Assembly: GCF_000720135.1 (NCBI RefSeq)
Contig: NZ_JOIU01000008.1
Location: 310,001-374,000, forward strand
Reading direction: 5' to 3'
DNA length: 64,000 nt
Source of the DNA: Streptomyces sp. NRRL S-1022
Lineage (GTDB): Bacteria; Actinomycetota; Actinomycetes; Streptomycetales; Streptomycetaceae
Shown: positions 1-64,000 of the stretch, piece after piece
Layout of the letters: every line of letters starts with the position of its first letter
How positions within the stretch are numbered: the first letter of the stretch is position 1
Notes under the pieces: model-generated
Database searches by the model: none
The model's input: only the letters and a program-made list of their open reading frames with translations
Told to the model about the DNA's origin: nothing
Translations under genes and position numbers: made by a program

Positions 1-1524
1 GACCGTGCCGCGGTCGGCCTGGAGGGAGTACACCCAGGCGTCCGTGGACAGCCGCCACAGGTCGGTGCCCTCGCGGGCGTCCAGGGCGAACAGGGTGGGG
101 CCGTCGGAGGCGTGGATACGGCCGTCCGCCACCGCCATGGACCAGGCGACGTCCCGGGTCTTGAAGCGGCGGCGGCCGGTGCCCACGTCCAGGGCGTGCA
201 CCTCGAAGGAGGTGACGTAGACCAGGTCGCCGTCGACGGACGGGGTGCCCCAGACGTCGTTGGACATGCGGAACCGCCAGGGGCGCCAGCCGCTCGCCGT
301 CTCCGGAGGCGCCGGCGGTACGGGCGGTACCGCGGGGTCGGCGCCGGCCAGGCCGGGGCGGGGCCGGGACCAGCCGGCCACCAGGCCGGCCTCGGGCGGG
401 GGTGCCTTGACGGCGGCGGCGCGGGCGTCGGCGACCCGGGGGCCGGGGCCGATGGGCACCTGGGCGCCGGCCAGCCGGACCGGGCCGGTGTCGGGGGCGC
501 CGACCGGGACGGGCACGGGTGCGGGGGCCGGGACGGGCGGGTCGTAGGGCGGCGGCGGGGGCACGGCGGCCTGCCGGTCGCCGCTGCGCGGGCCGCCGGT
601 CGGGACCGGGGCGGGCTTGGCGGCGGGACGGCCGCCGCGGCGGGACTCGATGAGCGCGACGGCCTTCTCGGGCAGCCAGGCGGAGGCGGTGCCGCTGTCG
701 TCGGAGCCGGAGCCGAACAGGTGCGGGGCGAGCTGGGCCTGGAGGTCGGCCGGGGTGGGGCGGGCGGTGGCCTCCATCTGCATGCAGACCTCGATGAGCG
801 GGCGCAGCTCGTCGGGCAGGCCGGTGAGGTCCGGGCCCTCCCGGAGCAGCATGAAGACGGTCTCGACCGGGTTGGCGCCGTGGAAGGGCGGGTGGCCGGT
901 GGCCGCGAAGACCAGCATGGAGCCGAGCGAGAAGACGTCACTGGCGCCGGTGACGCTGCGGGAGTCCTTGGCCTGCTCGGGGGACATGTAGGCGGGGGTG
1001 CCGACGGCGACGTTCGTCATCGTCAGGCGGGTGTTCGAGACACCGGAGGCGATACCGAAGTCGATCACCCGGGGGCCGTCCTCGACCACCAGCACGTTGG
1101 AGGGCTTGAGGTCGCGGTGGACCAGTCCGGCGCCGTGGATGGACTGGAGGGCCTCCGCGACGCCCGCGGCGAGCCAGCGCACGGCCTGGGCCGGGAGCGG
1201 CCCGCACTCGTTCACTATCTCTTCCAGCGAGGGCGCGGGCACGTAGGCGGTGGCCAGCCAGGGCACGGCGGCGCGCGGGTCGGCGTCGACCACGGCCGCG
1301 GTGTAGAAGCCGGAGACCGCGCGGGCCGCCTCCACCTCGCGGGTGAAGCGGACGCGGAAGAGCTGGTCCTCGGCCAGCTCGGTGCGCACCGTCTTGATCG
1401 CCACGCGCCGGCCGGACGCCGAGCGCGCGAGATAGACCAGCCCCATGCCGCCGGCCCCCAGCCGGCCCAGCACCTCGAACGGCCCGATCCGCCGCGGATC
1501 GTGCTGCGTCAGCTGATCCACCAC
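1..1524 (-). CDS. afsK: Ser/Thr protein kinase AfsK, N-terminal 508 residues (cut by window edge)
   Basis: Eukaryote-type Ser/Thr kinase that in S. coelicolor autophosphorylates and phosphorylates the antibiotic regulator AfsR. The kinase domain spans about residues 15-270, with glycine loop [13 protein letters not shown] lysine, HRDLKPSN catalytic loop, DFG in VIDFGIAS and YMSPEQ. A Pro/Ala-rich linker follows (about 290-430), then the first blades of a PQQ/WD-like beta-propeller. The N-terminus ([16 protein letters not shown]) matches AfsK as I remember it. I chose the GTG at 1524, with GGGAGG about 11 nt upstream. The C-terminus (AfsK is about 800 residues) lies outside the window. Gene identity is recalled, not searched. 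Confidence 0.92.
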
Positions 1525-1703
1525 TTGCCTGCCACCTCCCCGTACGAGCCGCGCCACTCTCCATATGTACGCGACCGGAGTGCAGCGTCTCACCACCGCA
1601 CCGCCGTGGCGGTACGCACCCCGATTCTTCCTGGCCGGGCGGCTGGTTGCGAACCCGGTGACAATCGGGGTGTCTCATGCTGTAGTGACCCAAAGCGGAC
1701 CCG

Positions 1704-2438
1704 TCAGCGCTGCAGCAGTGCGAACGATGCCCCCTGATTGTCGGTGACGACGGCCACTCGTCCGTACGACGTCTCGAAGGGTGGCGCCTGGACGCGCCCG
1801 TCGAGCCGCTGTACGGTCCCCAGCGCGTCCGCCAGGTCCGCGACCCGGAAGTGGACGAGGAAGTGCGGGGGCATCTCGGCCGGGAAGACGTCGGTGACGT
1901 CCGCGCGGCCGAAGTCGGGCGCGGCGCCGGTGCCGAACAGGGCGTCGTGGAAGAGGCCGCCGTAGAAGGCGTTGGCGGCGGCGGTGTCCCGGGTGTACAG
2001 CTCGGCCCAGACGAAGGTGCCCGGCTCGCGCCGCCGCCCGAAGCCGGTGTGGGTGCCGGGCTGCCACAGGCCGAAGACGGCGCCCTCGGGGTCGGCGGCC
2101 AGGGCGGCGGTACCGAGATCGCCGACCGGGAACGGGGCCATGACCATCTGCCCGCCGGCGGCGGTGATCCGCCGGCCGAGGGCCCCGGCGTCGGCGGTCG
2201 CGAAGGACACCGTCCAGACGGTGGGCATACGGCCGTCCGTCTTGGGCGCCAGCGAGGCGACGAGGTCGCCGTCCAGCCGGGCCCAGACCGAGGAGCCGTA
2301 CGCCGCCTCGAAGGTCCATCCGAAGAGCTCACCGTAGAACCGCTTGCCCGCCTCGACGTCGGGCAGCTCGGCGTCCACCCAGCAGGGGACGCCCTCCCCG
2401 TATGTCTCTTCGTTCGCGGATGCCCTATTTTCGGCCAT
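1704..2438 (-). CDS. VOC (glyoxalase/bleomycin-resistance fold) two-domain protein
   Basis: A 244-residue protein made of two VOC modules. The first (about 15-125) begins GVPCWVDAELPDVEAGKRFYG; the second (about 135-244) begins with FVWAELYTRDTAAANAFYG. Each carries the usual FYGxLFGW-type helix. The family includes small-molecule-binding and metal-dependent enzymes, often annotated as glyoxalase or 27 kDa antigen Cfp30B-like; the substrate is unknown. It lies upstream of afsK on the same strand with a 179-nt gap, and divergent from a TetR gene. No clear Shine-Dalgarno precedes the ATG at 2438. Confidence 0.85.
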   Translation of the reverse strand: MAENRASANEETYGEGVPCWVDAELPDVEAGKRFYGELFGWTFEAAYGSSVWARLDGDLVASLAPKTDGRMPTVWTVSFATADAGALGRRITAAGGQMVMAPFPVGDLGTAALAADPEGAVFGLWQPGTHTGFGRRREPGTFVWAELYTRDTAAANAFYGGLFHDALFGTGAAPDFGRADVTDVFPAEMPPHFLVHFRVADLADALGTVQRLDGRVQAPPFETSYGRVAVVTDNQGASFALLQR

Positions 2439-2560
2439 GTCGTCAAAGTAACCGGGCCGCGCGCACCCCGCAGACCAGGCACACCATCCCCGAAAGCCCC
2501 CTGCACCCCATTTGCAGTCGGCCGAATCGCGCTCCGATCACCCCTCGGTAAGCTGACGAC

Positions 2561-3208
2561 ATGACAGGACAAGTGCGTACCGTCGACGGCCGCGTGGCCG
2601 GCCGGCGTGGGCAGGCGACCCGGCAGAAGCTGCTCGACTGCCTCAGCGAGATGCTCAGCTCCTCCCCGTACCGGGACGTCAAGGTCATCGATGTCGCCCG
2701 GAAGGCGGGCACTTCGCCCGCGACCTTCTACCAGTACTTCCCCGACGTCGAGGGCGCCGTCCTGGAGATCGCCGAGCGGATGGCGGCCGAGGGTGCGGGG
2801 TTGACGGAACTGCTCCAGGGGCGCAGCTGGGCCGGCAAGTCCGGCTGGGCCACGGCGCAGGAACTCGTGGACGGCTTCCTGGAGTTCTGGCGCAGGAACG
2901 ATGCGATTCTGCGGGTGGTGGACCTCGGCGCGGCCGAGGGGGACAAACGGTTCTACAAGATCCGCATGAAGATCCTGAACTCGGTCAACAACTCCCTCGC
3001 GGACTCGATCGCGGAACTCCAGTCCAAGGGCCGCGTCGACAAGGACGTGAACCCGGCGGCGGTGGCCGGTTCGCTGGTCGCGATGCTCGCGGCGGTGGCG
3101 GCCCACCAGAAGGGCTTCACTTCCTGGGGTGTGAAGCAGGCCGAACTCAAGCCGAACCTGGCGCTGTTGGTGCACCTGGGCGTGACCGGGAAGAAGCCGA
3201 GCAAGTAG
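2561..3208 (+). CDS. TetR-family transcriptional regulator
   Basis: A 215-residue TetR repressor. The N-terminal HTH (about 15-65) has TRQKLLDCLSEML, VIDVARKAGTSPATFYQYF and a recognition helix ending FYQYFP. The C-terminal ligand domain has AGSLVAMLAAVAAHQ near its end, and the protein ends in a basic tail KKPSK. It is divergent from the VOC gene with 122 bp between them. It is the TetR gene nearest to the acyl-CoA catabolic island and therefore one candidate for the factor that binds the repeated TGACG palindromes there. Its own promoter has only a half-like GCTGACGAC just before the ATG, so this link is inference. Confidence 0.9.
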   Translation: MTGQVRTVDGRVAGRRGQATRQKLLDCLSEMLSSSPYRDVKVIDVARKAGTSPATFYQYFPDVEGAVLEIAERMAAEGAGLTELLQGRSWAGKSGWATAQELVDGFLEFWRRNDAILRVVDLGAAEGDKRFYKIRMKILNSVNNSLADSIAELQSKGRVDKDVNPAAVAGSLVAMLAAVAAHQKGFTSWGVKQAELKPNLALLVHLGVTGKKPSK

Positions 3209-3274
3209 CCCCCATTTTTTTCTTTCCGCACCCGAATCCCGCACCGAGATCCCGCACCGAAGTCCTGTCTGGCG

Positions 3275-3304
3275 GGCGGCAGTTCACCGAGGTGAGCTGC
3301 CGCC
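3275..3304. terminator. Hairpin between convergent TetR and Lrp genes
   Basis: GGCGGCAGTTCACC pairs with GGTGAGCTGCCGCC across a 2-nt centre with one mismatch. It sits between two converging genes, so it probably terminates both. There is no clear T-run, which is normal in Streptomyces. Confidence 0.6.
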
Positions 3305-3311
3305 TGCCGTG

Positions 3312-3764
3312 CTACGCGGGCAGCGGGCGGTCCCGCACCACGTGCTTCATCACCAGGGTCGACGTCAGCCGCTGCACCCCCGGCAGGGTCGCCAGCCGCT
3401 CGTCGTAGAGCCGCTGGAAGGCGGCCAGGTCGGCGGTGGCCACCCGGAGCAGGTAGTCCGGCTCGCCGAACAGCCGCTGGGCGTCCAGCACATGCTCCAG
3501 CTCGCCGACCGCCCGCTCGAACTCCGCGACCGTGTCCCGGTCCTCCTGGCGCATGGACACGAAGACCAGCGCCTCGAAGTTCAGGCCGAGCGCGGCCGGG
3601 TCCACCACCGCGCGGTAGCCCTGGACGGCGCCGGAGCGCTCCAGCTCGCGCAGCCGCCGGTGGCAGGGCGAGACACTCAGCCGCACCCGGGCGGCCAGCT
3701 CGGTCACGGTCAGCCGCCCGTCCTGCTGGAGCTCGGCAAGGATTTTCCGGTCCACATCGTCCAT
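3312..3764 (-). CDS. Lrp/AsnC-family transcriptional regulator
   Basis: A 150-residue Lrp/AsnC regulator. The HTH is at about 5-50 (DRKILAELQQDGRLTVTELA, then SVSPCHRRLRELE). The C-terminal RAM/ACT-like domain (about 65-145) senses amino acids and contains GEPDYLLRVA and LTSTLVMKHVV. It is divergent from a LysE-type exporter with 82 bp between starts. This is a common arrangement in which the Lrp protein controls the amino-acid exporter and itself. The control is inferred from layout. Confidence 0.93.
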   Translation of the reverse strand: MDDVDRKILAELQQDGRLTVTELAARVRLSVSPCHRRLRELERSGAVQGYRAVVDPAALGLNFEALVFVSMRQEDRDTVAEFERAVGELEHVLDAQRLFGEPDYLLRVATADLAAFQRLYDERLATLPGVQRLTSTLVMKHVVRDRPLPA

Positions 3765-3774
3765 GAAGAAGATA

Positions 3775-3803
3775 TTTGCTCAGCATACGCGATCATGGGC
3801 AAA
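3775..3803. promoter_or_regulatory. Divergent lrp/lysE promoter region with a TTTGC...GCAAA inverted repeat
   Basis: In the AT-richer 82-bp gap between the Lrp and LysE starts, TTTGC (3775-3779) and GCAAA (3799-3803) form an inverted repeat with a 19-nt centre. Lrp-type proteins often bind AT-flanked dyads of this size. No binding data; weak evidence. Confidence 0.35.
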
Positions 3804-3846
3804 CTTCAGAAACACTTTCGGGCTATTCACGCCTAATGTCCCCCGT

Positions 3847-4464
3847 ATGGACTCGGGACTGCTCTTCTCCTTCCTCGTCGTGGACCTGCTGCTGGTGTGC
3901 GTACCGGGCGCCGACTGGGCGTACGTCATCGCCACCGCCCTGCGCGGCGGCTCGGTGGCACGCGCGGTGGCGGGCCTGGTCTGCGGCTACGCCCTGCACA
4001 CGGTGCTGGCGACGGCGGGGCTGGCGGTGCTGGTGGCGGGCTCGCCGCGGCTGCTGACGGCGCTGACGGTGGCGGGCGCGGGCTATCTGCTGTGGCTGGG
4101 CTGGGGCGTGCTGCGCCGCCCGGCCGTCCCGGACGCGGACGGCGCGGCGGCACCCGACGGCCGGCTCTTCCTGCGCGGCGCCACGATCAGCGGCCTGAAC
4201 CCCAAGGGCCTGCTGCTCTACCTCTCGGTGCTCCCCCAGTTCCTCACCCTCACCGGCGCCCACCTCCCCGTGCCCGCCCAGACGGCGGCCCTCGGCCTGC
4301 TGCACATGGCGTGCTGCGCGGCCGTCTACCTCGCCGTCGGCGCCCTCGCCCGCGTCCTCCTCACCGCCCGTCCGGCGGCCGCCCGCGCGGTGACCCGCAC
4401 CTCGGGCGCGGCGATGCTCGGGATCGGCGCGCTCCTGCTGGCGGAACGGCTCTCGACGCTCTGA
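3847..4464 (+). CDS. LysE-family amino-acid exporter
   Basis: A 205-residue inner-membrane exporter of the LysE/RhtB family. It has about six hydrophobic segments, the first at residues 4-20 (LLFSFLVVDLLLVCVPGADW). PGAD near the N-terminus and SGLNPKGLLLYLSVLPQF in the middle are family hallmarks. I chose the ATG at 3847, not the frame extension upstream, because the hydrophobic N-terminus and PGAD motif then sit where the family has them and the divergent promoter is left free. Substrate is probably a neutral or basic amino acid; regulation probably by the divergent Lrp gene. Confidence 0.9.
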   Translation: MDSGLLFSFLVVDLLLVCVPGADWAYVIATALRGGSVARAVAGLVCGYALHTVLATAGLAVLVAGSPRLLTALTVAGAGYLLWLGWGVLRRPAVPDADGAAAPDGRLFLRGATISGLNPKGLLLYLSVLPQFLTLTGAHLPVPAQTAALGLLHMACCAAVYLAVGALARVLLTARPAAARAVTRTSGAAMLGIGALLLAERLSTL

Positions 4465-4474
4465 CACGGCCGGG

Positions 4475-4837
4475 CGCGAGCGCCAACGGCTCGCCACGTT
4501 CCGGAGCGAGGTCCTCGGCTACGTCGAACTCGAACGGGAACCGGACGGGAGCATCGCGATCGGGCCGCCCGACGCCGGCCTCGGCGGCCCGCAGCCCATC
4601 CTCGTCCTCAGCCCCGGCAGCGACCCGCGGGCCGGGAAGCTCCCCCTGCACATCGACGTCAACGCCACCGACCGCGACCAGGACGCGGAGCTGGAGCGGC
4701 TGCTCGCCCTCGGCGCCGGGCCCGCCGACGCCGGCCAGACCGGCACCGGGAGCCGGCACGTCCTGGCCGACCCGGAGGGCAACGAGTTCTGCCTGCCGCG
4801 CACCCGGCTGAAGCCCCTCCGAACCCGTGCCCGAAGG
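4475..4837 (+). pseudogene. Remnant of a VOC/glyoxalase-like gene without a start codon
   Basis: Directly after the LysE stop, one frame encodes a VOC-like C-terminal half: SEVLGYVELE, GPQPILVLSPGSD, LPLHIDVNATDRDQD, HVLADPEGNEFCLPR. This is the end of a Glyoxalase_6-type domain. No ATG, GTG or TTG in the same frame precedes the recognisable part, the usual N-terminal strand is missing, and the frame runs through the following hairpin to a stop near 4910. I read it as a 5'-truncated gene. A non-standard start or fusion to lysE by frameshifting is less likely. Confidence 0.6.
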
Positions 4838-4839
4838 GC

Positions 4840-4873
4840 AGGGGCTGTCTTCCGGAACCGGAAGACAGCCCCT
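4840..4873. terminator. Perfect 16-bp terminator hairpin
   Basis: AGGGGCTGTCTTCCGG, then AA, then its exact reverse complement CCGGAAGACAGCCCCT. It overlaps the stop codon of the leftward nitroreductase gene and follows the VOC remnant, so it serves converging transcripts. Confidence 0.8.
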
Positions 4874-5390
4874 AGCCGCTGCCGGGCGTGCGGGTCAGCC
4901 GGAAGATCCTGATCTCCCGCGCCACCCGCCCCTGGTACACGGCGTACGGCGGCCAGAACGCCAGCAGTTCCCGCCAGACGGCGGCCCGTTCGCCGCCGGT
5001 GAGGAGGCGGGCGGTGACCGGGATGTCCTCCCCCTGCATGCTGATGGAGGCGTCCGGGTGGGCGAGGAGGTTGTGGGTCCAGGCGGGATGGCCCGGGCGC
5101 CCGAAGTTGGAGCCGACCAGGATCCAGCCGCCGCCGTCCCGCTCCGGCATGCAGGCCAGCGGGGTCCGGCGGGGCCGGCCGCTGCGGGCGCCGGTGGAGG
5201 TGAGGACCACACCGGGCAGCAGCAGGGCGCTCGGCAGCACCCTGCCCCGGGTGAACCGGTGCACGGCCCGGTCGAGGGCCGGGATCACGTGCGGGGCGGC
5301 CTTGGCGAACGCCCGGGTCGAGGACACCTTCTGCACGAGACGCAGCAGCCCGGCGCCGCCCCGCCCGCGCACCGCTCCGGCCGCGCCCAT
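4872..5390 (-). CDS. Deazaflavin (F420)-dependent nitroreductase-family protein
   Basis: A 172-residue protein of the DDN/DUF385 family, split-barrel enzymes that use F420 (or bind FMN/heme in relatives). Marks of the family are LTSTGARSGRPRRTPLACMP, ILVGSNFGRPGHPAWTHNLLAHPDA and the WRELLAFWPPYAVYQGR tail. Its start codon overlaps the stop of the upstream acyl-CoA dehydrogenase (TGATG), so the two are co-transcribed from the operator promoter at 6597. The role is probably a redox step or quinone protection during catabolism; the substrate cannot be told. Confidence 0.85.
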   Translation of the reverse strand: MGAAGAVRGRGGAGLLRLVQKVSSTRAFAKAAPHVIPALDRAVHRFTRGRVLPSALLLPGVVLTSTGARSGRPRRTPLACMPERDGGGWILVGSNFGRPGHPAWTHNLLAHPDASISMQGEDIPVTARLLTGGERAAVWRELLAFWPPYAVYQGRVAREIRIFRLTRTPGSG

Positions 5391-6574
5391 CAGACGGCCA
5401 CCTCCCCGCCCGTGAACAGCCCCGCCGTCTCGGCGGCCCGCTCGCGCAGCCGGTGCGCCGGGCCGAACAGCAGCTCGTCGCCGGTCGCCCGCTTGAAGTA
5501 CAGGTGGGCGTCGTGCTCCCAGGTGAAGCCGATCCCGCCGTGCAGCTGGATGCCCTCGGCGGCGGCGCGGCGCAGCGCCTCCAGCGCCTGGGCCAGCGCC
5601 AGGGCGCCGGCGCCTTCGCCGCGTCCGGCCGCCCAGGCGGCGTAGCAGGCGGCCGACCGCGCCGCCTGCACCGCCACGTACACGTCCGCCAGCCGGTGCT
5701 TCACGGCCTGGAAGGAGCCGATGGGCCTGCCGAACTGCACCCGCTGCCCGGCGTACTCCACGGTGCGCTCCAGCACCCGGCCGGCCGCGCCCACGGCCTC
5801 GGCCGCGAGCACGGCGGCGACGGCGTCCCCGGCCGCGGCGAGGGCGGGCAGCACGTCCGTGTCCGGCGAGCCCAGCACCTCGGCGGGCACGTCCCGCAGT
5901 TGCAGGCGCCCCTGCGGCCGGGTGGCGTCCAGCGCGGACTGCCGGGCCCGTACCAGCCCCGGCTCGTCACCCGCCACCAGGAACAGCAGGGTCCGCGACC
6001 GGGCGAACCCCCCGGTGTGCGCGGCGACGAGCAGCAGCCCCGCGCTGTGCCCGTCCAGCACCTGCGCGACCTCGCCGTACAGCCGCCAGCCGTCTCCGGC
6101 GCGCCGGGCCTGCACCCCGCCGGCCCGTCCGCCGCCGGCGCTGTACCCGGCGTTCGCGCCGGTCAGGGCGAGGGCGGTGGTGAGCGCGGGCCCGGAGACG
6201 GCGAGGGCGGCGGTGAGCGACCCGGCGGCGATGCGCGGCAGCAGCTCGGCGCGCTGCGCCCCGGTGCCGAGGGCGAGGAGCAGCGGGGCGGTGAGCACGG
6301 AGGTGGCGAGCAGGGGTGAGGGGGCCAGGGCGCGTCCGGTCTCCTCGCAGGCGAGGGCCAGCTCGGTGACCGAGCAGCCGGCACCGCCGTACCGCTCGGG
6401 CAGGGCGAGGCCGGGCAGGCCGAGCTGCTCGGCGAGGGCCGGCCACAGCAGGGGGTCGTGTCCGGCGGGGGTGTCGACGGCGGCCCGCAGCTCCGCCGGG
6501 CCGCAGCGTTTGCGCAGCACCTCGCGCAGGGTCCGGCGGATCTCGTCCTGCTCGGCGGTGAGGCGCGTGTCCAT
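5390..6574 (-). CDS. Acyl-CoA dehydrogenase family protein (FadE-like)
   Basis: A 394-residue flavoprotein-type acyl-CoA dehydrogenase with N-terminal helical domain (AEQDEIRRTLREVLRKRCG), a beta domain and a C-terminal helical domain (RVQFGRPIGSFQAVKHRLAD, LHGGIGFTWEHDAHLYFKRA). It resembles the smaller subunits of the two-subunit dehydrogenases that act on steroid side chains in Mycobacterium. The partner could be the gene ending at 19868. I chose ATG 6574 because AGGGAGGAAGG lies just upstream; the frame stays open further but would run into the operator. First gene of a two-gene operon with the F420-type protein. Confidence 0.88.
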   Translation of the reverse strand: MDTRLTAEQDEIRRTLREVLRKRCGPAELRAAVDTPAGHDPLLWPALAEQLGLPGLALPERYGGAGCSVTELALACEETGRALAPSPLLATSVLTAPLLLALGTGAQRAELLPRIAAGSLTAALAVSGPALTTALALTGANAGYSAGGGRAGGVQARRAGDGWRLYGEVAQVLDGHSAGLLLVAAHTGGFARSRTLLFLVAGDEPGLVRARQSALDATRPQGRLQLRDVPAEVLGSPDTDVLPALAAAGDAVAAVLAAEAVGAAGRVLERTVEYAGQRVQFGRPIGSFQAVKHRLADVYVAVQAARSAACYAAWAAGRGEGAGALALAQALEALRRAAAEGIQLHGGIGFTWEHDAHLYFKRATGDELLFGPAHRLRERAAETAGLFTGGEVAV

Positions 6575-6587
6575 GGCCTTCCTCCCT

Positions 6588-6606
6588 ATCTGACGGAGCG
6601 TCATAT
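6588..6606. promoter_or_regulatory. TGACG palindrome operator (site 1)
   Basis: ATCTGACGGAGCGTCATAT, core TGACG-GAG-CGTCA centred at 6597, between the divergent acyl-CoA dehydrogenase and thiolase genes. It is flanked by CCTCCCTA (6581) and TAGGGAGG (6607), which extend the symmetry and double as ribosome-site-like sequence for the leftward gene. Confidence 0.8.
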
Positions 6607-6648
6607 TAGGGAGGCCGGAACCAGATGCCCAGAGGGAGGAGCCCGCTC

Positions 6649-7821
6649 ATGAAGCGCGGGACCAGGAAGACCGCCGTGGTCGGCGTGGCGCTGTCCGACT
6701 GCGGACGGGTGGCCGGCCCGACGGCGTACGCCCTGCACGCCCAGGCCGCCCGCAGGGCGCTCGCCGACGCGGGTCTGGACCGCGCGGTGGTCGACGGCTT
6801 CGCGTCGGCAGGCCTCGGCACACTGGCCCCGGCGGAGGTCGCCGAGTACCTGGGGCTGCGCCCCGCCTGGGTGGACTCCACCTCGGTCGGCGGCGCGACC
6901 TGGGAGGTCATGGCGGCGCACGCGGCGGACGCGATAGCGGCGGGCCACGCGAACGCCGTGCTGCTGGTGTACGGCTCCACGGCCCGGGCGGACATCCGGG
7001 CGGGCCGCCGCACGGGCACCCTGTCCTTCGGCGCCCGCGGCCCCCTCCAGTTCGAGGCACCGTACGGCCACACGCTGATCGCGAAGTACGCGATGGCGGC
7101 CCGCCGGCACATGATCGAGTACGGCACGACGGTCGAGCAGCTGGCGCAGGTGGCGGTCCAGGCCCGGGCGAACGCGTCCCTGAACCCGGAGGCGATGTTC
7201 CGCGACCCGGTCACCGTCGACGACGTGCTGTCCGGGCCGCTGATCGCGGACCCCTTCACCAGGCTGCACTGCTGTCTGCGCTCGGACGGCGGCGCGGCGG
7301 TGCTGCTGGCGGCCGAGGAGTACGTGCGGGACTGCCGTACGGCCCCCGTCTGGATCCTGGGCACCGGCGAGCACGTCTCCCACGCCGCGATGTCCGAGTG
7401 GCCGGACTTCACGGTCTCCCCGGCGGCGGTGAGCGGCCGGCTGGCCTTCGCCCGGGCGGGGGTGGCCCCGGCGGACGTCGACTTCGCGGAGATCTACGAC
7501 GCCTTCACCTACATGACCCTGGTGACCCTGGAGGACCTGGGCTTCTGCGCCAAGGGCGAGGGCGGGGCCTTCGTGGAGAAGGGCCGGCTGCTGGTGCGGG
7601 GCGGGGAGCTGCCGGTGAACACGGACGGGGGCGGGCTGTCGGCGCAGCACCCGGGGATGCGCGGGCTGTTCCTGCTGGTGGAGGCGGTCCGGCAGCTGCG
7701 CGGTGAGGCCGGGGAGCGCCAGGTGCGGCGCCGGGACGGCGGGTTGCCCCGGCTGGGGGTGGCGTCCGGGACCGGGGGGTGGTTCTGCTCATCGGGGACG
7801 GTGGTGCTGGGGAAGGACTGA
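6649..7821 (+). CDS. Thiolase-fold lipid-transfer protein (Ltp2-like aldolase)
   Basis: A 390-residue member of the SCP-2 thiolase/Ltp family. The usual nucleophilic Cys region reads DSTSVGGATWE, with no Cys, and the thiolase HDxF motif reads EIYDAFT, with Tyr for His. Both changes fit the Ltp2 group, which carries out retro-aldol cleavage of beta-hydroxyacyl-CoA with a DUF35 partner rather than thiolysis. DGGGLSAQHPGMRG is the C-terminal active-site loop. I prefer ATG 6649 (GGGAGGA 8 nt upstream) over ATG 6625. Divergent from an acyl-CoA dehydrogenase across operator 1. The DUF35 partner candidate lies at 9107-9526. Confidence 0.85.
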   Translation: MKRGTRKTAVVGVALSDCGRVAGPTAYALHAQAARRALADAGLDRAVVDGFASAGLGTLAPAEVAEYLGLRPAWVDSTSVGGATWEVMAAHAADAIAAGHANAVLLVYGSTARADIRAGRRTGTLSFGARGPLQFEAPYGHTLIAKYAMAARRHMIEYGTTVEQLAQVAVQARANASLNPEAMFRDPVTVDDVLSGPLIADPFTRLHCCLRSDGGAAVLLAAEEYVRDCRTAPVWILGTGEHVSHAAMSEWPDFTVSPAAVSGRLAFARAGVAPADVDFAEIYDAFTYMTLVTLEDLGFCAKGEGGAFVEKGRLLVRGGELPVNTDGGGLSAQHPGMRGLFLLVEAVRQLRGEAGERQVRRRDGGLPRLGVASGTGGWFCSSGTVVLGKD

Positions 7822-7849
7822 GCCGGGAGCCAGCGGTGATACTCGCCCC

Positions 7850-8518
7850 ATGGAACAGCACGATCTCCACGAACTGCTCCGCTCGCTGCGGGTCTGGGAC
7901 CCCGAGGCGACCCGGCTGCCGCCCTTCGACCCCGACACGGCCCCTCCCACGCCGCTGGCCCTGTTCACGAGCTGGTTCGCGGAGGCGGTGGCCGCGGGGC
8001 AGCCGGAGCCGCACACCATGTCGCTGGCGACCGCGGACGAGGAGGGCAGGCCGGACGTCCGGATCGTGATGCTGCACGGCGCCGACCCGGACGGCTGGTC
8101 CTTCGCCACGCACGCCACCAGCCGCAAGGGCCGCGCGCTGAGCGCCCGGCCGTACGCGGCCCTCGCCTTCTACTGGCCGGTGCTGGGCCGCCAGGTGCGG
8201 GTCCGGGGGCCGGTCGCCTCGGCGCCGTCCGAGGAGAGCCAGGCCGACCTGCACGCGCGGTCCACGGGTGCGCTGGCCGCCGCGCTGACCGGCCGGCAGA
8301 GCGAGGAGCTGTCCTCGGTGGAGGAGCTGCGGCGGGTGTCGGAGGCGGCCTGGGAGCGGGCCCGGGCCCATCCCGAGGAGCCGTCGCCGACCTGGACGCT
8401 GTACCGGCTGCGCCCGGAGAGCGTGGAGTTCTTCCAGGGGGACCCGCAGCGGCGGCACGTACGCCTGGAGTACCGCAGCACCGGGTTCGGCTGGAGCAGG
8501 ACGCTGCTGTGGCCGTAG
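7850..8518 (+). CDS. Pyridoxamine 5'-phosphate oxidase-family FMN protein
   Basis: A 222-residue PNPOx-like protein, distinct from the housekeeping PdxH at 44.5-45.2 kb. It keeps the PdxH layout: HTMSLATADEEGRPDVRIVMLH, GWSFATHATSRKGRAL, LAFYWPVLGRQVRVRGPV, and a C-terminal WTLYRLRPESVEFFQGDPQRRH. PdxH proteins have FFTNYxSRKG and EFWQG(R) at these places, so FMN binding is probable but the substrate may differ (PhzG-like enzymes belong here). The ATG at 7850 follows the thiolase stop by 28 nt, so it may be in the same transcript. Confidence 0.85.
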   Translation: MEQHDLHELLRSLRVWDPEATRLPPFDPDTAPPTPLALFTSWFAEAVAAGQPEPHTMSLATADEEGRPDVRIVMLHGADPDGWSFATHATSRKGRALSARPYAALAFYWPVLGRQVRVRGPVASAPSEESQADLHARSTGALAAALTGRQSEELSSVEELRRVSEAAWERARAHPEEPSPTWTLYRLRPESVEFFQGDPQRRHVRLEYRSTGFGWSRTLLWP

Positions 8519-8619
8519 GAGGTTCCGCCCCGCACAAGTCCTCCGCGCCGCCGGTCACACTTCTCCCGTGCCGTCCGTCAGGGCAGTGACAGCGCCACAC
8601 GAGTCCTGAGGAGACGGCG

Positions 8620-9126
8620 ATGGAGAAGCGTCCGGTCACGGCGGAGGTCCCGATGGCACCCCGGATGCCCGAGGACCCCGCACAGCTGGTGCCCGAGCTG
8701 GCGGAGGTGTCGGCGGCCCTGTTCCGGGTCACCGGCAACGGTTCGGTGCCGCGCTCCACGATCGGCCTGGTCCAGCTGCGGGCCGGGCAGATCGTGGGCA
8801 GCACCTACCTGGCCGTCCTGCACACCGGGTTCCTGCGCAAGGCCGGGGAGTCGGAGGAGCGGATCGCATCGGTGGCGTGCTGGTGGGACTCGCCGTACTT
8901 CACGGCCGCCGAGCGGGCCGCGCTGGCCCTGGTGGAGGCGGTGCTCCAGCCGTCCGCGGGCGGCGAGCGGGTCTCCGACGAGCTGTACGCGCGGGCGGCC
9001 GGGCACTACGAGGGCAAGGCGCTGGCCACGCTGATGTTCGCGATCGGCCAGGTCGGCTTCTTCGTCCCGGTCGCGCTCGTTGCCAAGCCGGTGCCGGGCC
9101 GGTCGTTCACCGACCCGTGGAACTGA
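8620..9126 (+). CDS. Carboxymuconolactone decarboxylase/AhpD-like protein lacking the redox cysteines
   Basis: A 168-residue all-helical CMD/AhpD-fold protein (RMPEDPAQLVPELAEVSAALFR; CWWDSPYFTAAERAALALVEAV; LMFAIGQVGFFV). The family's active-site stretch, normally NGCxYCxxxH, reads VGSTYLAVLHT: both Cys are replaced (Ser and Leu) while the His stays. It therefore cannot act as an AhpD-type thiol peroxidase. GAGGAGACGG lies upstream of ATG 8620. Its last 20 nt overlap the end of the convergent DUF35 gene. Confidence 0.8.
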   Translation: MEKRPVTAEVPMAPRMPEDPAQLVPELAEVSAALFRVTGNGSVPRSTIGLVQLRAGQIVGSTYLAVLHTGFLRKAGESEERIASVACWWDSPYFTAAERAALALVEAVLQPSAGGERVSDELYARAAGHYEGKALATLMFAIGQVGFFVPVALVAKPVPGRSFTDPWN

Positions 9127-9526
9127 CGGCCCCCGGGGCCGCCCGGAACACCGGGATCCCGTCCCGGAACGCCACCTCCAGCGGCATGCCGGCCCGCACG
9201 GTGTCCGCCGGGCAGTCCACCAGTTCCGTCATCATCCGGGGGCCCTCGGCCAGGTCGACCACCGCGGCCAGGTAGGGGACGCGGCCGGTGAACGGGGGGA
9301 GGTCGTTGTGGTGGACCGCGGACCACGTGTAGAGCGCGGCCCGGCCGCTCGCCTCCTCCCAGGCCACCTCCTCGCTCCAGCAGTGCGGGCAGAACTCCCG
9401 CGGGTAGTGGTGGGCCCGGCGGCAGGCCCCGCAGCGGCGGATCAGCAGCCGGCCCCGGGCCGCCGCCTCCCAGTAGGGGCGGGTGAGGGCGTCGGCCTCG
9501 GGGAGGTCGTGGCGCGGGCCGTCCAT
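9107..9526 (-). CDS. DUF35 OB-fold/zinc-ribbon acyl-CoA-associated protein
   Basis: A 139-residue DUF35 protein. The N-terminal rubredoxin-like zinc ribbon has RRCGACRRAHHYPREFCPHC (two CxxC knuckles); the C-terminal OB-fold has LYTWSAVHH and PYLAAVVDLAEGPRMMTEL. DUF35 proteins are obligate partners of Ltp-type thiolase-fold aldolases, binding the CoA moiety; the probable partner is the gene at 6649. Its ATG overlaps the DoxX stop, so it is the second gene of that operon. Confidence 0.9.
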   Translation of the reverse strand: MDGPRHDLPEADALTRPYWEAAARGRLLIRRCGACRRAHHYPREFCPHCWSEEVAWEEASGRAALYTWSAVHHNDLPPFTGRVPYLAAVVDLAEGPRMMTELVDCPADTVRAGMPLEVAFRDGIPVFRAAPGAVSSTGR

Positions 9527-9975
9527 CAGAACCACCCCAGCGCCGCGTCCAGCGACCACGTCTGCCAGGACATGCCGAAGAAGCCGGTCAGGGAGATCAG
9601 GGCCATCATCGAGTTCTGGCCCTGCTCCGCCCAGTCGTGGACCATGAGGACGAAGTAGACGGCGTTGAGGAGCAGGCCGCCGATCAGCGCGACCGGGGTC
9701 AGGAAGCCGGCGATCAGGCCGAGTCCCAGGGACAGTTCGGCGTAGGCGACCACGTACGCCATCAAGCGGGGGCGGGGTGCGACCACCGTCTCGAAGCCCG
9801 CCCGGACCGGGGCCCACCGGTGTCCCGCCGCCACGTCCGCCGCCCAGGCGATGCCGCTGCCCCGCTCGAACCAGGCCTTCTTGTCCTTGTGCCGCCAGCT
9901 CTCCAGCCACCACAGGCCCAGACCGATCCGCAGCGCCGCCAGCCATCGCGCGCCGTCGAGCCATATCGAGTCCAT
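9526..9975 (-). CDS. DoxX-family membrane protein
   Basis: A 149-residue DoxX/DoxD-type membrane protein with four hydrophobic segments (about 10-24, 70-92, 95-113, 125-142). DoxX proteins are linked to quinone, sulfur or oxidative-stress redox and occur in several actinobacterial catabolic clusters; the exact role here is unknown. The palindrome ATCTGACGGTACGTCAGAT ends 2 nt before the ATG, and no Shine-Dalgarno can be seen, so the mRNA may be leaderless. First gene of an operon with DUF35. Confidence 0.85.
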   Translation of the reverse strand: MDSIWLDGARWLAALRIGLGLWWLESWRHKDKKAWFERGSGIAWAADVAAGHRWAPVRAGFETVVAPRPRLMAYVVAYAELSLGLGLIAGFLTPVALIGGLLLNAVYFVLMVHDWAEQGQNSMMALISLTGFFGMSWQTWSLDAALGWF

Positions 9976-9977
9976 GG

Positions 9978-9996
9978 ATCTGACGGTACGTCAGAT
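9978..9996. promoter_or_regulatory. TGACG palindrome operator (site 2, best match)
   Basis: ATCTGACGGTACGTCAGAT, a perfect 19-bp palindrome apart from the central triplet, centred at 9987. It touches the start codon of the doxX-like gene and lies 146 bp before the divergent flavin monooxygenase. Confidence 0.85.
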
Positions 9997-10141
9997 GCGA
10001 GCGGATGCCCACCCGTGAGGCCGGCGGCCGGCGGGACGGGAGGCGGCCGGATCACCCTTCGCGTGCAGCCGTGATCAATCCGCAACCAATTCCGGTCTTG
10101 ACCGAGACCCATCAACCGGGTGTGTGATTACGCTCCCGCTC

Positions 10142-11329
10142 ATGGCCGTCTCCCGTCCCTCACCCGTCCACCTCTCGCCGACCCCCGCCGAGCGCCCGGT
10201 CTACGTCATCGGCGCCGGTCCGGGCGGACTCGCCGCCGCGTACGCGCTGCGGGCGCGGGGCGTCCGGGCCGTGGTCCTGGAGAAGTCCGACCGGGTCGGC
10301 GCCTCCTGGCGGCGGCACTACGACCGGTTGCACCTGCACACCACCCGGCGGCTGTCCGCGCTGCCCGGCCTCGGCATACCCCGCAGGTTCGGCCGCTGGG
10401 TCTCCCGGGACGACGTGGTGCGCTACCTGGAGAAGTACGCCGAGCACCACGCGCTGGAGATCGTCACCGGCGTGGAGGTACACCGCGTCGAGCGGACCGG
10501 GGACGGCACCGGCTGGCTGCTGCACGCCTCCGGCGGCCGGGAGCTGACCGGCAGCGCGGTGGTCGTCGCCACCGGCTTCAACCACACTCCCCGGCTGCCC
10601 GACTGGCCGGGCCGGGAGGGGTACGGCGGTGAGCTGCTGCACGCCGGCGGGTACCGCGACGCCGAGCCGTACCGGGGCCGTGACGTGCTCGTCGTCGGGA
10701 TCGGCAACACGGGCGCGGAGATCGCCGTGGACCTGGCGGAGGGCGGGGCCGCCCGGGTCCGCCTGGCGGTGCGCACCCCGCCGCACATCCTGCGCCGGTC
10801 GACCCTCGGGTGGGCCTCGCAGTACACGGGTGTGCTGGTCCGGCGGCTGCCGGTGCGGCTCGTGGACCGGCTGGCCGGGCCGGTGGGGCGGCTGAGCACC
10901 CCGGACCTGTCCGCGCACGGGCTGCCCCGCCCGGACACCGGCCTGTACAGCAGGGTGCGGCAGGGCGCGATCCCGGTCCAGGACGTCGGCCTGATCGACG
11001 CCGTGCGCAAGGGGAAGGTGGAGATCGTGGCCGCGGTGGAGGCGTTCGAGGACGGCAAGGTGGTCCTCGCCGACGGCAGCCGGATCACCCCCGACGCGGT
11101 GATCGCGGCGACCGGGTACGTGCGGGCGCTGGAGGGGCTCGTCGGACACCTCGGGGTGCTGGACGGGCGCGGCCGGCCGGTGGTGCACGGCGGCCGCACG
11201 CCCGCGCAGGCGCCCGGCCTGTACTTCACCGGGTTCACCAATCCCATCAGCGGGATGCTGCGGGAGCTCGCGATCGACGCGGGGAAGATCGCGCGGGCGA
11301 TCGCCAGGGGATTTCCCACCCATCGGTAA
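10142..11329 (+). CDS. Flavin-containing monooxygenase (YUCCA/CzcO-like)
   Basis: A 395-residue FAD/NADPH monooxygenase. FAD Rossmann motif GAGPGGLAAA (about 25), FMO-type YGGELLHAGGYRD (about 165), and NADPH Rossmann motif GIGNTGAEIA (about 190), then ATGY (about 320) and a C-terminal FTGFTNPISGMLRE. This is the arrangement of small group-B flavin monooxygenases. It could hydroxylate or Baeyer-Villiger oxidise a ring ketone; substrate unknown. I chose ATG 10142; a GTG at 10124 in frame is possible and neither has a strong ribosome site. Divergent from doxX across operator 2. Confidence 0.87.
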   Translation: MAVSRPSPVHLSPTPAERPVYVIGAGPGGLAAAYALRARGVRAVVLEKSDRVGASWRRHYDRLHLHTTRRLSALPGLGIPRRFGRWVSRDDVVRYLEKYAEHHALEIVTGVEVHRVERTGDGTGWLLHASGGRELTGSAVVVATGFNHTPRLPDWPGREGYGGELLHAGGYRDAEPYRGRDVLVVGIGNTGAEIAVDLAEGGAARVRLAVRTPPHILRRSTLGWASQYTGVLVRRLPVRLVDRLAGPVGRLSTPDLSAHGLPRPDTGLYSRVRQGAIPVQDVGLIDAVRKGKVEIVAAVEAFEDGKVVLADGSRITPDAVIAATGYVRALEGLVGHLGVLDGRGRPVVHGGRTPAQAPGLYFTGFTNPISGMLRELAIDAGKIARAIARGFPTHR

Positions 11330-11348
11330 CTTTGCCGTTCCACCTTGT

Positions 11349-11367
11349 TCCTGACGGTCCGTCAGTT
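11349..11367. promoter_or_regulatory. TGACG palindrome operator (site 3)
   Basis: TCCTGACGGTCCGTCAGTT, core TGACG-GTC-CGTCA centred at 11358, upstream of the NDP-forming acyl-CoA synthetase. Confidence 0.8.
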
Positions 11368-11372
11368 CAGTA

Positions 11373-11391
11373 ACCTGACAAAGCGTCAGCT
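11373..11391. promoter_or_regulatory. TGACA/CGTCA palindrome operator (site 4)
   Basis: ACCTGACAAAGCGTCAGCT, centred at 11382, 24 bp from site 3. Together they make a tandem operator before the acyl-CoA synthetase start. Confidence 0.75.
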
Positions 11392-11434
11392 ACAGCTGGC
11401 CGTCATGGCTGTCTCACAGGAGGCGGGCGGAACG

Positions 11435-13654
11435 ATGCTCGGATCGACACACGGCACCCTCACCACCGACTCCCGCCGGGCCCGCGTCATCGCCTGCGGC
11501 GAGCAGCGGCCCGGCCCCGCCGTCCACGACCGGGTGGCGGACCTCGACGTCAGCGGGCGCCCGCTCCACGCGGACGTACCCGACCTGAGCCGCTTCTTCC
11601 GGCCGGAGTCGGTCGCCGTGATCGGCGCGTCGGACGCCGAGGGCCGGCCGAACACCGGGATCACCCGGCAGCTGCTGGACTGGGCCGGGCGGGTCGGGGC
11701 ACGGGTGCATCCGGTGCACCCGACCCGGCCGTCGGTCTTCGGGCTGCCCTGCGTGCCCGGCATCGCCGAACTGCCCGAAGAGGTCGACCTGGCCGTCCTG
11801 CTGGTGGCCGACCCGCTCCCGCTGATCGGGGAACTCGGCGAGGCGAAGGTGAAGTTCGCGGTCGCCTTCGCCTCGGGGTTCGCGGAGACCGGGGAGGCCG
11901 GCGCCGCGGCGCAGGAGCGGCTGGCCGGGGCCGTACGGCGCTCGGGGCTGCGGCTGCTCGGGCCGAACACCAACCTCAACGCCTTCGAACGGTTCCGGGA
12001 GGACCTGTCCGGGCCGGCCGTCGCGCTGATCACCCAGTCCGGACACCAGGGCCGGCCCGTCTTCGCCCTGCAGGAACTCGGCGTCCGGCTCTCGCACTGG
12101 GCGCCCACCGGCAACGAGGCCGACCTGGAGACCGCCGACTTCCTCTCCTGGTTCGCCGAGCAGCCCGAGGTCGGGGCGATCGCCTGCTACGTGGAGGGGC
12201 TCAAGGACGGGCGCGCCTTCCTGCTGGCCGCGGACCGGGCCGCCCGCCGCGGGGTTCCGGTGGTCGCCGTGAAGGTGGGCCGCACCGAGACGGGCGCCCG
12301 GACGGCCGCCTCGCACACCGGCAAGCTCACCGGCGCGGACGACGTGGTGGACGCGGCCCTGCGGCAGTACGGCGTGATCCGCGTCGACGCCCTGGACGAA
12401 CTCCAGGACACCGCGGCCCTGCTGGCGCGGGCCCGGGCACCCCTGGCGGACGGCGTGGTCGTCTACTCCATCTCGGGCGGCACCGGCGCGCACGTCGCCG
12501 ACCTGGCCGCCGGGGCGGGGCTGCGGCTGCCGCGGCTGTCCCCGCAGAAGCAGGCCGAGCTGCACCAGTGGATACCGGAGTACCTGCACGTGGCCAACCC
12601 GGTGGACAACGGCGGCCATCCGGTCGGCGACGCGCGCGGCCGGAAGATCATCGACGCGATCCTGGCCGATCCCGCGGTCGGCGTCCTGGTCTGCCCGGTG
12701 ACCGGCCCCTTCCCGCCGCTGAGCGACAGGCTCGTACGCGACCTGGTGGCCGCCGCCGAGGAGACGGACAAGCTGGTGTGCGTGGTGTGGGGCTCGCCGG
12801 TGGGCACGGAGGCGGCGTACCGGGAGGTGCTGCTCGGCTCGTCGCGCGTGGCCACCTTCCGCACGGTGGGCAACTGCCTCACCGCGGTCCGCGCCTGGCT
12901 GGACCACCACCGCTTCGTGAGCGACTACCGCTCCCCCTTCGACGAGGCCCCGCGCACCCCGTCCCCCTCCTGCCGCAAGGCCGAGGCGCTGATGCAGCCC
13001 GGTCACCGGCTGAGCGAGCACGCGGCCAAGCAGCTGCTGCGGGCGTACGGCATCCGGGTGCCGCGCGAGCAGCTGGTGACCAGCGCGGCGGCGGCCGTAC
13101 GGGCGGCCGGGCAGGTGGGCTACCCGGTGGTGATGAAGGCGTCCGGCGCGCAGATCGCCCACAAGACCGAACTGGGCCTGGTGAAGATCGGCCTGACCTC
13201 GGCGAGCCAGGTCCGCGACGCGTACCGCGAGCTGACCGACATCGCCCGGTACGAGGGGGTCGGTCTGGACGGGGTCCTGGTGTGCCAGATGGTCGGGCAG
13301 GGCGTGGAGATGATGGCCGGCGTCACCCACGACGACCTCTTCGGGCCGACGGTGACGGTCGGGCTCGGCGGGATCCTGGTGGAGGTGCTGCGCGACGCGG
13401 CGGTGCGCGTGCCGCCCTTCGGCGAGGACCAGGCCCGCGCCATGCTCGGCGAACTGCGCGGCCGGGCCCTGCTGTCCGGCGTCCGCGGTCGCCCGCCGGC
13501 CGACGTGGAGGCGCTGGTGGAGGTGATCCTCCGGGTGCAGCGCATGGCGCTGGAACTCGGTGACTCGATCGCGGAGCTGGACATCAACCCGCTGATGGTG
13601 CTGCCCCGGGGGCAGGGAGCGGTGGCGCTGGACGCGCTGGTGGTGTGCCGGTGA
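11435..13654 (+). CDS. NDP-forming acyl-CoA synthetase (fused alpha-beta, ATP-grasp)
   Basis: A 739-residue fused acyl-CoA synthetase of the acetate-CoA ligase (ADP-forming) type, which also includes protein acetyltransferases. Order: CoA-binding Rossmann domain (about 45-180, FFRPESVAVIGASDAEG), two succinyl-CoA-synthetase flavodoxin-like domains (about 190-500, ITQSGHQGRPVF, SHTGKLTGADDVVDAAL), ATP-grasp_5 domain (about 520-739, GYPVVMKASGAQIAHKTELG, AELDINPLMV). It could activate a carboxylic acid to its CoA ester, or act in reverse. I chose ATG 11435, with AGGAGG about 11 nt upstream. The next gene overlaps by GTGA. Confidence 0.87.
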   Translation: MLGSTHGTLTTDSRRARVIACGEQRPGPAVHDRVADLDVSGRPLHADVPDLSRFFRPESVAVIGASDAEGRPNTGITRQLLDWAGRVGARVHPVHPTRPSVFGLPCVPGIAELPEEVDLAVLLVADPLPLIGELGEAKVKFAVAFASGFAETGEAGAAAQERLAGAVRRSGLRLLGPNTNLNAFERFREDLSGPAVALITQSGHQGRPVFALQELGVRLSHWAPTGNEADLETADFLSWFAEQPEVGAIACYVEGLKDGRAFLLAADRAARRGVPVVAVKVGRTETGARTAASHTGKLTGADDVVDAALRQYGVIRVDALDELQDTAALLARARAPLADGVVVYSISGGTGAHVADLAAGAGLRLPRLSPQKQAELHQWIPEYLHVANPVDNGGHPVGDARGRKIIDAILADPAVGVLVCPVTGPFPPLSDRLVRDLVAAAEETDKLVCVVWGSPVGTEAAYREVLLGSSRVATFRTVGNCLTAVRAWLDHHRFVSDYRSPFDEAPRTPSPSCRKAEALMQPGHRLSEHAAKQLLRAYGIRVPREQLVTSAAAAVRAAGQVGYPVVMKASGAQIAHKTELGLVKIGLTSASQVRDAYRELTDIARYEGVGLDGVLVCQMVGQGVEMMAGVTHDDLFGPTVTVGLGGILVEVLRDAAVRVPPFGEDQARAMLGELRGRALLSGVRGRPPADVEALVEVILRVQRMALELGDSIAELDINPLMVLPRGQGAVALDALVVCR

Positions 13655-14439
13655 GCGAGGCCGTACGCCACGAGATCCGCGACGGCGTCGCGTACCTCAC
13701 CCTGAACCGGCCGGAGTCCCTGAACGCCCTCACCCCGGCCATGCGCGACCGCCTCGTCGACCTGCTGGCGGAGGCGTCCGCGGCCCCGGACGTCCGGGCG
13801 GTGGTCCTCACGGGTACCGGGCGGGGCTTCTGCGCGGGTGCGGACCTGCGGGGCGGGGCCGGTCCCGGCGACCGGGTCCCGGGTGATGTGGCACGGCTGC
13901 TGCGGCTGGGGGCGCAGCGGCTGATCTGTGCCGTGCTGGACTGCGAGAAGCCGGTGCTGGCCGCGGTGAACGGCACGGCGGCCGGCCTCGGCGCGCATCT
14001 GGCCTTCGCCTGCGACCTGGTGCTGGCCGCCGAGTCGGCCCGCTTCGTCGAGGTCTTCGTCCGCCGCGGCCTGGTCCCGGACGCGGCCGGCGCCTACCTC
14101 CTGCCCCGGCTGATCGGCCCGCAGCGGGCGAAGGAGCTGATGTTCTTCGGCGACGCGGTGCCGGCTCCGGAGGCGCACCGTCTGGGCCTGGTCAACCGGG
14201 TCGTCCCGGATCCGGGCCTGCCGGCGGCGACCCTGGAGTGGGCGACCCGTCTGTCGGCCGGCCCGACGAGGGCCCTGGCCCTGGCCAAGCAGCTCCTGAA
14301 CATCTCCCTGGACACCGACCGCGCCTCCGCCCTCGCGGCGGAGGCCTGGGCCCAGGAGATCAACATGACGACGGCGGACGCCGGGGAGGGCCTGCGGGCC
14401 TTCGCGGAGCGCCGGGACGCGCGGTTCCGGGGCCGGTGA
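13651..14439 (+). CDS. Enoyl-CoA hydratase/isomerase-family protein
   Basis: A 262-residue crotonase. Oxyanion-hole motifs are CAGADLRGG (about 64) and NGTAAGLGAHLAFACDLVLA (about 110-130); the second catalytic-Glu position reads RRGLVPDAAGAYLLP, i.e. Asp instead of the usual Glu. It hydrates a 2-enoyl-CoA or does a related reaction. The GTG at 13651 overlaps the stop of the acyl-CoA synthetase (GTGA), so the two are translationally coupled under operators 3 and 4. Confidence 0.88.
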   Translation: MSEAVRHEIRDGVAYLTLNRPESLNALTPAMRDRLVDLLAEASAAPDVRAVVLTGTGRGFCAGADLRGGAGPGDRVPGDVARLLRLGAQRLICAVLDCEKPVLAAVNGTAAGLGAHLAFACDLVLAAESARFVEVFVRRGLVPDAAGAYLLPRLIGPQRAKELMFFGDAVPAPEAHRLGLVNRVVPDPGLPAATLEWATRLSAGPTRALALAKQLLNISLDTDRASALAAEAWAQEINMTTADAGEGLRAFAERRDARFRGR

Positions 14440-14455
14440 CTCCCGCGGGGTTCCT

Positions 14456-14474
14456 ATCTGACATTCCGTCAGCT
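14456..14474. promoter_or_regulatory. TGACA/CGTCA palindrome operator (site 5)
   Basis: ATCTGACATTCCGTCAGCT, centred at 14465, between the hydratase stop and the flavin reductase start (14486), 11 nt before the ATG. Confidence 0.78.
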
Positions 14475-14485
14475 TCAATGAGCCC

Positions 14486-15085
14486 ATGATGGGACACGCA
14501 GGGGCGGCGGCCGCCGCCGTCCGGTATCTGGGGGCCGGCCCCGTCGAGGCGCTGCCCCGGCCGGAGCTGCGGTGCGTGCGGGAGGACGAGCCGGCGCCCG
14601 TGGGCCAGGCGGAGTTCCGGCGGGTGCTGGGCGGCTTCGCCACCGGGGTCACCGTGATCACCGCGCCCGGCGCGCCGGACACGGGCGGCCCCGCCGGGTT
14701 CGCCTGCCAGTCCTTCTCCTCCCTCTCCCTCGAACCGCCCCTCGTGTGCTTCCTGGTGGGCCGCGCCTCCACGACCTGGCCGCGCATCGCCCGCGCCGGT
14801 GCCTTCTGCGTCAACGTGCTGAGCGCCGGCCAGGACGAGCTGTGCCGGGCCTTCGCGGTGAGCGGCGCCGACAAGTTCGCAGGGGTGGCGTACGACCCGG
14901 CGCCCGTCTCGGGGTCGCCGCGGCTCGCCGGTGCCGCCGCCTGGATCGACTGCGCCGTGCACGCCGTGCACACCGGGGGCGACCACCTCATCGTCGTGGG
15001 ACGGGTGGCCGCCCTCGGCGCGGACACCGCGGCGGAGCCGCTGCTCTTCCACCGGGGGCGGTTCGCGCGGCTGCGGGACCACTGA
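14486..15085 (+). CDS. Flavin reductase (HpaC/HsaB-like)
   Basis: A 199-residue flavin reductase-like split barrel (FRRVLGGFATGVTVITAP, PAGFACQSFSSLSLEPPLVCFLV, TTWPRIARAGAFCVNVLSA, HTGGDHLIVVGRVAAL). Such proteins supply reduced FMN or FAD to a two-component monooxygenase; the large partner is not recognised in the window, and the acyl-CoA-dehydrogenase-fold genes here look like dehydrogenases rather than hydroxylases. It starts with two consecutive ATG codons (14486, 14489) and has its own operator. Confidence 0.87.
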   Translation: MMGHAGAAAAAVRYLGAGPVEALPRPELRCVREDEPAPVGQAEFRRVLGGFATGVTVITAPGAPDTGGPAGFACQSFSSLSLEPPLVCFLVGRASTTWPRIARAGAFCVNVLSAGQDELCRAFAVSGADKFAGVAYDPAPVSGSPRLAGAAAWIDCAVHAVHTGGDHLIVVGRVAALGADTAAEPLLFHRGRFARLRDH

Positions 15086-15119
15086 GCCCGCCGCCCGGCG
15101 CCTTGCGCGGTGGGTGCGT

Positions 15120-16427
15120 TCAGGACACGGCGAGGGCGTGGACGGCCGGCGTGCCGCGCCGGATGACCAGCGCCATCAGGGCCGCCGCCGCGCACAGCGT
15201 GCCGGAGGCGTACCAGACGACGTCGTAGGAGCCGAAGACGTCCCGGGCGGCCCCGCCGAGGTAGGCGACGAGGGCCGCGCCGATCTGGTGGGCGGCGAGC
15301 ACCCAGCCGAAGACGATGGCGCTGTCCTCGCCGAACTGCTCGCGGCACAGGGCCAGCGTGGGCGGCACGGTGGCCACCCAGTCCAGGCCGTAGAACACGA
15401 TGAAGAAGAGCATCGGCGGGTGGACGGCGGGGCCCAGCAGCATCGGCAGGAAGAGCAGGGACAGCCCGCGCAGGGCGTAGTAGACGGCGAGCAGGCGGCG
15501 CGGTTCGAAGCGGTCGGTGAACCAGCCGGAGGCGATGGTCCCGACGACGTCGAACACGCCGATCACCGCCAGCAGCGAGGCCGCCGTCGTCACGGGCATC
15601 CCGTGGTCGTGCTCGGCGGGCACGAAGTGGGTCTGCACCAGGCCGTTGGTGGACGCGCCGCAGATCGCGAAGGTGCCGGCGAGCAGCCAGAAGGTGCCCG
15701 TGCGGACCGAGGAGGACAGCACGCCGAGCGTGCGGCGGGCGGCGCCGGGGACGGGCGCCGGCTTGGGGACGAACTCCCGCGCGCCGTACGGGGCCACGCC
15801 CACGTCGGCCGGGTGGTCGCGCAGCAGCAGCCAGACGAAGGGGACCACGGCGAACGCGGCCAGGGCGACCGTGACCGCGGCGGGCCGCCAGTCGTGGCGC
15901 TCGACGATCCAGGACAGCAGCGGCAGGAAGACCAGCTGGCCGGAGGCGGAGGCCGCGGTGAGGATGCCGCTGACCAGGCCGCGCCGCTCGGTGAACCAGC
16001 GGTTGGTGACCGTCGCCGCGAAGGCCAGCGCCATGGACCCGGTGCCGAGCCCCACCAGCAGGCCCCAGCAGAGCAGCAGCTGCCAGGCCGCCGTCATCCA
16101 CACGGTCAGACCCGAGCCGATCGCGATCACGGTGAGCGCGGCGGCGACCACACGGCGGATGCCGAAGCGGTCCATCAGCGCGGCGGCGAACGGCGCGGTG
16201 AGGCCGTACAGCGCGAGGTTGACGGAGACGGCCGCGCCGATCGTACCGCGCGACCAGCCGAACTCCTGGTGCAGCGGGTCGAGGAGCAGGCCGGGCAGTG
16301 AGCGGAAGGCCGCCGCGCCGGTGATCGTGACGAACGTGACGGCGGCGACGAACCAGGCGCGGTGCACGCGGTGGCGCCGGCCGGGCGGGGCCTGGACGGG
16401 GACGGCGGCGGGTCGGGTCTGAGTCAC
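15120..16427 (-). CDS. MFS transporter (monocarboxylate/oxalate-formate type)
   Basis: A 435-residue major facilitator with 12 predicted membrane helices. Features: FGWSRGTIGAAVSVNLALYG in helix 1-2, MDRFGIRRV as the A-loop, RGLVSGILTAASASGQLVFLP in helix 5, and a 50-residue central loop. This type (MCT or OxlT-like) moves organic acids, so it could import the substrate of the island. I chose GTG 16427 (GGAG 10 nt upstream) rather than the ATG at 16460, which has no ribosome site. It converges on the flavin reductase gene and has no visible TGACG operator. Confidence 0.85.
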   Translation of the reverse strand: MTQTRPAAVPVQAPPGRRHRVHRAWFVAAVTFVTITGAAAFRSLPGLLLDPLHQEFGWSRGTIGAAVSVNLALYGLTAPFAAALMDRFGIRRVVAAALTVIAIGSGLTVWMTAAWQLLLCWGLLVGLGTGSMALAFAATVTNRWFTERRGLVSGILTAASASGQLVFLPLLSWIVERHDWRPAAVTVALAAFAVVPFVWLLLRDHPADVGVAPYGAREFVPKPAPVPGAARRTLGVLSSSVRTGTFWLLAGTFAICGASTNGLVQTHFVPAEHDHGMPVTTAASLLAVIGVFDVVGTIASGWFTDRFEPRRLLAVYYALRGLSLLFLPMLLGPAVHPPMLFFIVFYGLDWVATVPPTLALCREQFGEDSAIVFGWVLAAHQIGAALVAYLGGAARDVFGSYDVVWYASGTLCAAAALMALVIRRGTPAVHALAVS

Positions 16428-16498
16428 GTCGTCCAGACTCCGGTACGCGTGCCCGCGCATCGAGTGGCCCGGCGGACAGCCTTCGCTACGATCGGGCC

Positions 16499-17521
16499 AT
16501 GACCACCACAGGGGAATCCCGGCCGCACCGGATAGCCGTCCTCGCCCTGGACGGCCTGCTGCCCTTCGAGCTGGGCATCCCGCACCGCATCTTCGGCCGC
16601 CCCCGGGACGCGCGGGGCCGGCACCTGTACGAGGTCGTGACCTGCTCGGTACGGCCGCCCGGCCCGGTCGAGACGGACGCCGACTTCGCCGTGCACGTCG
16701 CCCACGGCCCCGAGACGCTGGCCACCGCCGACACGGTGATCGTCCCGGCGTCGTACGAGCGCGGCCCGCTCTACGACGAGGGCCGGCTCACCGACGACCT
16801 GGCCGCCGCCCTCGCCCGCATCCGCCCCGGCACCCGGCTCGCCTCCATCTGCACCGGCGTCTACGTCCTCGCCGCCGCCGGCCGCCTGGACGGCCGCCCG
16901 GCGACCACGCACTGGGCCGACGCCGAGCGCTTCCAGCGGATGTTCCCGAAGATCAGGGTGGACCCGGACGTGCTGTTCATCGACGACGGTGACGTGCTGA
17001 CCTCGGCCGGCGTGGCCGCCGGGATCGACCTGTGCCTGCACATGGTCCGCCGCGACTTCGGCACGGCCGTCGCCAACGACGTGGCCCGCCGCACGGTCGT
17101 ACCGCCCCACCGCGACGGCGGCCAGGCCCAGTACATCCACCGTCCGGTCCCCGACCCCCAGCTGGCCACGACGACCGCCGCCCGGGCCTGGGCGCTGGGC
17201 CGGCTGGACGAGCCGATCCAGCTGCGCGACCTGGCCGGGCGGGAGGCCATGTCGGTGCGCACCTTCACGCGCCGCTTCCGCGAGGAGGTCGGCGTCAGCC
17301 CCGGCCAGTGGCTCACCCAGCAGCGCGTGGAGCGCGCCCGGCACCTGCTGGAGACCACCGACCTGTCGATGGACCAGGTGGCCCGGGAGTCGGGCTTCGG
17401 CACGGCCCAGTCGATGCGCCAGCACCTACAGGCGGCGCTCGGGGTCACGCCCACCGCCTACCGGCGCACCTTCCGCACCGGCGGCGCCGAGCGGCACGGC
17501 GGCGCCGGCACCCCGCGCTGA
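16499..17521 (+). CDS. GlxA-type regulator (DJ-1/PfpI + AraC HTH)
   Basis: A 340-residue regulator. The N-terminal DJ-1/PfpI-like domain (about 10-180) has ASICTGVYVLAAAG around its nucleophile-elbow Cys; the C-terminal AraC HTH pair (about 225-325) has LAGREAMSVRTFTRRFREE and MDQVARESGFGTAQSMRQHL. These proteins activate stress, amino-acid or secondary-metabolism genes. It is divergent from the MFS gene at 16427 (71 bp), which may be its target. The last 96 nt overlap the 3' end of the next, convergent MFS gene. Confidence 0.9.
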   Translation: MTTTGESRPHRIAVLALDGLLPFELGIPHRIFGRPRDARGRHLYEVVTCSVRPPGPVETDADFAVHVAHGPETLATADTVIVPASYERGPLYDEGRLTDDLAAALARIRPGTRLASICTGVYVLAAAGRLDGRPATTHWADAERFQRMFPKIRVDPDVLFIDDGDVLTSAGVAAGIDLCLHMVRRDFGTAVANDVARRTVVPPHRDGGQAQYIHRPVPDPQLATTTAARAWALGRLDEPIQLRDLAGREAMSVRTFTRRFREEVGVSPGQWLTQQRVERARHLLETTDLSMDQVARESGFGTAQSMRQHLQAALGVTPTAYRRTFRTGGAERHGGAGTPR

Positions 17522-18697
17522 CCGGGCCAGGCGTATCTCGCCCCACCAGCCGACCGCCGTCAGCAGCAGGGTGAGGGCCACCCCGGCGAGGATCGCCGTC
17601 GAGGGCGCCGCGAGCGGCAGCAGGGCGCCGGCGAGGGAGCCGGTGGCCGCGTAACCGGCACCGACGGCCGCGTACATGACCGAGTAGCCGGCGGCCAGCG
17701 CTCCCGGCGGGAGCACCTCGCGCAGGGACAGGTTGCGGGTGAGCATCGCGCCGGACTGGAGCAGCCCCGCCACGCCGAGCGCCGCCGCGATGCCCGGCGC
17801 GCCGGGCATCAGGGCAACGGCGGCCACCGCGGCGGACGTCCCGGCCATCAGGACCACGCTGCGGGTCCTGAGCCGCCCCGGCCAGCTCCGCACGCCGTAC
17901 AGGAAGGCGCCGACGGCGGAGGCCACCGACATCACCGTCAGCAGCGGGCCCGCCCAGCCGACGCCGACACCGCGCTGTTCCAGCAGGGCGGGCAGCACGA
18001 GTTCGGCGAGGGCCAGCAGGGACAGGCTGGCCGCGCCCGTGACGTACACCGGCCAGGCCCGGGCCAGTACGCGCAGCCTCGACGTGTCCGTCCCGTCCCG
18101 CCGCCCCTGCTCGTCCTGCCCGTCCGCCGCCCAGCCGGCCGGCAGGAGCCACAGGCCCACCACGGACGCGGCCATCAGGGCGGCTTCGAGCAGCAGCGGG
18201 AACCGCGGGCCGGCCCCGAGGGCGAGGCCGGTGACGGTGGCCGGGGAGACGGCCCAGACACCGAACGTGAGCATCGACTCCACGGACAGCGCCTGGGCCG
18301 CCGCGTGCCCCGGCACCAGGGAGGTGAGCAGCGCGCGCAGTCCGCCGGGCGCCGCGGCGGGACCGGCCCCGGCGAGGAACGCGAACGCGGCGAGCACCGC
18401 GCCGGGCGCGCCCGGGAACGCGCCGAGGCCCGCGAAACCGGCCGCGCCGGCGGCGAGTCCGGCGGCCAGGTGCGGCCGGGCCCGGCGGGCGTCGAGGCGC
18501 ATGCCGAGCACGGGGGCGCCGACGATCTCACCCACGACGTACGCGGCGGCCAGGGCCGCGCCCAGGGAGTAGCCGCCCGGGCGTTCGCGGACCAGGAAGA
18601 CCAGGGCCAGCGGGGCCATGGCCACCGGCATCCGGGCGCCGACGGCCACCAGGGCCCAGGTCAGGACCCGCCGGGAAACGACATCGCGGTAGCTCAT
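17426..18697 (-). CDS. MFS transporter
   Basis: A 423-residue major facilitator with about 12 hydrophobic segments and a short central loop (AADGQDEQGRRDGTDTSRL, about 205-225). It resembles small multidrug/efflux MFS proteins with poor sequence signatures; the substrate is unknown. I chose ATG 18697 (MSYRDVVSRR) since the hydrophobic part starts soon after. The charged, Gly-rich C-terminal tail overlaps 96 nt of the glxA-like gene on the other strand. Confidence 0.8.
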   Translation of the reverse strand: MSYRDVVSRRVLTWALVAVGARMPVAMAPLALVFLVRERPGGYSLGAALAAAYVVGEIVGAPVLGMRLDARRARPHLAAGLAAGAAGFAGLGAFPGAPGAVLAAFAFLAGAGPAAAPGGLRALLTSLVPGHAAAQALSVESMLTFGVWAVSPATVTGLALGAGPRFPLLLEAALMAASVVGLWLLPAGWAADGQDEQGRRDGTDTSRLRVLARAWPVYVTGAASLSLLALAELVLPALLEQRGVGVGWAGPLLTVMSVASAVGAFLYGVRSWPGRLRTRSVVLMAGTSAAVAAVALMPGAPGIAAALGVAGLLQSGAMLTRNLSLREVLPPGALAAGYSVMYAAVGAGYAATGSLAGALLPLAAPSTAILAGVALTLLLTAVGWWGEIRLARSARGAGAAVPLGAAGAEGAPVGGGRDPERRL

Positions 18698-18818
18698 GCC
18701 TCGACGGTAGGGGCCGGTACCGACAACCGCCGCCCCGTTTTCCCGAGCCTGTGGACAACTTCCGGCCACCGCGCCTGACGGAGGCTCAGACGCCGGGGCG
18801 GCCCCGGCCTGCGGCGGC

Positions 18819-19868
18819 TCAGAAGGTGAGCACCGCCCGCGCCACCCGGCCCGCCTCCGCCTCCGCCCGGGCCTTCTCGAAGTCCTCCACCGGATACGTG
18901 GCGGTCACCAGCTCGTCCAGCAGGAGCCGCCCCTGCCGGTACAGCTCGGCGTACAGGGCGATGTCCCGCTGGGGCCGCGAGGAGCCGTAGCGGCAGCCCA
19001 GGACCGACTTGTCCAGGTAGAGGGAGGAGACCAGGAAGGACGCCTCGGCCGTGGCCGGGGGCACGCCGAGCAGCACCGCCTGGCCGTGCCGGTCGAGCAG
19101 GTCGACGGCCCGGCGGATCAGCTCCACCCGGCCCACGCACTCGAAGACGTGGTCGGCCCCCGTCGGCAGCAGGTCCCGCACCCCCTGCGCCGACGTCAGG
19201 AAGTCGGTGGCGCCGAACCGCCGGGCCGTCTCCTCCTTAGCCGGGTTGGCGTCCACGGCCACGATGCGCAGGGCGCCCGCGAGCCGCGCGCCCTGGAGGA
19301 CGTTCAGCCCGATCCCGCCCGTGCCGATGACGACCACGCTGTCCCCGCGGTCCACCCGGGCCCGGTTCAGCACCGCGCCGACCCCGGTGAGCACCCCGCA
19401 CCCGATCAGCGCGGCGGACGTCAGCGGGATGTCGTCGGGGATCCGCACCGCCTGCACGGCCTTGACGACCGTGCGTTCCGCGAAGGCCGAGTTCGCGGCG
19501 AACTGGTACACCGGCTCCGCACCCCGTGTGAACGGCTGCCCCGGACGCCCGATCGCCCGCCGGCACATGGTCGGCCGCCCCCGGTCGCACTCCGCGCAGG
19601 TACCGCAGTTGGCGAGCGTGGACAGGGCGACGTGGTCACCGGGTGCGACATGGGTGACGCCCGCGCCCACGGCCTCCACGACCCCGGCACCCTCATGGCC
19701 GAGCACCACCGGTACGGGGAACGGGATGGTGCCGTCCACCACCGACAGGTCGCTGTGGCACAGTCCGGCCGCCGCGATCGCGACCAGCACCTCCCCCGGC
19801 CCGGGCTCCCGTACCGCCAGGTCGTCGACGACCCGGACCTGCCCGCCGTCGAACACCACACCACGCAT
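18819..19868 (-). CDS. Zinc-dependent alcohol dehydrogenase (MDR superfamily)
   Basis: A 349-residue medium-chain dehydrogenase. Catalytic zinc ligands lie in GLCHSD (Cys, about 37) and GHEGAG (His, about 59); the structural zinc loop CGTCAECDRGRPTMC has four Cys (about 88-102). NAD-binding GTGGIGLNVLQGA is at about 180. It probably oxidises a hydroxyl intermediate. The ATG overlaps the stop of the acyl-CoA dehydrogenase upstream (TGATG), and together with the SDR gene they make a three-gene leftward operon from the operators at 22061/22077. Confidence 0.9.
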   Translation of the reverse strand: MRGVVFDGGQVRVVDDLAVREPGPGEVLVAIAAAGLCHSDLSVVDGTIPFPVPVVLGHEGAGVVEAVGAGVTHVAPGDHVALSTLANCGTCAECDRGRPTMCRRAIGRPGQPFTRGAEPVYQFAANSAFAERTVVKAVQAVRIPDDIPLTSAALIGCGVLTGVGAVLNRARVDRGDSVVVIGTGGIGLNVLQGARLAGALRIVAVDANPAKEETARRFGATDFLTSAQGVRDLLPTGADHVFECVGRVELIRRAVDLLDRHGQAVLLGVPPATAEASFLVSSLYLDKSVLGCRYGSSRPQRDIALYAELYRQGRLLLDELVTATYPVEDFEKARAEAEAGRVARAVLTF

Positions 19869-21016
19869 CACACGGCCCCCTTCGGCTCGGCCGGCAGACC
19901 GAGCACGCGCTCGGCGACGATCGTGCGCTGGATCTGGTCCGAGCCGCCGTAGATGGTGTCGGCCCGGGAGAACAGGAACAGGTGCTGGGCCGCGTCCAGC
20001 GGGTACGGCGACCCGGCCGACCAGTCCGCGGGCCCCACGGCCGCCGCCGCGCCCCGGACCTCGACCGCCAGCTCGCCCAGCCGCTGGTGCCAGGCGGACC
20101 ACAGCAGCTTGGCCACACTGGGCGCGCCGGGGCCGGCCGGGCCGCCGAGGGTGCGCAGGGCGTTCCAGCGCATGACCCGCAGCTCGGCCCACTGGCGTAC
20201 CAGCCGGGCGCGCAGCACCGGGTCGTGTACGGCCCCGCTCGCCACGGCGGCGTCGAGGACCTGCGCCAGCTCCCGGGCGAAGCCGATCTGCTGGGCCAGG
20301 GTCGACACCCCGCGCTCGAAGCCGAGCAGGCTCATCGCCACCCGCCAGCCGTTCCCCTCCCCGCCGACGACGTGCTCCGCGCGCGCGTGTGCCCCGTCGA
20401 AGAAGACCTCGTTGAAGTCGCTCGTGCCGGTCAGCTGCCGGATGGGCCGGACGTCGATCCGGCCGGGCTGGTCCATCGGCACGAGCAGGAAGCTCAGCCC
20501 GTGGTGCCGCCGGGCGGCCGGGTCGGTCCGGGCCAGCACGAAACACCAGTCGGCCTCATGGGCGAGCGAGGTCCAGATCTTCTGCCCGCTGATCCGGTAG
20601 CGGTCGCCGTCCCGCACCGCCGCCGTCCGCACCCCGGCGAGATCGGACCCGGCACCGGGTTCGCTGTACCCCTGGCACCACAGCTCCTCGCCGGCGGCGA
20701 CCGGAGGCAGGAACCGGCTCTTCTGCTCCTCGCTGCCGTGCGCGAGGAGGGTGGGCGCCAGCAGGTTCTCCCCGATGTGCCCGGAGCGCGGGGGCGCCCC
20801 CGACCGGGCGTACTCCTCGGCCCACACGACCTGCTGGGTGAGGGTGCCGGTGCGGTTGCCGTACCCCGACTCCGGCCACCCGAGCCCGATCCAGCCGGCG
20901 GCACCGAGGGTCCGCTCCCAGTCCCGCCGCGCCCCGGTGGCACCGGCACGCTCCCCCAGCCAGCCCCGGACCTCGGCCCGGAACGCCTCGTCCTCGGCGG
21001 TGAATCCAAAGTCCAC
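19868..21016 (-). CDS. Acyl-CoA dehydrogenase, large-subunit type without canonical C-terminal Glu
   Basis: A 382-residue acyl-CoA dehydrogenase with a full flavin-binding beta domain (WCQGYSEPGAGSDLAGVRTAA, SGQKIWTSLAHEADWCF) and C-terminal FAD/dimer signature (GGSDQIQRTIVAERVLGLP). The position that carries the catalytic Glu in many family members (YEGT) reads YGGS. The sequence type matches subunits of mycobacterial two-subunit (alpha2beta2) dehydrogenases of steroid side-chain oxidation. I chose GTG 21016 (MDFGFTAEDEAF) because AGGAGG sits 6 nt upstream; ATG 21031 lies on top of that site. Partner may be the gene at 5390-6574. Confidence 0.88.
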   Translation of the reverse strand: MDFGFTAEDEAFRAEVRGWLGERAGATGARRDWERTLGAAGWIGLGWPESGYGNRTGTLTQQVVWAEEYARSGAPPRSGHIGENLLAPTLLAHGSEEQKSRFLPPVAAGEELWCQGYSEPGAGSDLAGVRTAAVRDGDRYRISGQKIWTSLAHEADWCFVLARTDPAARRHHGLSFLLVPMDQPGRIDVRPIRQLTGTSDFNEVFFDGAHARAEHVVGGEGNGWRVAMSLLGFERGVSTLAQQIGFARELAQVLDAAVASGAVHDPVLRARLVRQWAELRVMRWNALRTLGGPAGPGAPSVAKLLWSAWHQRLGELAVEVRGAAAAVGPADWSAGSPYPLDAAQHLFLFSRADTIYGGSDQIQRTIVAERVLGLPAEPKGAV

Positions 21017-21045
21017 AGGGTTCCTCCTCATAGCACCGGTGCCGG

Positions 21046-21085
21046 CCAAGGGGCGCGGGGAACCGCGCGACCGGCCACCACGCAC
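21046..21085. repeat. Streptomyces intergenic repeat (GGGGCGCGGGGAA type)
   Basis: The 103-nt gap between the SDR stop and the dehydrogenase start holds AAGGGGCGCGGGGAACCGCG followed by CGACCGGCCACCACGCA. The same word occurs at 39758 and, inverted, at 39711. I recall this as a very common Streptomyces intergenic repeat; the function is not settled. Confidence 0.55.
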
Positions 21086-21119
21086 CCGCAACCGCCGCAC
21101 CACAACGCGCCCCGGGCTC

Positions 21120-22031
21120 TCAGGCGTTCGGCCTGCCCCCACGCCGCGCCGCCTCCTCCATCGCCCCCAGCTCGGAGAGCATCCGCATCGGATCCACCCC
21201 CACCGACCCCGGCAGCACCTCGGCGATCCGCTCCGGCGTCCACCCGTCGAAGGCGTACGCGGCACGCAGTTCCCTCGGCTGTGCCCACACCGCGATCTTC
21301 GGCCCGGCGATCGTGTACACCTGCCCCGTGATGCCCTGCGCGGCGGCCCGTTCGGACAGCAGGTACACCACCAGCGCGGCCACGTCCTCCGGCTCGCCGA
21401 TCTCCGCGAGTTCCATCGGCACGTTCGCCGACATCCGGGTGCGGGCCACCGGCGCCACCGCGTTCGCGGTCACGCCGTACTTGTGCAGTCCCAGGGCCGC
21501 GCTGCGGACCAGGGAGATGATGCCGCCCTTGGCCGCGCTGTAGTTGGCCTGCGAGACGGACCCCTGGTGGTTGCCGCTGGTGAAGCCGATGAGGGTGCCG
21601 GACCGTTGCGCGCGCATGACGGCCGAGGCGGCCCGGAACACGGTGAAGGTGCCCTTCAGGTGGGTGGCGACGACCGGGTCCCACTCCTCCTCGGTCATGT
21701 TGAACAGCATGCGTTCGCGCAGGATGCCCGCCACGCACACGACACCGTCGAGCCGGCCGTGGGCCCGCACCGCCGTGTCCACGACCCGCTGCCCCCCGGC
21801 CATGGTGGAGATGTCGTCGGCGACCGCGACGGCCTCCCCGCCCGCCGCCTCGATCTCCTTGACGACGGCCTGCGCGATCTCGCTGGTGGGTGAGGCGCCG
21901 TCCACCGCCACGCCGTAGTCGTTGACGACGACCTTCGCCCCTTCGGCCGCCGCCGCCAGCGCCACCGCCCGTCCGATACCGCGCCCGGCCCCCGTCACGG
22001 CGATGACCCTGCCTGCCAAGAAGTTCCCCAC
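21120..22031 (-). CDS. Short-chain dehydrogenase/reductase (HSD17B4/MFE-like)
   Basis: A 303-residue SDR. Cofactor motif TGAGRGIG (about 14), NDYGV and DDIS nucleotide-specificity region, catalytic Ser in GFTSGNHQG and YSAAKGG. The insert NDYGVAVDG and the long C-terminal part (AWAQPRELRAAY... DPMRMLSELGAMEEAARR) are like the 3-hydroxyacyl-CoA dehydrogenase domain of peroxisomal multifunctional enzyme and its actinobacterial steroid-cluster relatives. First gene of the three-gene operon with the dehydrogenase and alcohol dehydrogenase. Two operators lie directly upstream. Confidence 0.9.
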   Translation of the reverse strand: MGNFLAGRVIAVTGAGRGIGRAVALAAAAEGAKVVVNDYGVAVDGASPTSEIAQAVVKEIEAAGGEAVAVADDISTMAGGQRVVDTAVRAHGRLDGVVCVAGILRERMLFNMTEEEWDPVVATHLKGTFTVFRAASAVMRAQRSGTLIGFTSGNHQGSVSQANYSAAKGGIISLVRSAALGLHKYGVTANAVAPVARTRMSANVPMELAEIGEPEDVAALVVYLLSERAAAQGITGQVYTIAGPKIAVWAQPRELRAAYAFDGWTPERIAEVLPGSVGVDPMRMLSELGAMEEAARRGGRPNA

Positions 22032-22051
22032 GTCCGGCCCCTTCCCGCAGT

Positions 22052-22070
22052 TTCTGACGGTTCGTTAGAT
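22052..22070. promoter_or_regulatory. TGACG palindrome operator (site 6)
   Basis: TTCTGACGGTTCGTTAGAT, core TGACG-GTT-CGTTA centred at 22061, in the 102-bp gap between the SDR and cyclase genes. One arm has CGTTA for CGTCA. Confidence 0.72.
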
Positions 22071-22086
22071 TGACGGTCCGTTAGAT
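22068..22086. promoter_or_regulatory. TGACG palindrome operator (site 7)
   Basis: GATTGACGGTCCGTTAGAT, centred at 22077, 16 bp from site 6 so that the outer arms overlap by 3 bp. Also with CGTTA in one arm. Confidence 0.72.
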
Positions 22087-22133
22087 TTTATGGCCCGCCG
22101 TACGCACGGGCACAAGCCCCGGGGAGGCACCGG

Positions 22134-23060
22134 ATGGCACTGGCGGAGGAGTTCCACGAGATCGCGGGGCGCGTGAACAACTGGGGGCGCTGGGGCGCCG
22201 ACGACGAGACCGGCACCCTGAACCTGGTCACGGACGAGGTGGTGCGCGCGGCCGCCGCCGAGGTGCGCACCGGCCGCCGCGTGCCGCTCGCGCTCCCCCT
22301 CCGGCAGGACGGCGTGCAGACGGGCGTGATCCCGGGCCGGGTCAACCCGCTGCACGTGATGGTGCAGCTCAACCAGGAGCTGTTCGGGCCGGGGACGGTG
22401 GCGTGCAGCGACGACGTGGTCACCATGGGCCTGCAGGCCGGCACCCACTGGGACGCGCTGCCCCATGTGTCGCACTCCGGGAAGCTCTACAACGGCCGTC
22501 CGGCGCACACGGTCACCGCGCACGGCGGCGCGGAGTTCGCCGGCATCGACAAGGTGCGCCACCTCGTCTCGCGCGGGGTCCTGCTGGACGTGGCACGCGC
22601 GCGCGGGGTGGACCGGCTGGCGGGCGGCCACGCGGTGTCGCCGGAGGACCTGGAGGCGGCCGAGGAGTTCGCCGGTACGCGCGTGCGTGCCGGTGACGTC
22701 GTGCTGGTACGGACCGGGCAGGTGCAGCTGTATCTGGCCGGGGACAGGCACGGGTACGGCCATCCGTCGCCGGGGCTGTCGGTGCGCTGCCCGGAGTGGT
22801 TCCACGCGCGCGATGTGGCGGCGGTCGCGAACGACACGCTCACCTTCGAGGTGTTCCCGCCCGAGGTCGAGGACCTGTGGCTGCCCGTGCACGCCCTGCA
22901 CCTGGTGGAGATGGGGATGCTGCAGGGCCAGAACTGGAATCTCGAAGAGTTGTCCACAGCCTGTGGAGAAGCGGGGCGGTACGCGTTCCTGCTGTCGGCG
23001 ACGCCCGAGCCCTTCGTGGGCGCGACGGGCACACCGGTGGCACCGGTGGCGATCCTCTGA
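22134..23060 (+). CDS. Cyclase-family metal hydrolase (kynurenine formamidase-like)
   Basis: A 308-residue protein of the cyclase/KynB fold (Pfam cyclase family). Metal-binding signature is LQAGTHWDALPHVSHSG (about 102-118), the family's HxGTHxDxPxH with the first His replaced by Gln. It may hydrolyse an amide or lactone-like bond. Starts at ATG 22134 after CGGGGAGGCACCGG. Divergent from the SDR operon and sharing operators 6 and 7, so probably part of the same catabolic regulon. Confidence 0.87.
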   Translation: MALAEEFHEIAGRVNNWGRWGADDETGTLNLVTDEVVRAAAAEVRTGRRVPLALPLRQDGVQTGVIPGRVNPLHVMVQLNQELFGPGTVACSDDVVTMGLQAGTHWDALPHVSHSGKLYNGRPAHTVTAHGGAEFAGIDKVRHLVSRGVLLDVARARGVDRLAGGHAVSPEDLEAAEEFAGTRVRAGDVVLVRTGQVQLYLAGDRHGYGHPSPGLSVRCPEWFHARDVAAVANDTLTFEVFPPEVEDLWLPVHALHLVEMGMLQGQNWNLEELSTACGEAGRYAFLLSATPEPFVGATGTPVAPVAIL

Positions 23061-23343
23061 AGCGCGAGGGCGATGACGGCCACGGCGGCCACGGCGGCAC
23101 GCTTGCGGTTGGCGGCGCGCCTCCCCCACCGTCGTGCGCGCGCCGCCACCCGCCGCGACCCACCTTCGACGAGGACCACCGATCCCCCGGGCGGCCCTCG
23201 CCGTCCCCTCGCGGCGAATCGTCGCCCCCCAGCCTGATCAGCCGTTCAGAAGACGTCAACGCCGGTACGGGGATGTGTTGCGACACCATGCTCGCGGGAC
23301 CCGCGCACGGTTGCACTGCCCGGCGCATCGCCGCTTGCGGCGA
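23061..23343. other. 283-nt gap between cyclase and HATPase genes
   Basis: Convergent 3' ends. Nothing codon-like on either strand. A leftward frame here reads a short hydrophobic stretch but runs antisense into the cyclase end and was not accepted. I see no strong hairpin. Confidence 0.4.
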
Positions 23344-23832
23344 CTACACGGCTTCGAAGGCGAGACCCTCGTACGCGGACGAACCGCCCCCGTACGCCAT
23401 CGCCGCGCTCTCCCGGGACGAGGAACAGCGGTCCAGCTCGCACCAGATGCTCTTGCCGGCGCCGTCGGGGCTCCAGCCCCAGCGGTCGGCCAGGCAGTCC
23501 ACGAGGGCCAGGCCGCGCCCGCCGGTGGCCTCACTGCCGGCGCAACGGGGCACGGGGGCGCGTGAACTGCCGTCCGCGACCTCGACGCGGACCGTGGCCG
23601 ACGCGCACTCCTCGGCGGCCGGACCCGGCAGGCACAGCCGCAGCACGGCCGGCCGGCCGGTGTGCACCACGGCGTTGGTCACCAGCTCGGAGACGAGCAG
23701 GATCAGGGTCTCGGCCAGCGGCTCGTCGGCCGTTATCCCCGATCCGGCGAGCCGCGAGCGGGCCCACCTTCTGGCTCGCCCCACCTCCGCGGGGTCGGGC
23801 CGGATCTCCAGCTGCACTTGAAGCACCTGCAC
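23344..23832 (-). CDS. ATP-binding protein, anti-sigma/HATPase_c_2 type (RsbW-like)
   Basis: A 162-residue HATPase-fold protein of the GHKL group. N box LVSELVTNAVVHTG (about 47-60), G box region EATGGRGLALVDCLADRWGW (about 98-117). Streptomyces has many such single-domain proteins; some are anti-sigma kinases for SigB-like factors and others regulate development. A 45-residue membrane-peptide frame ends 3 nt before this start (GTG 23832), so the two are probably coupled. A STAS protein, a possible partner type, is encoded 6 kb away, but there is no proof of pairing. Confidence 0.87.
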   Translation of the reverse strand: MQVLQVQLEIRPDPAEVGRARRWARSRLAGSGITADEPLAETLILLVSELVTNAVVHTGRPAVLRLCLPGPAAEECASATVRVEVADGSSRAPVPRCAGSEATGGRGLALVDCLADRWGWSPDGAGKSIWCELDRCSSSRESAAMAYGGGSSAYEGLAFEAV

Positions 23833-23835
23833 CGC

Positions 23836-23973
23836 TCACACCATCCGAACCGGCGGACACATGACCCCACGCCGACCGCGTGCCACGGCGTCGGCCGTGG
23901 CGACGATCACGACGAGGGCCACGATCGTAGCCATTTTCTGCATGGCCAGAACAACGGCCAGAGCAGGGGTCAC
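23836..23973 (-). CDS. Small membrane peptide, 45 residues, upstream of HATPase gene
   Basis: A 45-codon frame starting GTG 23973 with AAGGGAG 9 nt upstream and stopping 3 nt before the HATPase start. The peptide has one hydrophobic helix (ALAVVLAMQKMATIVALVVI), then a basic patch RGRRG and a Cys. It was found from spacing and ribosome site, not homology. The role could be to anchor or to couple translation of the HATPase. A purely non-coding leader is the alternative. Confidence 0.5.
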   Translation of the reverse strand: MTPALAVVLAMQKMATIVALVVIVATADAVARGRRGVMCPPVRMV

Positions 23974-24369
23974 GGACTGTGACTCCCTTGCGAGACAGCA
24001 TGGTTGACGTACAGTCACCCCAACAAGCGCTTCGGGCATATTCCCGCGCGAAGGAGTACGCCTGAGGCATACTGTGCGACGCTCGTGCCGGGGAGTCGAA
24101 CAAGCGGCGGTCACGGCCGCGACCGCCCCGCGAACAGCGGCGCGCACCGCGCGGTCCGGCACCGTCCCAGGGGGACCGCCGGCCCGGCTCGTACGCGCAG
24201 CCACTCGCATCCCACACAAGGTACCGGAGCACCCGCCCGACTCCAGGCCGTGACGAGTCTCAAGCAGGACACAACCCGGTATCAACGCTCCGTGATTCCA
24301 GTGCGCCACGATCCGCGACATCGTAGGCCAAGGCTTTCCGGTGCCGCGGTCCGGGACACCACCGTCGGG
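23974..24369. other. 396-nt intergenic region with palindromes, no gene seen
   Basis: Holds TGACGTACAGTCA at 24005-24017, one base off the regulon core, 32 nt before the small-peptide start, and a 19-bp near-palindrome AGTACGCCTGAGGCATACT at 24055-24073. No frame with convincing codon usage. The right part abuts the 3' end of an acyl-CoA dehydrogenase gene. Confidence 0.45.
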
Positions 24370-25236
24370 TCAGCCCGCCAGCGCGGCGGCGAGCAGCTCC
24401 GCGCCCTGTGCGCTCCCCCCGGCGCGCCCGGCCCGCACCCAGGCCCGTTTCAGGTGCAGGTGCACGTCCGCCTCCCAGGTGAAGCCCATGCCGCCGTGCA
24501 CCTGGAGGCAGTCGCGCGCCCCCTGCACGGCGGCCTCGTCGGCGAGCAGCCGGGCGGCGGCGATGTCGGCGGGGTCGGCGGTGACGGCGGCGGCGTAGAC
24601 GGCGACCCGGGCGGTCTCGGCCCGCACCAGCAGGTCGGCGCACAGGTGCTGGACGGCCTGGAAGGCACCGATCGGCCGTCCGAACTGCTCGCGCCGCCGG
24701 GCGTGTTGCACGGCCAGCTCGCACACCCGTCCAGCCGTGCCCAGCTGTTCGGCGGCGGTGAGCAGGACGGCGACGGGTTCCGGTGGACCGGGGGCCGGCA
24801 CCCGGTGCAGCGGGGTCAGCGGGTCCACCGACCGCAGCGGTACGGCACCGGAGACGTCCCCGCGGACCACGTCGGCCGCGTCCAGCCACTCCGCCAGCTC
24901 CCCGTCGACGGCGGCCACGACCGTCTCTCCGCGCGCCGCGCCCGGCACGTCCGCGGCCGCGAGGTGCGTGGCGACCAGCGGCCCGGGCAGCAGCGCCCGG
25001 CCCGCCTCCTCGAACACCAGCACCGCCTCGGGCAGCCCCAGTCCGACCCCGCCGTCCGCCTCGGGCAGCCGCAGGGCGAAGAACCCGGCCTCGCCGAGGG
25101 TCCGCCACAGGGCCCGGTCGAGCCGGCCGGGCGCGTCGACGGCGGCGCGCAGCGCCTCCCGGCCGAAGCACCGCCCCAGCAGCTCCCGCGTGCCCGCCCG
25201 CAGGGCGTTCTGGTCGTCCGTGAGCCGGAAGCGCAC
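24370..25236 (-). CDS. Acyl-CoA dehydrogenase family, short subunit
   Basis: A 288-residue acyl-CoA-dehydrogenase-fold protein, about 90-100 residues shorter than usual. It has the N-terminal helices (RLTDDQNALRAGTRELLGR), a shrunken beta domain (ETVVAAVDGELAEWLDAADVV) and the C-terminal FGRPIGAFQAVQHLCADLLV and VHGGMGFTWEADVHLHLKRA. Shortened subunits occur as non-FAD-binding partners in alpha2beta2 dehydrogenases. The upstream gene, overlapping at GGTGACC, encodes the likely partner. I prefer GTG 25236 with GGGGGAGG 5 nt upstream; GTG 25242 (GTGA overlap) is possible. Confidence 0.85.
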   Translation of the reverse strand: MRFRLTDDQNALRAGTRELLGRCFGREALRAAVDAPGRLDRALWRTLGEAGFFALRLPEADGGVGLGLPEAVLVFEEAGRALLPGPLVATHLAAADVPGAARGETVVAAVDGELAEWLDAADVVRGDVSGAVPLRSVDPLTPLHRVPAPGPPEPVAVLLTAAEQLGTAGRVCELAVQHARRREQFGRPIGAFQAVQHLCADLLVRAETARVAVYAAAVTADPADIAAARLLADEAAVQGARDCLQVHGGMGFTWEADVHLHLKRAWVRAGRAGGSAQGAELLAAALAG

Positions 25237-25238
25237 GG

Positions 25239-26372
25239 TCACCTCCCCCTGGGCAGGCCGAGGATCCGCTCGGCCACGATGGTGCGCTGGATCTGCGAGG
25301 TGCCGGCGGCGATCGTGTACGCCAGCGAGGACAGCCGGTCGAGCACCCAGGGGCGGTCCAGGTCCAGGCCGTCCGGGCCGAGGACCTCCGCGGCGGCGTC
25401 GTACAGGTCCTGCCGGGCGTGCGAGTAGCGGAGCTTGAACACCGAGCCGCCCGGGCCCGGCACCCCGCCGTTCGCCTCCGCCGCGCTCACGTTCCACTGG
25501 ACCAGCCGCCACAGCGCCCGGAACTCCGCGTCGAGCCGGCCCAGCCGGCGGCGCAGCGCGGGATCGCCCCAGCGTCCGTTGTCGCGTGCCGCGCGGGCGA
25601 GTCCGGCGAGGACGCGGCGGCAGGCGACGACCTCGCCGACGAACGCGGTGCCGCGTTCGAAGGAGAGGGTGACCAGGGTGACGCGCCAGCCGTCGTTCTC
25701 CTCCCCCACCCGGTTGGCGGCCGGCACCCGCACCTCGTCCAGGAACACCTCGGCGAACTCCGCCGACCCGGCCAGGGTGCGCAGCGGCCGCACGGTGACG
25801 CCCTCGGCGTCCATCGGCAGGGCCAGCCAGGTGAGGCCCCGGTGCCGGGGCGCGGCGGGGTCGGTGCGGACCAGCAGCTCGCACCAGTCGGCGACTTCGG
25901 CGTGCGAGGTCCAGATCTTGGCCCCGGTCACCACGTAGGCGTCGCCGTCCCTCCGCGCGCGCGTGCGCAGCGACGCGAGGTCGGAACCGGCGTCCGGTTC
26001 GCTGAATCCCTGGCACCACACCTGCTCGCCGCGCAGGATCGGCGGCAGCCAGCGCGCCCGCTGCCCGGCGGTGCCCTCGGCGGCGATCGTCGGCCCGGCG
26101 TGCAGCAGTCCGACGAAGTTGGCGCCCACGTAGGGCGCGCCCGCCTGCTCGGTCTCCTCCAGGAAGATCAGCCGGAGGGTCGGGGAGGCGTCCCAGTGCA
26201 CGTGGGCGTACCCGGCGTCGTACAGCATCCGCTGCCAGCCGAGGTCGTAGGCGCGGCGGCCGGGCCAGTCGCCGGGCGGGGGTGCGGCCGGCAGGGTGGG
26301 CAGTACCGTGCCGAGCCACTCGCGCAGCCGGGCCCGGAACTCCTCCTCCTCGGGCGTGCAGGAGAGGTCCAC
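25239..26372 (-). CDS. Acyl-CoA dehydrogenase, large-subunit type
   Basis: A 377-residue acyl-CoA dehydrogenase with complete flavin-binding domain (WCQGFSEPDAGSDLASLRTRA, VVTGAKIWTSHAEVADWCEL) and AGTSQIQRTIVAERILGLP at the end. The catalytic-Glu position (YEGT in many members) reads AAGT. Starts with GTG 26372 overlapping the amidohydrolase stop (TAG/GTG). Together with the short subunit downstream it looks like a heterotetrameric dehydrogenase, as in steroid side-chain catabolism; the pairing is inference from order and sequence type. Confidence 0.88.
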   Translation of the reverse strand: MDLSCTPEEEEFRARLREWLGTVLPTLPAAPPPGDWPGRRAYDLGWQRMLYDAGYAHVHWDASPTLRLIFLEETEQAGAPYVGANFVGLLHAGPTIAAEGTAGQRARWLPPILRGEQVWCQGFSEPDAGSDLASLRTRARRDGDAYVVTGAKIWTSHAEVADWCELLVRTDPAAPRHRGLTWLALPMDAEGVTVRPLRTLAGSAEFAEVFLDEVRVPAANRVGEENDGWRVTLVTLSFERGTAFVGEVVACRRVLAGLARAARDNGRWGDPALRRRLGRLDAEFRALWRLVQWNVSAAEANGGVPGPGGSVFKLRYSHARQDLYDAAAEVLGPDGLDLDRPWVLDRLSSLAYTIAAGTSQIQRTIVAERILGLPRGR

Positions 26373-27568
26373 TAGCGGTCCAGGTCCAGGCCGAGCATGC
26401 GGATGGCGTTGCCCCGCATCAGCTTGTACACGGTCTCGTCGTCGAGGCCCCGCACATGGTCGAGGGCGACCTCCCTGGTGTGCGGGAAGGTCGAGTCGAC
26501 GTGCGGGTAGTCGGTCTCGAAGGTGGCGTTGTCGCGGCCGACCACGTCGAGCGAGGCGACGCCGTGCTTGTCGCGGAAGAAGCAGCAGTAGATCTGCCGG
26601 TAGTAGTACGTCGAGGGCGGCTCGGGGATCAGGTCCCGGACCCCGCCCCAGGCGCGGTGCTCCTCCCACACGTCGTCGGCGCGTTCCAGGGCGTACGGGA
26701 TCCAGCCCATCTGGCCCTCCGAGTAGGCCAGGGTGAGCCGCGGGAAGCGCACCAGGACCCCGCTGAAGAGGTAGTCCATCATCGAGGCCATGGCGTTGTT
26801 GAAGCTCAGGGAGGCCTGGACGGCGGGCGGTGCGTCGGGGGAGGCGGCGGGCATCTGGGAGCTGCTGCCGATGTGCATGTTGACGACCGTGCCGGTCTCC
26901 TGGCAGACGGCGAAGAACGGGTCCCAGTGGCCGGAGTGGATGGAGGGCAGCCCGAGATGGGTGGGGATCTCGGAGAAGGTGACGGCCCGCACCCCGCGCG
27001 CGGCGTTGCGCCGGATCTCGGCGACGGCCAGATCGACGTCCCACAGCGGGATCAGGCACAGCGGGATCAGCCGGCCGCCGCTGTCCCCGCACCACTCCTC
27101 CACCATCCAGTCGTTGTAGGCGCGGACGCAGGCGAGGGCGACCTCCTTGTCGTGGGCCTCGGCGAAGGTCTGCCCGCAGAAGCGCGGGAAGGTCGGGAAG
27201 CAGAGGGAGGCCTCGACGTGGTTGAGGTCCATGTCCTTGAGGCGCTCGGCCGGGTCCCAGCACCCGGGGCGCATCTGCTCCCGGGTGATCCCCTCCAGGG
27301 TCATCTCGTCCCGGTCGAAGCCGACGGCGGCGATGTTCCGCTTGTACGGGAACTTCAGGTCCTCGTAGATCCACCAGTCGGTGGGCTGGCCCTGCGGGTC
27401 CATGGTGATCTGGTACTTCCCGCCGACGTAGGCCAGTTCGCCGATCCCGGCGGTCAGCGGCCGCGGCCCCCGGTCCCGGTACTTGGCGGGCAGCCACGTC
27501 CCGAAGAGGTGCGCGGGCTCGATCACGTGGTCGTCGACGCTGATGATGCGGGGCAGTTCGGTCGCCAT
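26372..27568 (-). CDS. Amidohydrolase-2 family metal-dependent hydrolase/decarboxylase
   Basis: A 398-residue TIM-barrel amidohydrolase (PF04909-type). Metal motif at the N-terminus is SVDDHVIEP (DxH-like), mid-barrel MHIGSSSQMP (His), and the C-terminal metal Asp lies in FETDYPHVDSTFP. The family includes decarboxylases and ring-opening hydrolases; many copies occur in actinobacterial steroid and aromatic clusters with no known substrate. ATG 27568 is the first gene of a three-gene leftward operon with two acyl-CoA dehydrogenases, under operators 8 and 9. Confidence 0.88.
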   Translation of the reverse strand: MATELPRIISVDDHVIEPAHLFGTWLPAKYRDRGPRPLTAGIGELAYVGGKYQITMDPQGQPTDWWIYEDLKFPYKRNIAAVGFDRDEMTLEGITREQMRPGCWDPAERLKDMDLNHVEASLCFPTFPRFCGQTFAEAHDKEVALACVRAYNDWMVEEWCGDSGGRLIPLCLIPLWDVDLAVAEIRRNAARGVRAVTFSEIPTHLGLPSIHSGHWDPFFAVCQETGTVVNMHIGSSSQMPAASPDAPPAVQASLSFNNAMASMMDYLFSGVLVRFPRLTLAYSEGQMGWIPYALERADDVWEEHRAWGGVRDLIPEPPSTYYYRQIYCCFFRDKHGVASLDVVGRDNATFETDYPHVDSTFPHTREVALDHVRGLDDETVYKLMRGNAIRMLGLDLDR

Positions 27569-27592
27569 GGTCCCCTCCGCCGGACGGTACTT

Positions 27593-27611
27593 ATCTGATG
27601 GTCCGTCAGAT
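27593..27611. promoter_or_regulatory. TGAYG palindrome operator (site 8)
   Basis: ATCTGATGGTCCGTCAGAT, centred at 27602, in the 85-bp gap between the amidohydrolase and CoA ligase genes. Confidence 0.78.
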
Positions 27612-27619
27612 AGCATGGC

Positions 27620-27638
27620 AGCTGACGAGTCGTCAGCC
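27620..27638. promoter_or_regulatory. TGACG palindrome operator (site 9)
   Basis: AGCTGACGAGTCGTCAGCC, with a perfect GCTGACG-AGT-CGTCAGC dyad centred at 27629, 27 bp from site 8. Confidence 0.78.
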
Positions 27639-27653
27639 AAGCAGGGGGCACCC

Positions 27654-29165
27654 GTGGACGAGACCCCGCACACCCTGAGTTCCGCCCGCACCCTGTGGGA
27701 GCTGGCCGACCGGCGGGCCCGGCTCACCCCCGACCGCCCGGTGCTGCTCCAGGGCGGCCGGACGCTCACCTTCGGGGGTCTGCGGGACGGCGCCGAACGG
27801 GTCGCGGCGGGCCTGTACGGCATGGGGGTGCGCCCCGGCACGGTGGTCGCCTGGCAGCTGCCCACCCGCATCGAGACCGCCCTGCTGTCCTTCGCGCTGG
27901 CCCGCCTGGGCGCCGTGCAGTCCCCGTTGATCCCCTACTACCGGGACCGGGAGGCCGGGTTCGCGCTGCGCGCGTCGAAGGCGGAGTTCTTCGCCGTACC
28001 GGGCGTCTGGCGCGGCCACGACCACACCGCGATGGCGCACCGCCTCGGCGCCAGGGGTGTCTTCGAGGCGTACGGCACCCTCCCCGACGGCGACCCCTCC
28101 GTGCTGCCCCCGCCGCCCGCGGAGGGCACCTCGGTCCGCTGGATCTACTGGACCTCGGGCACCACCTCCGACCCCAAGGGCGTGCTGCACACGGACCGTT
28201 CCCTGATCGCGGGCGGCTCCTGCCTGGCCCACGCCCTGCGCCTGTCGGCGGCCGACGTCGGCTCCATGGCCTTCCCGTACGCCCACATAGCCGGCCCCGA
28301 CTACACGGTGATGCTCCTGCTGTACGGCTTCCCGGCGGTGATGTGCGAGCACTTCGCGCTGCCGGAGGCGCTGGCGGAGTACCGGCGGCACGGGGTGACG
28401 GTGGCCGGCGGCTCCACGGCCTTCTACTCCCTGTTCCTGGCCGAGCAGCGCAAGCGGCCGGACGAGAGGCTGATCCCCTCCCTGCGGCTCCTCGCGGGCG
28501 GCGGCGCCCCCAAGCCGCCCGGGCTGTACCACGCCGTGGTCCGCGAGATGGGCGTCCAGCTCACCCACGGCTACGGCATGACCGAGGTACCGATGATCAC
28601 CATGGGCGACCCCGAGGACACCCCCGAGAACCTGGCGACGACCGAGGGGCGGCCCCCGGAGGGCATGGAGATCCGGATCGCCGACGGCGAGGTACGGCTG
28701 CGCGGTGAGGCCGTCTGCCAGGGCTACCTGGACCCCGCCCAGACGGCCGCGGCCTTCGACGCCGACGGCTTCCTGCGCACCGGCGACCTCGGGCACCTCA
28801 CCCCGTCCGGACACCTGGTGCTCACCGGCCGCCTCAAGGACGTGATCATCCGCAAGGGGGAGAACATCTCCGCCAAGGAGATCGAGGACCTGCTCGCCGC
28901 CCACCCCTCGGTCACCGAAGCGGCCGTCATCGGCCTCCCCGACCCCGACCGCGGCGAACTGGTCTGCGCGGTCCTCGAACAGCCGCCGGGCGCGCCCCGG
29001 CTGACGCTCGGCGAGGCCGTCTCCTACCTGCGGGCGAGGGGGCTGTCCGTGCACAAGCTGCCGGAACGGCTGGAGGTGGTGGACGCCCTGCCCCGGAACG
29101 ACACCCTGCGCAAGGTGCTCAAGTACCGGTTGCGGGAGCGGTTCTCGGCTACTCCGGGACGGTGA
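27654..29165 (+). CDS. AMP-forming acyl-CoA synthetase (FadD-like)
   Basis: A 503-residue adenylate-forming ligase. P-loop-like WTSGTTSDPKGVLHTD (about 165), A5 motif HGYGMTEVPMIT (about 305), A7 GDLGHLTPSGHLVLTGRLKD (about 385), A8/A10 region with KGENISAKEIE and a C-terminal RNDTLRKVLKYRLRE containing the catalytic Lys. It makes an acyl-CoA from a carboxylic acid and probably starts the island's pathway. I chose GTG 27654 (GCAGGGGG 6 nt upstream); frame extensions upstream run through operators 8 and 9. The last 17 nt overlap the end of the convergent EF-hand gene. Confidence 0.92.
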   Translation: MDETPHTLSSARTLWELADRRARLTPDRPVLLQGGRTLTFGGLRDGAERVAAGLYGMGVRPGTVVAWQLPTRIETALLSFALARLGAVQSPLIPYYRDREAGFALRASKAEFFAVPGVWRGHDHTAMAHRLGARGVFEAYGTLPDGDPSVLPPPPAEGTSVRWIYWTSGTTSDPKGVLHTDRSLIAGGSCLAHALRLSAADVGSMAFPYAHIAGPDYTVMLLLYGFPAVMCEHFALPEALAEYRRHGVTVAGGSTAFYSLFLAEQRKRPDERLIPSLRLLAGGGAPKPPGLYHAVVREMGVQLTHGYGMTEVPMITMGDPEDTPENLATTEGRPPEGMEIRIADGEVRLRGEAVCQGYLDPAQTAAAFDADGFLRTGDLGHLTPSGHLVLTGRLKDVIIRKGENISAKEIEDLLAAHPSVTEAAVIGLPDPDRGELVCAVLEQPPGAPRLTLGEAVSYLRARGLSVHKLPERLEVVDALPRNDTLRKVLKYRLRERFSATPGR

Positions 29166-29661
29166 AGTAGCGGGCGAACGCCGGCACGAGGTCGGGCTCG
29201 GTGATGTGGCCGTCGGTGTCGGCGTCGAGCGTGGCGGCCACCGCCCGGGCCGTGTCGGCGGGTACGTGCAGGACCCGGAGGACGCGGGCGGTGTCGGTGA
29301 CCGTGATGCGGCCGTCGGCGTCGGTGTCGGCCACCGCGAGGGCCGCGTGCAGGAAGGGGCGGGCGATCTCGGCGAACCGGCCGGGGTTGTCGCGCAGCCG
29401 CTTGACCGCGCCGGTGACGAACTCCTCGCGGGTGATGCGCTGGTCGCCGTCCCGGTCGGCGATGCCGGCCATGCCCTGCCAGAACGCCTCCGCGCCGGCG
29501 TAGAGCGCCTGCCCCTTGTCGGAGCGGGCGGGCACGGCGAACTCGGCGAGCAGGGCCTTGGCCGCGGCGTTGAAGTCCTCGCGGTCGATGTAGCCGTTGC
29601 CGTCCTGGTCGAAGGTGGCGAACCGGGCGGCGATCCTGCGCTCGTACTCGGTGCTGACCAT
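29149..29661 (-). CDS. EF-hand calcium-binding protein (calerythrin-like)
   Basis: A 170-residue protein with four EF-hands: DQDGNGYIDRED (about 18-29), DRDGDQRITREE (about 69), DTDADGRITVTD (about 112) and DADTDGHITEPD (about 146). All four loops keep acidic or polar residues at positions 1, 3, 5 and 12 or a close substitute. This is the calerythrin/Cab type found in Streptomyces, thought to buffer or sense Ca2+ during aerial growth. Single gene, ATG 29661 (MVSTEYERRI) preceded by AAGGCGG. Confidence 0.92.
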   Translation of the reverse strand: MVSTEYERRIAARFATFDQDGNGYIDREDFNAAAKALLAEFAVPARSDKGQALYAGAEAFWQGMAGIADRDGDQRITREEFVTGAVKRLRDNPGRFAEIARPFLHAALAVADTDADGRITVTDTARVLRVLHVPADTARAVAATLDADTDGHITEPDLVPAFARYFTVPE

Positions 29662-29808
29662 GTCTTTCGGACCGCCTTACATTGACGTGGGGGTTGATCC
29701 GGGTGGGAGCGTACGTCGCGGGGGCGGTGAAGTGTCGGTGAAGCGGCGATTGTGTCAAAACCGGGGGAATTCCGGGACAACCCTGTGGCGGCGGGCCGGG
29801 GAACGTGC

Positions 29809-30183
29809 TCAGGCCGACAGCGGGTCGGCGTCCTCGGAGGTGGCGGCCTCCACGTCGGGGCGGACGTCGAAGAGGCGGCGGACGCCGAGCGCGCCGAGGA
29901 CACGGTTGACGTGCGAGCCGTCGACGGCGCCCCGGTCCGGCAGGATCAGCCGCAGCCGGCCCTGGCAGGAGCGGATCAGCCGGCGGGCGGCGATGAGGAC
30001 GCCGACCCCGCTGGAGTCGCAGAAGAACACGTCGGAGAGGTCCACCACGAGGCTGTGGTGCCCCTCCGCCACGACGTCGTGCACCCGCTGGCGCAGCACC
30101 GGCGAGGTCATCAGGTCGAGTTCCCCGGACACCCGGAGGACGGCCCACTCGCCCTGTTCGACGCCGGTCACGTTGAATGCCAC
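29809..30183 (-). CDS. STAS-domain anti-sigma factor antagonist
   Basis: A 124-residue STAS protein. Phosphorylatable Ser region VVDLSDVFFCDSSGVGVLIAARR (about 47-69) has DSSG in the canonical spot. The acidic tail EAATSEDADPLSA is not part of the fold. Divergent from the sigma-factor gene at 30525, with 341 nt between. By memory the S. coelicolor counterpart is SCO4410, next to SCO4409. It may antagonise the anti-sigma or an RsbW-like kinase. Confidence 0.92.
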   Translation of the reverse strand: MAFNVTGVEQGEWAVLRVSGELDLMTSPVLRQRVHDVVAEGHHSLVVDLSDVFFCDSSGVGVLIAARRLIRSCQGRLRLILPDRGAVDGSHVNRVLGALGVRRLFDVRPDVEAATSEDADPLSA

Positions 30184-30524
30184 GGCCCTGCCCCTCCGCT
30201 CGCCGGATCTCCCGGAACCGCCCGGAAACGGAAGCAGTTCCTACGTTTCTTTCCGCGCGGCTGCCCAGCGGCCGTTCCCTGAAACTTGATGCGGCAAACG
30301 GCACGTGATCGTCAGGGGGCTTGTTTCGGTCACTATCGATCCTGTTCGATCAGGGATAGACACACCTCGTGTGAAGCTTGTGTGAAGAGGGCACTATCAC
30401 CTGCGGCCCTTCCGGGGGCGCACATTGACACAAAGGGGCGTGCACCGTCGGACGTGCCGACTACATTCGAGAGGGCAGGACCGACAGGCTGGACGGACCG
30501 GACAGGGTGAGGGGAGGGGACCGC
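30184..30524. promoter_or_regulatory. Divergent promoter region of STAS and sigma genes
   Basis: 341 nt, relatively AT-rich in its centre. Two GTGTGAAG words (30369-30376, 30380-30387) lie 11 bp apart, one helix turn, and a CACTATC word occurs twice (30331 and 30392). TTGACA at 30425 has no matching -10 at the right distance. These repeats could be operator sites for a shared regulator. Confidence 0.45.
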
Positions 30525-31082
30525 ATGGCCGGGAAGGACGTACCGCCCCGCTGGGACCGCAAGATGCAGCAGCGGCTGGCCCGCGGCGAGGCAGCCGCGC
30601 TGGGCGAGCTGTACGACCGCTTCGCCTCCCTGGTGCACAGTCTCGCCCACCGCGTCCTCGGCGACGAGCAGGCCGCCGACGCCGTCACCCGCGAGGTCTT
30701 CGCCCACGTCTGGGAACACCCCGAGATCTACGACCCCAAGCAGGGCACGCTGCGCTCCTGGGTCGCCGCCGTCACCCACCAGGTCGCCGTACAGCGGCTG
30801 CGGGACCGGGAGGAACGGGAGCAGCCACGGCACGAGGAACGGGAGAGCACGGTCCGGCGCGCCTCCGTCGCCGCCCGCGCCGACTACATCGTCCACTCCA
30901 TGCCGGCCCCGCTGCGCGCCGCCCTGGACCTGGCCTACTTCCAGCGCCGCGACTACCGCCAGACCGCGGCCGACCTCGGCGTCACCGAGGACGAGGCCCG
31001 CCGCCGGCTCCGCCTCGGCCTCCAGCTCCTGTCCACCGCCCACGACGCCGGCACCCCGCCGGGATACCGGGGTGCGGTGTGA
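30525..31082 (+). CDS. RNA polymerase sigma factor, sigma-70 family (ECF-like)
   Basis: A 185-residue sigma factor. Region 2 at about 12-80 (ALGELYDRFASLVHSLAHRVLGDEQAAD; EVFAHVWEHPEIYDPKQGTL with RSWVAAVTHQVAVQRLR) and region 4 at about 120-170 (LDLAYFQRRDYRQTAADLGV as HTH). ATG 30525 has GGGGAGGGGA upstream. The next gene overlaps by GTGA and encodes a zinc anti-sigma, the usual ECF layout. By memory it corresponds to SCO4409. Confidence 0.92.
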   Translation: MAGKDVPPRWDRKMQQRLARGEAAALGELYDRFASLVHSLAHRVLGDEQAADAVTREVFAHVWEHPEIYDPKQGTLRSWVAAVTHQVAVQRLRDREEREQPRHEERESTVRRASVAARADYIVHSMPAPLRAALDLAYFQRRDYRQTAADLGVTEDEARRRLRLGLQLLSTAHDAGTPPGYRGAV

Positions 31083-32434
31083 ACGGGGCGGACCGGTTCG
31101 GCTCACACGACGGACGCGGCGCACACGGCGGGCGTGACGGCCGTGGGGCAGGCGGAACCGGCGGCGGCGCGGGGGACGTCCCGCGCGGGGCCGGCGGCCC
31201 CGGCCCGGCACCGGCCCCGCGCATACCCACGCCCCGCGCATCCGTGGAGGACAGCGGGCTCCCGCTGCCCGACCTCGCCGACCTGGGGGACCTCGCACCC
31301 GTGCCGCTCGACCTCTCGCACGACGTCCTGAAGTCGCTGCTCGGCGCCTGGGCGCTGGCCGCCTGCTCCACGGCGGAGACGGCGGCCGTCGAACACCACC
31401 TGGGCGACTGCGGCAGCTGCGCCGACGAGGCCCGCCGGCTGCGCGAGGCGGTCGGCCTGCTGCACCAGCCGGAGAGCCTGGACCTCGATCCCGGGCTGCG
31501 CACCCGCGTCCTGGAGAGCTGCCTGAGCCGCCGGCCGCCGCGCATCCCGGTGCCCGGCTGGGCGGCGCCCTACGACGCGGAGACCGCGCGGCTGGACGCA
31601 CTGCTCCAGGACTTCGGGGATGCGGAATGGCATGCGCCCGTGCGGCTGCGCTGGTTCGAGGCTGACGCGCCGACCAGCCGTCGTACGACGGTCGCCGGGG
31701 TGATCGCGCACCTGCTGTCGGTGGACGGCATGGTCGCCACGGCGCTCGGCCTGGCGGATCCGCTGGCCGGCGTCCCCGGCGCGGCGGACCGGGGGGCCAC
31801 CGGGCCGGCCGGGCGGACGGAGGCCTACTGGCGGGCCTCGCACTTCCCGCCGACGCGCTCGGTGCGGGGACCGTGGCGGGAGCAGAGCCACAGCCTGGTG
31901 CGCACGGTGTCCTTCACCGGCGGCCAGGCGGGCGGACTCGAGGTGTCGTACGGCGACTTCGCGCTGCCGCTGCACGACGCGATGCTGGACCGCGCCTTCG
32001 AGTGCTGGGTGCACGCCGAGGACATCGCGGACGCGGTGGACTACCCGTACGAGCCGCCGGCGCCGCGGCACCTGAACCGGATGATCGACCTCGCGGTCCG
32101 GGTGCTGCCGACGGTGCTGGCCGGGCGCCGCCGCGCGGGCCTGTCCGCGCCGGGCCACCACACCCCGCACCTGGTCCCGGCCGGCGCGCCCGGCCGCAGC
32201 CTGCGTCTGGAGATCGAGGGCTCGGGCGGAGGCGAGTGGCTGATCCCCCTGGACTCACCGGCGGCCCGCGGCTCCGCGGACCTGGAGGTGGCCCATGTCG
32301 CGCTGGACGGCGTGGAGTTCTGCCGGCTCGCGGCGGGCCATGTGCCGCCGGCGGAGGCGGCGGCCGGTCAGGTCGGCGACCGGGAGGCGATCGGGGACGT
32401 CCTGCTCGCGGTCGCCTCGCTCAGCCGGATGTGA
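31079..32434 (+). CDS. Zinc anti-sigma factor fused to a mycothiol-dependent isomerase-like domain
   Basis: A 451-residue protein. After a Gly/Ala-rich N-terminus (about 1-75), an anti-sigma zinc finger (about 85-130) contains HHLGDCGSCADEARRL, i.e. HxxxCxxC. A long C-terminal part (about 165-450) looks like the DinB/maleylpyruvate-isomerase type: DAETARLDALLQDF, GVIAHLLSVDGMVATALG, FECWVHAEDIADAV. The His residues of that fold (AHLLSVDG, CWVHAEDI) remain. Such fusions could tie the sigma factor to redox through mycothiol. GTG 31079 overlaps the sigma stop (GTGA). Confidence 0.85.
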   Translation: MNGADRFGSHDGRGAHGGRDGRGAGGTGGGAGDVPRGAGGPGPAPAPRIPTPRASVEDSGLPLPDLADLGDLAPVPLDLSHDVLKSLLGAWALAACSTAETAAVEHHLGDCGSCADEARRLREAVGLLHQPESLDLDPGLRTRVLESCLSRRPPRIPVPGWAAPYDAETARLDALLQDFGDAEWHAPVRLRWFEADAPTSRRTTVAGVIAHLLSVDGMVATALGLADPLAGVPGAADRGATGPAGRTEAYWRASHFPPTRSVRGPWREQSHSLVRTVSFTGGQAGGLEVSYGDFALPLHDAMLDRAFECWVHAEDIADAVDYPYEPPAPRHLNRMIDLAVRVLPTVLAGRRRAGLSAPGHHTPHLVPAGAPGRSLRLEIEGSGGGEWLIPLDSPAARGSADLEVAHVALDGVEFCRLAAGHVPPAEAAAGQVGDREAIGDVLLAVASLSRM

Positions 32435-32533
32435 GCGAGGGGCGGGGCCAGGCGTCCGAAGGGGGCGCGGAGAACCGAGCGGACGACCCTCACGCGCCCG
32501 CGCCCGCCGGACGGCCCGAGCCCCTCCGAGCTG

Positions 32534-33418
32534 CTAGGCGAACACCACCGTGCGGCGCCCGTTGAGCAGGATGCGGCGCTCCGCATGCCACTTCACCGCC
32601 CGCGCCAGCGCCTGGCACTCCACGTCGCGCCCGATGGCCACCAGCTGGTCCGGCGTCACACCGTGCCCGACCCGCTCGACCTCCTGCTCGATGATCGGCC
32701 CCTCGTCGAGGTCGGCGGTGACGTAGTGCGCCGTCGCCCCGATCAGCTTCACGCCCCGCGCGTGCGCCTGGTGGTACGGCTTCGCGCCCTTGAAGCTCGG
32801 CAGGAACGAGTGGTGGATGTTGATGATCCGGCCGCTCAGCTGCTTGCACAGGTCGTCCGAGAGCACCTGCATGTAGCGGGCGAGCACGACCAGCTCGACC
32901 CCCTCCTCGCGCACGATCTCCAGCAGCCTGGCCTCGGACTCCGCCTTGGTGTCCTTCGTCACCGGAATGTGGTGGAAGGGGATGTTGTAGGAGCCCACGA
33001 GCTCCTCGAAGTCGGTGTGGTTTGACACCACAGCCACGATCTCCACCGGCAGCGCGCCGATCCGCGCCCGGAACAGCAGGTCGTTCAGGCAGTGCCCGAA
33101 CTTGCTGACCATGAGCAGGATGCGCATCTTCTGGTCGGCCCGGTGGATCTGCCAGTCCATGTGGAAGGAGTCACCGATCGCGGCGAAGCTCGCCCGCAGC
33201 TTGTCCACCGTCACCGGCGCCTCGGCCGAGAAGTGGACTCGCATGAAGAACAGTCCCGTGTCGTGGTCGCCGAACTGCTGGCTGTCCTCGATGTTGCAGC
33301 CGGTCATGAACAGATAGCTGGACACGGCGTGCACGATGCCCTTTTTGTCCGGGCAGGAGAGCGTGAGGACGTACTGGTCGGCCGGTGCGGCGGCGGAAGT
33401 GGCGGACTGATCGGTCAT
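32534..33418 (-). CDS. purU: Formyltetrahydrofolate deformylase
   Basis: A 294-residue PurU: hydrolyses 10-formyl-THF to formate and THF. N-terminal ACT domain (about 15-95, LTLSCPDKKGIVHAVSSYLF) and C-terminal formyltransferase-like domain (about 100-294) with NIHHSFLPSFKGAKPYHQA (Asn and His of the active site) and DEGPIIEQ (catalytic Asp). Single leftward gene; the ATG at 33418 directly follows the region of the SCO4402-family gene. Formate from PurU feeds purine synthesis. Confidence 0.95.
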   Translation of the reverse strand: MTDQSATSAAAPADQYVLTLSCPDKKGIVHAVSSYLFMTGCNIEDSQQFGDHDTGLFFMRVHFSAEAPVTVDKLRASFAAIGDSFHMDWQIHRADQKMRILLMVSKFGHCLNDLLFRARIGALPVEIVAVVSNHTDFEELVGSYNIPFHHIPVTKDTKAESEARLLEIVREEGVELVVLARYMQVLSDDLCKQLSGRIINIHHSFLPSFKGAKPYHQAHARGVKLIGATAHYVTADLDEGPIIEQEVERVGHGVTPDQLVAIGRDVECQALARAVKWHAERRILLNGRRTVVFA

Positions 33419-33464
33419 GCACCACAGGGTCCCACACCGGTTCCCCCGCGCGGGCCGCCGTCCG

Positions 33465-33965
33465 CTACGCGGACCTCGTGAGGATCCGCAGCACCTCCAG
33501 GCTCTTCGGCGCCGCGTCCGGGTCCTCCCCGTCGCTCACCGACATGCGCACGTGCGCGTCCCGCGCCGCCCGCACCGCGTCCGGCCAGCCGGGGTGCTCC
33601 ATGTACACGGCGACCGGCGCGTCCGGGCCGACCTGGTGCATGATCCGCAGCACCCGCAGCACGGCGGTGTCGACGAGCGCCGCCTCCTGCGAGTCCCGGA
33701 ATATGGTGCCGACGTACTTCTCGGCCGACCAGTTGTCCAGCCAGGTGTCCTCCACCAGCCGGTACACGGCGTCCGTGACGTCGCCGTAGCCGTCCGCGCC
33801 GGCCAGCCAGACGTCCCGCTGGAACACCGGGTCGGAGAGCATGTGCAGCGCCGAGCGCACGTTGCTGCGCCACCGCCACCACGGCATGTCGTTCAGGGGC
33901 ATGCCGCCCATGGTGGAGGAGCGACGGCCGCGACGGGAAGTGTTCTCCGAACCTTGCACGGTCAT
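33465..33965 (-). CDS. SCO4402-family conserved protein
   Basis: A 166-residue protein conserved in actinobacteria and known by name only (SCO4402 family). It has MPLNDMPWWRWRSNVRSALHML near its N-terminus, then DTWLDNWSAEKYVGTIF, RDSQEAALVDTAVLRVLRIM and an acidic C-terminus. No enzyme motif or membrane span. I keep the ATG at 33965; starts at 33911 or 33902 inside it (MGGMPLN / MPLNDMP) are also possible because none has a good ribosome site. Probably transcribed with purU, 46 nt downstream. Confidence 0.75.
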   Translation of the reverse strand: MTVQGSENTSRRGRRSSTMGGMPLNDMPWWRWRSNVRSALHMLSDPVFQRDVWLAGADGYGDVTDAVYRLVEDTWLDNWSAEKYVGTIFRDSQEAALVDTAVLRVLRIMHQVGPDAPVAVYMEHPGWPDAVRAARDAHVRMSVSDGEDPDAAPKSLEVLRILTRSA

Positions 33966-34082
33966 CGATCGTACGTTCCCCGCCGCGGAAGCATCACCTG
34001 CCCCGGTAATTCACCTCTGCGTCACCTTCCGGCGACCGAAGGTCACTTCCAGGTTAGTGCTGTGAGGGAATCGTGCGTGTGC

Positions 34083-35408
34083 ATGACCGGCAGGCGACGC
34101 ACGCGCAGTACCCCCTTCCCCGCCCTTCCCCGCCCCGTCAGAGCCACCGCCCTCGCGGCGGGCGCGGTGGCCCTCTGTGCGTCGCTCACCGCCGCCTGCG
34201 GGGTCGTCCCCGGAGCCACGGGGGGCTCCGGGGACGACCCGGTCAAGGTGATGACCTGGGCGCCGCAGGACACCGACGCGACCAACAAGCCGGGCATGCC
34301 CGCGATGGCCCGCGCCTACGCGAAGTGGGTCAACTCCCACGGCGGCGTCGACGGCCGCAGGCTTGAGGTGCTCACCTGCAACGACCACAACGACAGCGTG
34401 GGCGCCGCCAAGTGCGCCCGGCGCGCGGCGGCCGAGAACGTGGTCGCGGTCGTCGGCTCCTACAGCCAGTTCGGCGACTCCTACCTCGCCCCGCTGGAAG
34501 GCGCCGGCATCCCCTACATCGGCGGTTACGGCGTCACGAACGACGAGTTCACCGGCGCCATGTCCTACCCGGTCAACGGCGGCCAGCCCGCCCTGCTGGC
34601 CGGCCTCGGCAGGGCCCTCGCCGCCGAGTGCGGCCACGTCGCCCTGGTCCGCCCCGACAGCATCGCCGGCGACGAACTGCCCGCGATGCTGGATTCGGGG
34701 CTGAAGTCGGGCAGGCACCCGGACGCCGCCGACCAGCTCGCCGCCGAGGACGCCACCGAGTACGGCGGCCAGGCCGAGCAGGCACTGCGGTACGCCACCG
34801 GGGACGCGACCAGGAAGGGCTGCGTGGTGCCCGCGCTCGGGGACCGCACGGACACCTTCATGGACTCCTTCCGGCGGGCCCGGGCGAACTTCCCCGACGT
34901 GCGCACGGCCACCGTGCTCGGCAGCGTCGACCAGACCGTGATCAACGCGACGGGCGGGGCGACGGGGCCGTACGAGGGGGCGTACATCACCGGCTGGTAC
35001 CCGGTCGCCTCCGACCCGCGGTGGGACGCGATGAAGAAGGTGATCAACGAGGAGGCCTTCGGCGACAACCGCATCGACCCCGCGGACGCCGGTGTGCAGA
35101 CCACGTGGATCGCCTACACCGTGCTCAGGGCCGTCCTGGAGAGGATCGGCGCCGGGGAGGTGAGCGCCGACACCGTGCGCCACACCCTCGACGACGGCCT
35201 GCGGGTCTCCACCGGCGGGCTCACCCCGACCCTGCGCTGGCCCTACGAGGGCAGGCTCGCCGCCGTCGGCTTCCCGCGGCTGGTCAACGCCGACGTCACC
35301 CTCCAGGTGGTGCGGGACGGCAAGCTGGTCGCGGCCCGCCGGGGCATCGGCGGCGCCGACGGCATCGCCGACATGACCGCGACCCTGCAGAACGCGGACG
35401 TGCCGTGA
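34083..35408 (+). CDS. Branched-chain amino-acid-type ABC substrate-binding lipoprotein (orphan)
   Basis: A 441-residue type-I periplasmic-binding protein of the Leu/Ile/Val group. Signal peptide with basic TGRRRTR start, hydrophobic ATALAAGAVALCASL, then lipobox-like TAAC (Cys about 37), so a membrane-anchored lipoprotein. The mature part has VNSHGGVDGRRLEVLTCNDHND, AVVGSYSQFGDSYLAP and GIPYIGGYG. No permease or ATPase gene adjoins it, so it may be a sensor or use another transporter. ATG 34083 or GTG 34077 (GAGGGA 7 nt upstream) are both possible. Confidence 0.82.
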   Translation: MTGRRRTRSTPFPALPRPVRATALAAGAVALCASLTAACGVVPGATGGSGDDPVKVMTWAPQDTDATNKPGMPAMARAYAKWVNSHGGVDGRRLEVLTCNDHNDSVGAAKCARRAAAENVVAVVGSYSQFGDSYLAPLEGAGIPYIGGYGVTNDEFTGAMSYPVNGGQPALLAGLGRALAAECGHVALVRPDSIAGDELPAMLDSGLKSGRHPDAADQLAAEDATEYGGQAEQALRYATGDATRKGCVVPALGDRTDTFMDSFRRARANFPDVRTATVLGSVDQTVINATGGATGPYEGAYITGWYPVASDPRWDAMKKVINEEAFGDNRIDPADAGVQTTWIAYTVLRAVLERIGAGEVSADTVRHTLDDGLRVSTGGLTPTLRWPYEGRLAAVGFPRLVNADVTLQVVRDGKLVAARRGIGGADGIADMTATLQNADVP

Positions 35409-35431
35409 CGGACCCCGCGGGCGGGGTCCGT
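35408..35431. terminator. Perfect 11-bp hairpin between convergent genes
   Basis: ACGGACCCCGC, GG, GCGGGGTCCGT, directly after the binding-protein stop and followed by TCCTT. Serves both converging genes. Confidence 0.8.
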
Positions 35432-35448
35432 CCTTGCCGGCCGGCCGG

Positions 35449-37101
35449 TCAGAGCTGGGTGGGCTGGCGCCGGGTCAGGCCGTACTTCTGCGCGATGGTG
35501 TTCCACAGCGCCGCCGCCTTCGTCTTCTGCGCGCTGGCGGTGCCGCTCTCCCGGTTGCCGGCCTGGGTCTCCCCGGTGGTGCGGGCGTGCCCCTTGTGGC
35601 AGACCTTGCGGTTCTTGGCCTGCTCGGCCCAGGCCGCGTAGTGGTTGTCGGCCGCGGCCGACGCCTGCCAGGCCCGGGTCAGCGCGGCCGTCAGCCCGGC
35701 GTTGCCCGGCAGCTTGTCCACGGACAGCTTGCCGAGCCGGGTGACCAGCTCGCCCCGCTGCCCGGCCGCGTCCCGCAGGTTGCCGGCGGCCTGGTCGAGG
35801 TTGTCGCACCGCTTGACGTCGGCGACGGCCTGGATCACCGAGGACCGGCTGCTGCCGCTGTCCGCGAGCAGCTTGTCCAGCTCGACCGCCTGCTGCCGGG
35901 CCGGGTCGGCGGCCGGCGAGGCGGAGCCCTCGGTGGTGGCCGGGGACGCGGCGGCGACCGTCTTGTCGGCACCGCCCTTGTCCTTGCCGCCCCCGCCGCT
36001 CAGCAGCGCGCCGGCGCCCACGCCGATCACGACGATGCCCACGCCGGCCGCCACGAGCAGCGGCACCCGCGACCGGCCCCCGCGCCGGCCGCCGCCGTCG
36101 TCGTCCGGGCCCGCGTCGTACGACGGCTGCGCCGGGCGGTACGACGCCTGCGCCGGACCGGGGTAGGCGTCCGGCTGCTGCACGCGCGGGAGCTGCTGGG
36201 TGGACCCGGCCGGGCCGTCGCCCCCCGGGCCGCCGCGGAAGAGGTTGTCGAACTCGGCGGGCGGCTGCCGGTCGGCCCCCTGGGCCTGGACCTGGGGCTG
36301 GGTCTGCGTCTGGGCCGCGTAGGGCGGGATGTACTGGGTGGCCTCCGCGTCGGAGGGCGCGGGCGCGGCCTGCCGGGGCACCTGGCCGAGGTAGCGCGTC
36401 TCCTCGCCGCCCGACTCCGGCGGCAGCGCACCGGCCGCGACGGGCGGTATGTACTGGGTGGCCGCCTCGCCGCCGGGGCCGGCCGGGACCGGGGGGATGT
36501 ACTGGGTGGCGCCGTCGGCCGGCGCGGCCTGCACGGGCGGGAGGTACTGGGTGGCGCCCTCGTCCGCGGGACCGGCCGGGACCGGCGGGAGGTACTGGGT
36601 GGCGCCGTCCGCCGTCGGGGGCAGCGGGGCCCCCGCGCCCGGGTAGGCGGGCGGCAGCGGCGCCTGCTGCTGGTGCTGGTGCTGGTGCTGCGGGGCCTGC
36701 TGCTGGTAGGCGTCGGGCGTGCCGAAGCCCGGCTGCTGGGCGGCGCCGTAGCCGCCGTACGCGCCCTCCTGGCCGCCGTACGCGCCCTCCTGGCCGCCGT
36801 AGGCCGGGGCCTGGCCGCCGTAGGCCGGGGCGCCCTCGGGGGGCAGCGGGCCCGGGTTCGCGGCGGGCGGGGGCTGCTCCTGGCCGCCCCACTGCGGGGC
36901 CGGGGCCCAGCCCTGGTCCTGGTCCTGCCGGGGCGTCTGCTGCCCGGGGCCCCAGGAGGCACCCCAGGTCTGCCCGCCGGCCGGGCCGGCGGGCGTCGCG
37001 GTCATGCCCGGCAGCAGGGGCTCGCCTCCGTCGGAAGGCAGCACGATGCCTTCGCGCGCGGGCCGCGCCGAGGGCTCCTCGCCCTGTCCACTCTGCGTCA
37101 C
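35449..37101 (-). CDS. Single-span membrane protein with TQY(L/I)PP repeats
   Basis: A 550-residue protein of no known function. Residues 1-330 are low-complexity, Pro/Gln/Gly-rich, with AYGGQ repeats (about 90-115) and at least six copies of a (D/E)xATQY(L/I)PPV unit between about 165 and 275. One membrane helix follows a basic stretch (GRRGGRSRVPLLVAAGVGIV, about 340-375). The C-terminal outside domain (about 420-550) is helical with two Cys (KRCDNLD, RKVCHKGH). Orientation is probably N-in. The Thr in TQY could be kinase targets with FHA readers; that is speculation. Confidence 0.8.
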   Translation of the reverse strand: MTQSGQGEEPSARPAREGIVLPSDGGEPLLPGMTATPAGPAGGQTWGASWGPGQQTPRQDQDQGWAPAPQWGGQEQPPPAANPGPLPPEGAPAYGGQAPAYGGQEGAYGGQEGAYGGYGAAQQPGFGTPDAYQQQAPQHQHQHQQQAPLPPAYPGAGAPLPPTADGATQYLPPVPAGPADEGATQYLPPVQAAPADGATQYIPPVPAGPGGEAATQYIPPVAAGALPPESGGEETRYLGQVPRQAAPAPSDAEATQYIPPYAAQTQTQPQVQAQGADRQPPAEFDNLFRGGPGGDGPAGSTQQLPRVQQPDAYPGPAQASYRPAQPSYDAGPDDDGGGRRGGRSRVPLLVAAGVGIVVIGVGAGALLSGGGGKDKGGADKTVAAASPATTEGSASPAADPARQQAVELDKLLADSGSSRSSVIQAVADVKRCDNLDQAAGNLRDAAGQRGELVTRLGKLSVDKLPGNAGLTAALTRAWQASAAADNHYAAWAEQAKNRKVCHKGHARTTGETQAGNRESGTASAQKTKAAALWNTIAQKYGLTRRQPTQL

Positions 37102-37301
37102 CGGGACTCCTACTAATGGGGGACCTTGTGAATCGTCGGCTCACGCTACCGGGTCCCCCGAGCCGCGTGCCACGCAGCTCGGAACGCGACCTCCTTCCCT
37201 GTGACAGCGGTAACACGGCCACCCCGCGACGCGCTGTTCACGGCACCCGGCGCACTCCGGGTGCCGTTCGCCTCCCGTTCACGCCCCCGCGGGGCCGGTG
37301 T

Positions 37302-38687
37302 TCACGCCGCCTGCTGGAGATCGAGGCGCGCGCCGAACTCCCGCACCACCGCCTCGTCCCGGAAGGGCTCCAGGCGCTGCTGGAGGTCGTCCAGGTACTC
37401 GGCGCCCCGGTTGGAGCGCAGCGTCTCCAGCAACTCCACGGCCTTCATGCCGGTGTTGCAGGCCTGCTCGACCTCCCGCTGCTGCACCTGGGCCGTGGCG
37501 AGCAGCACGTAGCCGATGGCGCGCCGGCGGACCCGGGACTCCGGGTGCCGGGCCAGCGCCTCCTCGGCGTACTGCGCCGCCTGGTCGGCCTGTCCGAGGT
37601 CGCGGTGGCAGTGCGCCAGCTCGTCGGCCAGGTAGGCCTCGTCGAAGTGCCTGATCCACACCGGGTCGTTCCCGGCGGCGCCGTCCGCCCGTCCCATCGC
37701 CTCGGCCGCCCGCCCGCCGGCCGCCTGCGCGGCGCGCGCATCGCCGAGCAGGGCGTGCCCGCGCGCCTCGGCGGCGTGGAACATCGCCTCCACGCGCGGG
37801 GTCACATGCCCGCGCGCGCCCTCCTGCGCCGCCCGCGCCAACTGGGCGATCTCCCGCGGGTTCCCGAGCTGCGCGGCGAGGTGGCTCATGGAGGCGGCGA
37901 GGACGTAGCCGCCGTAGCCGCGGTCCCCGGCGGCCTGCGCGAGCCGCAGCGACTGGATGTAGTACCGCTGGGCGAGGCCCGGTTGGCCGGTGTCGACGGC
38001 CATGTACCCGGCCAGCTCCGTCAACCGCGCGACCGCCGCGAAGAGTTCCCGGCCCACCGCCTCCCGGTACGACCCCGCCAGCAGTCCGGAGACGACGCTG
38101 TTGAGGTAGTGCACGACGACCGGGCGCACGTGACCGCTGCCGTACTGGTGGTCGAGGTCCACCAGCGCCTGCGTCATGGACCGTACGGCGGCCACGTCGG
38201 ACTGGCCCACGCGCGGGCCCGCCTGCCGGGCCACCTGGGCGTCCGGTGCCGAGATCAGCCAGTCGCGGCTGGGCTCGACCAGCGCGGAGGCGGCGACGGA
38301 GGAGCCGGACAGGAAGTCCCGGCGCCCCACGTCGCTGCGCCACAGCTCGCAGACCTGCTCGATGGCCCCCAGTACCGTCGGCGAGAACTGGAGACCCACG
38401 CCCGAGGCGAGGTTCTTGCCGTTGGCCATGCCGATCTCGTCGATCGTGACCGTGCGGCCGAGCTTGCGCCCGAGCGCCTCGGCGATGATCGCCGGTGCCC
38501 GGCCCCGTGGCTGCTGCCCGCGGAGCCAGCGGGCCACGGACGTCTTGTCGTAGCGCAGGTCGAGACCGTGCTCGGCGCCGCACATGTTGACCCGCCGGGC
38601 CAGCCCGGCGTTCGAGCACCCCGCTTCCTGGATGAGTGCCTGCAGCCGTTCGTTCGGCTGCCTCGCCACGAGAGGCCTTGCGGCCAT
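37302..38687 (-). CDS. HTH-TPR transcriptional regulator, NsdA-like
   Basis: A 461-residue regulator. N-terminal helix-turn-helix (about 8-70: NERLQALIQEAGCSNAGLARR, DKTSVARWLRGQQPRGRAP), a middle segment (GRRDFLSGSSVAASAL), and C-terminal TPR-like helices (about 230-440: GLAQRYYIQSLRLAQAAGD, ADQAAQYAEEALARHPESR). This is the family of NsdA, a negative regulator of differentiation and antibiotic production; I am sure of the family, not of the paralogue. ATG 38687 with CAGGGGG about 9 nt upstream. A TGACATACCGTCA dyad lies 95 bp upstream. Confidence 0.85.
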   Translation of the reverse strand: MAARPLVARQPNERLQALIQEAGCSNAGLARRVNMCGAEHGLDLRYDKTSVARWLRGQQPRGRAPAIIAEALGRKLGRTVTIDEIGMANGKNLASGVGLQFSPTVLGAIEQVCELWRSDVGRRDFLSGSSVAASALVEPSRDWLISAPDAQVARQAGPRVGQSDVAAVRSMTQALVDLDHQYGSGHVRPVVVHYLNSVVSGLLAGSYREAVGRELFAAVARLTELAGYMAVDTGQPGLAQRYYIQSLRLAQAAGDRGYGGYVLAASMSHLAAQLGNPREIAQLARAAQEGARGHVTPRVEAMFHAAEARGHALLGDARAAQAAGGRAAEAMGRADGAAGNDPVWIRHFDEAYLADELAHCHRDLGQADQAAQYAEEALARHPESRVRRRAIGYVLLATAQVQQREVEQACNTGMKAVELLETLRSNRGAEYLDDLQQRLEPFRDEAVVREFGARLDLQQAA

Positions 38688-38982
38688 GTGCTTACCCCCT
38701 GCGTTGCGATCCCCTGGAGCGTGGAATTCCGGTCGGGAGGATCCGGCCGGTTCGATCCGTTCGGGAAGATCACTGCCCAACTGACATACCGTCAATGCGC
38801 GACATGTGCGGTTTGCCGGGGTAACAACGAATGCCACCCCACCCCTGGCTACCCGTCTCACGCCCCGTCTCCTCCCGCGCGCCCCCGGACGTGCACCCAT
38901 GCGCCCCGACTGCCGAATCGATGCTCCTCCCCCGCGCGCGGTACAGCCGTAACTCAGGGTGGGTGCGGGAGTTGAGTGGGGC
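38688..38982. promoter_or_regulatory. 295-nt divergent promoter region, NsdA-like/prim-pol
   Basis: Contains AACTGACATACCGTCAATG at 38779-38797, whose core equals the TGACRnnnCGTCA pattern of the catabolic operators, 95 nt before the NsdA-like start. No gene is seen. The right half is GC-rich without repeats. Confidence 0.4.
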
Positions 38983-39648
38983 GTGGAAGAGACGATCGCG
39001 GGCGCCCAGGACAGTCAGATGGCCGGTCACATTCCGCAGCAGCGCGGGGAATCGCTGTTGGAGACCGCCGTACGGTACGCCGAGGAGCGGCACTGGGACG
39101 TGTTCCCGGGCACCTGGCTGGATGTCGTCGACGGGATGCAGCGCTGCTCGTGCGGTGACGCCTCCTGCCCTGCGCCGGGTGCGCACCCCGCGCGCCCCGA
39201 CTGGGCGACCCAGGCGACCGGCAGCGCGACCGTCGCCCGCCGGATGTGGCAGAAGCAGCCGACGGCGTCGATCCTGCTGCCGACCGGGCGGACCTTCGAC
39301 GCGCTGTCCGTCCCGGAGAGCGCTGGGTTCCTGGCGCTCGCCCGGATGGAGCGGATGGAGCTGACGCTCGGTCCGGTCACCCTGACCCCGGACCGGCGGA
39401 TGCACTTCTTCGTCCTGCCCGGCGCCTGTGCGAAGGTGCCGGAGCTGGTGCGCAAGATCGGGTGGTCGCTGTCGTCACTGGATCTGGTGGCCCAGGGCGA
39501 GGGCGCGTACGTGGCCGTGCCGCCCACGCGGTTCGGGTCGCGCGGGGCCGTGCAGTGGGCCTGCCGGCCGACGCCCGCGAACCGCTGGCTGCCGGACGCG
39601 GAGGAACTGATCTCCCCGCTGGCCTATGCGTGCGGGCGGGACCGTTAG
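38983..39648 (+). CDS. Bifunctional DNA primase/polymerase (prim-pol N-domain)-like protein
   Basis: A 221-residue protein made only of a prim-pol N-domain-like unit: ETAVRYAEERHWDVFPGTWL, CSCGDASCPAPGAHPARPDW (zinc-like CxC...C...H), ILLPTGRTFDALSVPESAG, and YVAVPPTRFGSRGAVQWACRP. In Streptomyces such short copies have no helicase domain; a replication role is not shown. I chose GTG 38983 (MEETIAG); ATG-like earlier starts lack a ribosome site. Ends before the inverted repeats at 39711. Confidence 0.8.
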   Translation: MEETIAGAQDSQMAGHIPQQRGESLLETAVRYAEERHWDVFPGTWLDVVDGMQRCSCGDASCPAPGAHPARPDWATQATGSATVARRMWQKQPTASILLPTGRTFDALSVPESAGFLALARMERMELTLGPVTLTPDRRMHFFVLPGACAKVPELVRKIGWSLSSLDLVAQGEGAYVAVPPTRFGSRGAVQWACRPTPANRWLPDAEELISPLAYACGRDR

Positions 39649-39710
39649 CCGGTCGCCCACCCGTCTGCCGGGTTCCGTCTCCTCGGCGACTGCCGCTTCG
39701 CCGTGGCCGG

Positions 39711-39779
39711 TCGCGCAGTCCCCCGCGCCCCTCAGGGCGTTGCAGTGTGCCGGCTCAAGGGGCGCGGGGAACTGCGCGA
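39711..39779. repeat. Inverted Streptomyces repeat forming a large hairpin
   Basis: The left arm TCGCGCAGTCCCCCGCGCCC(CT) at 39711-39732 and the right arm AGGGGCGCGGGGAACTGCGC(GA) at 39758-39779 pair at 21 of 22 positions with a 25-nt loop. It lies between two convergent genes and could terminate both. The same word occurs singly at 21046. Confidence 0.7.
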
Positions 39780-39837
39780 GGAACCCACCGCGTGCCCGCA
39801 GACGCCGACGAAGAGCACCCGGCGGACGAGTGGGCAC

Positions 39838-40728
39838 TCAATCCCCGAGCAGGCCGTCAAGGAACGGCGACACGGCCCCCCGCCAAGCCTCCGGCAGGTC
39901 GTAGTGGGCGAGGTGCCCCGCGTCCGGCACCTCCGCGTACTCCCCGCGCGGCAGCACCCGCACCATCTCCTGGGCCTCCGCCCGGCCCAGCTCGCCGTCC
40001 ACACCCCGCACCACCAGGGCCGGACACCGCACCTGGGTCAGCTCCTCCCAGTGGGCGTCGTAGACCCACGTCTCCCGGGAGCTGAGCATGTGCTGCGGCT
40101 CGAAGACCGGGCGCCAGCCGTCCTCGCACTCGTGCATCACCTCGGCGTAGAACGCGCCACGCGAGGGGCTGGGCCGCTCCACCCAGGGGTCGTCCTCGCC
40201 GAACCACTTGCGGACGTCGGCGAGGCTGGCGAACGGGACGGGCCAGGACCGGAACCAGTCGGCCCACTCGCGCTGCGAGGCCGCGCCGAGCGCGGAGGCC
40301 CGCATGTCGCAGATGACCAGGCCGCGGACCAGGTCGGGGCGCTTGGCGGCGAGCTGCCAGGCGGTCAGCGCGCCCATCGCGTGGCCGATGAGGACGACGG
40401 GGGCGAGGCCGAGCTGTTCCACGGCGGCCTCGGCGTCCTCTACGTAGGCCTCACGGGTGTAGGCGGCCTCGGGAGGCTTGTCGCTCCGGCCGTGGCCGCG
40501 CTGGTCGAGCGCCACGGCCCGGTGGCGGCCGGCGAGCCAGCGGGCGGTGGACGCCCAGTGCGAGGCGCGGCCCATCAGGCCGTGGAGTAACAGCACTCCC
40601 GGGGCGCCGGACTCCGCCCCCGCCGCACCGTCCGGCTCCGCCTCCGCCTCCGGTTTCGGAGGGTCGGCGAACTCCCAGGCGGCCAGGCGCACCCCGCCCG
40701 TTCCCGTCACATCGATACGCCGTGCCAT
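39838..40728 (-). CDS. Alpha/beta-hydrolase-fold protein with Ala at the nucleophile
   Basis: A 296-residue alpha/beta hydrolase. Oxyanion region LLLHGLMGRASHW (about 46), DQRGHGRSDKP (about 75), nucleophile elbow GHAMGA (about 115) where GHSMGA is expected, so the catalytic Ser is Ala (codon GCG). The C-terminal His (DAGHLAHYD) and an acidic residue (GVDGELG) remain. The protein may be non-catalytic (binding or moonlighting), or use another residue. ATG 40728 follows the sequence CATCG; no partner gene. Confidence 0.85.
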   Translation of the reverse strand: MARRIDVTGTGGVRLAAWEFADPPKPEAEAEPDGAAGAESGAPGVLLLHGLMGRASHWASTARWLAGRHRAVALDQRGHGRSDKPPEAAYTREAYVEDAEAAVEQLGLAPVVLIGHAMGALTAWQLAAKRPDLVRGLVICDMRASALGAASQREWADWFRSWPVPFASLADVRKWFGEDDPWVERPSPSRGAFYAEVMHECEDGWRPVFEPQHMLSSRETWVYDAHWEELTQVRCPALVVRGVDGELGRAEAQEMVRVLPRGEYAEVPDAGHLAHYDLPEAWRGAVSPFLDGLLGD

Positions 40729-41013
40729 CGGCCTGGCACCCCCCAGTGCTCCGCCTGCCTCGTCCTGCCTCGTCGTCCAGCTGCTTCAGGCTATCGAATG
40801 CCTATTCGAAAATTGCGTCTCCGTGGACAACACCCCTCATTCGAGTGACACCTGCCGAGGAATGATCGCCGCAGCCGAGGGGATCTTTCTGGCAGGAGGC
40901 GGACCGCTCGGGGAAAAGCCGGTCCGAGGGGATGACCTTGAGAGCTCGGGGCTCCGGGTCAGCACAGGGGAGGACAGGCCCCGGCGCCGCTCGGCGCCGG
41001 GGCCCTCTCCCTG
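40729..41013. other. 285-nt gap, hydrolase promoter and dmdR1 terminator
   Basis: The left side is the upstream region of the hydrolase gene, relatively AT-rich (TATCGAATGCCTATTCGAAAA at 40794, with TTCGAAT-like repeats). The right end is the dmdR1 terminator hairpin. No further gene seen. Confidence 0.5.
40977..41004. terminator. dmdR1 terminator hairpin
   Basis: GGCCCCGGCGCC, loop GCTC, GGCGCCGGGGCC. Perfect 12-bp stem 10 nt beyond the dmdR1 stop, extended by AGGGGAGGACA/CCCTCTCCCTG pairing. Confidence 0.85.
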
Positions 41014-41706
41014 TCAGCGCTTGGCGACGAACACATGGGAGGCGATGTCCGCCTCCAGCTCGGCCGCCTCGCCACCGCTGCCCACCAGCACACCACCGGG
41101 CGACTCCGTCACGCTCACCACGGAACCGGGCTGCACACCCGCCCGCCGCAGCGTGTACATCAGCTGCGCGTCCGTCTGGATGGGCTCGCCGATGCGGCGG
41201 ACGACGACCGTCTTGCCGTCCGAGCCCGGATCCAGGTCGGCCAGCGACACCATGCTCTCGTCCAGGAACGGGTCCGCCCCGTCCTTCTCGCCCAGCTCCT
41301 CCAGGCCCGGGATCGGGTTGCCGTACGGCGACTCGGTGGGGTGCCGCAGCAGCTCCAGCACGCGGCGCTCGACGGCCTCGCTCATCACGTGCTCCCAGCG
41401 GCACGCCTCCGCGTGCACCTGCTCCCACTCCAGCCCGATCACGTCCACCAGCAGACACTCCGCCAGGCGGTGCTTGCGCATCACGCGCGTCGCCAGCCGG
41501 CGGCCCTCGTCGGTCAGCTCCAGGTGCCGGTCGCTGGCCACGGAGACCAGGCCGTCGCGCTCCATCCGCGCCACCGTCTGGCTCACCGTCGGCCCACTCT
41601 GGTCCAGCCGCTCCGCGATGCGGGCGCGCATGGGCACGACGCCTTCCTCTTCGAGTTCGAGGATGGTGCGGAGATACATCTCCGTGGTGTCGATCAGTCC
41701 GGACAT
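41014..41706 (-). CDS. dmdR1: Iron-dependent repressor DmdR1 (DtxR/IdeR family)
   Basis: A 230-residue DtxR-type repressor that, with Fe2+, shuts siderophore and iron genes. N-terminal winged HTH (about 1-70: TTEMYLRTILELEEEGVVPM, SGPTVSQTVARMERDGLV), dimerisation/metal domain (about 70-140: EACRWEHVMSEAVERRVLELL with Cys/Glu/His metal ligands), and a C-terminal SH3-like domain (about 150-230, PGSVVSVTESPGGVLVGS). Next gene leftward is past a strong terminator. The opposite strand is open over the whole gene (adm). Confidence 0.95.
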   Translation of the reverse strand: MSGLIDTTEMYLRTILELEEEGVVPMRARIAERLDQSGPTVSQTVARMERDGLVSVASDRHLELTDEGRRLATRVMRKHRLAECLLVDVIGLEWEQVHAEACRWEHVMSEAVERRVLELLRHPTESPYGNPIPGLEELGEKDGADPFLDESMVSLADLDPGSDGKTVVVRRIGEPIQTDAQLMYTLRRAGVQPGSVVSVTESPGGVLVGSGGEAAELEADIASHVFVAKR

Positions 41707-41922
41707 ACGTGCCCCTCGATTACCTCTGCCGGCCGCCGGCCGCGTGCGCTGGCCCTGGCATCAATTCTGCCGGATCCCACTGACAAGCGGGCGGTACCGG
41801 GGAAACGGGGCCCCGGCCGGGGAAGCGGCACCGCTCCCGGCCGCGGAGGCGCGGGCACGCCCACGAGGCGTCTGCCGGCTCCCGGCCGTATTGACACCGC
41901 GATGGTCCAGACCGCACCGTGA
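41035..41922 (+). CDS. adm: Adm, frame antiparallel to dmdR1
   Basis: A 295-codon frame on the strand opposite dmdR1, covering all but 21 bp of the repressor's 3' end and continuing 216 nt beyond the dmdR1 start. I remember that in S. coelicolor an antiparallel gene adm in this place was shown to be expressed and to affect siderophore and antibiotic formation. The protein is His/Arg/Leu-rich with no known domain, as expected for a codon-shadow frame. In sequence terms it cannot be told from a high-GC shadow, so the call rests on the published S. coelicolor case. Start uncertain. Confidence 0.5.
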   Translation: MGGDVRLQLGRLATAAHQHTTGRLRHAHHGTGLHTRPPQRVHQLRVRLDGLADAADDDRLAVRARIQVGQRHHALVQERVRPVLLAQLLQARDRVAVRRLGGVPQQLQHAALDGLAHHVLPAARLRVHLLPLQPDHVHQQTLRQAVLAHHARRQPAALVGQLQVPVAGHGDQAVALHPRHRLAHRRPTLVQPLRDAGAHGHDAFLFEFEDGAEIHLRGVDQSGHTCPSITSAGRRPRALALASILPDPTDKRAVPGKRGPGRGSGTAPGRGGAGTPTRRLPAPGRIDTAMVQTAP

Positions 41923-41954
41923 TCCGCGACACAGACGCTGCGAAGGGGCACCGC

Positions 41955-42710
41955 ATGAGCGACGGCACGCCTGCCGACCTGTTCTTCGACGCCGCCATCG
42001 GCCTGCTGCAACGGGTCCGCGACGAGGAGGCCGAGGCGATCACCGCGGCCGGCACCCTGCTCGCCGACACCGTCGCCGCCGGCGGCCGCCTGTTCGCCTT
42101 CGGCGCCGGGCACTCCTCGCTGGCCGCCCAGGACGTCGTCTACCGCGCGGGCGGCCTCGCGCTGATGAACCTGCTCGCCGTGCCCGGCGTCGTCGGCGTC
42201 GACGTCACCCCGGCCACGCTCGGCTCCGCCCTCGAACGCGTCGACGGCCTCGCGAGCGCCGTCCTGGACACCTCCCCGGTCCGCGCCGGCGACGCCCTCG
42301 TGATCATCTCGCTCTCCGGCCGCAACGCCCTGCCCGTGGAAATGGCCCGGGGAGCGCGCGCCCGCGGCGTGCGGGTCGTCGGCGTGACCTCGGTGGCGTA
42401 CGCCACCGGGACCACCTCCCGGCACGACTCCGGCACCTTCCTCAAGGACCACTGCGACATCGTCCTCGACTCGAAGATCGCCGTCGGCGACGCCGAACTC
42501 ACCCTCGACACCATCCCGGCACCGTTCGCCCCCGCCTCCACCGTCGTCACCACCGCCCTGATGCAGGCCGTCCTGGCGACCACCGCCGCCACCCTCGCCG
42601 ACCGCGGCATCGAACCCCCGCTGCTGCGCTCCGGCAACGTCGACGGCGGCCACGAGTGGAACACCCGGGTGATGACCGAGTACGGCGACCGGATCTTCTA
42701 CCGCCGCTGA
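41955..42710 (+). CDS. SIS-domain sugar-phosphate-binding protein
   Basis: A 251-residue SIS-domain protein (UPF0309-like). Phosphosugar-binding motifs are GRLFAFGAGHSSLAAQD (about 44-60) and ISLSGRNALPVEMA (about 116-130), with a C-terminal NVDGGHEWN. It may be an isomerase or a sensor for an aminosugar phosphate. ATG 41955 (MSDGTPADLFF) with AAGGGG about 8 nt upstream. Divergent from dmdR1; I recall the SIS gene SCO4393 as the dmdR1 neighbour in S. coelicolor. Confidence 0.88.
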   Translation: MSDGTPADLFFDAAIGLLQRVRDEEAEAITAAGTLLADTVAAGGRLFAFGAGHSSLAAQDVVYRAGGLALMNLLAVPGVVGVDVTPATLGSALERVDGLASAVLDTSPVRAGDALVIISLSGRNALPVEMARGARARGVRVVGVTSVAYATGTTSRHDSGTFLKDHCDIVLDSKIAVGDAELTLDTIPAPFAPASTVVTTALMQAVLATTAATLADRGIEPPLLRSGNVDGGHEWNTRVMTEYGDRIFYRR

Positions 42711-42725
42711 CGCACCGCCGGGGCA

Positions 42726-44120
42726 CTACCGGCCCCGCACCGCCTCCGCCAGGTCCAGCGCCGTCGCGATCCGTACGGCCACGTCCTCGGCGTAGGCCGT
42801 GTCGGCACGCTCGAAGCGGCTGCGGCCGGCGGCGCGCAGGAAGGTCACCACCCCCAGCGTGCGCCCCCGGCTGCGCAGCACCGCGCACAGCGCGTGCACC
42901 GCGTCGTCGGGCCACTGCCGCTCCAGCGCCCACTCCCGCGCCCGCTCGGCCGGCACCGGCCCCGCGTCCGCGCGCACCGACCCGGCCCGCTCCACGCACC
43001 GCAGCGCCGGATGCCCCTCCGGGTAGCGCACGGGCAGCCCGGCCGCGCCCGTGAGCAGGCTCGGCCCCGGTGCCCCGGCCGGCGTGGCGGCGAGCCGGAC
43101 CAGCCGGACCGGGCCCGGGGCGCCCTCGCCCTCCGCGCGCGGGCCGCCCGCCACCCGGTCGACCAGGGCGTGGTCGGCGAAGCCGGCGAGGGCGAAGTCC
43201 AGGTGGACGGTGGCCGCCTCCGCCGGGTCCTCGCACTCGGCCGCGGCCCGGGCCGCGCGGTGCAGCTGGCTCGTCCGGAACCGCAGCAGGGCCGCCTCCT
43301 GCTCACCCTGCTTGGCCTCGGTGACGTCCTCGAACACCCAGCCCACCCCGAGCGGCACCGGCTCCTCGGCCAGCGGCGAGGCCAGCCGCAGGAACCCGCT
43401 GCGCCAGCAGCGCCGCCGCTCGCCCTCCGGGCCGCGGACGGTCACCCACATCTCGGCGGGCGCGGGCGGCGCGCCCTCGCCGAGGACGTGGGTCAGCGCG
43501 GCCTCCAGCTCCTCCACCCCCTGGGCGAGCAGCTCGCCCAGCGGACGCCCCAGCACGGACGTACGGCCCACTCCCAGCGCCCGGGCCGCGTGCGCGTTCA
43601 CCAGGGCGGGCCGCAGATCGGCGTCGACCAGGACGACCCCCCAGGACGCGTCCTCGAACAGCGCCTCGCTCAGCGCGATCGACCGCTCCAGATCGATCTG
43701 CGCGTGCACCTCGCTGAACGCGCAGTACACCCCGGCGGGCTTCCCGTCGGGTCCCCGCACGGCGGCCGACTGGGTCCGTACGAGCACCCGCCCGCCGTCC
43801 TTGGTGACCAGCGCGAACTCGTGCACCTGCCGGCCCGGCGCGTGCATCGCCGACATCAGACGGGCCTGCACGTCCTCGGCGTCGGCGCTGCGCACCGCCC
43901 AGCCGGCGAACCCGTGCCGCCCGACGGCCTCGGCGGCCGTCCACCCCAGGATCCGCTCCGCCTCCCGGTTCCAGTGGGTCACGACCCCGTCGGCGTCGAA
44001 GGCGCACAGGGCCGCGTCCATGCCGTCCAGCAGCGCGGCGAGCAGGTCGGATCCACCGGGCTCACCGGGCTCGTCCGGCCCCAGCTCGTCCGTGGTCCCA
44101 CTCCGCCGCGAAGCACTCAC
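42726..44120 (-). CDS. PAS-PAS-GAF-type sensor protein
   Basis: A 464-residue soluble sensor without output domain. PAS 1 at about 25-140 (GMDAALCAFDADGVVTHWN, AERILGWTAAEAVGRHG), PAS 2 at about 145-270 (DASWGVVLVDADLRPALVN), then a short coiled segment and a GAF-like domain (about 300-460, ALCAVLRSRGRTLGVVTFL). No HATPase, GGDEF or phosphatase motif is visible, although related Streptomyces PAS-GAF proteins often end in PP2C; here the protein stops after GAF. I chose GTG 44120 (AGGGGG 6 nt upstream) over ATG 44150. Confidence 0.82.
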   Translation of the reverse strand: MSASRRSGTTDELGPDEPGEPGGSDLLAALLDGMDAALCAFDADGVVTHWNREAERILGWTAAEAVGRHGFAGWAVRSADAEDVQARLMSAMHAPGRQVHEFALVTKDGGRVLVRTQSAAVRGPDGKPAGVYCAFSEVHAQIDLERSIALSEALFEDASWGVVLVDADLRPALVNAHAARALGVGRTSVLGRPLGELLAQGVEELEAALTHVLGEGAPPAPAEMWVTVRGPEGERRRCWRSGFLRLASPLAEEPVPLGVGWVFEDVTEAKQGEQEAALLRFRTSQLHRAARAAAECEDPAEAATVHLDFALAGFADHALVDRVAGGPRAEGEGAPGPVRLVRLAATPAGAPGPSLLTGAAGLPVRYPEGHPALRCVERAGSVRADAGPVPAERAREWALERQWPDDAVHALCAVLRSRGRTLGVVTFLRAAGRSRFERADTAYAEDVAVRIATALDLAEAVRGR

Positions 44121-44231
44121 CTGGACCCCCTGGAAGCCGCGTCCGCGCACGCGCTGCGCTCGGTTCGCTCACTGGTCCTCATTCAACTGGAACGTGACCC
44201 ACCCCACATACTGTTCCCGCAAGAAAAACAG

Positions 44232-44260
44232 TTGAGCCCTCCCCGCCGGCTTCCTAAGGT
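44232..44260 (+). promoter_or_regulatory. Candidate sigma-70 type promoter
   Basis: TTGAGC, 17-nt spacer, TAAGGT. Both boxes differ by 1-2 bases from Streptomyces HrdB consensus TTGACA/TAGGAT. Downstream lies the 12-codon frame. Confidence 0.45.
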
Positions 44261-44293
44261 GTCGGGTACACGAGAAGGGAGGTGGTTCGGCAG

Positions 44294-44332
44294 ATGTGTG
44301 AATACCGGACGCGTGAGGTGGCTGCGGGCTAG
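44294..44332 (+). CDS. Candidate 12-residue peptide MCEYRTREVAAG
   Basis: ATG 44294 to TAG 44332, preceded by GGGAGG 11 nt upstream and by a promoter-like pair. The peptide has one Cys and no homology I know. It may be a leader peptide, a chance frame on a small RNA, or nothing. Confidence 0.3.
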   Translation: MCEYRTREVAAG

Positions 44333-44412
44333 CGGCCCGTCCCCACACCATGTGCGGTGCCGGACCAGCACGCGACAGATGCGTGCAGCCGGCCAATCCC
44401 AAGCAGTCACCC

Positions 44413-44472
44413 GACCCGCGGGCTGCCGGTACGTCCGGCCGGCTCCTCCTTGAGGAACCCAGCCCGCGGGTC
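44413..44472. terminator. 13-bp inverted repeat behind pdxH
   Basis: GACCCGCGGGCTG (44413-44425) and CAGCCCGCGGGTC (44460-44472) pair perfectly with a 34-nt loop that itself can fold (CCGGTACGTCCGG; TCCTCCTTGAGGA). It ends 11 nt before the pdxH stop on the other strand. Confidence 0.65.
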
Positions 44473-44482
44473 GTCTGCGTGT

Positions 44483-45169
44483 TCAGGGGCTGAGACGTTC
44501 GGCCCGCCAGGTGCCGTCGGGGCGGGCGACGTAGCGCAGACGGTCGTGGAGACGGTTCTCGCGGCCCTGCCAGAACTCGATGGTCTCCGGGGTGATGCGG
44601 AAGCCGCCCCAGTGCGGCGGGACCGGGACCTGCTCGCCCTCGGGGTAGCGGGCGGCGAGTTCGGCGTAGGACGTGTCTAGTTCGCTGCGGGAGGCGATCA
44701 CCGTGGACTGGGCGCTGGCCCAGGCGCCCAGCTGGGAGCCGTGCGGGCGGGTGCGGAAGTAGGCGGCGGTCTCGTCGCGGCCGGTGCGCCGGGCGGTGCC
44801 GGTGACGATGACCTGGCGGGCCAGCGGGTGCCACGGGAAGAGCAGCGAGACGTGCGGGTTCTCCGCGAGGTCGCGGCCCTTGCGGGAGTCGTAGTTGGTG
44901 AAGAAGACGAAGCCCTCGGTGTCGTACTGCTTCATCAGCACCGTGCGGGAGCTGGGGCGGCCGGTGGCGTCCGCCGTGGAGACGATCATCGCGTTGGGTT
45001 CGTAGAGCGTGCCGTGCAGGGCCGCCCGGGCGGCATCCTCGAACCAGCGGGCGAACTGGTCCATGGGATGGGTGGCGAGGTCCTCTTCGGCGAGGCCGTC
45101 GGCCCGGTACTGCTTGCGCATGGCGGCGGGGTCGAGGACGGGATCCAGAAGCGGGTCGCAGTCGGTCAC
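44483..45169 (-). CDS. pdxH: Pyridoxamine 5'-phosphate oxidase
   Basis: A 228-residue PdxH: FMN enzyme that oxidises PNP and PMP to PLP. Typical stretches are [68 protein letters not shown] and [20 protein letters not shown] chose GTG 45169 because GGCAGGAT lies about 8 nt upstream; a longer N-terminus from ATG 45235 would reach into the promoter region. Divergent from the citrate synthase gene. Confidence 0.93.
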
Positions 45170-45197
45170 GCGGTCATCCTGCCGTATCGAACGGGTA

Positions 45198-45240
45198 TGG
45201 CACCGGGTGTCGTGTGGTCTCCCCAACCATGGCACCGGGG
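45198..45240. promoter_or_regulatory. ATGGCACCGGG direct repeats in the pdxH/citrate synthase promoter
   Basis: ATGGCACCGGG occurs at 45198-45208 and 45230-45240, 32 bp apart (three helix turns), in the 176-bp divergent region. This could be a binding site for a regulator on one face of the DNA. Confidence 0.35.
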
Positions 45241-45345
45241 GTTATCGTTCAGCTCCCTTTGCGGTCGGGTTGACCACGGGTGACCACCGGCAGATCGGGG
45301 CATCACCGGGGTGACCGCCGCCCACACATCACGAGGAGCCGCCTG

Positions 45346-46446
45346 ATGTCCGATTTCGTACCCGGGCTCGAAGGAGTCGTCGCGTTCGAGACGGAGATCG
45401 CCGAACCGGACAAGGAGGGCGGCGCCCTGCGCTACCGGGGCGTCGACATCGAGGACCTGGTCGGGCACGTCTCGTTCGGGAACGTGTGGGGGCTGCTGGT
45501 CGACGGCGCCTTCAACCCCGGCCTGCCGCCCGCGGAGCCGTTCCCGATCCCCGTGCACTCCGGTGACATCCGCGTGGACGTGCAGTCGGCGCTCGCCATG
45601 CTGGCGCCCGTCTGGGGCCTGCGCCCGCTGCTCGACATCGACGAGCGGCAGGCCCGCGCGGACCTGGCGCGCGCCGCCGTGATGGCCCTGTCGTACGTCG
45701 CCCAGTCCGCGCGCGGGCAGGGGCTGCCCATGGTGCCGCAGCGGGAGATCGACAAGGCGGGCTCGGTGGTGGAGCGGTTCATGATCCGGTGGCGCGGGGA
45801 GCCGGATCCCAAGCACGTCGCGGCCGTGGACGCCTACTGGACCTCCGCCGCCGAACACGGCATGAACGCCTCCACGTTCACCGCGCGGGTCATCGCGTCC
45901 ACGGGTGCGGACGTGGCCGCCGCGCTGTCGGGCGCGGTGGGCGCGATGTCCGGACCGCTGCACGGCGGTGCGCCGTCGCGGGTGCTCGGGATGATCGAGG
46001 AGATCGAGCGCACGGGGGACGCGGAGGCGTACGTGAAGCAGACCCTGGACCGCGGTGAGCGGCTGATGGGCTTCGGGCACCGGGTGTACCGGGCGGAGGA
46101 CCCGCGGGCGCGGGTGCTGCGGCGTACGGCGCGGGAGCTGGGTGCTCCGCGGTTCGAGGTGGCCGAGGCGCTGGAGAAGGCCGCGCTGGAGGAGCTGCAC
46201 AACCGGCGGCCGGACCGGGTGCTGGCCACGAACGTGGAGTTCTGGGCGGCGATCATGCTCGACTTCGCCGAGGTGCCGGCGCACATGTTCACGTCGATGT
46301 TCACGTGCGCGAGGACCGCAGGGTGGTCGGCGCACATCCTTGAGCAGAAGCGGACGGGGCGGCTCGTGCGGCCGTCGGCGCGGTATGTGGGGCCGGGGCC
46401 GCGGCGGCCTCAGGACATCGAGGGGTACGGGGAGGCCGCCCACTGA
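45346..46446 (+). CDS. Citrate synthase, type 2 (CitA-like)
   Basis: A 366-residue citrate synthase. Active-site blocks are AEHGMNASTFTARVIASTG (first His), SGPLHGGAPSRV, GFGHRVYRAEDPRA (second His) and TNVEFWAAIMLDFAEVPAHM, where the third catalytic residue, Asp in the standard NVDF block, is Glu. ARTAGWSAHILEQKRTGRL binds CoA/citrate. The Glu variant is, as I recall, normal for this actinobacterial second citrate synthase. ATG 45346, ACGAGGAG about 8 nt upstream. Confidence 0.9.
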   Translation: MSDFVPGLEGVVAFETEIAEPDKEGGALRYRGVDIEDLVGHVSFGNVWGLLVDGAFNPGLPPAEPFPIPVHSGDIRVDVQSALAMLAPVWGLRPLLDIDERQARADLARAAVMALSYVAQSARGQGLPMVPQREIDKAGSVVERFMIRWRGEPDPKHVAAVDAYWTSAAEHGMNASTFTARVIASTGADVAAALSGAVGAMSGPLHGGAPSRVLGMIEEIERTGDAEAYVKQTLDRGERLMGFGHRVYRAEDPRARVLRRTARELGAPRFEVAEALEKAALEELHNRRPDRVLATNVEFWAAIMLDFAEVPAHMFTSMFTCARTAGWSAHILEQKRTGRLVRPSARYVGPGPRRPQDIEGYGEAAH

Positions 46447-46462
46447 GAGGGGTGGCTCAGGA

Positions 46463-46510
46463 GCGCGGGCGGCCGCGGGCCGGTTGTGGCCGGGCCGGCC
46501 GCGCCCGCGC
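46463..46510. terminator. GC-rich hairpin after citrate synthase
   Basis: GCGCGGGCGGCCG and CGGCCGCGCCCGCGC pair with one small bulge; an inner CGGGCCGG/CCGGGCC pairing extends it. Lies between the converging citrate synthase and oxygenase genes. Confidence 0.6.
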
Positions 46511-46558
46511 GGCGGAGCCGCATGGGGGTACGGCCCCGCGCCCCTTCGGGCCGGCTGC

Positions 46559-47584
46559 TCACGCCGGTGTCAGAAGGCTCCCGTGGTGCCGCCGCGCCAC
46601 CAGCGGGTGGGCCCTGAGTTTGCCCTTGAGTTCGTTGTAACCGTACTCGGCGTACAGGGGGTTCGTCGGGTCCGTGGTGATGCCGGGGGCGGCCGACGCG
46701 TGCGGGAAGGGGAGCGGAGCGATCCTCGCGTCGAGGCGGGGGTTGTAGAAGAACGGGACCGAGAAGCGTTCGGTCGCGCCGGGCGGGCTGACCACGCGGT
46801 GGTTGGTGGCGAGCAGGTAGCCGTTGGTCGCCACCTCCAGGAGTTCGCCGAGGTTGACGACGAACGCGCCCTCGATGGGCGGTACGTCGTGGAAGCGGCC
46901 GTCCTCGCGCTGGACCTGGAGGCCGCCGACCGTGTCCTGCAGGAGCAGGGTCAGGAAGCCGTAGTCCTTGTGGGCGCCGACGCCCTGGCCGGTGCCGTCG
47001 GCCGCGCTGCCGGGGTAGCGGACGAGCTTGAGGTGCGGGTGGGCGTGCGGGCCGAAGACCGGGTCGTAGAAGTCGGCGGGGGCGCCGATGGCGGTCAGGA
47101 GTTCGTGCAGGAGGCGGTGGGCGACCTGGCTCAGCCGGTCGATCCAGGCGAGGGCGGCCGTGCGGAGTTCGGGGAGGGCGGCCGGCCACTGGTTGGGGCC
47201 CTGGAGCCACCAGTAGGGGGGTTCGCCGGGGCCGGGGGTCCGGGCGGGGCGTTCGGCGCCGATGTCGAGCTGGTCGCGCCAGTCGCGGGTGCCGCCGGTG
47301 CGCTCGTCACCGGTGCGGGTGTAGCCGCGGAAGTGCGGGGAGCCGACGTTGTCGAGGGCGAGCCGGTCGGTCTCGGGGAGGGCGAAGAAGGCACGCATGG
47401 CGGTGAGCAGCGCGTCGGTCTCGGCCGGGGTGACGCCGTGGCCGACGAGCTGGAAGAAGCCCACGTCGTGGGCGGCGCTGTGCAGCTGCGCGTGGAGCAG
47501 GGACCGGGCCTGGGGGCCGCGGTCGGCGGCCGACAGGTCGATGATCGGGAGCTGGTGGTACGACGTCGCTGTGTGCGTGGTCAT
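46559..47584 (-). CDS. 2-oxoglutarate/Fe(II) oxygenase, isopenicillin-N-synthase family
   Basis: A 341-residue non-heme iron oxygenase with N-terminal DIOX_N domain (LPIIDLSAADRG..., VGFFQLVGHGV) and a jelly-roll. The iron triad is HKD in GVGAHKDYGFLTLL (His/Asp) and NHRVVSPPG (His); RFSVPFFYN holds the Arg/Ser for 2-oxoglutarate. Many such actinobacterial proteins lack a known substrate. ATG 47584. A 26-codon leader peptide lies 100 nt upstream on the same strand. Confidence 0.9.
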   Translation of the reverse strand: MTTHTATSYHQLPIIDLSAADRGPQARSLLHAQLHSAAHDVGFFQLVGHGVTPAETDALLTAMRAFFALPETDRLALDNVGSPHFRGYTRTGDERTGGTRDWRDQLDIGAERPARTPGPGEPPYWWLQGPNQWPAALPELRTAALAWIDRLSQVAHRLLHELLTAIGAPADFYDPVFGPHAHPHLKLVRYPGSAADGTGQGVGAHKDYGFLTLLLQDTVGGLQVQREDGRFHDVPPIEGAFVVNLGELLEVATNGYLLATNHRVVSPPGATERFSVPFFYNPRLDARIAPLPFPHASAAPGITTDPTNPLYAEYGYNELKGKLRAHPLVARRHHGSLLTPA

Positions 47585-47683
47585 GATGCGTCCGCGGGTG
47601 TACGGGGCACGGGTGGCCGCCGGGGGTAGGGCGGGCCCCCGGGTGCCGGAAAAAGGAAGAAGAAGGGTGCTGCGGGGGGCTGG

Positions 47684-47764
47684 TCAGGCGGAGAGGTGAC
47701 GACAGCCCATGCTCGTGACGCGCACGTAGTCCACGTGGCGGCGGCGGACGAGCATCGGAAGCAT
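47684..47764 (-). CDS. Putative leader peptide, RRHVDxxR...CR family
   Basis: A 26-residue frame, MLPMLVRRRHVDYVRVTSMG then CRHLSA. It carries the signature (R)RRHVDxxRxxSxxCR of the short actinobacterial leader peptides found upstream of sulfur-assimilation and related genes, where translation through the Cys codon is thought to control the downstream gene by attenuation. Here it precedes the 2OG-Fe(II) oxygenase by 100 nt. No clear ribosome site, so the mRNA may be leaderless; ATG 47755 is an alternative start. Confidence 0.7.
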   Translation of the reverse strand: MLPMLVRRRHVDYVRVTSMGCRHLSA

Positions 47765-47798
47765 GGGCCAAGGGTAACGCGCCCCCGGGACTGCTCCC

Positions 47799-48395
47799 TC
47801 AGCCCAGTGATGCGTCGAGCAGGGCCGCCCACTGGCCGACGACGCGTGTGCGGCGGGCGGTGTCGTCGGTGAGCAGGTTGGCGAGGCCGAGACCGCGGGC
47901 CATGTCGAGGAGGCCCTGGACGGTTTCGCGGACGCCGGGGCGGGACTCGTCGGCGCCGAGGAGTTCGACGGCGATGCGGTGGGTCTCGCGGCCGACGCGG
48001 GCCTCCAGCTCGGTGACGCGCGGGCGCAGCTGGTCCTCGTCACAGGCGGCGACCCACAGGTGCAGGGCGGCGCGGAAGAGGGGGCCGGTGTAGAGGTCGA
48101 CCAGGGCCGCGACGACGGCGCGGCGGTCGGCGGGGCCGTCCGGGAAGAGGGCGCGCAGGGCGCGGGAGCGTTCCTCGGAGACGTACTCGACGGCGGCGGT
48201 GAAGAGGTCCTCGCGGGTCGGGAAGTGGTGCTGGGCGGCGCCCCGGGAGACGCCGGCGCGTTCGGCGACGGCGGCGACCGTGGAGCCGGCCCAGCCGTGT
48301 TCGGCGAGGCAGGCCACGGCGGCCTCCAGGAGCCGCTGCCGGGTGGCCCGGCTGCGGTCCTGCTTGGGAACGCGGTCGCGTTCGGTCGTACTCAC
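47799..48395 (-). CDS. TetR-family regulator, last gene of the Atu/Liu-like operon
   Basis: A 198-residue TetR protein. HTH at about 14-60 (ATRQRLLEAAVACLAEHG, VAAVAERAGVSRGAAQHHFP). C-terminal ligand domain is of the TetR_C_6/ BetI-like kind (LYTGPLFRAALHLWVAACDED). I chose GTG 48395, which overlaps the hydratase stop as GTGA; ATG 48404 is possible. As the distal gene of the eight-gene operon it is likely the local repressor; the dyad at 57846 is a candidate operator. Confidence 0.88.
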   Translation of the reverse strand: MSTTERDRVPKQDRSRATRQRLLEAAVACLAEHGWAGSTVAAVAERAGVSRGAAQHHFPTREDLFTAAVEYVSEERSRALRALFPDGPADRRAVVAALVDLYTGPLFRAALHLWVAACDEDQLRPRVTELEARVGRETHRIAVELLGADESRPGVRETVQGLLDMARGLGLANLLTDDTARRTRVVGQWAALLDASLG

Positions 48396-49138
48396 ACCAC
48401 CCATGCCGCATCACGTCTTTCCAGGAAGGCCGTCATCCCCTCCCGGGCCTGGGGGGAGGCGAACAGCCGGGCCGAGAGCGCGGTCAGCTCGGCCGCGTCC
48501 CGGTCGAATGTCTCCAGCACCCTAGCCGTGAGCAGCCGTTTCGTCTCGGCCAGGGCCTGGGGGGCGGAGCGGCGCAGGCCGTCGAGGACGGGGGCGAGGG
48601 CGGTGTCGACGTCGTCCGCGGCCGTCGTCAGCAGGCCCAGGGTCACGGCCTCGGCGGGGCCGAAGCGTTCGCCGGTGAGGTAGTAGCGGGCCAGGGCGCG
48701 GGGGTCGGCGCGCGGGATCACCGGCAGGGAGATCACGGCGGGCGCGACGCCGATGCGTACCTCGGTGAAGGCGAAGGTGGCGTCGGTGGAGGCGGCGGCG
48801 ATGTCGCAGGCGGCGAGCAGGCCGAGGCCGCCGGCGCGGACGTGGCCGGTGACCCGGGCGAGGACCGGTCTGGGCAGCTCGACGATCTGCCGGAGCAGGG
48901 CCACCAGGGCGTCGGGCTGGGGCGGGTCGCGCAGGTCGGCGCCGGCGCAGAACGTCGTACCGGTGTGGGTGAGGACCACGGCCCGTACGTCCGGGTCCTT
49001 GCCGCAGTCGGTGAGGGCGTCGGCGAGTTCGGTGACGAGTGCCGCGGACAGGGCGTTGCGGGTGCCGGTGGCGTCGAGGCTGAGGGTGTGGACGGCACGG
49101 GTGTGCGTGCGGCCGATCAGCGGGGCCGGGTCGGTCAT
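48392..49138 (-). CDS. Enoyl-CoA hydratase/isomerase-family protein
   Basis: A 248-residue crotonase. Oxyanion-hole motifs FCAGADLRDPP (about 63) and GHVRAGGLGLLAACDIAAA (about 97-115); the catalytic-Glu position reads AFTEVRIGVAPAVISLPVI. Compared with AtuE/LiuC, it could hydrate isohexenylglutaconyl- or methylglutaconyl-CoA. ATG 49138 overlaps the ligase stop (ATGA). Confidence 0.88.
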   Translation of the reverse strand: MTDPAPLIGRTHTRAVHTLSLDATGTRNALSAALVTELADALTDCGKDPDVRAVVLTHTGTTFCAGADLRDPPQPDALVALLRQIVELPRPVLARVTGHVRAGGLGLLAACDIAAASTDATFAFTEVRIGVAPAVISLPVIPRADPRALARYYLTGERFGPAEAVTLGLLTTAADDVDTALAPVLDGLRRSAPQALAETKRLLTARVLETFDRDAAELTALSARLFASPQAREGMTAFLERRDAAWVV

Positions 49139-50703
49139 GGGTGCTCCCTGAGCTGCCGGCGCAGGATCTTCCCGGAGGCGGCGCGCGGGACGGTGTCGGT
49201 GAAGGTGATCCGGCGGACGCGTTTGTAGGGGGCGACGCGTTCGGCGACGTAGAGCAGGATGTCGTTCTCGGTGAGGTCGCCGGCGGTGGGGTGGCGGACG
49301 ACGTGGGCGTGCGGGATCTCGTTGCCGTCGTCGTCGCGGGCGCCGATGACGGCGGCGTCGGCGATGCCGGGGTGGGTGAGCAGGAGGGCCTCCAGTTCGG
49401 CGGGGGCCACCTGGAAGCCCTTGTACTTGATCAGTTCCTTGACGCGGTCGACGACGAACAGCCAGCCGTCGGCGTCGACGTGTCCGACGTCCCCGGTGTG
49501 CAGCCAGCCGTCGGCGTCGATCAGGGCGGCGGTGGCGTCGGGGCGGCCGAGGTAGCCCTTCATCACCTGGGGGCCGCGGATGAGGATCTCGCCGGGTTCG
49601 CCGGTGCCGAGGTCCTTGCCGGGGTCGTCGAGGGAGACGATCCGCATCTCGGTGCCGGCGATGAGCCGGCCGACCGTGCCGGCGGGGGCGTCGTGGAGCC
49701 GGTCCAGGGGGACGACGTGGGTGCCGGGGGACAGTTCGGTCATGCCGTAGGCCTGGCCGATCGGGGGCAGGCCGAGGCGTGCGGCACAGGCGAGGGCGAG
49801 CCGGGCGTCCAGCGGGGCGGCGGCGCTGATGACGTACCGCAGCGAGGAGAGGTCGTAGCGGCTGACCGCCGGGTGCTTGGCGAGGGCGAGGACGATCGGC
49901 GGGGCGACGTACAGGCCGGTGATGCGGTGCTTCTCGATCGCGGCGAGGAAGGTCTCCAGATCGAAGCGCGGCAGGACGACGACGGTGGCGCCCTTGCGCA
50001 GGGGGGCGTTCATCAGGGCGGTGAGGCCGTAGATGTGGAAGAAGGGCAGGACGGCGAGGATGCGGTCGCCGGGTCCGGCGGGGACGGCGGGTTCCAGCTG
50101 GGCGAGGTTGGTGGCGATCTGCCGGTGGGTGAGCATGACGCCCTTGGGGGTGCCGGTGGTGCCGGAGGAGTACGGCAGCGCCGCGATGTCCTCGGCCGGG
50201 TCGATGCCGGGCTCCGGTTCGGGGGCGGTGGTGGCGAGCAGGTCGGTCAGCGAGCGGTGGCCGGGCGCGCTGTCGCAGACGAGGATCTCCCGTACGCCGC
50301 CCGCGATGCCGGCGGCCCGGCGGGCGGTGGCCAGCAGCGGGGAGACGGTGACGATCCAGCGCGCGCCGCTGTCGCCGAGCTGTCTGGCGAACTCCTCGGC
50401 GGTGGCGAGCGGGTGCACGGTGGTGACGGCGGCGCCCGCGCGCGTGGCCGCGTAGAAGGCGGTCGGGAAGGCGATCGTGTTGGGGCTGTGCAGGGCGAGG
50501 ACGTCGCCCTTGCGGACGCCGGTGTCGGCGAGGGCGGCGGCCAGGCGCCGGTGGAACCGGTCCACCTGCTCGTACGTGAGGGTGGTGCCGTCCGTGCCGT
50601 CGATGAGGGCGGGCCGGTCGCCGAAGGCGGCGGCGTGGCCCAGGACGGCCTCGTGGATGGGGAGTTCTACGGGCGGAACGTCTGCGTACTCGCTGCGGAA
50701 CAC
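49135..50703 (-). CDS. AMP-forming CoA ligase, 4-coumarate:CoA ligase-like (ScCCL orthologue)
   Basis: A 522-residue adenylate-forming ligase nearly collinear with S. coelicolor ScCCL (SCO4383) as I remember it: MFRSEYADVPPVELPIH, YSSGTTGTPKGVMLTHRQI (P-loop), AYGMTELSPGTH (A5), LHTGDVGHVDADGWLFVVDR (A7) and RAASGKILRRQLRE with the catalytic Lys. ScCCL takes cinnamate and 4-coumarate in vitro. In this operon an isoprenoid or branched-chain acid is equally possible. ATG 50703, GAGGAGG upstream. Confidence 0.92.
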   Translation of the reverse strand: MFRSEYADVPPVELPIHEAVLGHAAAFGDRPALIDGTDGTTLTYEQVDRFHRRLAAALADTGVRKGDVLALHSPNTIAFPTAFYAATRAGAAVTTVHPLATAEEFARQLGDSGARWIVTVSPLLATARRAAGIAGGVREILVCDSAPGHRSLTDLLATTAPEPEPGIDPAEDIAALPYSSGTTGTPKGVMLTHRQIATNLAQLEPAVPAGPGDRILAVLPFFHIYGLTALMNAPLRKGATVVVLPRFDLETFLAAIEKHRITGLYVAPPIVLALAKHPAVSRYDLSSLRYVISAAAPLDARLALACAARLGLPPIGQAYGMTELSPGTHVVPLDRLHDAPAGTVGRLIAGTEMRIVSLDDPGKDLGTGEPGEILIRGPQVMKGYLGRPDATAALIDADGWLHTGDVGHVDADGWLFVVDRVKELIKYKGFQVAPAELEALLLTHPGIADAAVIGARDDDGNEIPHAHVVRHPTAGDLTENDILLYVAERVAPYKRVRRITFTDTVPRAASGKILRRQLREHP

Positions 50704-50726
50704 GGTTCCTCCTCGCGCGGGCCGTC

Positions 50727-51887
50727 TCAGTAGGACTTGGGCAGGCCCAGGGTCTGGTGGGAGACGTAGTTGAGAATCATCTCCCGGCTCACCGGGGCGA
50801 TACGAGCCACGCGCGCGGCCGTTATCAGCGAGGCGAGCCCGAATTCCCGGGTGAGCCCGTTGCCGCCGAGGGTGTGCACGGCCTGGTCGACGGCCTTCAC
50901 GCAGGCCTCCGCGGCCGCGTACTTGGCCATGTTGGCGGCCTCGCCCGCGCCGATGTCGTCACCGGAGTCGTAGAGGTGCGCCGCCTTCTGGGTCATCAGC
51001 CGGGCCAGTTCCAGGTCGATGTGGGCCTGCGCGAGGGGGTGGGCGATGGCCTGGTGGGCGCCGATGGGGGCCTTCCACACCGTGCGGTCGCGGGCGTACT
51101 CGACGGCCTTGGACAGAGCGTACCGGCCCATGCCGATCGCGAACGCGGCCGTCATGATCCGCTCGGGGTTCAGTCCGGCGAACAGCTGGAGCAGTCCCGC
51201 GTCCTCGTCGCCCACCAGCGCGTCGGCGGGGAGCCGTACGTCGTCCAGGACCAGTTCGAACTGTTTCTCCGCGGCGCTCAGTTCCATGTCGATGGGCCGC
51301 TTGAGGAAGCCTTCGGCGTCCGTCGGCACGATGAACAGGCAGGGTTTGAGGCTGCCGGTGCGGGCGTCCTCGGTGCGGCCGACGATCAGGACGGCGTCGG
51401 CCATGTCGACCCCGGAGATGAACACCTTGCGGCCGGTGAGCAGCCAGTCGGTGCCGTCCCGGCGGGCGGTGGTGGTGATGCGGTGGCTGTTGGAGCCGGC
51501 GTCGGGTTCGGTGATGCCGAAGGCCATGAGCCGGGTTCCGTCGGCGATTCCGGGGAGCCAGGTCCGCTTCTGGTCCTCCGTGCCGAAGCGGGAGATCACG
51601 GTGCCGCAGATGGCCGGGGAGACGACCAGCATGAGCAGGGGGGAGCCCGCGGCGCCCAGTTCTTCGAGCACGATGGCGAGATCCGCTATGCCTCCGCCGC
51701 CGCCCCCGTGCTCCTCGGGGAGGCTGACGCCGAGGTAGCCGAGTTTCCCCGCCTCCGACCAGAGTTCGGCGGGGGGCCTGCCCTCGGCGACGGTACGGGT
51801 GAGGTACGCGCGGCCGTAGCGCCTGCCGAGGGCGGCTACCGCGGAACGCAGGGCCTTGTGCTCTTCGGATTCGATGACGGCGGTCAT
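50727..51887 (-). CDS. Acyl-CoA dehydrogenase, isovaleryl/citronellyl-CoA dehydrogenase type
   Basis: A 386-residue acyl-CoA dehydrogenase. MAFGITEPDAGSNSHRITT and TGRKVFISGVDMADAVLIVG form the flavin domain. NPERIMTAAFAIG (about 235) matches the ERxxxA block that holds the catalytic Glu in isovaleryl-CoA dehydrogenase, while the C-terminal Glu site (YEGT) is absent (IAPVSREM). This supports an IVD/AtuD-like enzyme for a 3-methyl-branched acyl-CoA. Separated by 7 nt from the biotin carboxylase gene upstream. Confidence 0.88.
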   Translation of the reverse strand: MTAVIESEEHKALRSAVAALGRRYGRAYLTRTVAEGRPPAELWSEAGKLGYLGVSLPEEHGGGGGGIADLAIVLEELGAAGSPLLMLVVSPAICGTVISRFGTEDQKRTWLPGIADGTRLMAFGITEPDAGSNSHRITTTARRDGTDWLLTGRKVFISGVDMADAVLIVGRTEDARTGSLKPCLFIVPTDAEGFLKRPIDMELSAAEKQFELVLDDVRLPADALVGDEDAGLLQLFAGLNPERIMTAAFAIGMGRYALSKAVEYARDRTVWKAPIGAHQAIAHPLAQAHIDLELARLMTQKAAHLYDSGDDIGAGEAANMAKYAAAEACVKAVDQAVHTLGGNGLTREFGLASLITAARVARIAPVSREMILNYVSHQTLGLPKSY

Positions 51888-51894
51888 GGGGCTC

Positions 51895-53742
51895 CTAGGA
51901 AGAGGTTTCCTGCACTACTGCCAGCAACGCGCCGGGCTCCACCTGCCCGCCCGGTTCGGCGTGCAGGGCGGTGAGCGTTCCGGTCGTCGGCGCCGAGATC
52001 ACGTGCTGCATCTTCATCGCCTCCAGCCAGACGAGTCCCTGACCGGCCTGAACCGTTGCCCCTTCGGTCAGCCCCTCGGCGACGCGTACGACCGTGCCGG
52101 GCATCGGCGCGAGCAGGGATCCCGGGGCGAGCTGGGCGGCGGGGTCGGGGAAGCGGGGCAGGGCGGTGAGGCGGGTGGCGCCCACGTGGACCTGGTCGCC
52201 GTACCGGGCCACCTCGTACCTGCGCTGCACGCCGTCGACTTCGAGGACGACGAGACGCGCGTCGGCGTGGACGACCCGGACCCCGTCCGCCGCGAGGCCG
52301 TCCCGGGTGTGCCGGTAGCGGACCTCGTGCTCCTCCCCCGCCATCTCGTACCGCTTCACCTGCGGCTGTGCGGGGACGTTGCGCCAGCCGCCGAAGCGGG
52401 AGCGGCCGTGGGCGTCGGCGAGGGCGGCGGCCAGGGGTGCGTGGGGGTCGTGGGCGGGCTCGGTGAGTTCGCCGAGGTGGCGGTCGTAGAAGCCGGTGTC
52501 CGTGCGGGCGGCCGTGAACTCCGGGTGCCGCAGGGAGCGCACCAGCAGGTCGCGGTTGGTGACCGGGCCGTGGACCGCGGCGGACTCCAGGGCGCCGGCG
52601 AGCCTGCGGATCGCCTCCGCGCGCGTGGGGGCGTGCGCGACGACCTTGGCGAGCATCGGGTCGTAGTGGACGCCGATGGTGTCGCCGTCGGCGTAGCCGG
52701 TGTCCAGGCGGACGCCCGCCGGTACGGCGAGGCGGTGCAGGGTGCCGGTCTGGGGGGCCCAGTCGCGGGCGGGGTCCTCGGCGTAGAGCCGGGCCTCGAC
52801 CGCGTGGCCCCGCGCGTGCGGGGGCTCGGTCCCGAGGGCGTGGCCCTCGGCGATCCGGATCTGTTCCGCGACCAGGTCGAGGCCGAACACCGCCTCGGTG
52901 ACGGGGTGTTCCACCTGGAGGCGGGTGTTCATCTCCAGGAAGTGGGCGCGGCCGTCGGCGACGAGGAACTCGACGGTGCCGGCGCCGGTGTAGGAGACAG
53001 CGCGGGCGGCGCGTACGGCCAGCGTGCGCAGCTCGTCCGCGAGCGCCGGGGTGAGTCCGGGCGCCGGCGCCTCCTCGATCACCTTCTGGTGGCGGCGCTG
53101 GAGGGAGCAGTCGCGGGTGCCGAGCGGCCAGACGGTGCCGTGGGTGTCGGCGAGGATCTGCACCTCGACGTGGCGGCCGTGTTCGAGGTACGGCTCCACG
53201 AACACCTCGCCGTCGCCGAAGGCGCTCGCGGCCTCGGCGCGCGCGCCCTCCAGCGCGGCCGGCAGCTCCGCCAGGCGGCGCACGATCCGCATCCCGCGCC
53301 CGCCGCCGCCCGCCGCCGCCTTCACCAGCACCGGCAGGTCGGCCTCGGTCACCTCGTGCAGGGGCTCGATGCCCAGCAGCTTCTTGGCGCGGGTCTTGGA
53401 CGCCATGGCCTCGATGGCCCGCGGGGGCGGGCCGATCCAGACCAGGCCGGCGTCGAGGACGGCGCGGGCGAAGCCGGGGTTCTCGGAGAGGAAGCCGTAC
53501 CCGGGGTGGACGGCGTCGGCGCCGGCGGCGAGGGCCGCCTTCACGATGAGGTCGCCGCGCAGGTAGGTCTCCGCGGGTGCCGCGCCCGGCAGCCGTACCG
53601 CCGTGTCGGCCAGGCGCGTGTGGAGCGCGTTGCCGTCGGCGTCGGAGTGCACGGCGACCGTGCGGATGCCGAGGCCGGCGCAGGTGCGGAAGACGCGGCA
53701 GGCGATCTCGCCCCGGTTGGCGACGAGCACGCTGGAGATCAT
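51895..53742 (-). CDS. Biotin carboxylase/BCCP subunit of an acyl-CoA carboxylase
   Basis: A 615-residue alpha subunit: biotin carboxylase N-domain (about 1-105, VLVANRGEIACRVFRT), ATP-grasp (about 106-300, LVKAAAGGGGRGMRIV, MNTRLQVEHPVTE), C-domain (about 310-420), BT-like linker and biotinyl domain with WLEAMKMQH (about 580). The start of the ATP-grasp region (MASKTRAKKLLGIEPLHEV) is shorter by several residues than usual, where AGVPV would stand. Pairs with the carboxyltransferase gene 8 nt upstream to give MCC- or geranyl-CoA-carboxylase-like activity. ATG 53742. Confidence 0.92.
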   Translation of the reverse strand: MISSVLVANRGEIACRVFRTCAGLGIRTVAVHSDADGNALHTRLADTAVRLPGAAPAETYLRGDLIVKAALAAGADAVHPGYGFLSENPGFARAVLDAGLVWIGPPPRAIEAMASKTRAKKLLGIEPLHEVTEADLPVLVKAAAGGGGRGMRIVRRLAELPAALEGARAEAASAFGDGEVFVEPYLEHGRHVEVQILADTHGTVWPLGTRDCSLQRRHQKVIEEAPAPGLTPALADELRTLAVRAARAVSYTGAGTVEFLVADGRAHFLEMNTRLQVEHPVTEAVFGLDLVAEQIRIAEGHALGTEPPHARGHAVEARLYAEDPARDWAPQTGTLHRLAVPAGVRLDTGYADGDTIGVHYDPMLAKVVAHAPTRAEAIRRLAGALESAAVHGPVTNRDLLVRSLRHPEFTAARTDTGFYDRHLGELTEPAHDPHAPLAAALADAHGRSRFGGWRNVPAQPQVKRYEMAGEEHEVRYRHTRDGLAADGVRVVHADARLVVLEVDGVQRRYEVARYGDQVHVGATRLTALPRFPDPAAQLAPGSLLAPMPGTVVRVAEGLTEGATVQAGQGLVWLEAMKMQHVISAPTTGTLTALHAEPGGQVEPGALLAVVQETSS

Positions 53743-53750
53743 GTGGTCCC

Positions 53751-55349
53751 TCACATCCGGAAGACGCCGAAGCCGCCGCGCGTGCCCTCGTAGGGCGCGG
53801 TGTGCAGGGCGGAGAGGCACAGGCCGAGGACGGTGCGGGTGTCGCGCGGGTCGATGACGCCGTCGTCGTACAGCCGCCCGGACAGGAACATGGGCAGCGA
53901 CTCGGACTCGATCTGCTGCTCCACCATGGCGCGCAGGGCCGCGTCCGCGTCCTCGTCGTAGGGCTGTCCCTTGGCCGCCGCCGACTGCCGGGCGACGATC
54001 GACAGCACGCCGGCGAGCTGCTGCGGGCCCATGACGGCGGACTTGGCGCTGGGCCAGGCGAACAGGAAGCGGGGGTCGTAGGCCCGGCCGCACATGCCGT
54101 AGTGCCCGGCGCCGTAGGACGCGCCCATGAGGACCGACAGGTGCGGGACCCGGCTGTTGCTGACCGCGTTGATCATCATGGCGCCGTGTTTGATGATCCC
54201 GCCCTGCTCGTACTCCTTGCCGACCATGTAGCCGGTGGTGTTGTGCAGGAAGAGCAGCGGGATGTCGCGCTGGTTGGCGAGCTGGATGAACTGGGCGGCC
54301 TTCTGCGACTCCGCGCTGAAGAGGACCCCCTGGGCGTTGGCCAGCACTCCGACCGGGTAGCCGTGCAGGGCGGCCCAGCCGGTCACCAGGCTCGTGCCGT
54401 ACAGCGGTTTGAACTCGTCGAAGTCGGAGCCGTCCACGATCCGGGCGATGACCTCGCGCGGATCGAACGGGATCTTCAGGTCGCCCGGGACGATGCCGAG
54501 CAGTTCCTCGGGGTCGTACGCGGGCGGCTCGGCGGGGCCGGGGTCCGGATGGGCCTTGCGGTGGTTGAGGCGGGCCACGACGCGGCGGGCCTGGCGCAGC
54601 GCGTCGGGCTCGTCCACGGCGAAGTGGTCGGCGAGGCCGGACACGCGCGCGTGCATCTCGGCGCCGCCGAGGGACTCGTCGTCGCTCTCCTCACCGGTGG
54701 CCATCCTGACCAGGGGCGGCCCGCCGAGGAACACCTTCGCCCGCTCCTTGACCATGATCACGTGGTCGGACATGCCGGGGACGTAGGCGCCGCCGGCGGT
54801 GGAGTTGCCGAAGACGACGGCGATCGTCGGGATGCCGGCGGCGGAGAGCCGGGTCAGGTCGCGGAAGATCGCGCCGCCGGGGATGAAGATCTCCTTCTGG
54901 GACGGCAGGTCGGCGCCTCCCGACTCCACCAGGCTGATGCAGGGCAGCCGGTTGGCGAGCGCGATGTCGTTGGCGCGCAGGGCCTTCTTCAGGCTCCAGG
55001 GGTTGCTGGCGCCGCCGCGTACGGTCGGGTCGTTGGCGGTGATCAGGCATTCCACGCCCTCGACCACGCCGATCCCGGTGACGAGCGAGGCGCCGACGGG
55101 GTGGTCGCTGCCCCAGGCGGCCAGCGGGGACAGTTCCAGGAACGGGGTGTCGGGGTCCAGCAGCAGTTCGATGCGTTCGCGGGCGAGCAGTTTGCCGCGC
55201 CCCCGGTGCCGTTGGACGTACTTCTCGCCGCCGCCCGCGAGGGCCTTGGCGTGTTCGGCCTCCAGCTCGGCGAGTTTGCCGAGCATGGCTGCGCGGTGGG
55301 CCTGGTAGTCGGGTCCGGTGGGGTCGAGAGCGGTCTGCAGAACCGTCAC
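53751..55349 (-). CDS. Acyl-CoA carboxyltransferase (MCC/geranyl-CoA carboxylase beta type)
   Basis: A 532-residue carboxyltransferase of the crotonase fold. Motifs are LPCISLVESGGADLPSQKEIF, FGNSTAGGAYVPGMSDHVIMV (oxyanion), HNTTGYMVGKEYEQGGIIKHG and GASYGAGHYGMCGRAYDPRF. This is the MccB/AtuC class, not the AccD/PccB class. GTG 55349 overlaps the stop of the AtuA-like gene (GTGA). Whether the substrate is methylcrotonyl- or geranyl-CoA cannot be decided by eye. Confidence 0.92.
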   Translation of the reverse strand: MTVLQTALDPTGPDYQAHRAAMLGKLAELEAEHAKALAGGGEKYVQRHRGRGKLLARERIELLLDPDTPFLELSPLAAWGSDHPVGASLVTGIGVVEGVECLITANDPTVRGGASNPWSLKKALRANDIALANRLPCISLVESGGADLPSQKEIFIPGGAIFRDLTRLSAAGIPTIAVVFGNSTAGGAYVPGMSDHVIMVKERAKVFLGGPPLVRMATGEESDDESLGGAEMHARVSGLADHFAVDEPDALRQARRVVARLNHRKAHPDPGPAEPPAYDPEELLGIVPGDLKIPFDPREVIARIVDGSDFDEFKPLYGTSLVTGWAALHGYPVGVLANAQGVLFSAESQKAAQFIQLANQRDIPLLFLHNTTGYMVGKEYEQGGIIKHGAMMINAVSNSRVPHLSVLMGASYGAGHYGMCGRAYDPRFLFAWPSAKSAVMGPQQLAGVLSIVARQSAAAKGQPYDEDADAALRAMVEQQIESESLPMFLSGRLYDDGVIDPRDTRTVLGLCLSALHTAPYEGTRGGFGVFRM

Positions 55350-57022
55350 AGCAGGGTCTCCGGGATGTCCAGGTGGCGGGAGCGCAGCCATTCGCCGAGG
55401 GCCTTGGCCTGCGGGTCGAAGCGCGTCTGCGCGGCGACGCCGGCGCCGAGGATGCCCTCGACGACGAAGTTGAGGGCGCGCAGGTTCGGCAGCGGGTGGC
55501 GGGTGACGGGCAGCTCGCGGGTCTCGGGCAGCAGCTGCCGGAACCTGTCGGTGGTCAGCGTGTGCGCGAGCCATCGCCAGGCCTCGTCCGTCCGCGCCCA
55601 CACCCCGACGTTGGCGTTGCCGCCCTTGTCCCCGCTGCGCGCCCCGGCGACCAGCCCGAGTGGCGCCCGCCGGACCGGGCCGGGCGGCAGGGGTGCGGGG
55701 AGGGGCGGAGGCGGTACGGCGTCCAGGGGCCGCGTCTCCTGGGGCGCCGGCACAGGGATACGGCGTCCGTCGTGGAGGACGGCTCTGTGTTCCACGTCCC
55801 CATGGGGCACGTACACATCCTCGAACACCCCATAGGGGGCGCCCTTTCCCGGTGGGGACAGCACATGGAAGCCCGGGTAGCTGGCGAGTGCCAGTTCCAC
55901 GGCGGCCCCGCTCAGCGCGCGCCCCACGGCCTGCTGGTCCGGGTCGCGGACCACGAGCCGCAGCAGCGCGCTGGCCGTCTCCTCGGTGTCCGCGTCGGCC
56001 CGGTCGGTCCGCACCAGGTCCCACCGGGCCTCCTGCGGCGGCGACTTGGCGAGGGCGGCGTCGAGCTGCTCCCGCACCAGGGCCGCCTTGGCCTCGATGT
56101 CGAGTCCGGTGAGGACGAAGACGACCTCGTTGCGGAAGCCGCCGAGGCGGTTGAGCCCCACCTTGAGGGTGGGCGGCGGCGCCTCCCCGCGCACCCCCTC
56201 GATCCGCACCCGGTCCGGTCCCTCCTGGCGCAGCGTCACGGTGTCCAGCCGGGCGGTCACGTCGGGTCCGGCGTACCGGGCGCCGCCGGTCTCGTAGAGC
56301 AGCTGGGCGGTGACCGTGCCCGTGTCCACGAAACCGCCGGTGCCGGGGTGCTTGGTGATCACGCAGCCGCCGTCGGCGTGGATCTCGGCGAGCGGGAAGC
56401 CGGGGCGGCGTACGTCCCCCTCGCCGAAGAACGCGTAGTTCCCGCCGGTCGCCTGGGTCCCGCACTCCAGCACGTGCCCGGCCACGACGGCGCCGGCGAG
56501 CCGGTCGTGGTCCGCGGGCGTCCAGCCGAAGTGCGCCGCGGCGGGCCCGGTGACCAGGGCCGCGTCGGTCACCCGGCCGGTGATCACGACATCGGCGCCG
56601 GCCCGCAGGCACGCGGCGATGCCAAAGCCGCCGAGGTAGGCGTGGGCGGCGAGGGTGCCGGGACGGGCGGCGGCCAGATCGTCGCCCTCGACGTGCGCGA
56701 CCCGCACCGGGACGCCGAGCCGGTCCGCCAGCTCCCGTACTCGGTCGGCGAGTCCGGCCGGGTTGAGGCCGCCCGCGTTGGCGACGATCCGCACCCCGCG
56801 CTCACGGGCGAGGCCGAGGCAGTCCTCCAGCTGGCGCAGGAAGGTGCGGGCGTACCCGGCGGACGGGTCCTTCAGCCGGTCGCGGCCGAGGATGAGCATG
56901 GTGAGTTCGGCGAGGTAGTCACCGGTGAGGACGTCCACCTCGCCGCCGGTGAGCATCTCGCGCAGGGCGTCGGAGCGGTCGCCGTAGAAACCGGAGAAGT
57001 TGCCGATGCGCAGCGGCCTCAC
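55346..57022 (-). CDS. DUF1446 protein, acyclic terpene utilization AtuA-like
   Basis: A 558-residue DUF1446 protein. Domain I (about 1-440) starts [19 protein letters not shown] and contains [60 protein letters not shown] and [15 protein letters not shown]-terminal domain (about 455-558) has [18 protein letters not shown]. AtuA is needed for citronellol/geraniol degradation in Pseudomonas, but its reaction is not known. GTG 57022 overlaps the upstream stop (GTGA). Its presence is the main reason to suspect isoprenoid substrates. Confidence 0.9.
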
Positions 57023-57813
57023 CGGCCGGCCCCCTGCGGCGGGCGGCCGGTGCCGGGCGGGCCCGCGAAGGCCTGGGCGATGCCGAGCCAGCGGTCGGCG
57101 TCCGGGCCCGCGGCCGTCAGGGCGAGGTCGCCGCGGTGGGCGCGCTGGGTGACCAGGAGGCAGAAGTCGAGGGCGGGGCCGGTGACGCGTTGCGGGGCGT
57201 CCTCCGGGCCGTACGCCCACACCTCGCCGGACGGTGCGGTGAGTTCCACCCGGAACTCCCCGGCCGGCGGGGTGAGTCCGTGCACCCCGAAGGCGAAGTC
57301 ACGGGTCCGCACCCCGAGTCGGGCCACATGCCGGAGCCGGTCGGTGGGTGGGCGCACCACATTCAGGGCGTCGGCGACGTCCAGCGCGTGGGCCCACGTC
57401 TCCATGAGGCGGGCGGTGGCCATGGAGGCGGCGGACATGGGCGGGCCGTACCAGGGGAAGCGGGCGCCGGGCGGTGCGCCGCGCAGGGCCTCGTCCAGGG
57501 CGGTGCGCCCGGCACGCCAGGCCGCCAGCAGGTCGGCGGGCGGGAGCGCGGCGCCCTCCGCCGCCCCCTCGTCCACGAACGAACCGGGGGCGGCGAGCGC
57601 CTTCTCCACCAGCGCCTGGAAGGCACCGGCGTCGGTGACGGCGAGCAGGGCCGAGTGGTCGGTCCAGGCGAGGTGGGCGATCTGGTGGGCGACGGTCCAG
57701 CCGGGCGCGGGGGTGGGCAGGTTCCACTGGTGAGCGGTCAACTCGGCGACGAGCAGGTCGAGTTCCTCGCTCTCGGCACGCAGGTCGTCGATGACGGGCG
57801 TCGGGTCGGCCAT
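57019..57813 (-). CDS. TIGR03084-family mycothiol/DinB-fold protein
   Basis: A 264-residue protein of the MDMPI/DinB-like group: [44 protein letters not shown] (metal His), and [20 protein letters not shown] (second His). Proteins of this group often sit beside AtuA-like genes in actinobacteria; the reaction is unknown. ATG 57813 is the first gene of the eight-gene leftward operon. No typical ribosome site is visible before the ATG. A CAAGC-GT-GCTTG dyad lies 33 nt upstream. Confidence 0.82.
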
Positions 57814-57845
57814 GGGGGGAGCATGGCAGCGGACCCAGAAACAAT

Positions 57846-57857
57846 CAAGCGTGCTTG
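57846..57857. promoter_or_regulatory. Candidate operator of the Atu/Liu-like operon
   Basis: CAAGCGTGCTTG with ATT-rich flanks (ATCAAGCGTGCTTGCATTAA), 33 bp before the first operon gene in the 61-bp gap to the malic enzyme gene. Small dyads of this size are typical of TetR sites in fatty-acid and branched-chain catabolism. Confidence 0.5.
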
Positions 57858-57874
57858 CATTAATTTCTGGACGG

Positions 57875-59587
57875 TCACACCGCTTCCACGGGCGGGTACA
57901 CCGGCTCCCACCGGGCCGCCCGCACCGCCGCCTCGACGTCGTCCACCGCCGCCCGGGCGACCCCCTCGTCCACCGCGGCCCGGGCCACGGCCACGGCGAC
58001 CGCCTCCGAGGTGGCGCGCAGGTCGCGGATCGGCGGGAGGACCGGCGCGTCGGCACGCGCGACCTCGGTGTCACCGGTGCGGCGGGCCACCGCGTCGGCC
58101 GCCGCGCGCAGCATGCGGTCGGTGATCCGGGAGGCCCGGGCGACGATCGCGCCGAGGCCGAGCCCGGGGAAGACCAGCGCGTTGTTGGCCTGCCCGATCT
58201 CGTACGTCGTACCGTCCCGCTCCACCGGCGCGAACGGGCTGCCGGTGGCCACCAGCGCCTTGCCGCCCGTCCAGTCGAGCAGGTCGGCGGGGGTGGCCTC
58301 GGCGAGGTCGGTCGGGTTGGACATGGGCAGGATGATCGGCCGCTCGGTGTGCTCGGCCATCGCGCGGACGAGGTCCTCGGTGAACGCGCCGCCCTGGCCG
58401 GAGGTGCCGATCAGGATGGTCGGGCGGGCCCTGCGGACCACCTCGTCCAGCGGGATGCCGGGCAGGCTCTCGTCCCGGCGCCAGCCGTCGGCCTCGCCGG
58501 CCGGGTGGGCGTACGGCCTCTGCACGTCCCGGAGCTCGTCGCCCTGGTCGTCGGTGAGCAGGCCGTACCGGTCGACGCACCAGAAGCGGGCCCGCGCCTC
58601 GTCCTCGGACAGGCCCTCGGCGATCAGGGCGTCGCGCAGCTGGTCGGCCACCCCGATCCCGGCGGTGCCCGCGCCGAAGACGACGATCCGGTGCTCGGGC
58701 AGGGGCGTGCCGGTGGCGCGGACGCCGGACAGGACGGCGGCGAGGTTGACGGCGCCGGTGCCCTGGATGTCGTCGTTGAAGGTGCACACCCGGTCGCGGT
58801 AGCGGTCGAGGACGCGGTGGGCGTTGGCGGTGCCGAAGTCCTCCCAGTGCAGCAAGGCGTTCGGGAAGAGCCGGGTGGCCGCGGTGACGTAGGCGTCGAT
58901 GAAGGCGTCGTAGTCCTCGCGGTCGGCGCGCGGGTGCCGGTTGCCGAGGTAGAGGGGGTTGTCGAGGAGTTCCTTGCGGTTGGTGCCGACGTCGAGCATG
59001 ACGGGCAGGGTGCGGCGCGGGTCGATGCCGGCGGCGGCCGTGTAGACGGCCAGTTTGCCGACCGCGATGTCGATACCGCCCACACCCCAGTCGCCGATCC
59101 CGAGGATGCCCTCGCCGTCCGTGGCCACGATCAGGTCGACGTCGTCGGCGCCCAGGCCGCTCGCGCGCAGTGAGCGCTCGATGTCGTCGGGGGCGTCCAC
59201 GGAGAGGTAGACGCCGCGCGGGCGGCGGTACTCGGTGCTGTAGCGGCGGATCGCCGTGCCCACGGTGGGGGTGTAGACGATGGGCAGCATCTCTTCGAGG
59301 TGATCGCCGACCAACCGGTAGAACAGGGCCTCGTTGCGGTCGTGCAGGGCGGTCAGGTGGACGCTCTTGGCCAGGTCGCTGGGTTGCTCCCGGAACTGGC
59401 CGTAGGCGCGTTCGGCCTGTTCGTCCTGCGTGAGCACGCGGGGCGGGATGAGCCCGACGAGGTCGAGGGCCCGCCGCTCCTCCTCGGTGAACGCCGTACC
59501 CCGGTTGGTCCGGGGGTCGGCGAGCACGGCCCGCCCGCGCGCGGCGATCCTCAGCGGCTCGGGTGTGGTCTCACGGGCATCGGTCAT
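57875..59587 (-). CDS. NAD-dependent malic enzyme (large, SfcA/MaeA type)
   Basis: A 570-residue malic enzyme: malate to pyruvate, CO2 and [24 protein letters not shown] at about 40, catalytic Tyr in [14 protein letters not shown] (about 105), RGVYLS, metal Asp/Glu in [19 protein letters not shown] and [22 protein letters not shown] motif [16 protein letters not shown] (about 305), second Rossmann motif [19 protein letters not shown] 59587 with AAAGGCGGA upstream. It ends 61 bp before the Atu-like operon, same direction, so partial read-through is possible. Confidence 0.94.
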
Positions 59588-59990
59588 GGGATCCGCCTTT
59601 CCGTCGGCAGACCGGGTTTCCACAAACCCGGCTGCGACTGCATTCCACTCTCACCGAGGGGAGGCGGTGCGTACGCGGGGCCGCGCCCGGGGGCCCGACG
59701 CGTCGCCGTCGCCGCGGGAGCGGCGGGAGGCGGCGGGGGTGGGAGGCGACCCGGGAGTGGGAGGTGGCGCGGGGGCGGGAGCGGTGGCAGCCCGGGACCG
59801 GAGGCACCCGGGACCAAAACAGAGGCGGCAACGGAGGGCGGGAGCGGTCGGAGGCGGCGCGGGCCGGAGAGGACGGAGAGGGGGCGACGGGTCCGGAGCG
59901 GCCGGAGGCGGTCCAGGGCCGGGGGTGGAGGTGGCGACGGGGCCGGTGAGGGGGTGGGCGGTGGTTGCGTCTTCTCGGGTGGGGCGGCGG
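59588..59990. other. 403-nt G-rich, strand-biased intergenic region
   Basis: Between the start of the malic enzyme gene and the stop of the EamA gene. From about 59640 to 59960 the plus strand is dominated by GGAGG, GGGAG and GGCGG runs with hardly any T, e.g. GGGGGTGGGAGGCGACCCGG. Many GGG tracts could form G-quadruplexes on the plus strand. No gene seen on either strand. Confidence 0.6.
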
Positions 59991-60935
59991 TCAGGGGCTG
60001 ACGGGGGCCGCGGCGGTCTTGCCCCGGCCCACCTGGGTCCGGACCGCGCCGATGCTCGCCACGATGACCAGGGCGATCGCGGCGGCCTCGGTCGCGGACA
60101 GGGACTGGCCGAGGATGAGGAAGCCGGCCGTGGCCGCGAGGGCGGGCTCCAGGCTCATGAGGATGGCGAAGGTGGAGGCCGGCAGGCGGCGCAGGGCCAG
60201 CAGTTCGAGGGTGTACGGCAGGACCGAGGAGAGCAGGGCCACCGCCGAGCCGAGGGCGGCGGTGGTGGGATCGAGCAGGCGCGTGCCCGCGTCGGTGATG
60301 CCGATGGGGAGGAAGAGCAGGGCGGCGACGGCCATCGCCAGTGCCAGACCGTCGGCCTGCGGGAAGCGGCGGCCCGTACGGGCGCTGAAGATGATGTAGG
60401 CCGCCCACATGGCGCCGGCCCCCAGGGCGAAGGCGACACCTGTGGGGTCCAGGTTGCTGAAGCCTCCGCCGCCGAGCAGGAACACTCCCCCGAGGGCCAG
60501 GCAGGCCCACAGGGCGTTGATCCCGCGGCGGGAGGCCAGCACGGAGAGCGTCAGCGGGCCCAGCACCTCCAGGGTGACCGCCGGGCCCAGCGGGATGCGG
60601 GCCACCGCCTCGTAGAACAGGCCGTTCATCGCGCCCATGGCGATACCGAAGACGACCACCGTGCCCCAGTCGGTGCGGGAGTGGCCGCGCAGCCGGGGCC
60701 GGCAGAACAGCAGGAGGACGATCGCCGCCGCGACGAGGCGCAGGGTCACCACGCCCGGCGCACCGGCCCGGGGCATCAGGGTGACCGCCAGCGCGCCGCC
60801 GAACTGCACCGAGATGCCGCCGGCCAGCACCAGCCCGACCGGCGCGAGCGAGCCGAGGGAACCGGAGCCGCCGGCGCCGCCGGTGGGGGCGGGGGCGGTC
60901 TGGGACGGCGATGCGGTGCTGGATGCGGCGGTCAC
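59991..60935 (-). CDS. EamA-family (RhtA-like) transporter
   Basis: A 314-residue membrane protein with ten predicted helices in two EamA repeats (first at about 35-165, second at about 168-305). It follows a 30-residue Ser/Thr/Gly-rich cytoplasmic start. GLFYEAVARIPLGPAVTLEVLGPL is the repeat-1 signature, LLSSVLPYTLELLALRRLPASTF repeat 2. Related RhtA proteins export threonine/homoserine. Single gene, ATG 60935. Confidence 0.88.
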   Translation of the reverse strand: MTAASSTASPSQTAPAPTGGAGGSGSLGSLAPVGLVLAGGISVQFGGALAVTLMPRAGAPGVVTLRLVAAAIVLLLFCRPRLRGHSRTDWGTVVVFGIAMGAMNGLFYEAVARIPLGPAVTLEVLGPLTLSVLASRRGINALWACLALGGVFLLGGGGFSNLDPTGVAFALGAGAMWAAYIIFSARTGRRFPQADGLALAMAVAALLFLPIGITDAGTRLLDPTTAALGSAVALLSSVLPYTLELLALRRLPASTFAILMSLEPALAATAGFLILGQSLSATEAAAIALVIVASIGAVRTQVGRGKTAAAPVSP

Positions 60936-61048
60936 GGGCGGTCCTGGTGGCTTGATCGGGTACGTGCATCACGATGTACTACCAGGTCCAGGGTAATGGA
61001 CTTCGACAGGTGCGTGAACTCTTTTTGGGACTGTCCCGGATACCGGGC

Positions 61049-61395
61049 TCAACTGCCCGGCCAGACCTCCTCGTTACGGAACAGGGGACGGCCGTCCGGC
61101 AGCGCCGACGGCACGTGACCGGCGCTCCCGTACGCGGGGCCGCCCGCCTCGGATCCGTAGCCGTAGCCGTGTCCCTGCCCCTGCCCGTACGCCTGGCCGG
61201 GTCCGTACGGCCGGTGGCCGGTGTTCCTCCCACAGCGGCATGCGCAGCTCGCCGGTGTCCATGGCGTGCTGTTCTGCGAGCGGTGCAGCCGGGCGTACGC
61301 CCCGCCCCGCTCCACGACGACGATGCGGTCGGCGTCGGGGGCGAGGTTGAGGTCGTGCGTGATCACACGCCGACCGGGAGCCGGAACGGCGAATT
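61049..61395 (-). pseudogene. Tail of an ABC-transporter ATPase gene, decayed
   Basis: The leftward frame reads VITHDLNLAPDADRIVVVER followed at once by GAYARLHRSQ. This is the H-loop and end of an ABC ATPase with about a dozen residues missing between VERG and GAYARLH. Then a one-base frame change leads to MDTGELRMPLWEEHRP, and a change back to YGPGQAYGQGQGHGYGYG and a stop at 61049. The Walker A/B parts are absent. It is a relic, about 110 codons long. Confidence 0.6.
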
Positions 61396-61422
61396 CGGCA
61401 AGGGTGTGCTGTGAAAATTCGC

Positions 61423-64000
61423 TTATGAGGACGCGTCCAGTGCCTGTGCCAGCACCTCCGCCAGGTGGCGCCCCCGGATCCCGGCGAGCTGGTCGAGCTG
61501 GGTGCGGCAGGAGAAGCCGTCCGCCAGGATCAGCGTGCCGGCGGGTGCCTGGCGGACGGCGGGCAGGAGCTGTTCCTCCGCGCAGGCCCGGGAGACCTCG
61601 AAGTGGCCCTTCTCGAAGCCGAAGTTCCCCGCCAGGCCGCAGCAGCCCCCGCTCAGTTCGCCGGTGAGGCCGGCGGCGGCCCGCAGCCGGCGGTCCGGGG
61701 TGTCGCCGAGCACCGCGTGCTGGTGGCAGTGGGTCTGGCCGGCCACCGGGCGGTCGACGGCGGGCGGGGTCCAGTGCGGGGCGTGGCGCTCCAGCGTTTC
61801 GGCGAAGGTGAGCACCGCGGCGGACAGCCGGGCCGCTCGCGGATCGTCGGGCAGGAGTTCCGGGAGGTCGCCGCGGAGGGCCGCGGCGCAGCTCGGTTCC
61901 AGGACGACGACCGGGACCCGGGCCCGCAGCACCGGTTCCATCAGGTCCAGGGTGCGCCGCAGGACCGTACGGGCGCGGTCCAGCTGGCCGGTCGAGAGGT
62001 AGGTGAGCCCGCAGCAGACCCGGGCCCGGCGGGCCGTGAGCAGCGCGGTCACCGCCCTGGTCCTGCCGTCCCCGATCGCCCCGCGGCCCGGCACCCGCGT
62101 GGGCGGGAGGGCCACCCGCAGCCCGGCCGCCTCCAGCACGCGTACGGCGGCCCGCCCGACGGAGGGAGCCAGGTGCTCGGTGAAGGTGTCCGGCCAGAGG
62201 ACGACCAGGTCGCCGCCGTCCTGAGCGGGCGCCTCCCCCACACCGGCGGAGTCCGCGGCAGCGCCCGCCGGGTACGCGGTCGGCCGGCCCCCCGCGCCCC
62301 CGCTCGGCCCCCGCCAACTCCGCCTTGTACGTGGCCATGTCGACGCCGACCGGGCAGTCCGAGCGGCAGCCCTTGCAGGACAGGCACAGGTCGAGGGCGT
62401 CCCGGACCTCCGTGGACCGCCAGCCGTCGGTGACCACCTCGCCCGCGAGCATCTCGTGCAGCAGCCGGGCCCGGCCGCGCGTGGAGTGCTGCTCGTCGCC
62501 GGTGACGCGGAAGGAGGGGCACATGACGGCGGGGCCGGCCGGCGTGGCCGTACGGCACTTGGCGACGCCGACGCAGCGGCGGACGGCCGCGGCGAAGTCG
62601 CCGCCGTCCGCCGGGTAGCCGAAGGCCACGTCGACCGGGCGGCCCGGCAGGACGGCGAAGCGGAGGTTCTCGTCCAGCCGCGCCGGGCGGACCAGGATGC
62701 CGGGGTTGAGCAGGTCGTCCGGGTCCCAGACGGCCTTGGCCCGCTCGAACAGCGCGACCGTCTCCTCGCCGTACATCCGCGGCAGCAGTTCCGCGCGGGC
62801 CTGGCCGTCGCCGTGCTCCCCGGACAGGGAGCCGCCGTGCGCCACGACCAGGTCGGCCAGTTCCTCGGAGAAGCGGCGGAAGCGGCCGACGCCGGCCTCG
62901 GTGAGCAGGTCGAAGTCGATGCGGACGTGGATGCAGCCGTCGCCGAAGTGGCCGTAGGGCGCGCCGCGCAGGCCGTGGGCCGACAGCAGGGCGCGGAAGT
63001 CGCGCAGGTAGGCGCCGAGCCGGGCGGGCGGTACCGCGCAGTCCTCCCAGCCGGGCCAGGCCTCCGTGCCGTCCGGCATCCGGGTGGCGGTGCCGGCCGC
63101 GTCCTCGCGGATCCGCCACAGGGCCCGCTGGGCCGCCGGTTCGGTGACGACCAGCGCGGTCACGACGTCGGCGGCGCGCACCATCTCCTCGGCCCGCGCG
63201 CGGGCCCCGGCCGCCGTGTCCCCGCCGGTCTCCACGAACAGCCAGGCGCCCCCGCCGGGCAGCCCGGACCCGGGCGGCACCAGGTCGGCGGCCATGCCCT
63301 CCACCGTGAGGGGCCGCAGCGGCAGCAGGCCGGCGGCGGCCTCGGCGGCCGCGCTCTCGTCGGCGTACGCCAGCACGGCCAGGGCGCGCGCCCGGGGGGC
63401 CTCGACCAGGCGGACCACGGCCTCGGTGAGGATGCCGAGGGTGCCCTCGGAGCCGCAGAAGGAGCGGGCGACGTCGGCGCCCTTCTCGGGCAGCAGCGCG
63501 TCCAGGGCGTACCCGGAGATGCGGCGGGGCAGGTCCGGGAAGCCCGTGCGCAGCCGGGCCAGTTCGCCCTCGGCCAGTTCGCGCAGCCCGGCCGGGGCGC
63601 CCGCCCAGTGCGGGCCGAGCCGCAGCCGCTGCCCGCGCGCGGTGACGACCGACAGCTCGCGGACGCTGTCCGCGGTGGTGCCCCAGGCGACCGAGTGGGA
63701 GCCGCAGGAGTTGTTGGCGATCATGCCGCCGAGCGTGCACCTGCTGTGCGTGGAGGGATCGGGGCCGAAGCGGAGGCCGTGCGGGGCGGCGGCCTCCTGG
63801 AGGCGGTCCAGGACGAGCCCCGGCTGCACGACGGCCGTCCCGCTGCCCGGGTCCAGCTCCAGCAGAGCGGTCATGTGCCGGGTGAAGTCCAGCACCACGC
63901 CGGTCCCGGTCGCCTGGCCGGCGATCGACGTGCCGCCGCCGCGCGCCACCACCGGCACCCCGCGCGCCCGGCACACCTCCAGCACGGCGGCCACGTCGTC
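61423..64000 (-). pseudogene. FAD-linked oxidase/Fe-S protein (GlcD-GlcF-like), frameshifted and internally deleted
   Basis: Reading leftward from the window edge, one frame encodes a PCMH-type FAD domain (RGGGTSIAGQATGTGVVLDF, MIANNSCGSHSVAWG, FGDGCIHVRIDFDLL), then MCPSFRVTGDEQHSTRGRAR and a CLSCKGCRSDCPVG iron-sulfur motif near 62360. After MATYKAE (about 62330) homology stops; it resumes about 90 nt later in another frame with GDLVVLWPDTFTEHL and two CCG-type halves (EPSCAAALRGD, GGCCGLAGNFG) to the stop at 61423. About 60-80 residues of linker are missing and the frame changes by one. The 5' end lies outside the window. Two separate products are a less likely reading. Confidence 0.7.

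Follow-up and report, generated by a model that had tools for sequence, protein, structure and literature searches.

The question raised by this stretch of the Streptomyces sp. NRRL S-1022 genome (64,000 nucleotides; hereafter the window) is whether a palindrome recurring among its acyl-CoA, redox, and hydrolase genes unites them in one regulon and, if so, which protein recognizes it.

Nine palindromes in six intergenic regions

Nine dyads had been reported in an earlier note by their centers (6597, 9987, 11358, 11382, 14465, 22061, 22077, 27602, and 27629), all of which proved exact on checking. The pattern given for them, TGACRnnnCGTCA, fits most but is slightly too strict for 22061, 22077, and 27602 because one arm base is altered in each of these three; the other six are perfect TGAC-N5-GTCA. 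All nine lie in six intergenic regions, each dyad 6 to 41 bp from the nearest chosen start, as follows (no strand is assigned).

6591..6603, dyad 1, flanked by the acyl-CoA dehydrogenase and thiolase starts; conserved in this region in 63/63 loci
9981..9993, dyad 2, the best form, ATCTGACGGTACGTCAGAT; DoxX-like start 6 bp away; kept in 42/42 loci
11352..11364, dyad 3, NDP-forming acyl-CoA ligase start 41 bp downstream; kept in 11/11 loci
11376..11388, dyad 4, NDP-forming acyl-CoA ligase start 17 bp downstream
14459..14471, dyad 5, flavin reductase start 15 bp downstream; one further genome with the dyad (L245)
22055..22067, dyad 6, between the SDR and cyclase-family starts
22071..22083, dyad 7, in the same SDR/cyclase-family intergenic region as dyad 6
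27596..27608, dyad 8, between the amidohydrolase and acyl-CoA ligase starts
27623..27635, dyad 9, in the amidohydrolase/acyl-CoA ligase intergenic region with dyad 8; one further genome with the dyad (L237)

With our start-codon choices none of the nine lies in coding sequence, as had been claimed by eye; this status depends on the choice of start, and mechanically called longest open reading frames (ORFs) overrun five of them (6597, 11358, 11382, 27602, and 27629). The genes placed under the dyads, by operon inference where more than one is listed, are given below.

4872..6574, minus strand, acyl-CoA dehydrogenase and F420H2-dependent quinone reductase-like gene (Pfam); inferred operon, dyad 1
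6649..7821, plus strand, thiolase-like gene (profile matches); dyad 1
9107..9975, minus strand, DoxX-like and ChsH2-type OB-fold genes; inferred operon, dyad 2
11405..14439, plus strand, NDP-forming acyl-CoA ligase and enoyl-CoA hydratase; inferred operon, dyads 3 and 4
14486..15085, plus strand, flavin reductase, HsaB-like but under the family cutoff; dyad 5
18819..22031, minus strand, SDR, acyl-CoA dehydrogenase, and zinc alcohol dehydrogenase; inferred operon, dyads 6 and 7
22134..23060, plus strand, cyclase-family protein (PF04199); dyads 6 and 7
24370..27568, minus strand, amidohydrolase and two acyl-CoA dehydrogenases; inferred operon, dyads 8 and 9
27654..29165, plus strand, AMP-forming acyl-CoA ligase; dyads 8 and 9

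Operon inference thus ties together 16 genes, in agreement with the earlier figure of at least 15, and profile searches assign the targets overwhelmingly to catabolism. Two specific identities were rejected against NCBIfam equivalog cutoffs, namely, HsaB for 14486 to 15085 (193.9 bits versus 230) and IpdE2 for 5390 to 6574 (219.2 bits versus 450). At locus L023, a dyad-bearing ligase (14409 to 15992) meets the FadD3 model (NCBIfam NF005801; 802 versus a cutoff of 657 bits), and two adjacent genes (16079 to 17647) are similar to the two chains of the 6ok1 thiolase/ChsH2 pair (E = 2e-95 and 6e-19).

Enrichment and genomic distribution of the site

A loose TGACN5GTCA pattern with one mismatch showed no enrichment in the window (21 matches versus 18.7 expected), and we therefore used stricter ones. 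TGACNNNNCGTYA gave 14 strand matches at 10 places in the window versus 0.62 expected, with none of 100 shuffles reaching 14, and CTGACNNNNCGTCAG gave 8 versus 0.05 expected. Two extra places from the TGACNNNNCGTYA scan of the window, both outside our gene calls, were left uncounted: 24005, which has no target start adjacent, and 38782, which precedes a gene that we take from its sequence to be regulator-like.

Training on the nine window sites and four upstream sites yielded a 19-bp matrix, which was scanned over positions 1 to 33418, 90% of which are coding by our gene calls. At a score of ≥8 it returned 11 matches, none centered in coding DNA, so that the proposed preference of the site for promoters is borne out over this interval. 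A second matrix, built from 115 sites of other Streptomyces, recovered all nine dyads at a score of ≥6 over the 64 kb with a single extra match (38788); at a score of 8, 27629 was lost.

Across the whole genome, CTGACGNNNCGTCAG occurs 11 times, versus 0 for the reversed-pattern control. Six of these copies fall in a 57-kb part of contig C8 containing the island (binomial P of about 3e-11 for an interval picked post hoc), and five fall in 42 kb (P of about 1e-9). For looser patterns outside the island, 10 of the 26 places examined lie inside a candidate ORF (those at L007 and L021 only via an extended start), and such patterns therefore hold many chance matches. Four further dyads lie just upstream of the window, and more copies precede unlinked catabolic genes. 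The notion of one regulon, supported by the matrix and by the orthologous promoters described below, stands, but its original bounds were too narrow: the regulon exceeds the window.

Conservation with the genes in other Streptomyces

The dyad is kept in four promoter regions of named Streptomyces, in 63/63, 50/51, 42/42, and 11/11 loci; this many-species conservation covers, within the window, the 6597, 9987, and 11358/11382 regions (three of six), plus one upstream region. The flavin reductase and amidohydrolase/ligase regions were each seen with the dyad in one other genome, and the 22061/22077 region was seen with it in no other. The background is such that 161 of 4,000 random 160-bp pieces of Streptomyces loci, real sites included, reach 10 of the 12 fixed bases. 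Neighboring promoters are devoid of the dyad across loci (afsK, 0/79; PNPox, 0/61; F420 protein, 0/65), and three Streptomyces loci without the island genes (L117, L137, and L149) are also without dyads. The sites thus travel with the same genes, a check set by the earlier note, the dyad being present in nearly all testable orthologous promoters. Two candidate targets were rejected: FMO, which has the dyad at 10/12 or better in 7/38 cases and persists in the three dyad-less loci, and OB_K as a separate target (2/46).

A TetR-family regulator as the probable binding protein

The regulator of the dyads is very probably the TetR-family protein encoded beside the target genes, and a weak dyad overlies its start codon.

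2561..3208, plus strand, TetR-family regulator with PF19352 (TetR_C_38), in the position of SCO4421; proposed dyad-binding protein
2553..2567, no strand assigned, weak, asymmetric dyad CTGACGACATGACAG (10 of 12 fixed bases) overlying the start codon of the TetR gene

The protein matches TetR_N in Pfam at 26.9 bits (cutoff, 24) and, C terminally, PF19352 at 242.2 bits (cutoff, 23.9). Its predicted structure (pLDDT of 91) has an all-helical TetR fold, with EthR chains heading the PDB list; the model resembles EthR and acyl-CoA-binding TetR regulators and is nearest to ligand-binding repressors. The regulator was found in all 19 Streptomyces genomes of our sample, the stretch ATFYQYF of its recognition helix is invariant in 19 orthologs, and the gene and its promoter hardly vary across Streptomyces, including strains that have no island. 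The weak site is the tenth-best match to the 19-bp matrix in positions 1 to 33418, far under the nine, and is not recovered by the relatives-only matrix; it is kept in 79/80 Streptomyces and is a possible autoregulatory operator. The glyoxalase promoter also shows a dyad (69/82), but this intergenic region is common to the TetR gene.

Among 20 distant loci with TetR orthologs, 16 have a dyad of 10 of 12 or better in the 300 bp preceding the matched start, versus 227 of 3,495 random pieces (6.5%), and 12 have one within 65 bp, versus 57 of 3,553; at L188, L191, L195, and L196, the TetR gene is not preceded by a dyad. Over 196 genomes, at least six exact sites occur in 28 of the 39 with the TetR versus 0 of the 157 without it (23 of 34 TetR-bearing genomes when family f13 is left out), the cut of six having been set after the counts were seen and related genomes not being independent. 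In family f14, five TetR-bearing genomes have 7 to 14 sites and three lacking the TetR have 0, 0, and 1; family f16 gives a weak contrast. Three of the 19 Streptomyces (G134, G116, and G076) keep the TetR, with its helix unchanged, and only 1, 3, and 4 exact sites, respectively; of the seven of these eight sites that were fetched, three lie in genes, two precede unrelated starts, and two do neither.

Proposed circuit and alternative explanations

Computation shows where the dyads are, that they precede the starts we chose, that they are conserved together with the genes, and that they are linked to this TetR; we infer that the TetR binds them, that it represses and does not activate, and what its ligand and the substrate would be. 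We consider it probable, on these sequence-based grounds, that ATCTGACGNNNCGTCAGAT (full form) is the operator of the TetR at 2561 to 3208, which would repress a dispersed catabolic regulon and be released by a pathway acyl-CoA. In this predicted circuit, (i) a TetR dimer would sit on the dyad near start codons and block transcription of acyl-CoA ligases, acyl-CoA dehydrogenases, thiolase and DUF35 pairs, LLM/F420 oxidoreductases, SDRs, and amidohydrolases; (ii) the EthR-type ligand domain would be bound by an intermediate of the pathway, for which the bulky acyl-CoA thioester of some steroid- or terpenoid-like compound is the likeliest candidate; and (iii) the ligand-bound TetR would release the DNA.

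That the TetR and the dyads belong together while the TetR mainly serves sporulation, activating or timing genes instead of sensing a catabolic ligand, strikes us as rather doubtful. SCO4421 is described as spore expressed and lower in a whiA mutant (PMC3878966), and the near-invariance of the gene and its promoter without the island would suit such a role, but the dyads lie near start codons, as repression would predict, the targets are overwhelmingly catabolic, and the TetR model is closest to ligand-binding repressors. It is unlikely, too, that the dyads form one regulon bound by another TetR of the genome or by the window's AraC- or Lrp-type gene. The genome does encode at least 127 TetR_N matches (150 of 330 candidates scored), and the TetR persists where the island is missing as well as in three strains that have almost no sites; against this, the dyad precedes the orthologous TetR in most of the distant loci, site number tracks the TetR over the 196 genomes, and the AraC gene persists in the three island-less, dyad-less loci.

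Family f13 bears on two further readings. Its genomes carry the same 15-mer in 109 to 218 copies each, partly at gene ends and inside genes, and all five sampled have the TetR; we rejected them as support for the linkage and give the statistics with and without them. These copies would fit a repeat or terminator-like element in place of an operator, a reading that we regard as most improbable: the source genome has its 11 copies near starts versus 0 for the control, the dyad is kept promoter by promoter, and the AT-rich flanks seen at the operators here are absent from the f13 copies, which speaks against binding of the latter. Quite improbable as well is a joint reading in which the PF19352 TetR lineage split two ways, serving in Streptomyces and f14 a sporulation-timed, steroid- or terpenoid-like acyl-CoA regulon that reaches the intergenic region of an AfsR-like regulator and, in f13, where the palindrome would have spread, binding throughout the chromosome in the manner of SlmA.

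Under the preferred reading, catabolic repression by the TetR, a protein formerly known in print, as searched, only as the product of a spore-expressed gene without a phenotype would gain a probable operator, regulon, and inducer class. Scattered acyl-CoA, LLM/F420, and amidohydrolase genes would likewise be joined in one probable pathway for a steroid- or terpenoid-like compound, and the matrix offers a means of locating more of its genes.

Comparison with known systems

The dyads had been put forward as the mark of an undescribed system. Our literature searches found no description of this operator or regulon in print, which upholds that part of the claim; the mechanism, in contrast, would be that of a conventional TetR circuit, as for KstR. 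Within the family, SlmA, the nucleoid occlusion factor, is the best NCBIfam match of the window TetR (NF007015), but at 30.3 bits versus a cutoff of 120 this identity was rejected. EthR of Mycobacterium tuberculosis is both the nearest fold (TM-score of 0.78 by query length, at about 19% identity) and the nearest solved sequence, the sequence match covering only residues 15 to 78.

SCO4421 of Streptomyces coelicolor, a TetR gene close to afsK (SCO4423), occupies the same place as the window gene, with which we match it by position; its deletion gave no visible phenotype, and, unlike our proposal for the window TetR, the available part of the report presents it without an operator or regulon (PMC3878966). 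SRTF1 of Pimelobacter simplex, a comparable case by its description, is a TetR regulator of steroid genes with a 22-bp palindrome between its own gene and that for a ketosteroid dehydrogenase (PMC7062782).

A close parallel is KstR (Rv3574/MSMEG_6042), a TetR repressor of a large, dispersed lipid and steroid catabolic regulon with a palindrome near target starts and at its own promoter (PMC1995591). None of the 23 solved-structure sequence matches of the window TetR (PDB, E cutoff of 0.01) is named KstR, and the operator letters differ, TnnAACnnGTTnnA in that source versus CTGACGNNNCGTCAG here; the earlier note, too, did not recognize the site as that of KstR. The two would be alike in combining a TetR repressor with start-near palindromes, own promoter included, over dispersed catabolic genes, and we view the dyad set as a probable KstR-like TetR regulon with a different operator.

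Sequence and position of the dyads

The nine palindromes of the TGAC-N5-GTCA type are centred exactly where the earlier note placed them (9/9); six are perfect and three have one arm base altered. In the window, TGACNNNNCGTYA has 14 strand matches at 10 places versus 0.62 expected and CTGACNNNNCGTCAG has 8 versus 0.05, each count being reached in 0/100 shuffles; the loose one-mismatch form showed no enrichment there. Six intergenic regions hold all nine dyads, 6 to 41 bp from the nearest chosen start. That dyads lie near starts and never in coding DNA stands with our chosen starts, whereas mechanically called longest ORFs overlap five of the nine; their intergenic status follows from this choice of start codons.

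A first matrix, trained on the nine dyads and four upstream sites, was scanned over positions 1 to 33418, of which 90% is coding by our own gene calls. None of its 11 matches scoring ≥8 was centred in coding DNA, in line with the expectation that promoters rather than genes would be hit. The tenth-best place is centred beside the start codon, at 2561, of a TetR-family gene (hereafter TetR) and scores 10 to 12 versus ≥19.6 for the training sites. A relatives-only matrix, built from 115 sites of other Streptomyces and scanned over the 64 kb, regained all nine dyads at a score of ≥6 with one additional match, retained eight at a score of 8, and missed the TetR-start site.

Conservation of the dyads with their genes

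Conservation was assessed in loci of named Streptomyces, the best 80 of 550, each selected via TetR, and covers the regions close to that gene, the other three window regions being too distant from it.

Loci with a dyad at −150 to +10 of the gene, among the best 80 of 550 loci (targets, 11 or 12 of 12 fixed bases; controls, looser, ≥10 of 12)
ACAD_G: 64/66
Thiolase_H: 63/63
FadD3-like ligase: 50/50
Thiolase divergent from FadD3-like ligase: 50/51
DoxX: 42/42
NDP-ligase: 11/11
Control afsK: 0/79
Control PNPox: 0/61
Control F420 protein: 0/65
Control OB_u: 0/52
Control Lrp: 0/32
Control LysE: 0/33
Control ECH: 0/13
Control OB_K: 2/46
Control FMO: 7/38
Control glyoxalase (intergenic region in common with TetR): 69/82

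Counted locus-wise (divergent pairs have dyads in common), four regions give 63/63, 50/51, 42/42, and 11/11, so that orthologous promoters of other Streptomyces keep the dyads in nearly all of these loci. Three loci (L117, L137, and L149) have neither the island genes nor the dyads but retain afsK, glyoxalase, TetR, PNPox, and FMO; another (L154), with only a partial thiolase, has no dyad.

Copies beyond the window

The regulon extends outside the window. The window corresponds to C8:310001-374000 of our strain's genome (8.9 Mb, 235 contigs), which has 11 exact sites, i.e., matches to CTGACGNNNCGTCAG, versus none for the reversed pattern; six are within 57 kb of contig C8, five of these within 42 kb. 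Four dyads directly upstream of the window (L023:5188, 8213, 16023, and 16050) precede two inferred operons (LLM oxidoreductase-amidohydrolase-ALDH and amidohydrolase-LLM-SDR), a FadD3-family ligase gene, and a thiolase + DUF35 pair. Nine of the 11 exact sites precede genes (C8:280461 and C19:160644 only with a downstream start), one is inside coding sequence (C7:126030), and one is outside called genes with no start nearby (C39:47449). Looser copies elsewhere precede ALDH, acyl-CoA dehydrogenase, and SDR genes, and 10 of 26 looser places examined are inside candidate ORFs.

For four other Streptomyces, 44 of 67 exact sites were examined (all 20 of G096, the others in part, mostly outside the island). 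A called start lies at −130 to +250 bp for 27/44, and 8/44 carry a coding flag, one of which (L236:1411) is the DoxX promoter. Targets recurring in more than one genome are, with exact sites, an SDR with its divergent partner, a polyketide-cyclase-like protein, and two LLM proteins, and also a MaoC hydratase, whose site has an altered arm in our strain.

Across a dyad from an SDR, a conserved protein of ~280 aa is encoded divergently in four Streptomyces genomes (L234, L252, L259, and L007, the last at C8:280461 of our strain); its L234 copy has no Pfam match. The dyad at L023:8213-8225 (C8:298213) lies in the intergenic region that an amidohydrolase gene has in common with the gene of an AfsR-like regulator with BTAD, NB-ARC, and TPR parts (L023:8381, ~155 bp after the dyad), a layout repeated in G096 and G187 (L235 and L258). 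The 15-mer of the exact sites occurs at the identical place of one gene (peptide DGLTTRQRR; presumably CobO-like) in four Streptomyces (L215, L217, L219, and L225); these are conserved coding matches, not operators.

A TetR-family protein as the candidate binding protein

The TetR gene (2561-3208, + strand) matches PF19352 with 242 bits; with 15 of 80 first-look candidates scored, this was the one match at E 1e-20 in our strain's genome. A single gene separates it from a kinase gene with PQQ repeats, which agrees with the place given for SCO4421, close to afsK (PMC3878966). At the loci of 20 distant orthologues (31 to 52% identical), the 300 bp preceding the matched start contain a dyad with ≥10 of 12 fixed bases in 16/20, versus 227/3,495 random pieces of the same loci, and the 65 bp preceding it do so in 12/20, versus 57/3,553. 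No dyad precedes the orthologue in L188, L191, L195, and L196; L188 has a near-perfect one before an amidohydrolase 64% identical to that of the window.

Among 196 genomes, at least six exact sites occur in 28/39 with TetR versus 0/157 without it; the former becomes 23/34 without family f13 and 7/15 without f13 and Streptomyces. Within family f14, five genomes with TetR have 7 to 14 exact sites and three without it 0, 0, and 1; in family f16, the contrast is weak. The stretch ATFYQYF in the recognition helix is unchanged across 19 orthologues, and residues 1 to 71 hardly vary in 19 Streptomyces. At the TetR start, 79/80 Streptomyces loci carry CTGACGNCATGACAG (10 of 12); the DNA block around it hardly varies between about −55 and +24, even at synonymous positions. 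Window DNA at 2505-2585 (TetR promoter and first codons) is nearly invariant in these 80, down to rare-looking synonymous codons.

Five f13 genomes (G012, G031, G046, G059, and G072) contain CTGACGNNNCGTCAG 109 to 218 times each (control, 0 to 1). At 30 G012 loci examined (L200, L205, L210, and L268-L294), five copies fall between the ends of convergent genes, five beside a single gene end, 11 only near starts, and nine elsewhere or inside genes; a stop codon falls within the palindrome at seven, and the f13 copies have no AT flanks. The f13 palindrome is probably a different element.

Three of 19 Streptomyces have TetR yet few exact sites (1, 3, and 4 in G134, G116, and G076), and no regulon gene follows the seven of these eight sites that were fetched. 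SCO4421 is reported to be spore expressed and reduced in a whiA mutant, its deletion giving no phenotype (PMC3878966). TetR therefore either serves another function as well, or its weaker sites escape the pattern.

Proposed function and relation to known systems

We infer that TetR binds the dyads, most likely as a dimer that would cover the start regions and so repress the genes; a ligand and substrate are likewise proposed. EthR is the closest match to the TetR structure model (pLDDT 91), which is also similar to entries for FadR, FasR, and DesT; several of these were solved with acyl-CoA. The enzymes among the targets suggest that a bulky ring compound is broken down in a CoA-dependent way: the FadD3-family ligase is over its family cut-off, the thiolase/DUF35 pair matches 6ok1, which we take to be the aldolase Ltp2-ChsH2 acting on steroid side chains, and IpdE2-like and HsaB-like proteins are under their family cut-offs.

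Searches of open-licence papers by operator letters and regulator found no description of this operator or its regulon. The SRTF1 palindrome is 22 bp long (PMC7062782). In its mode of working, the closest known system is KstR, whose operator is a different one (PMC1995591).
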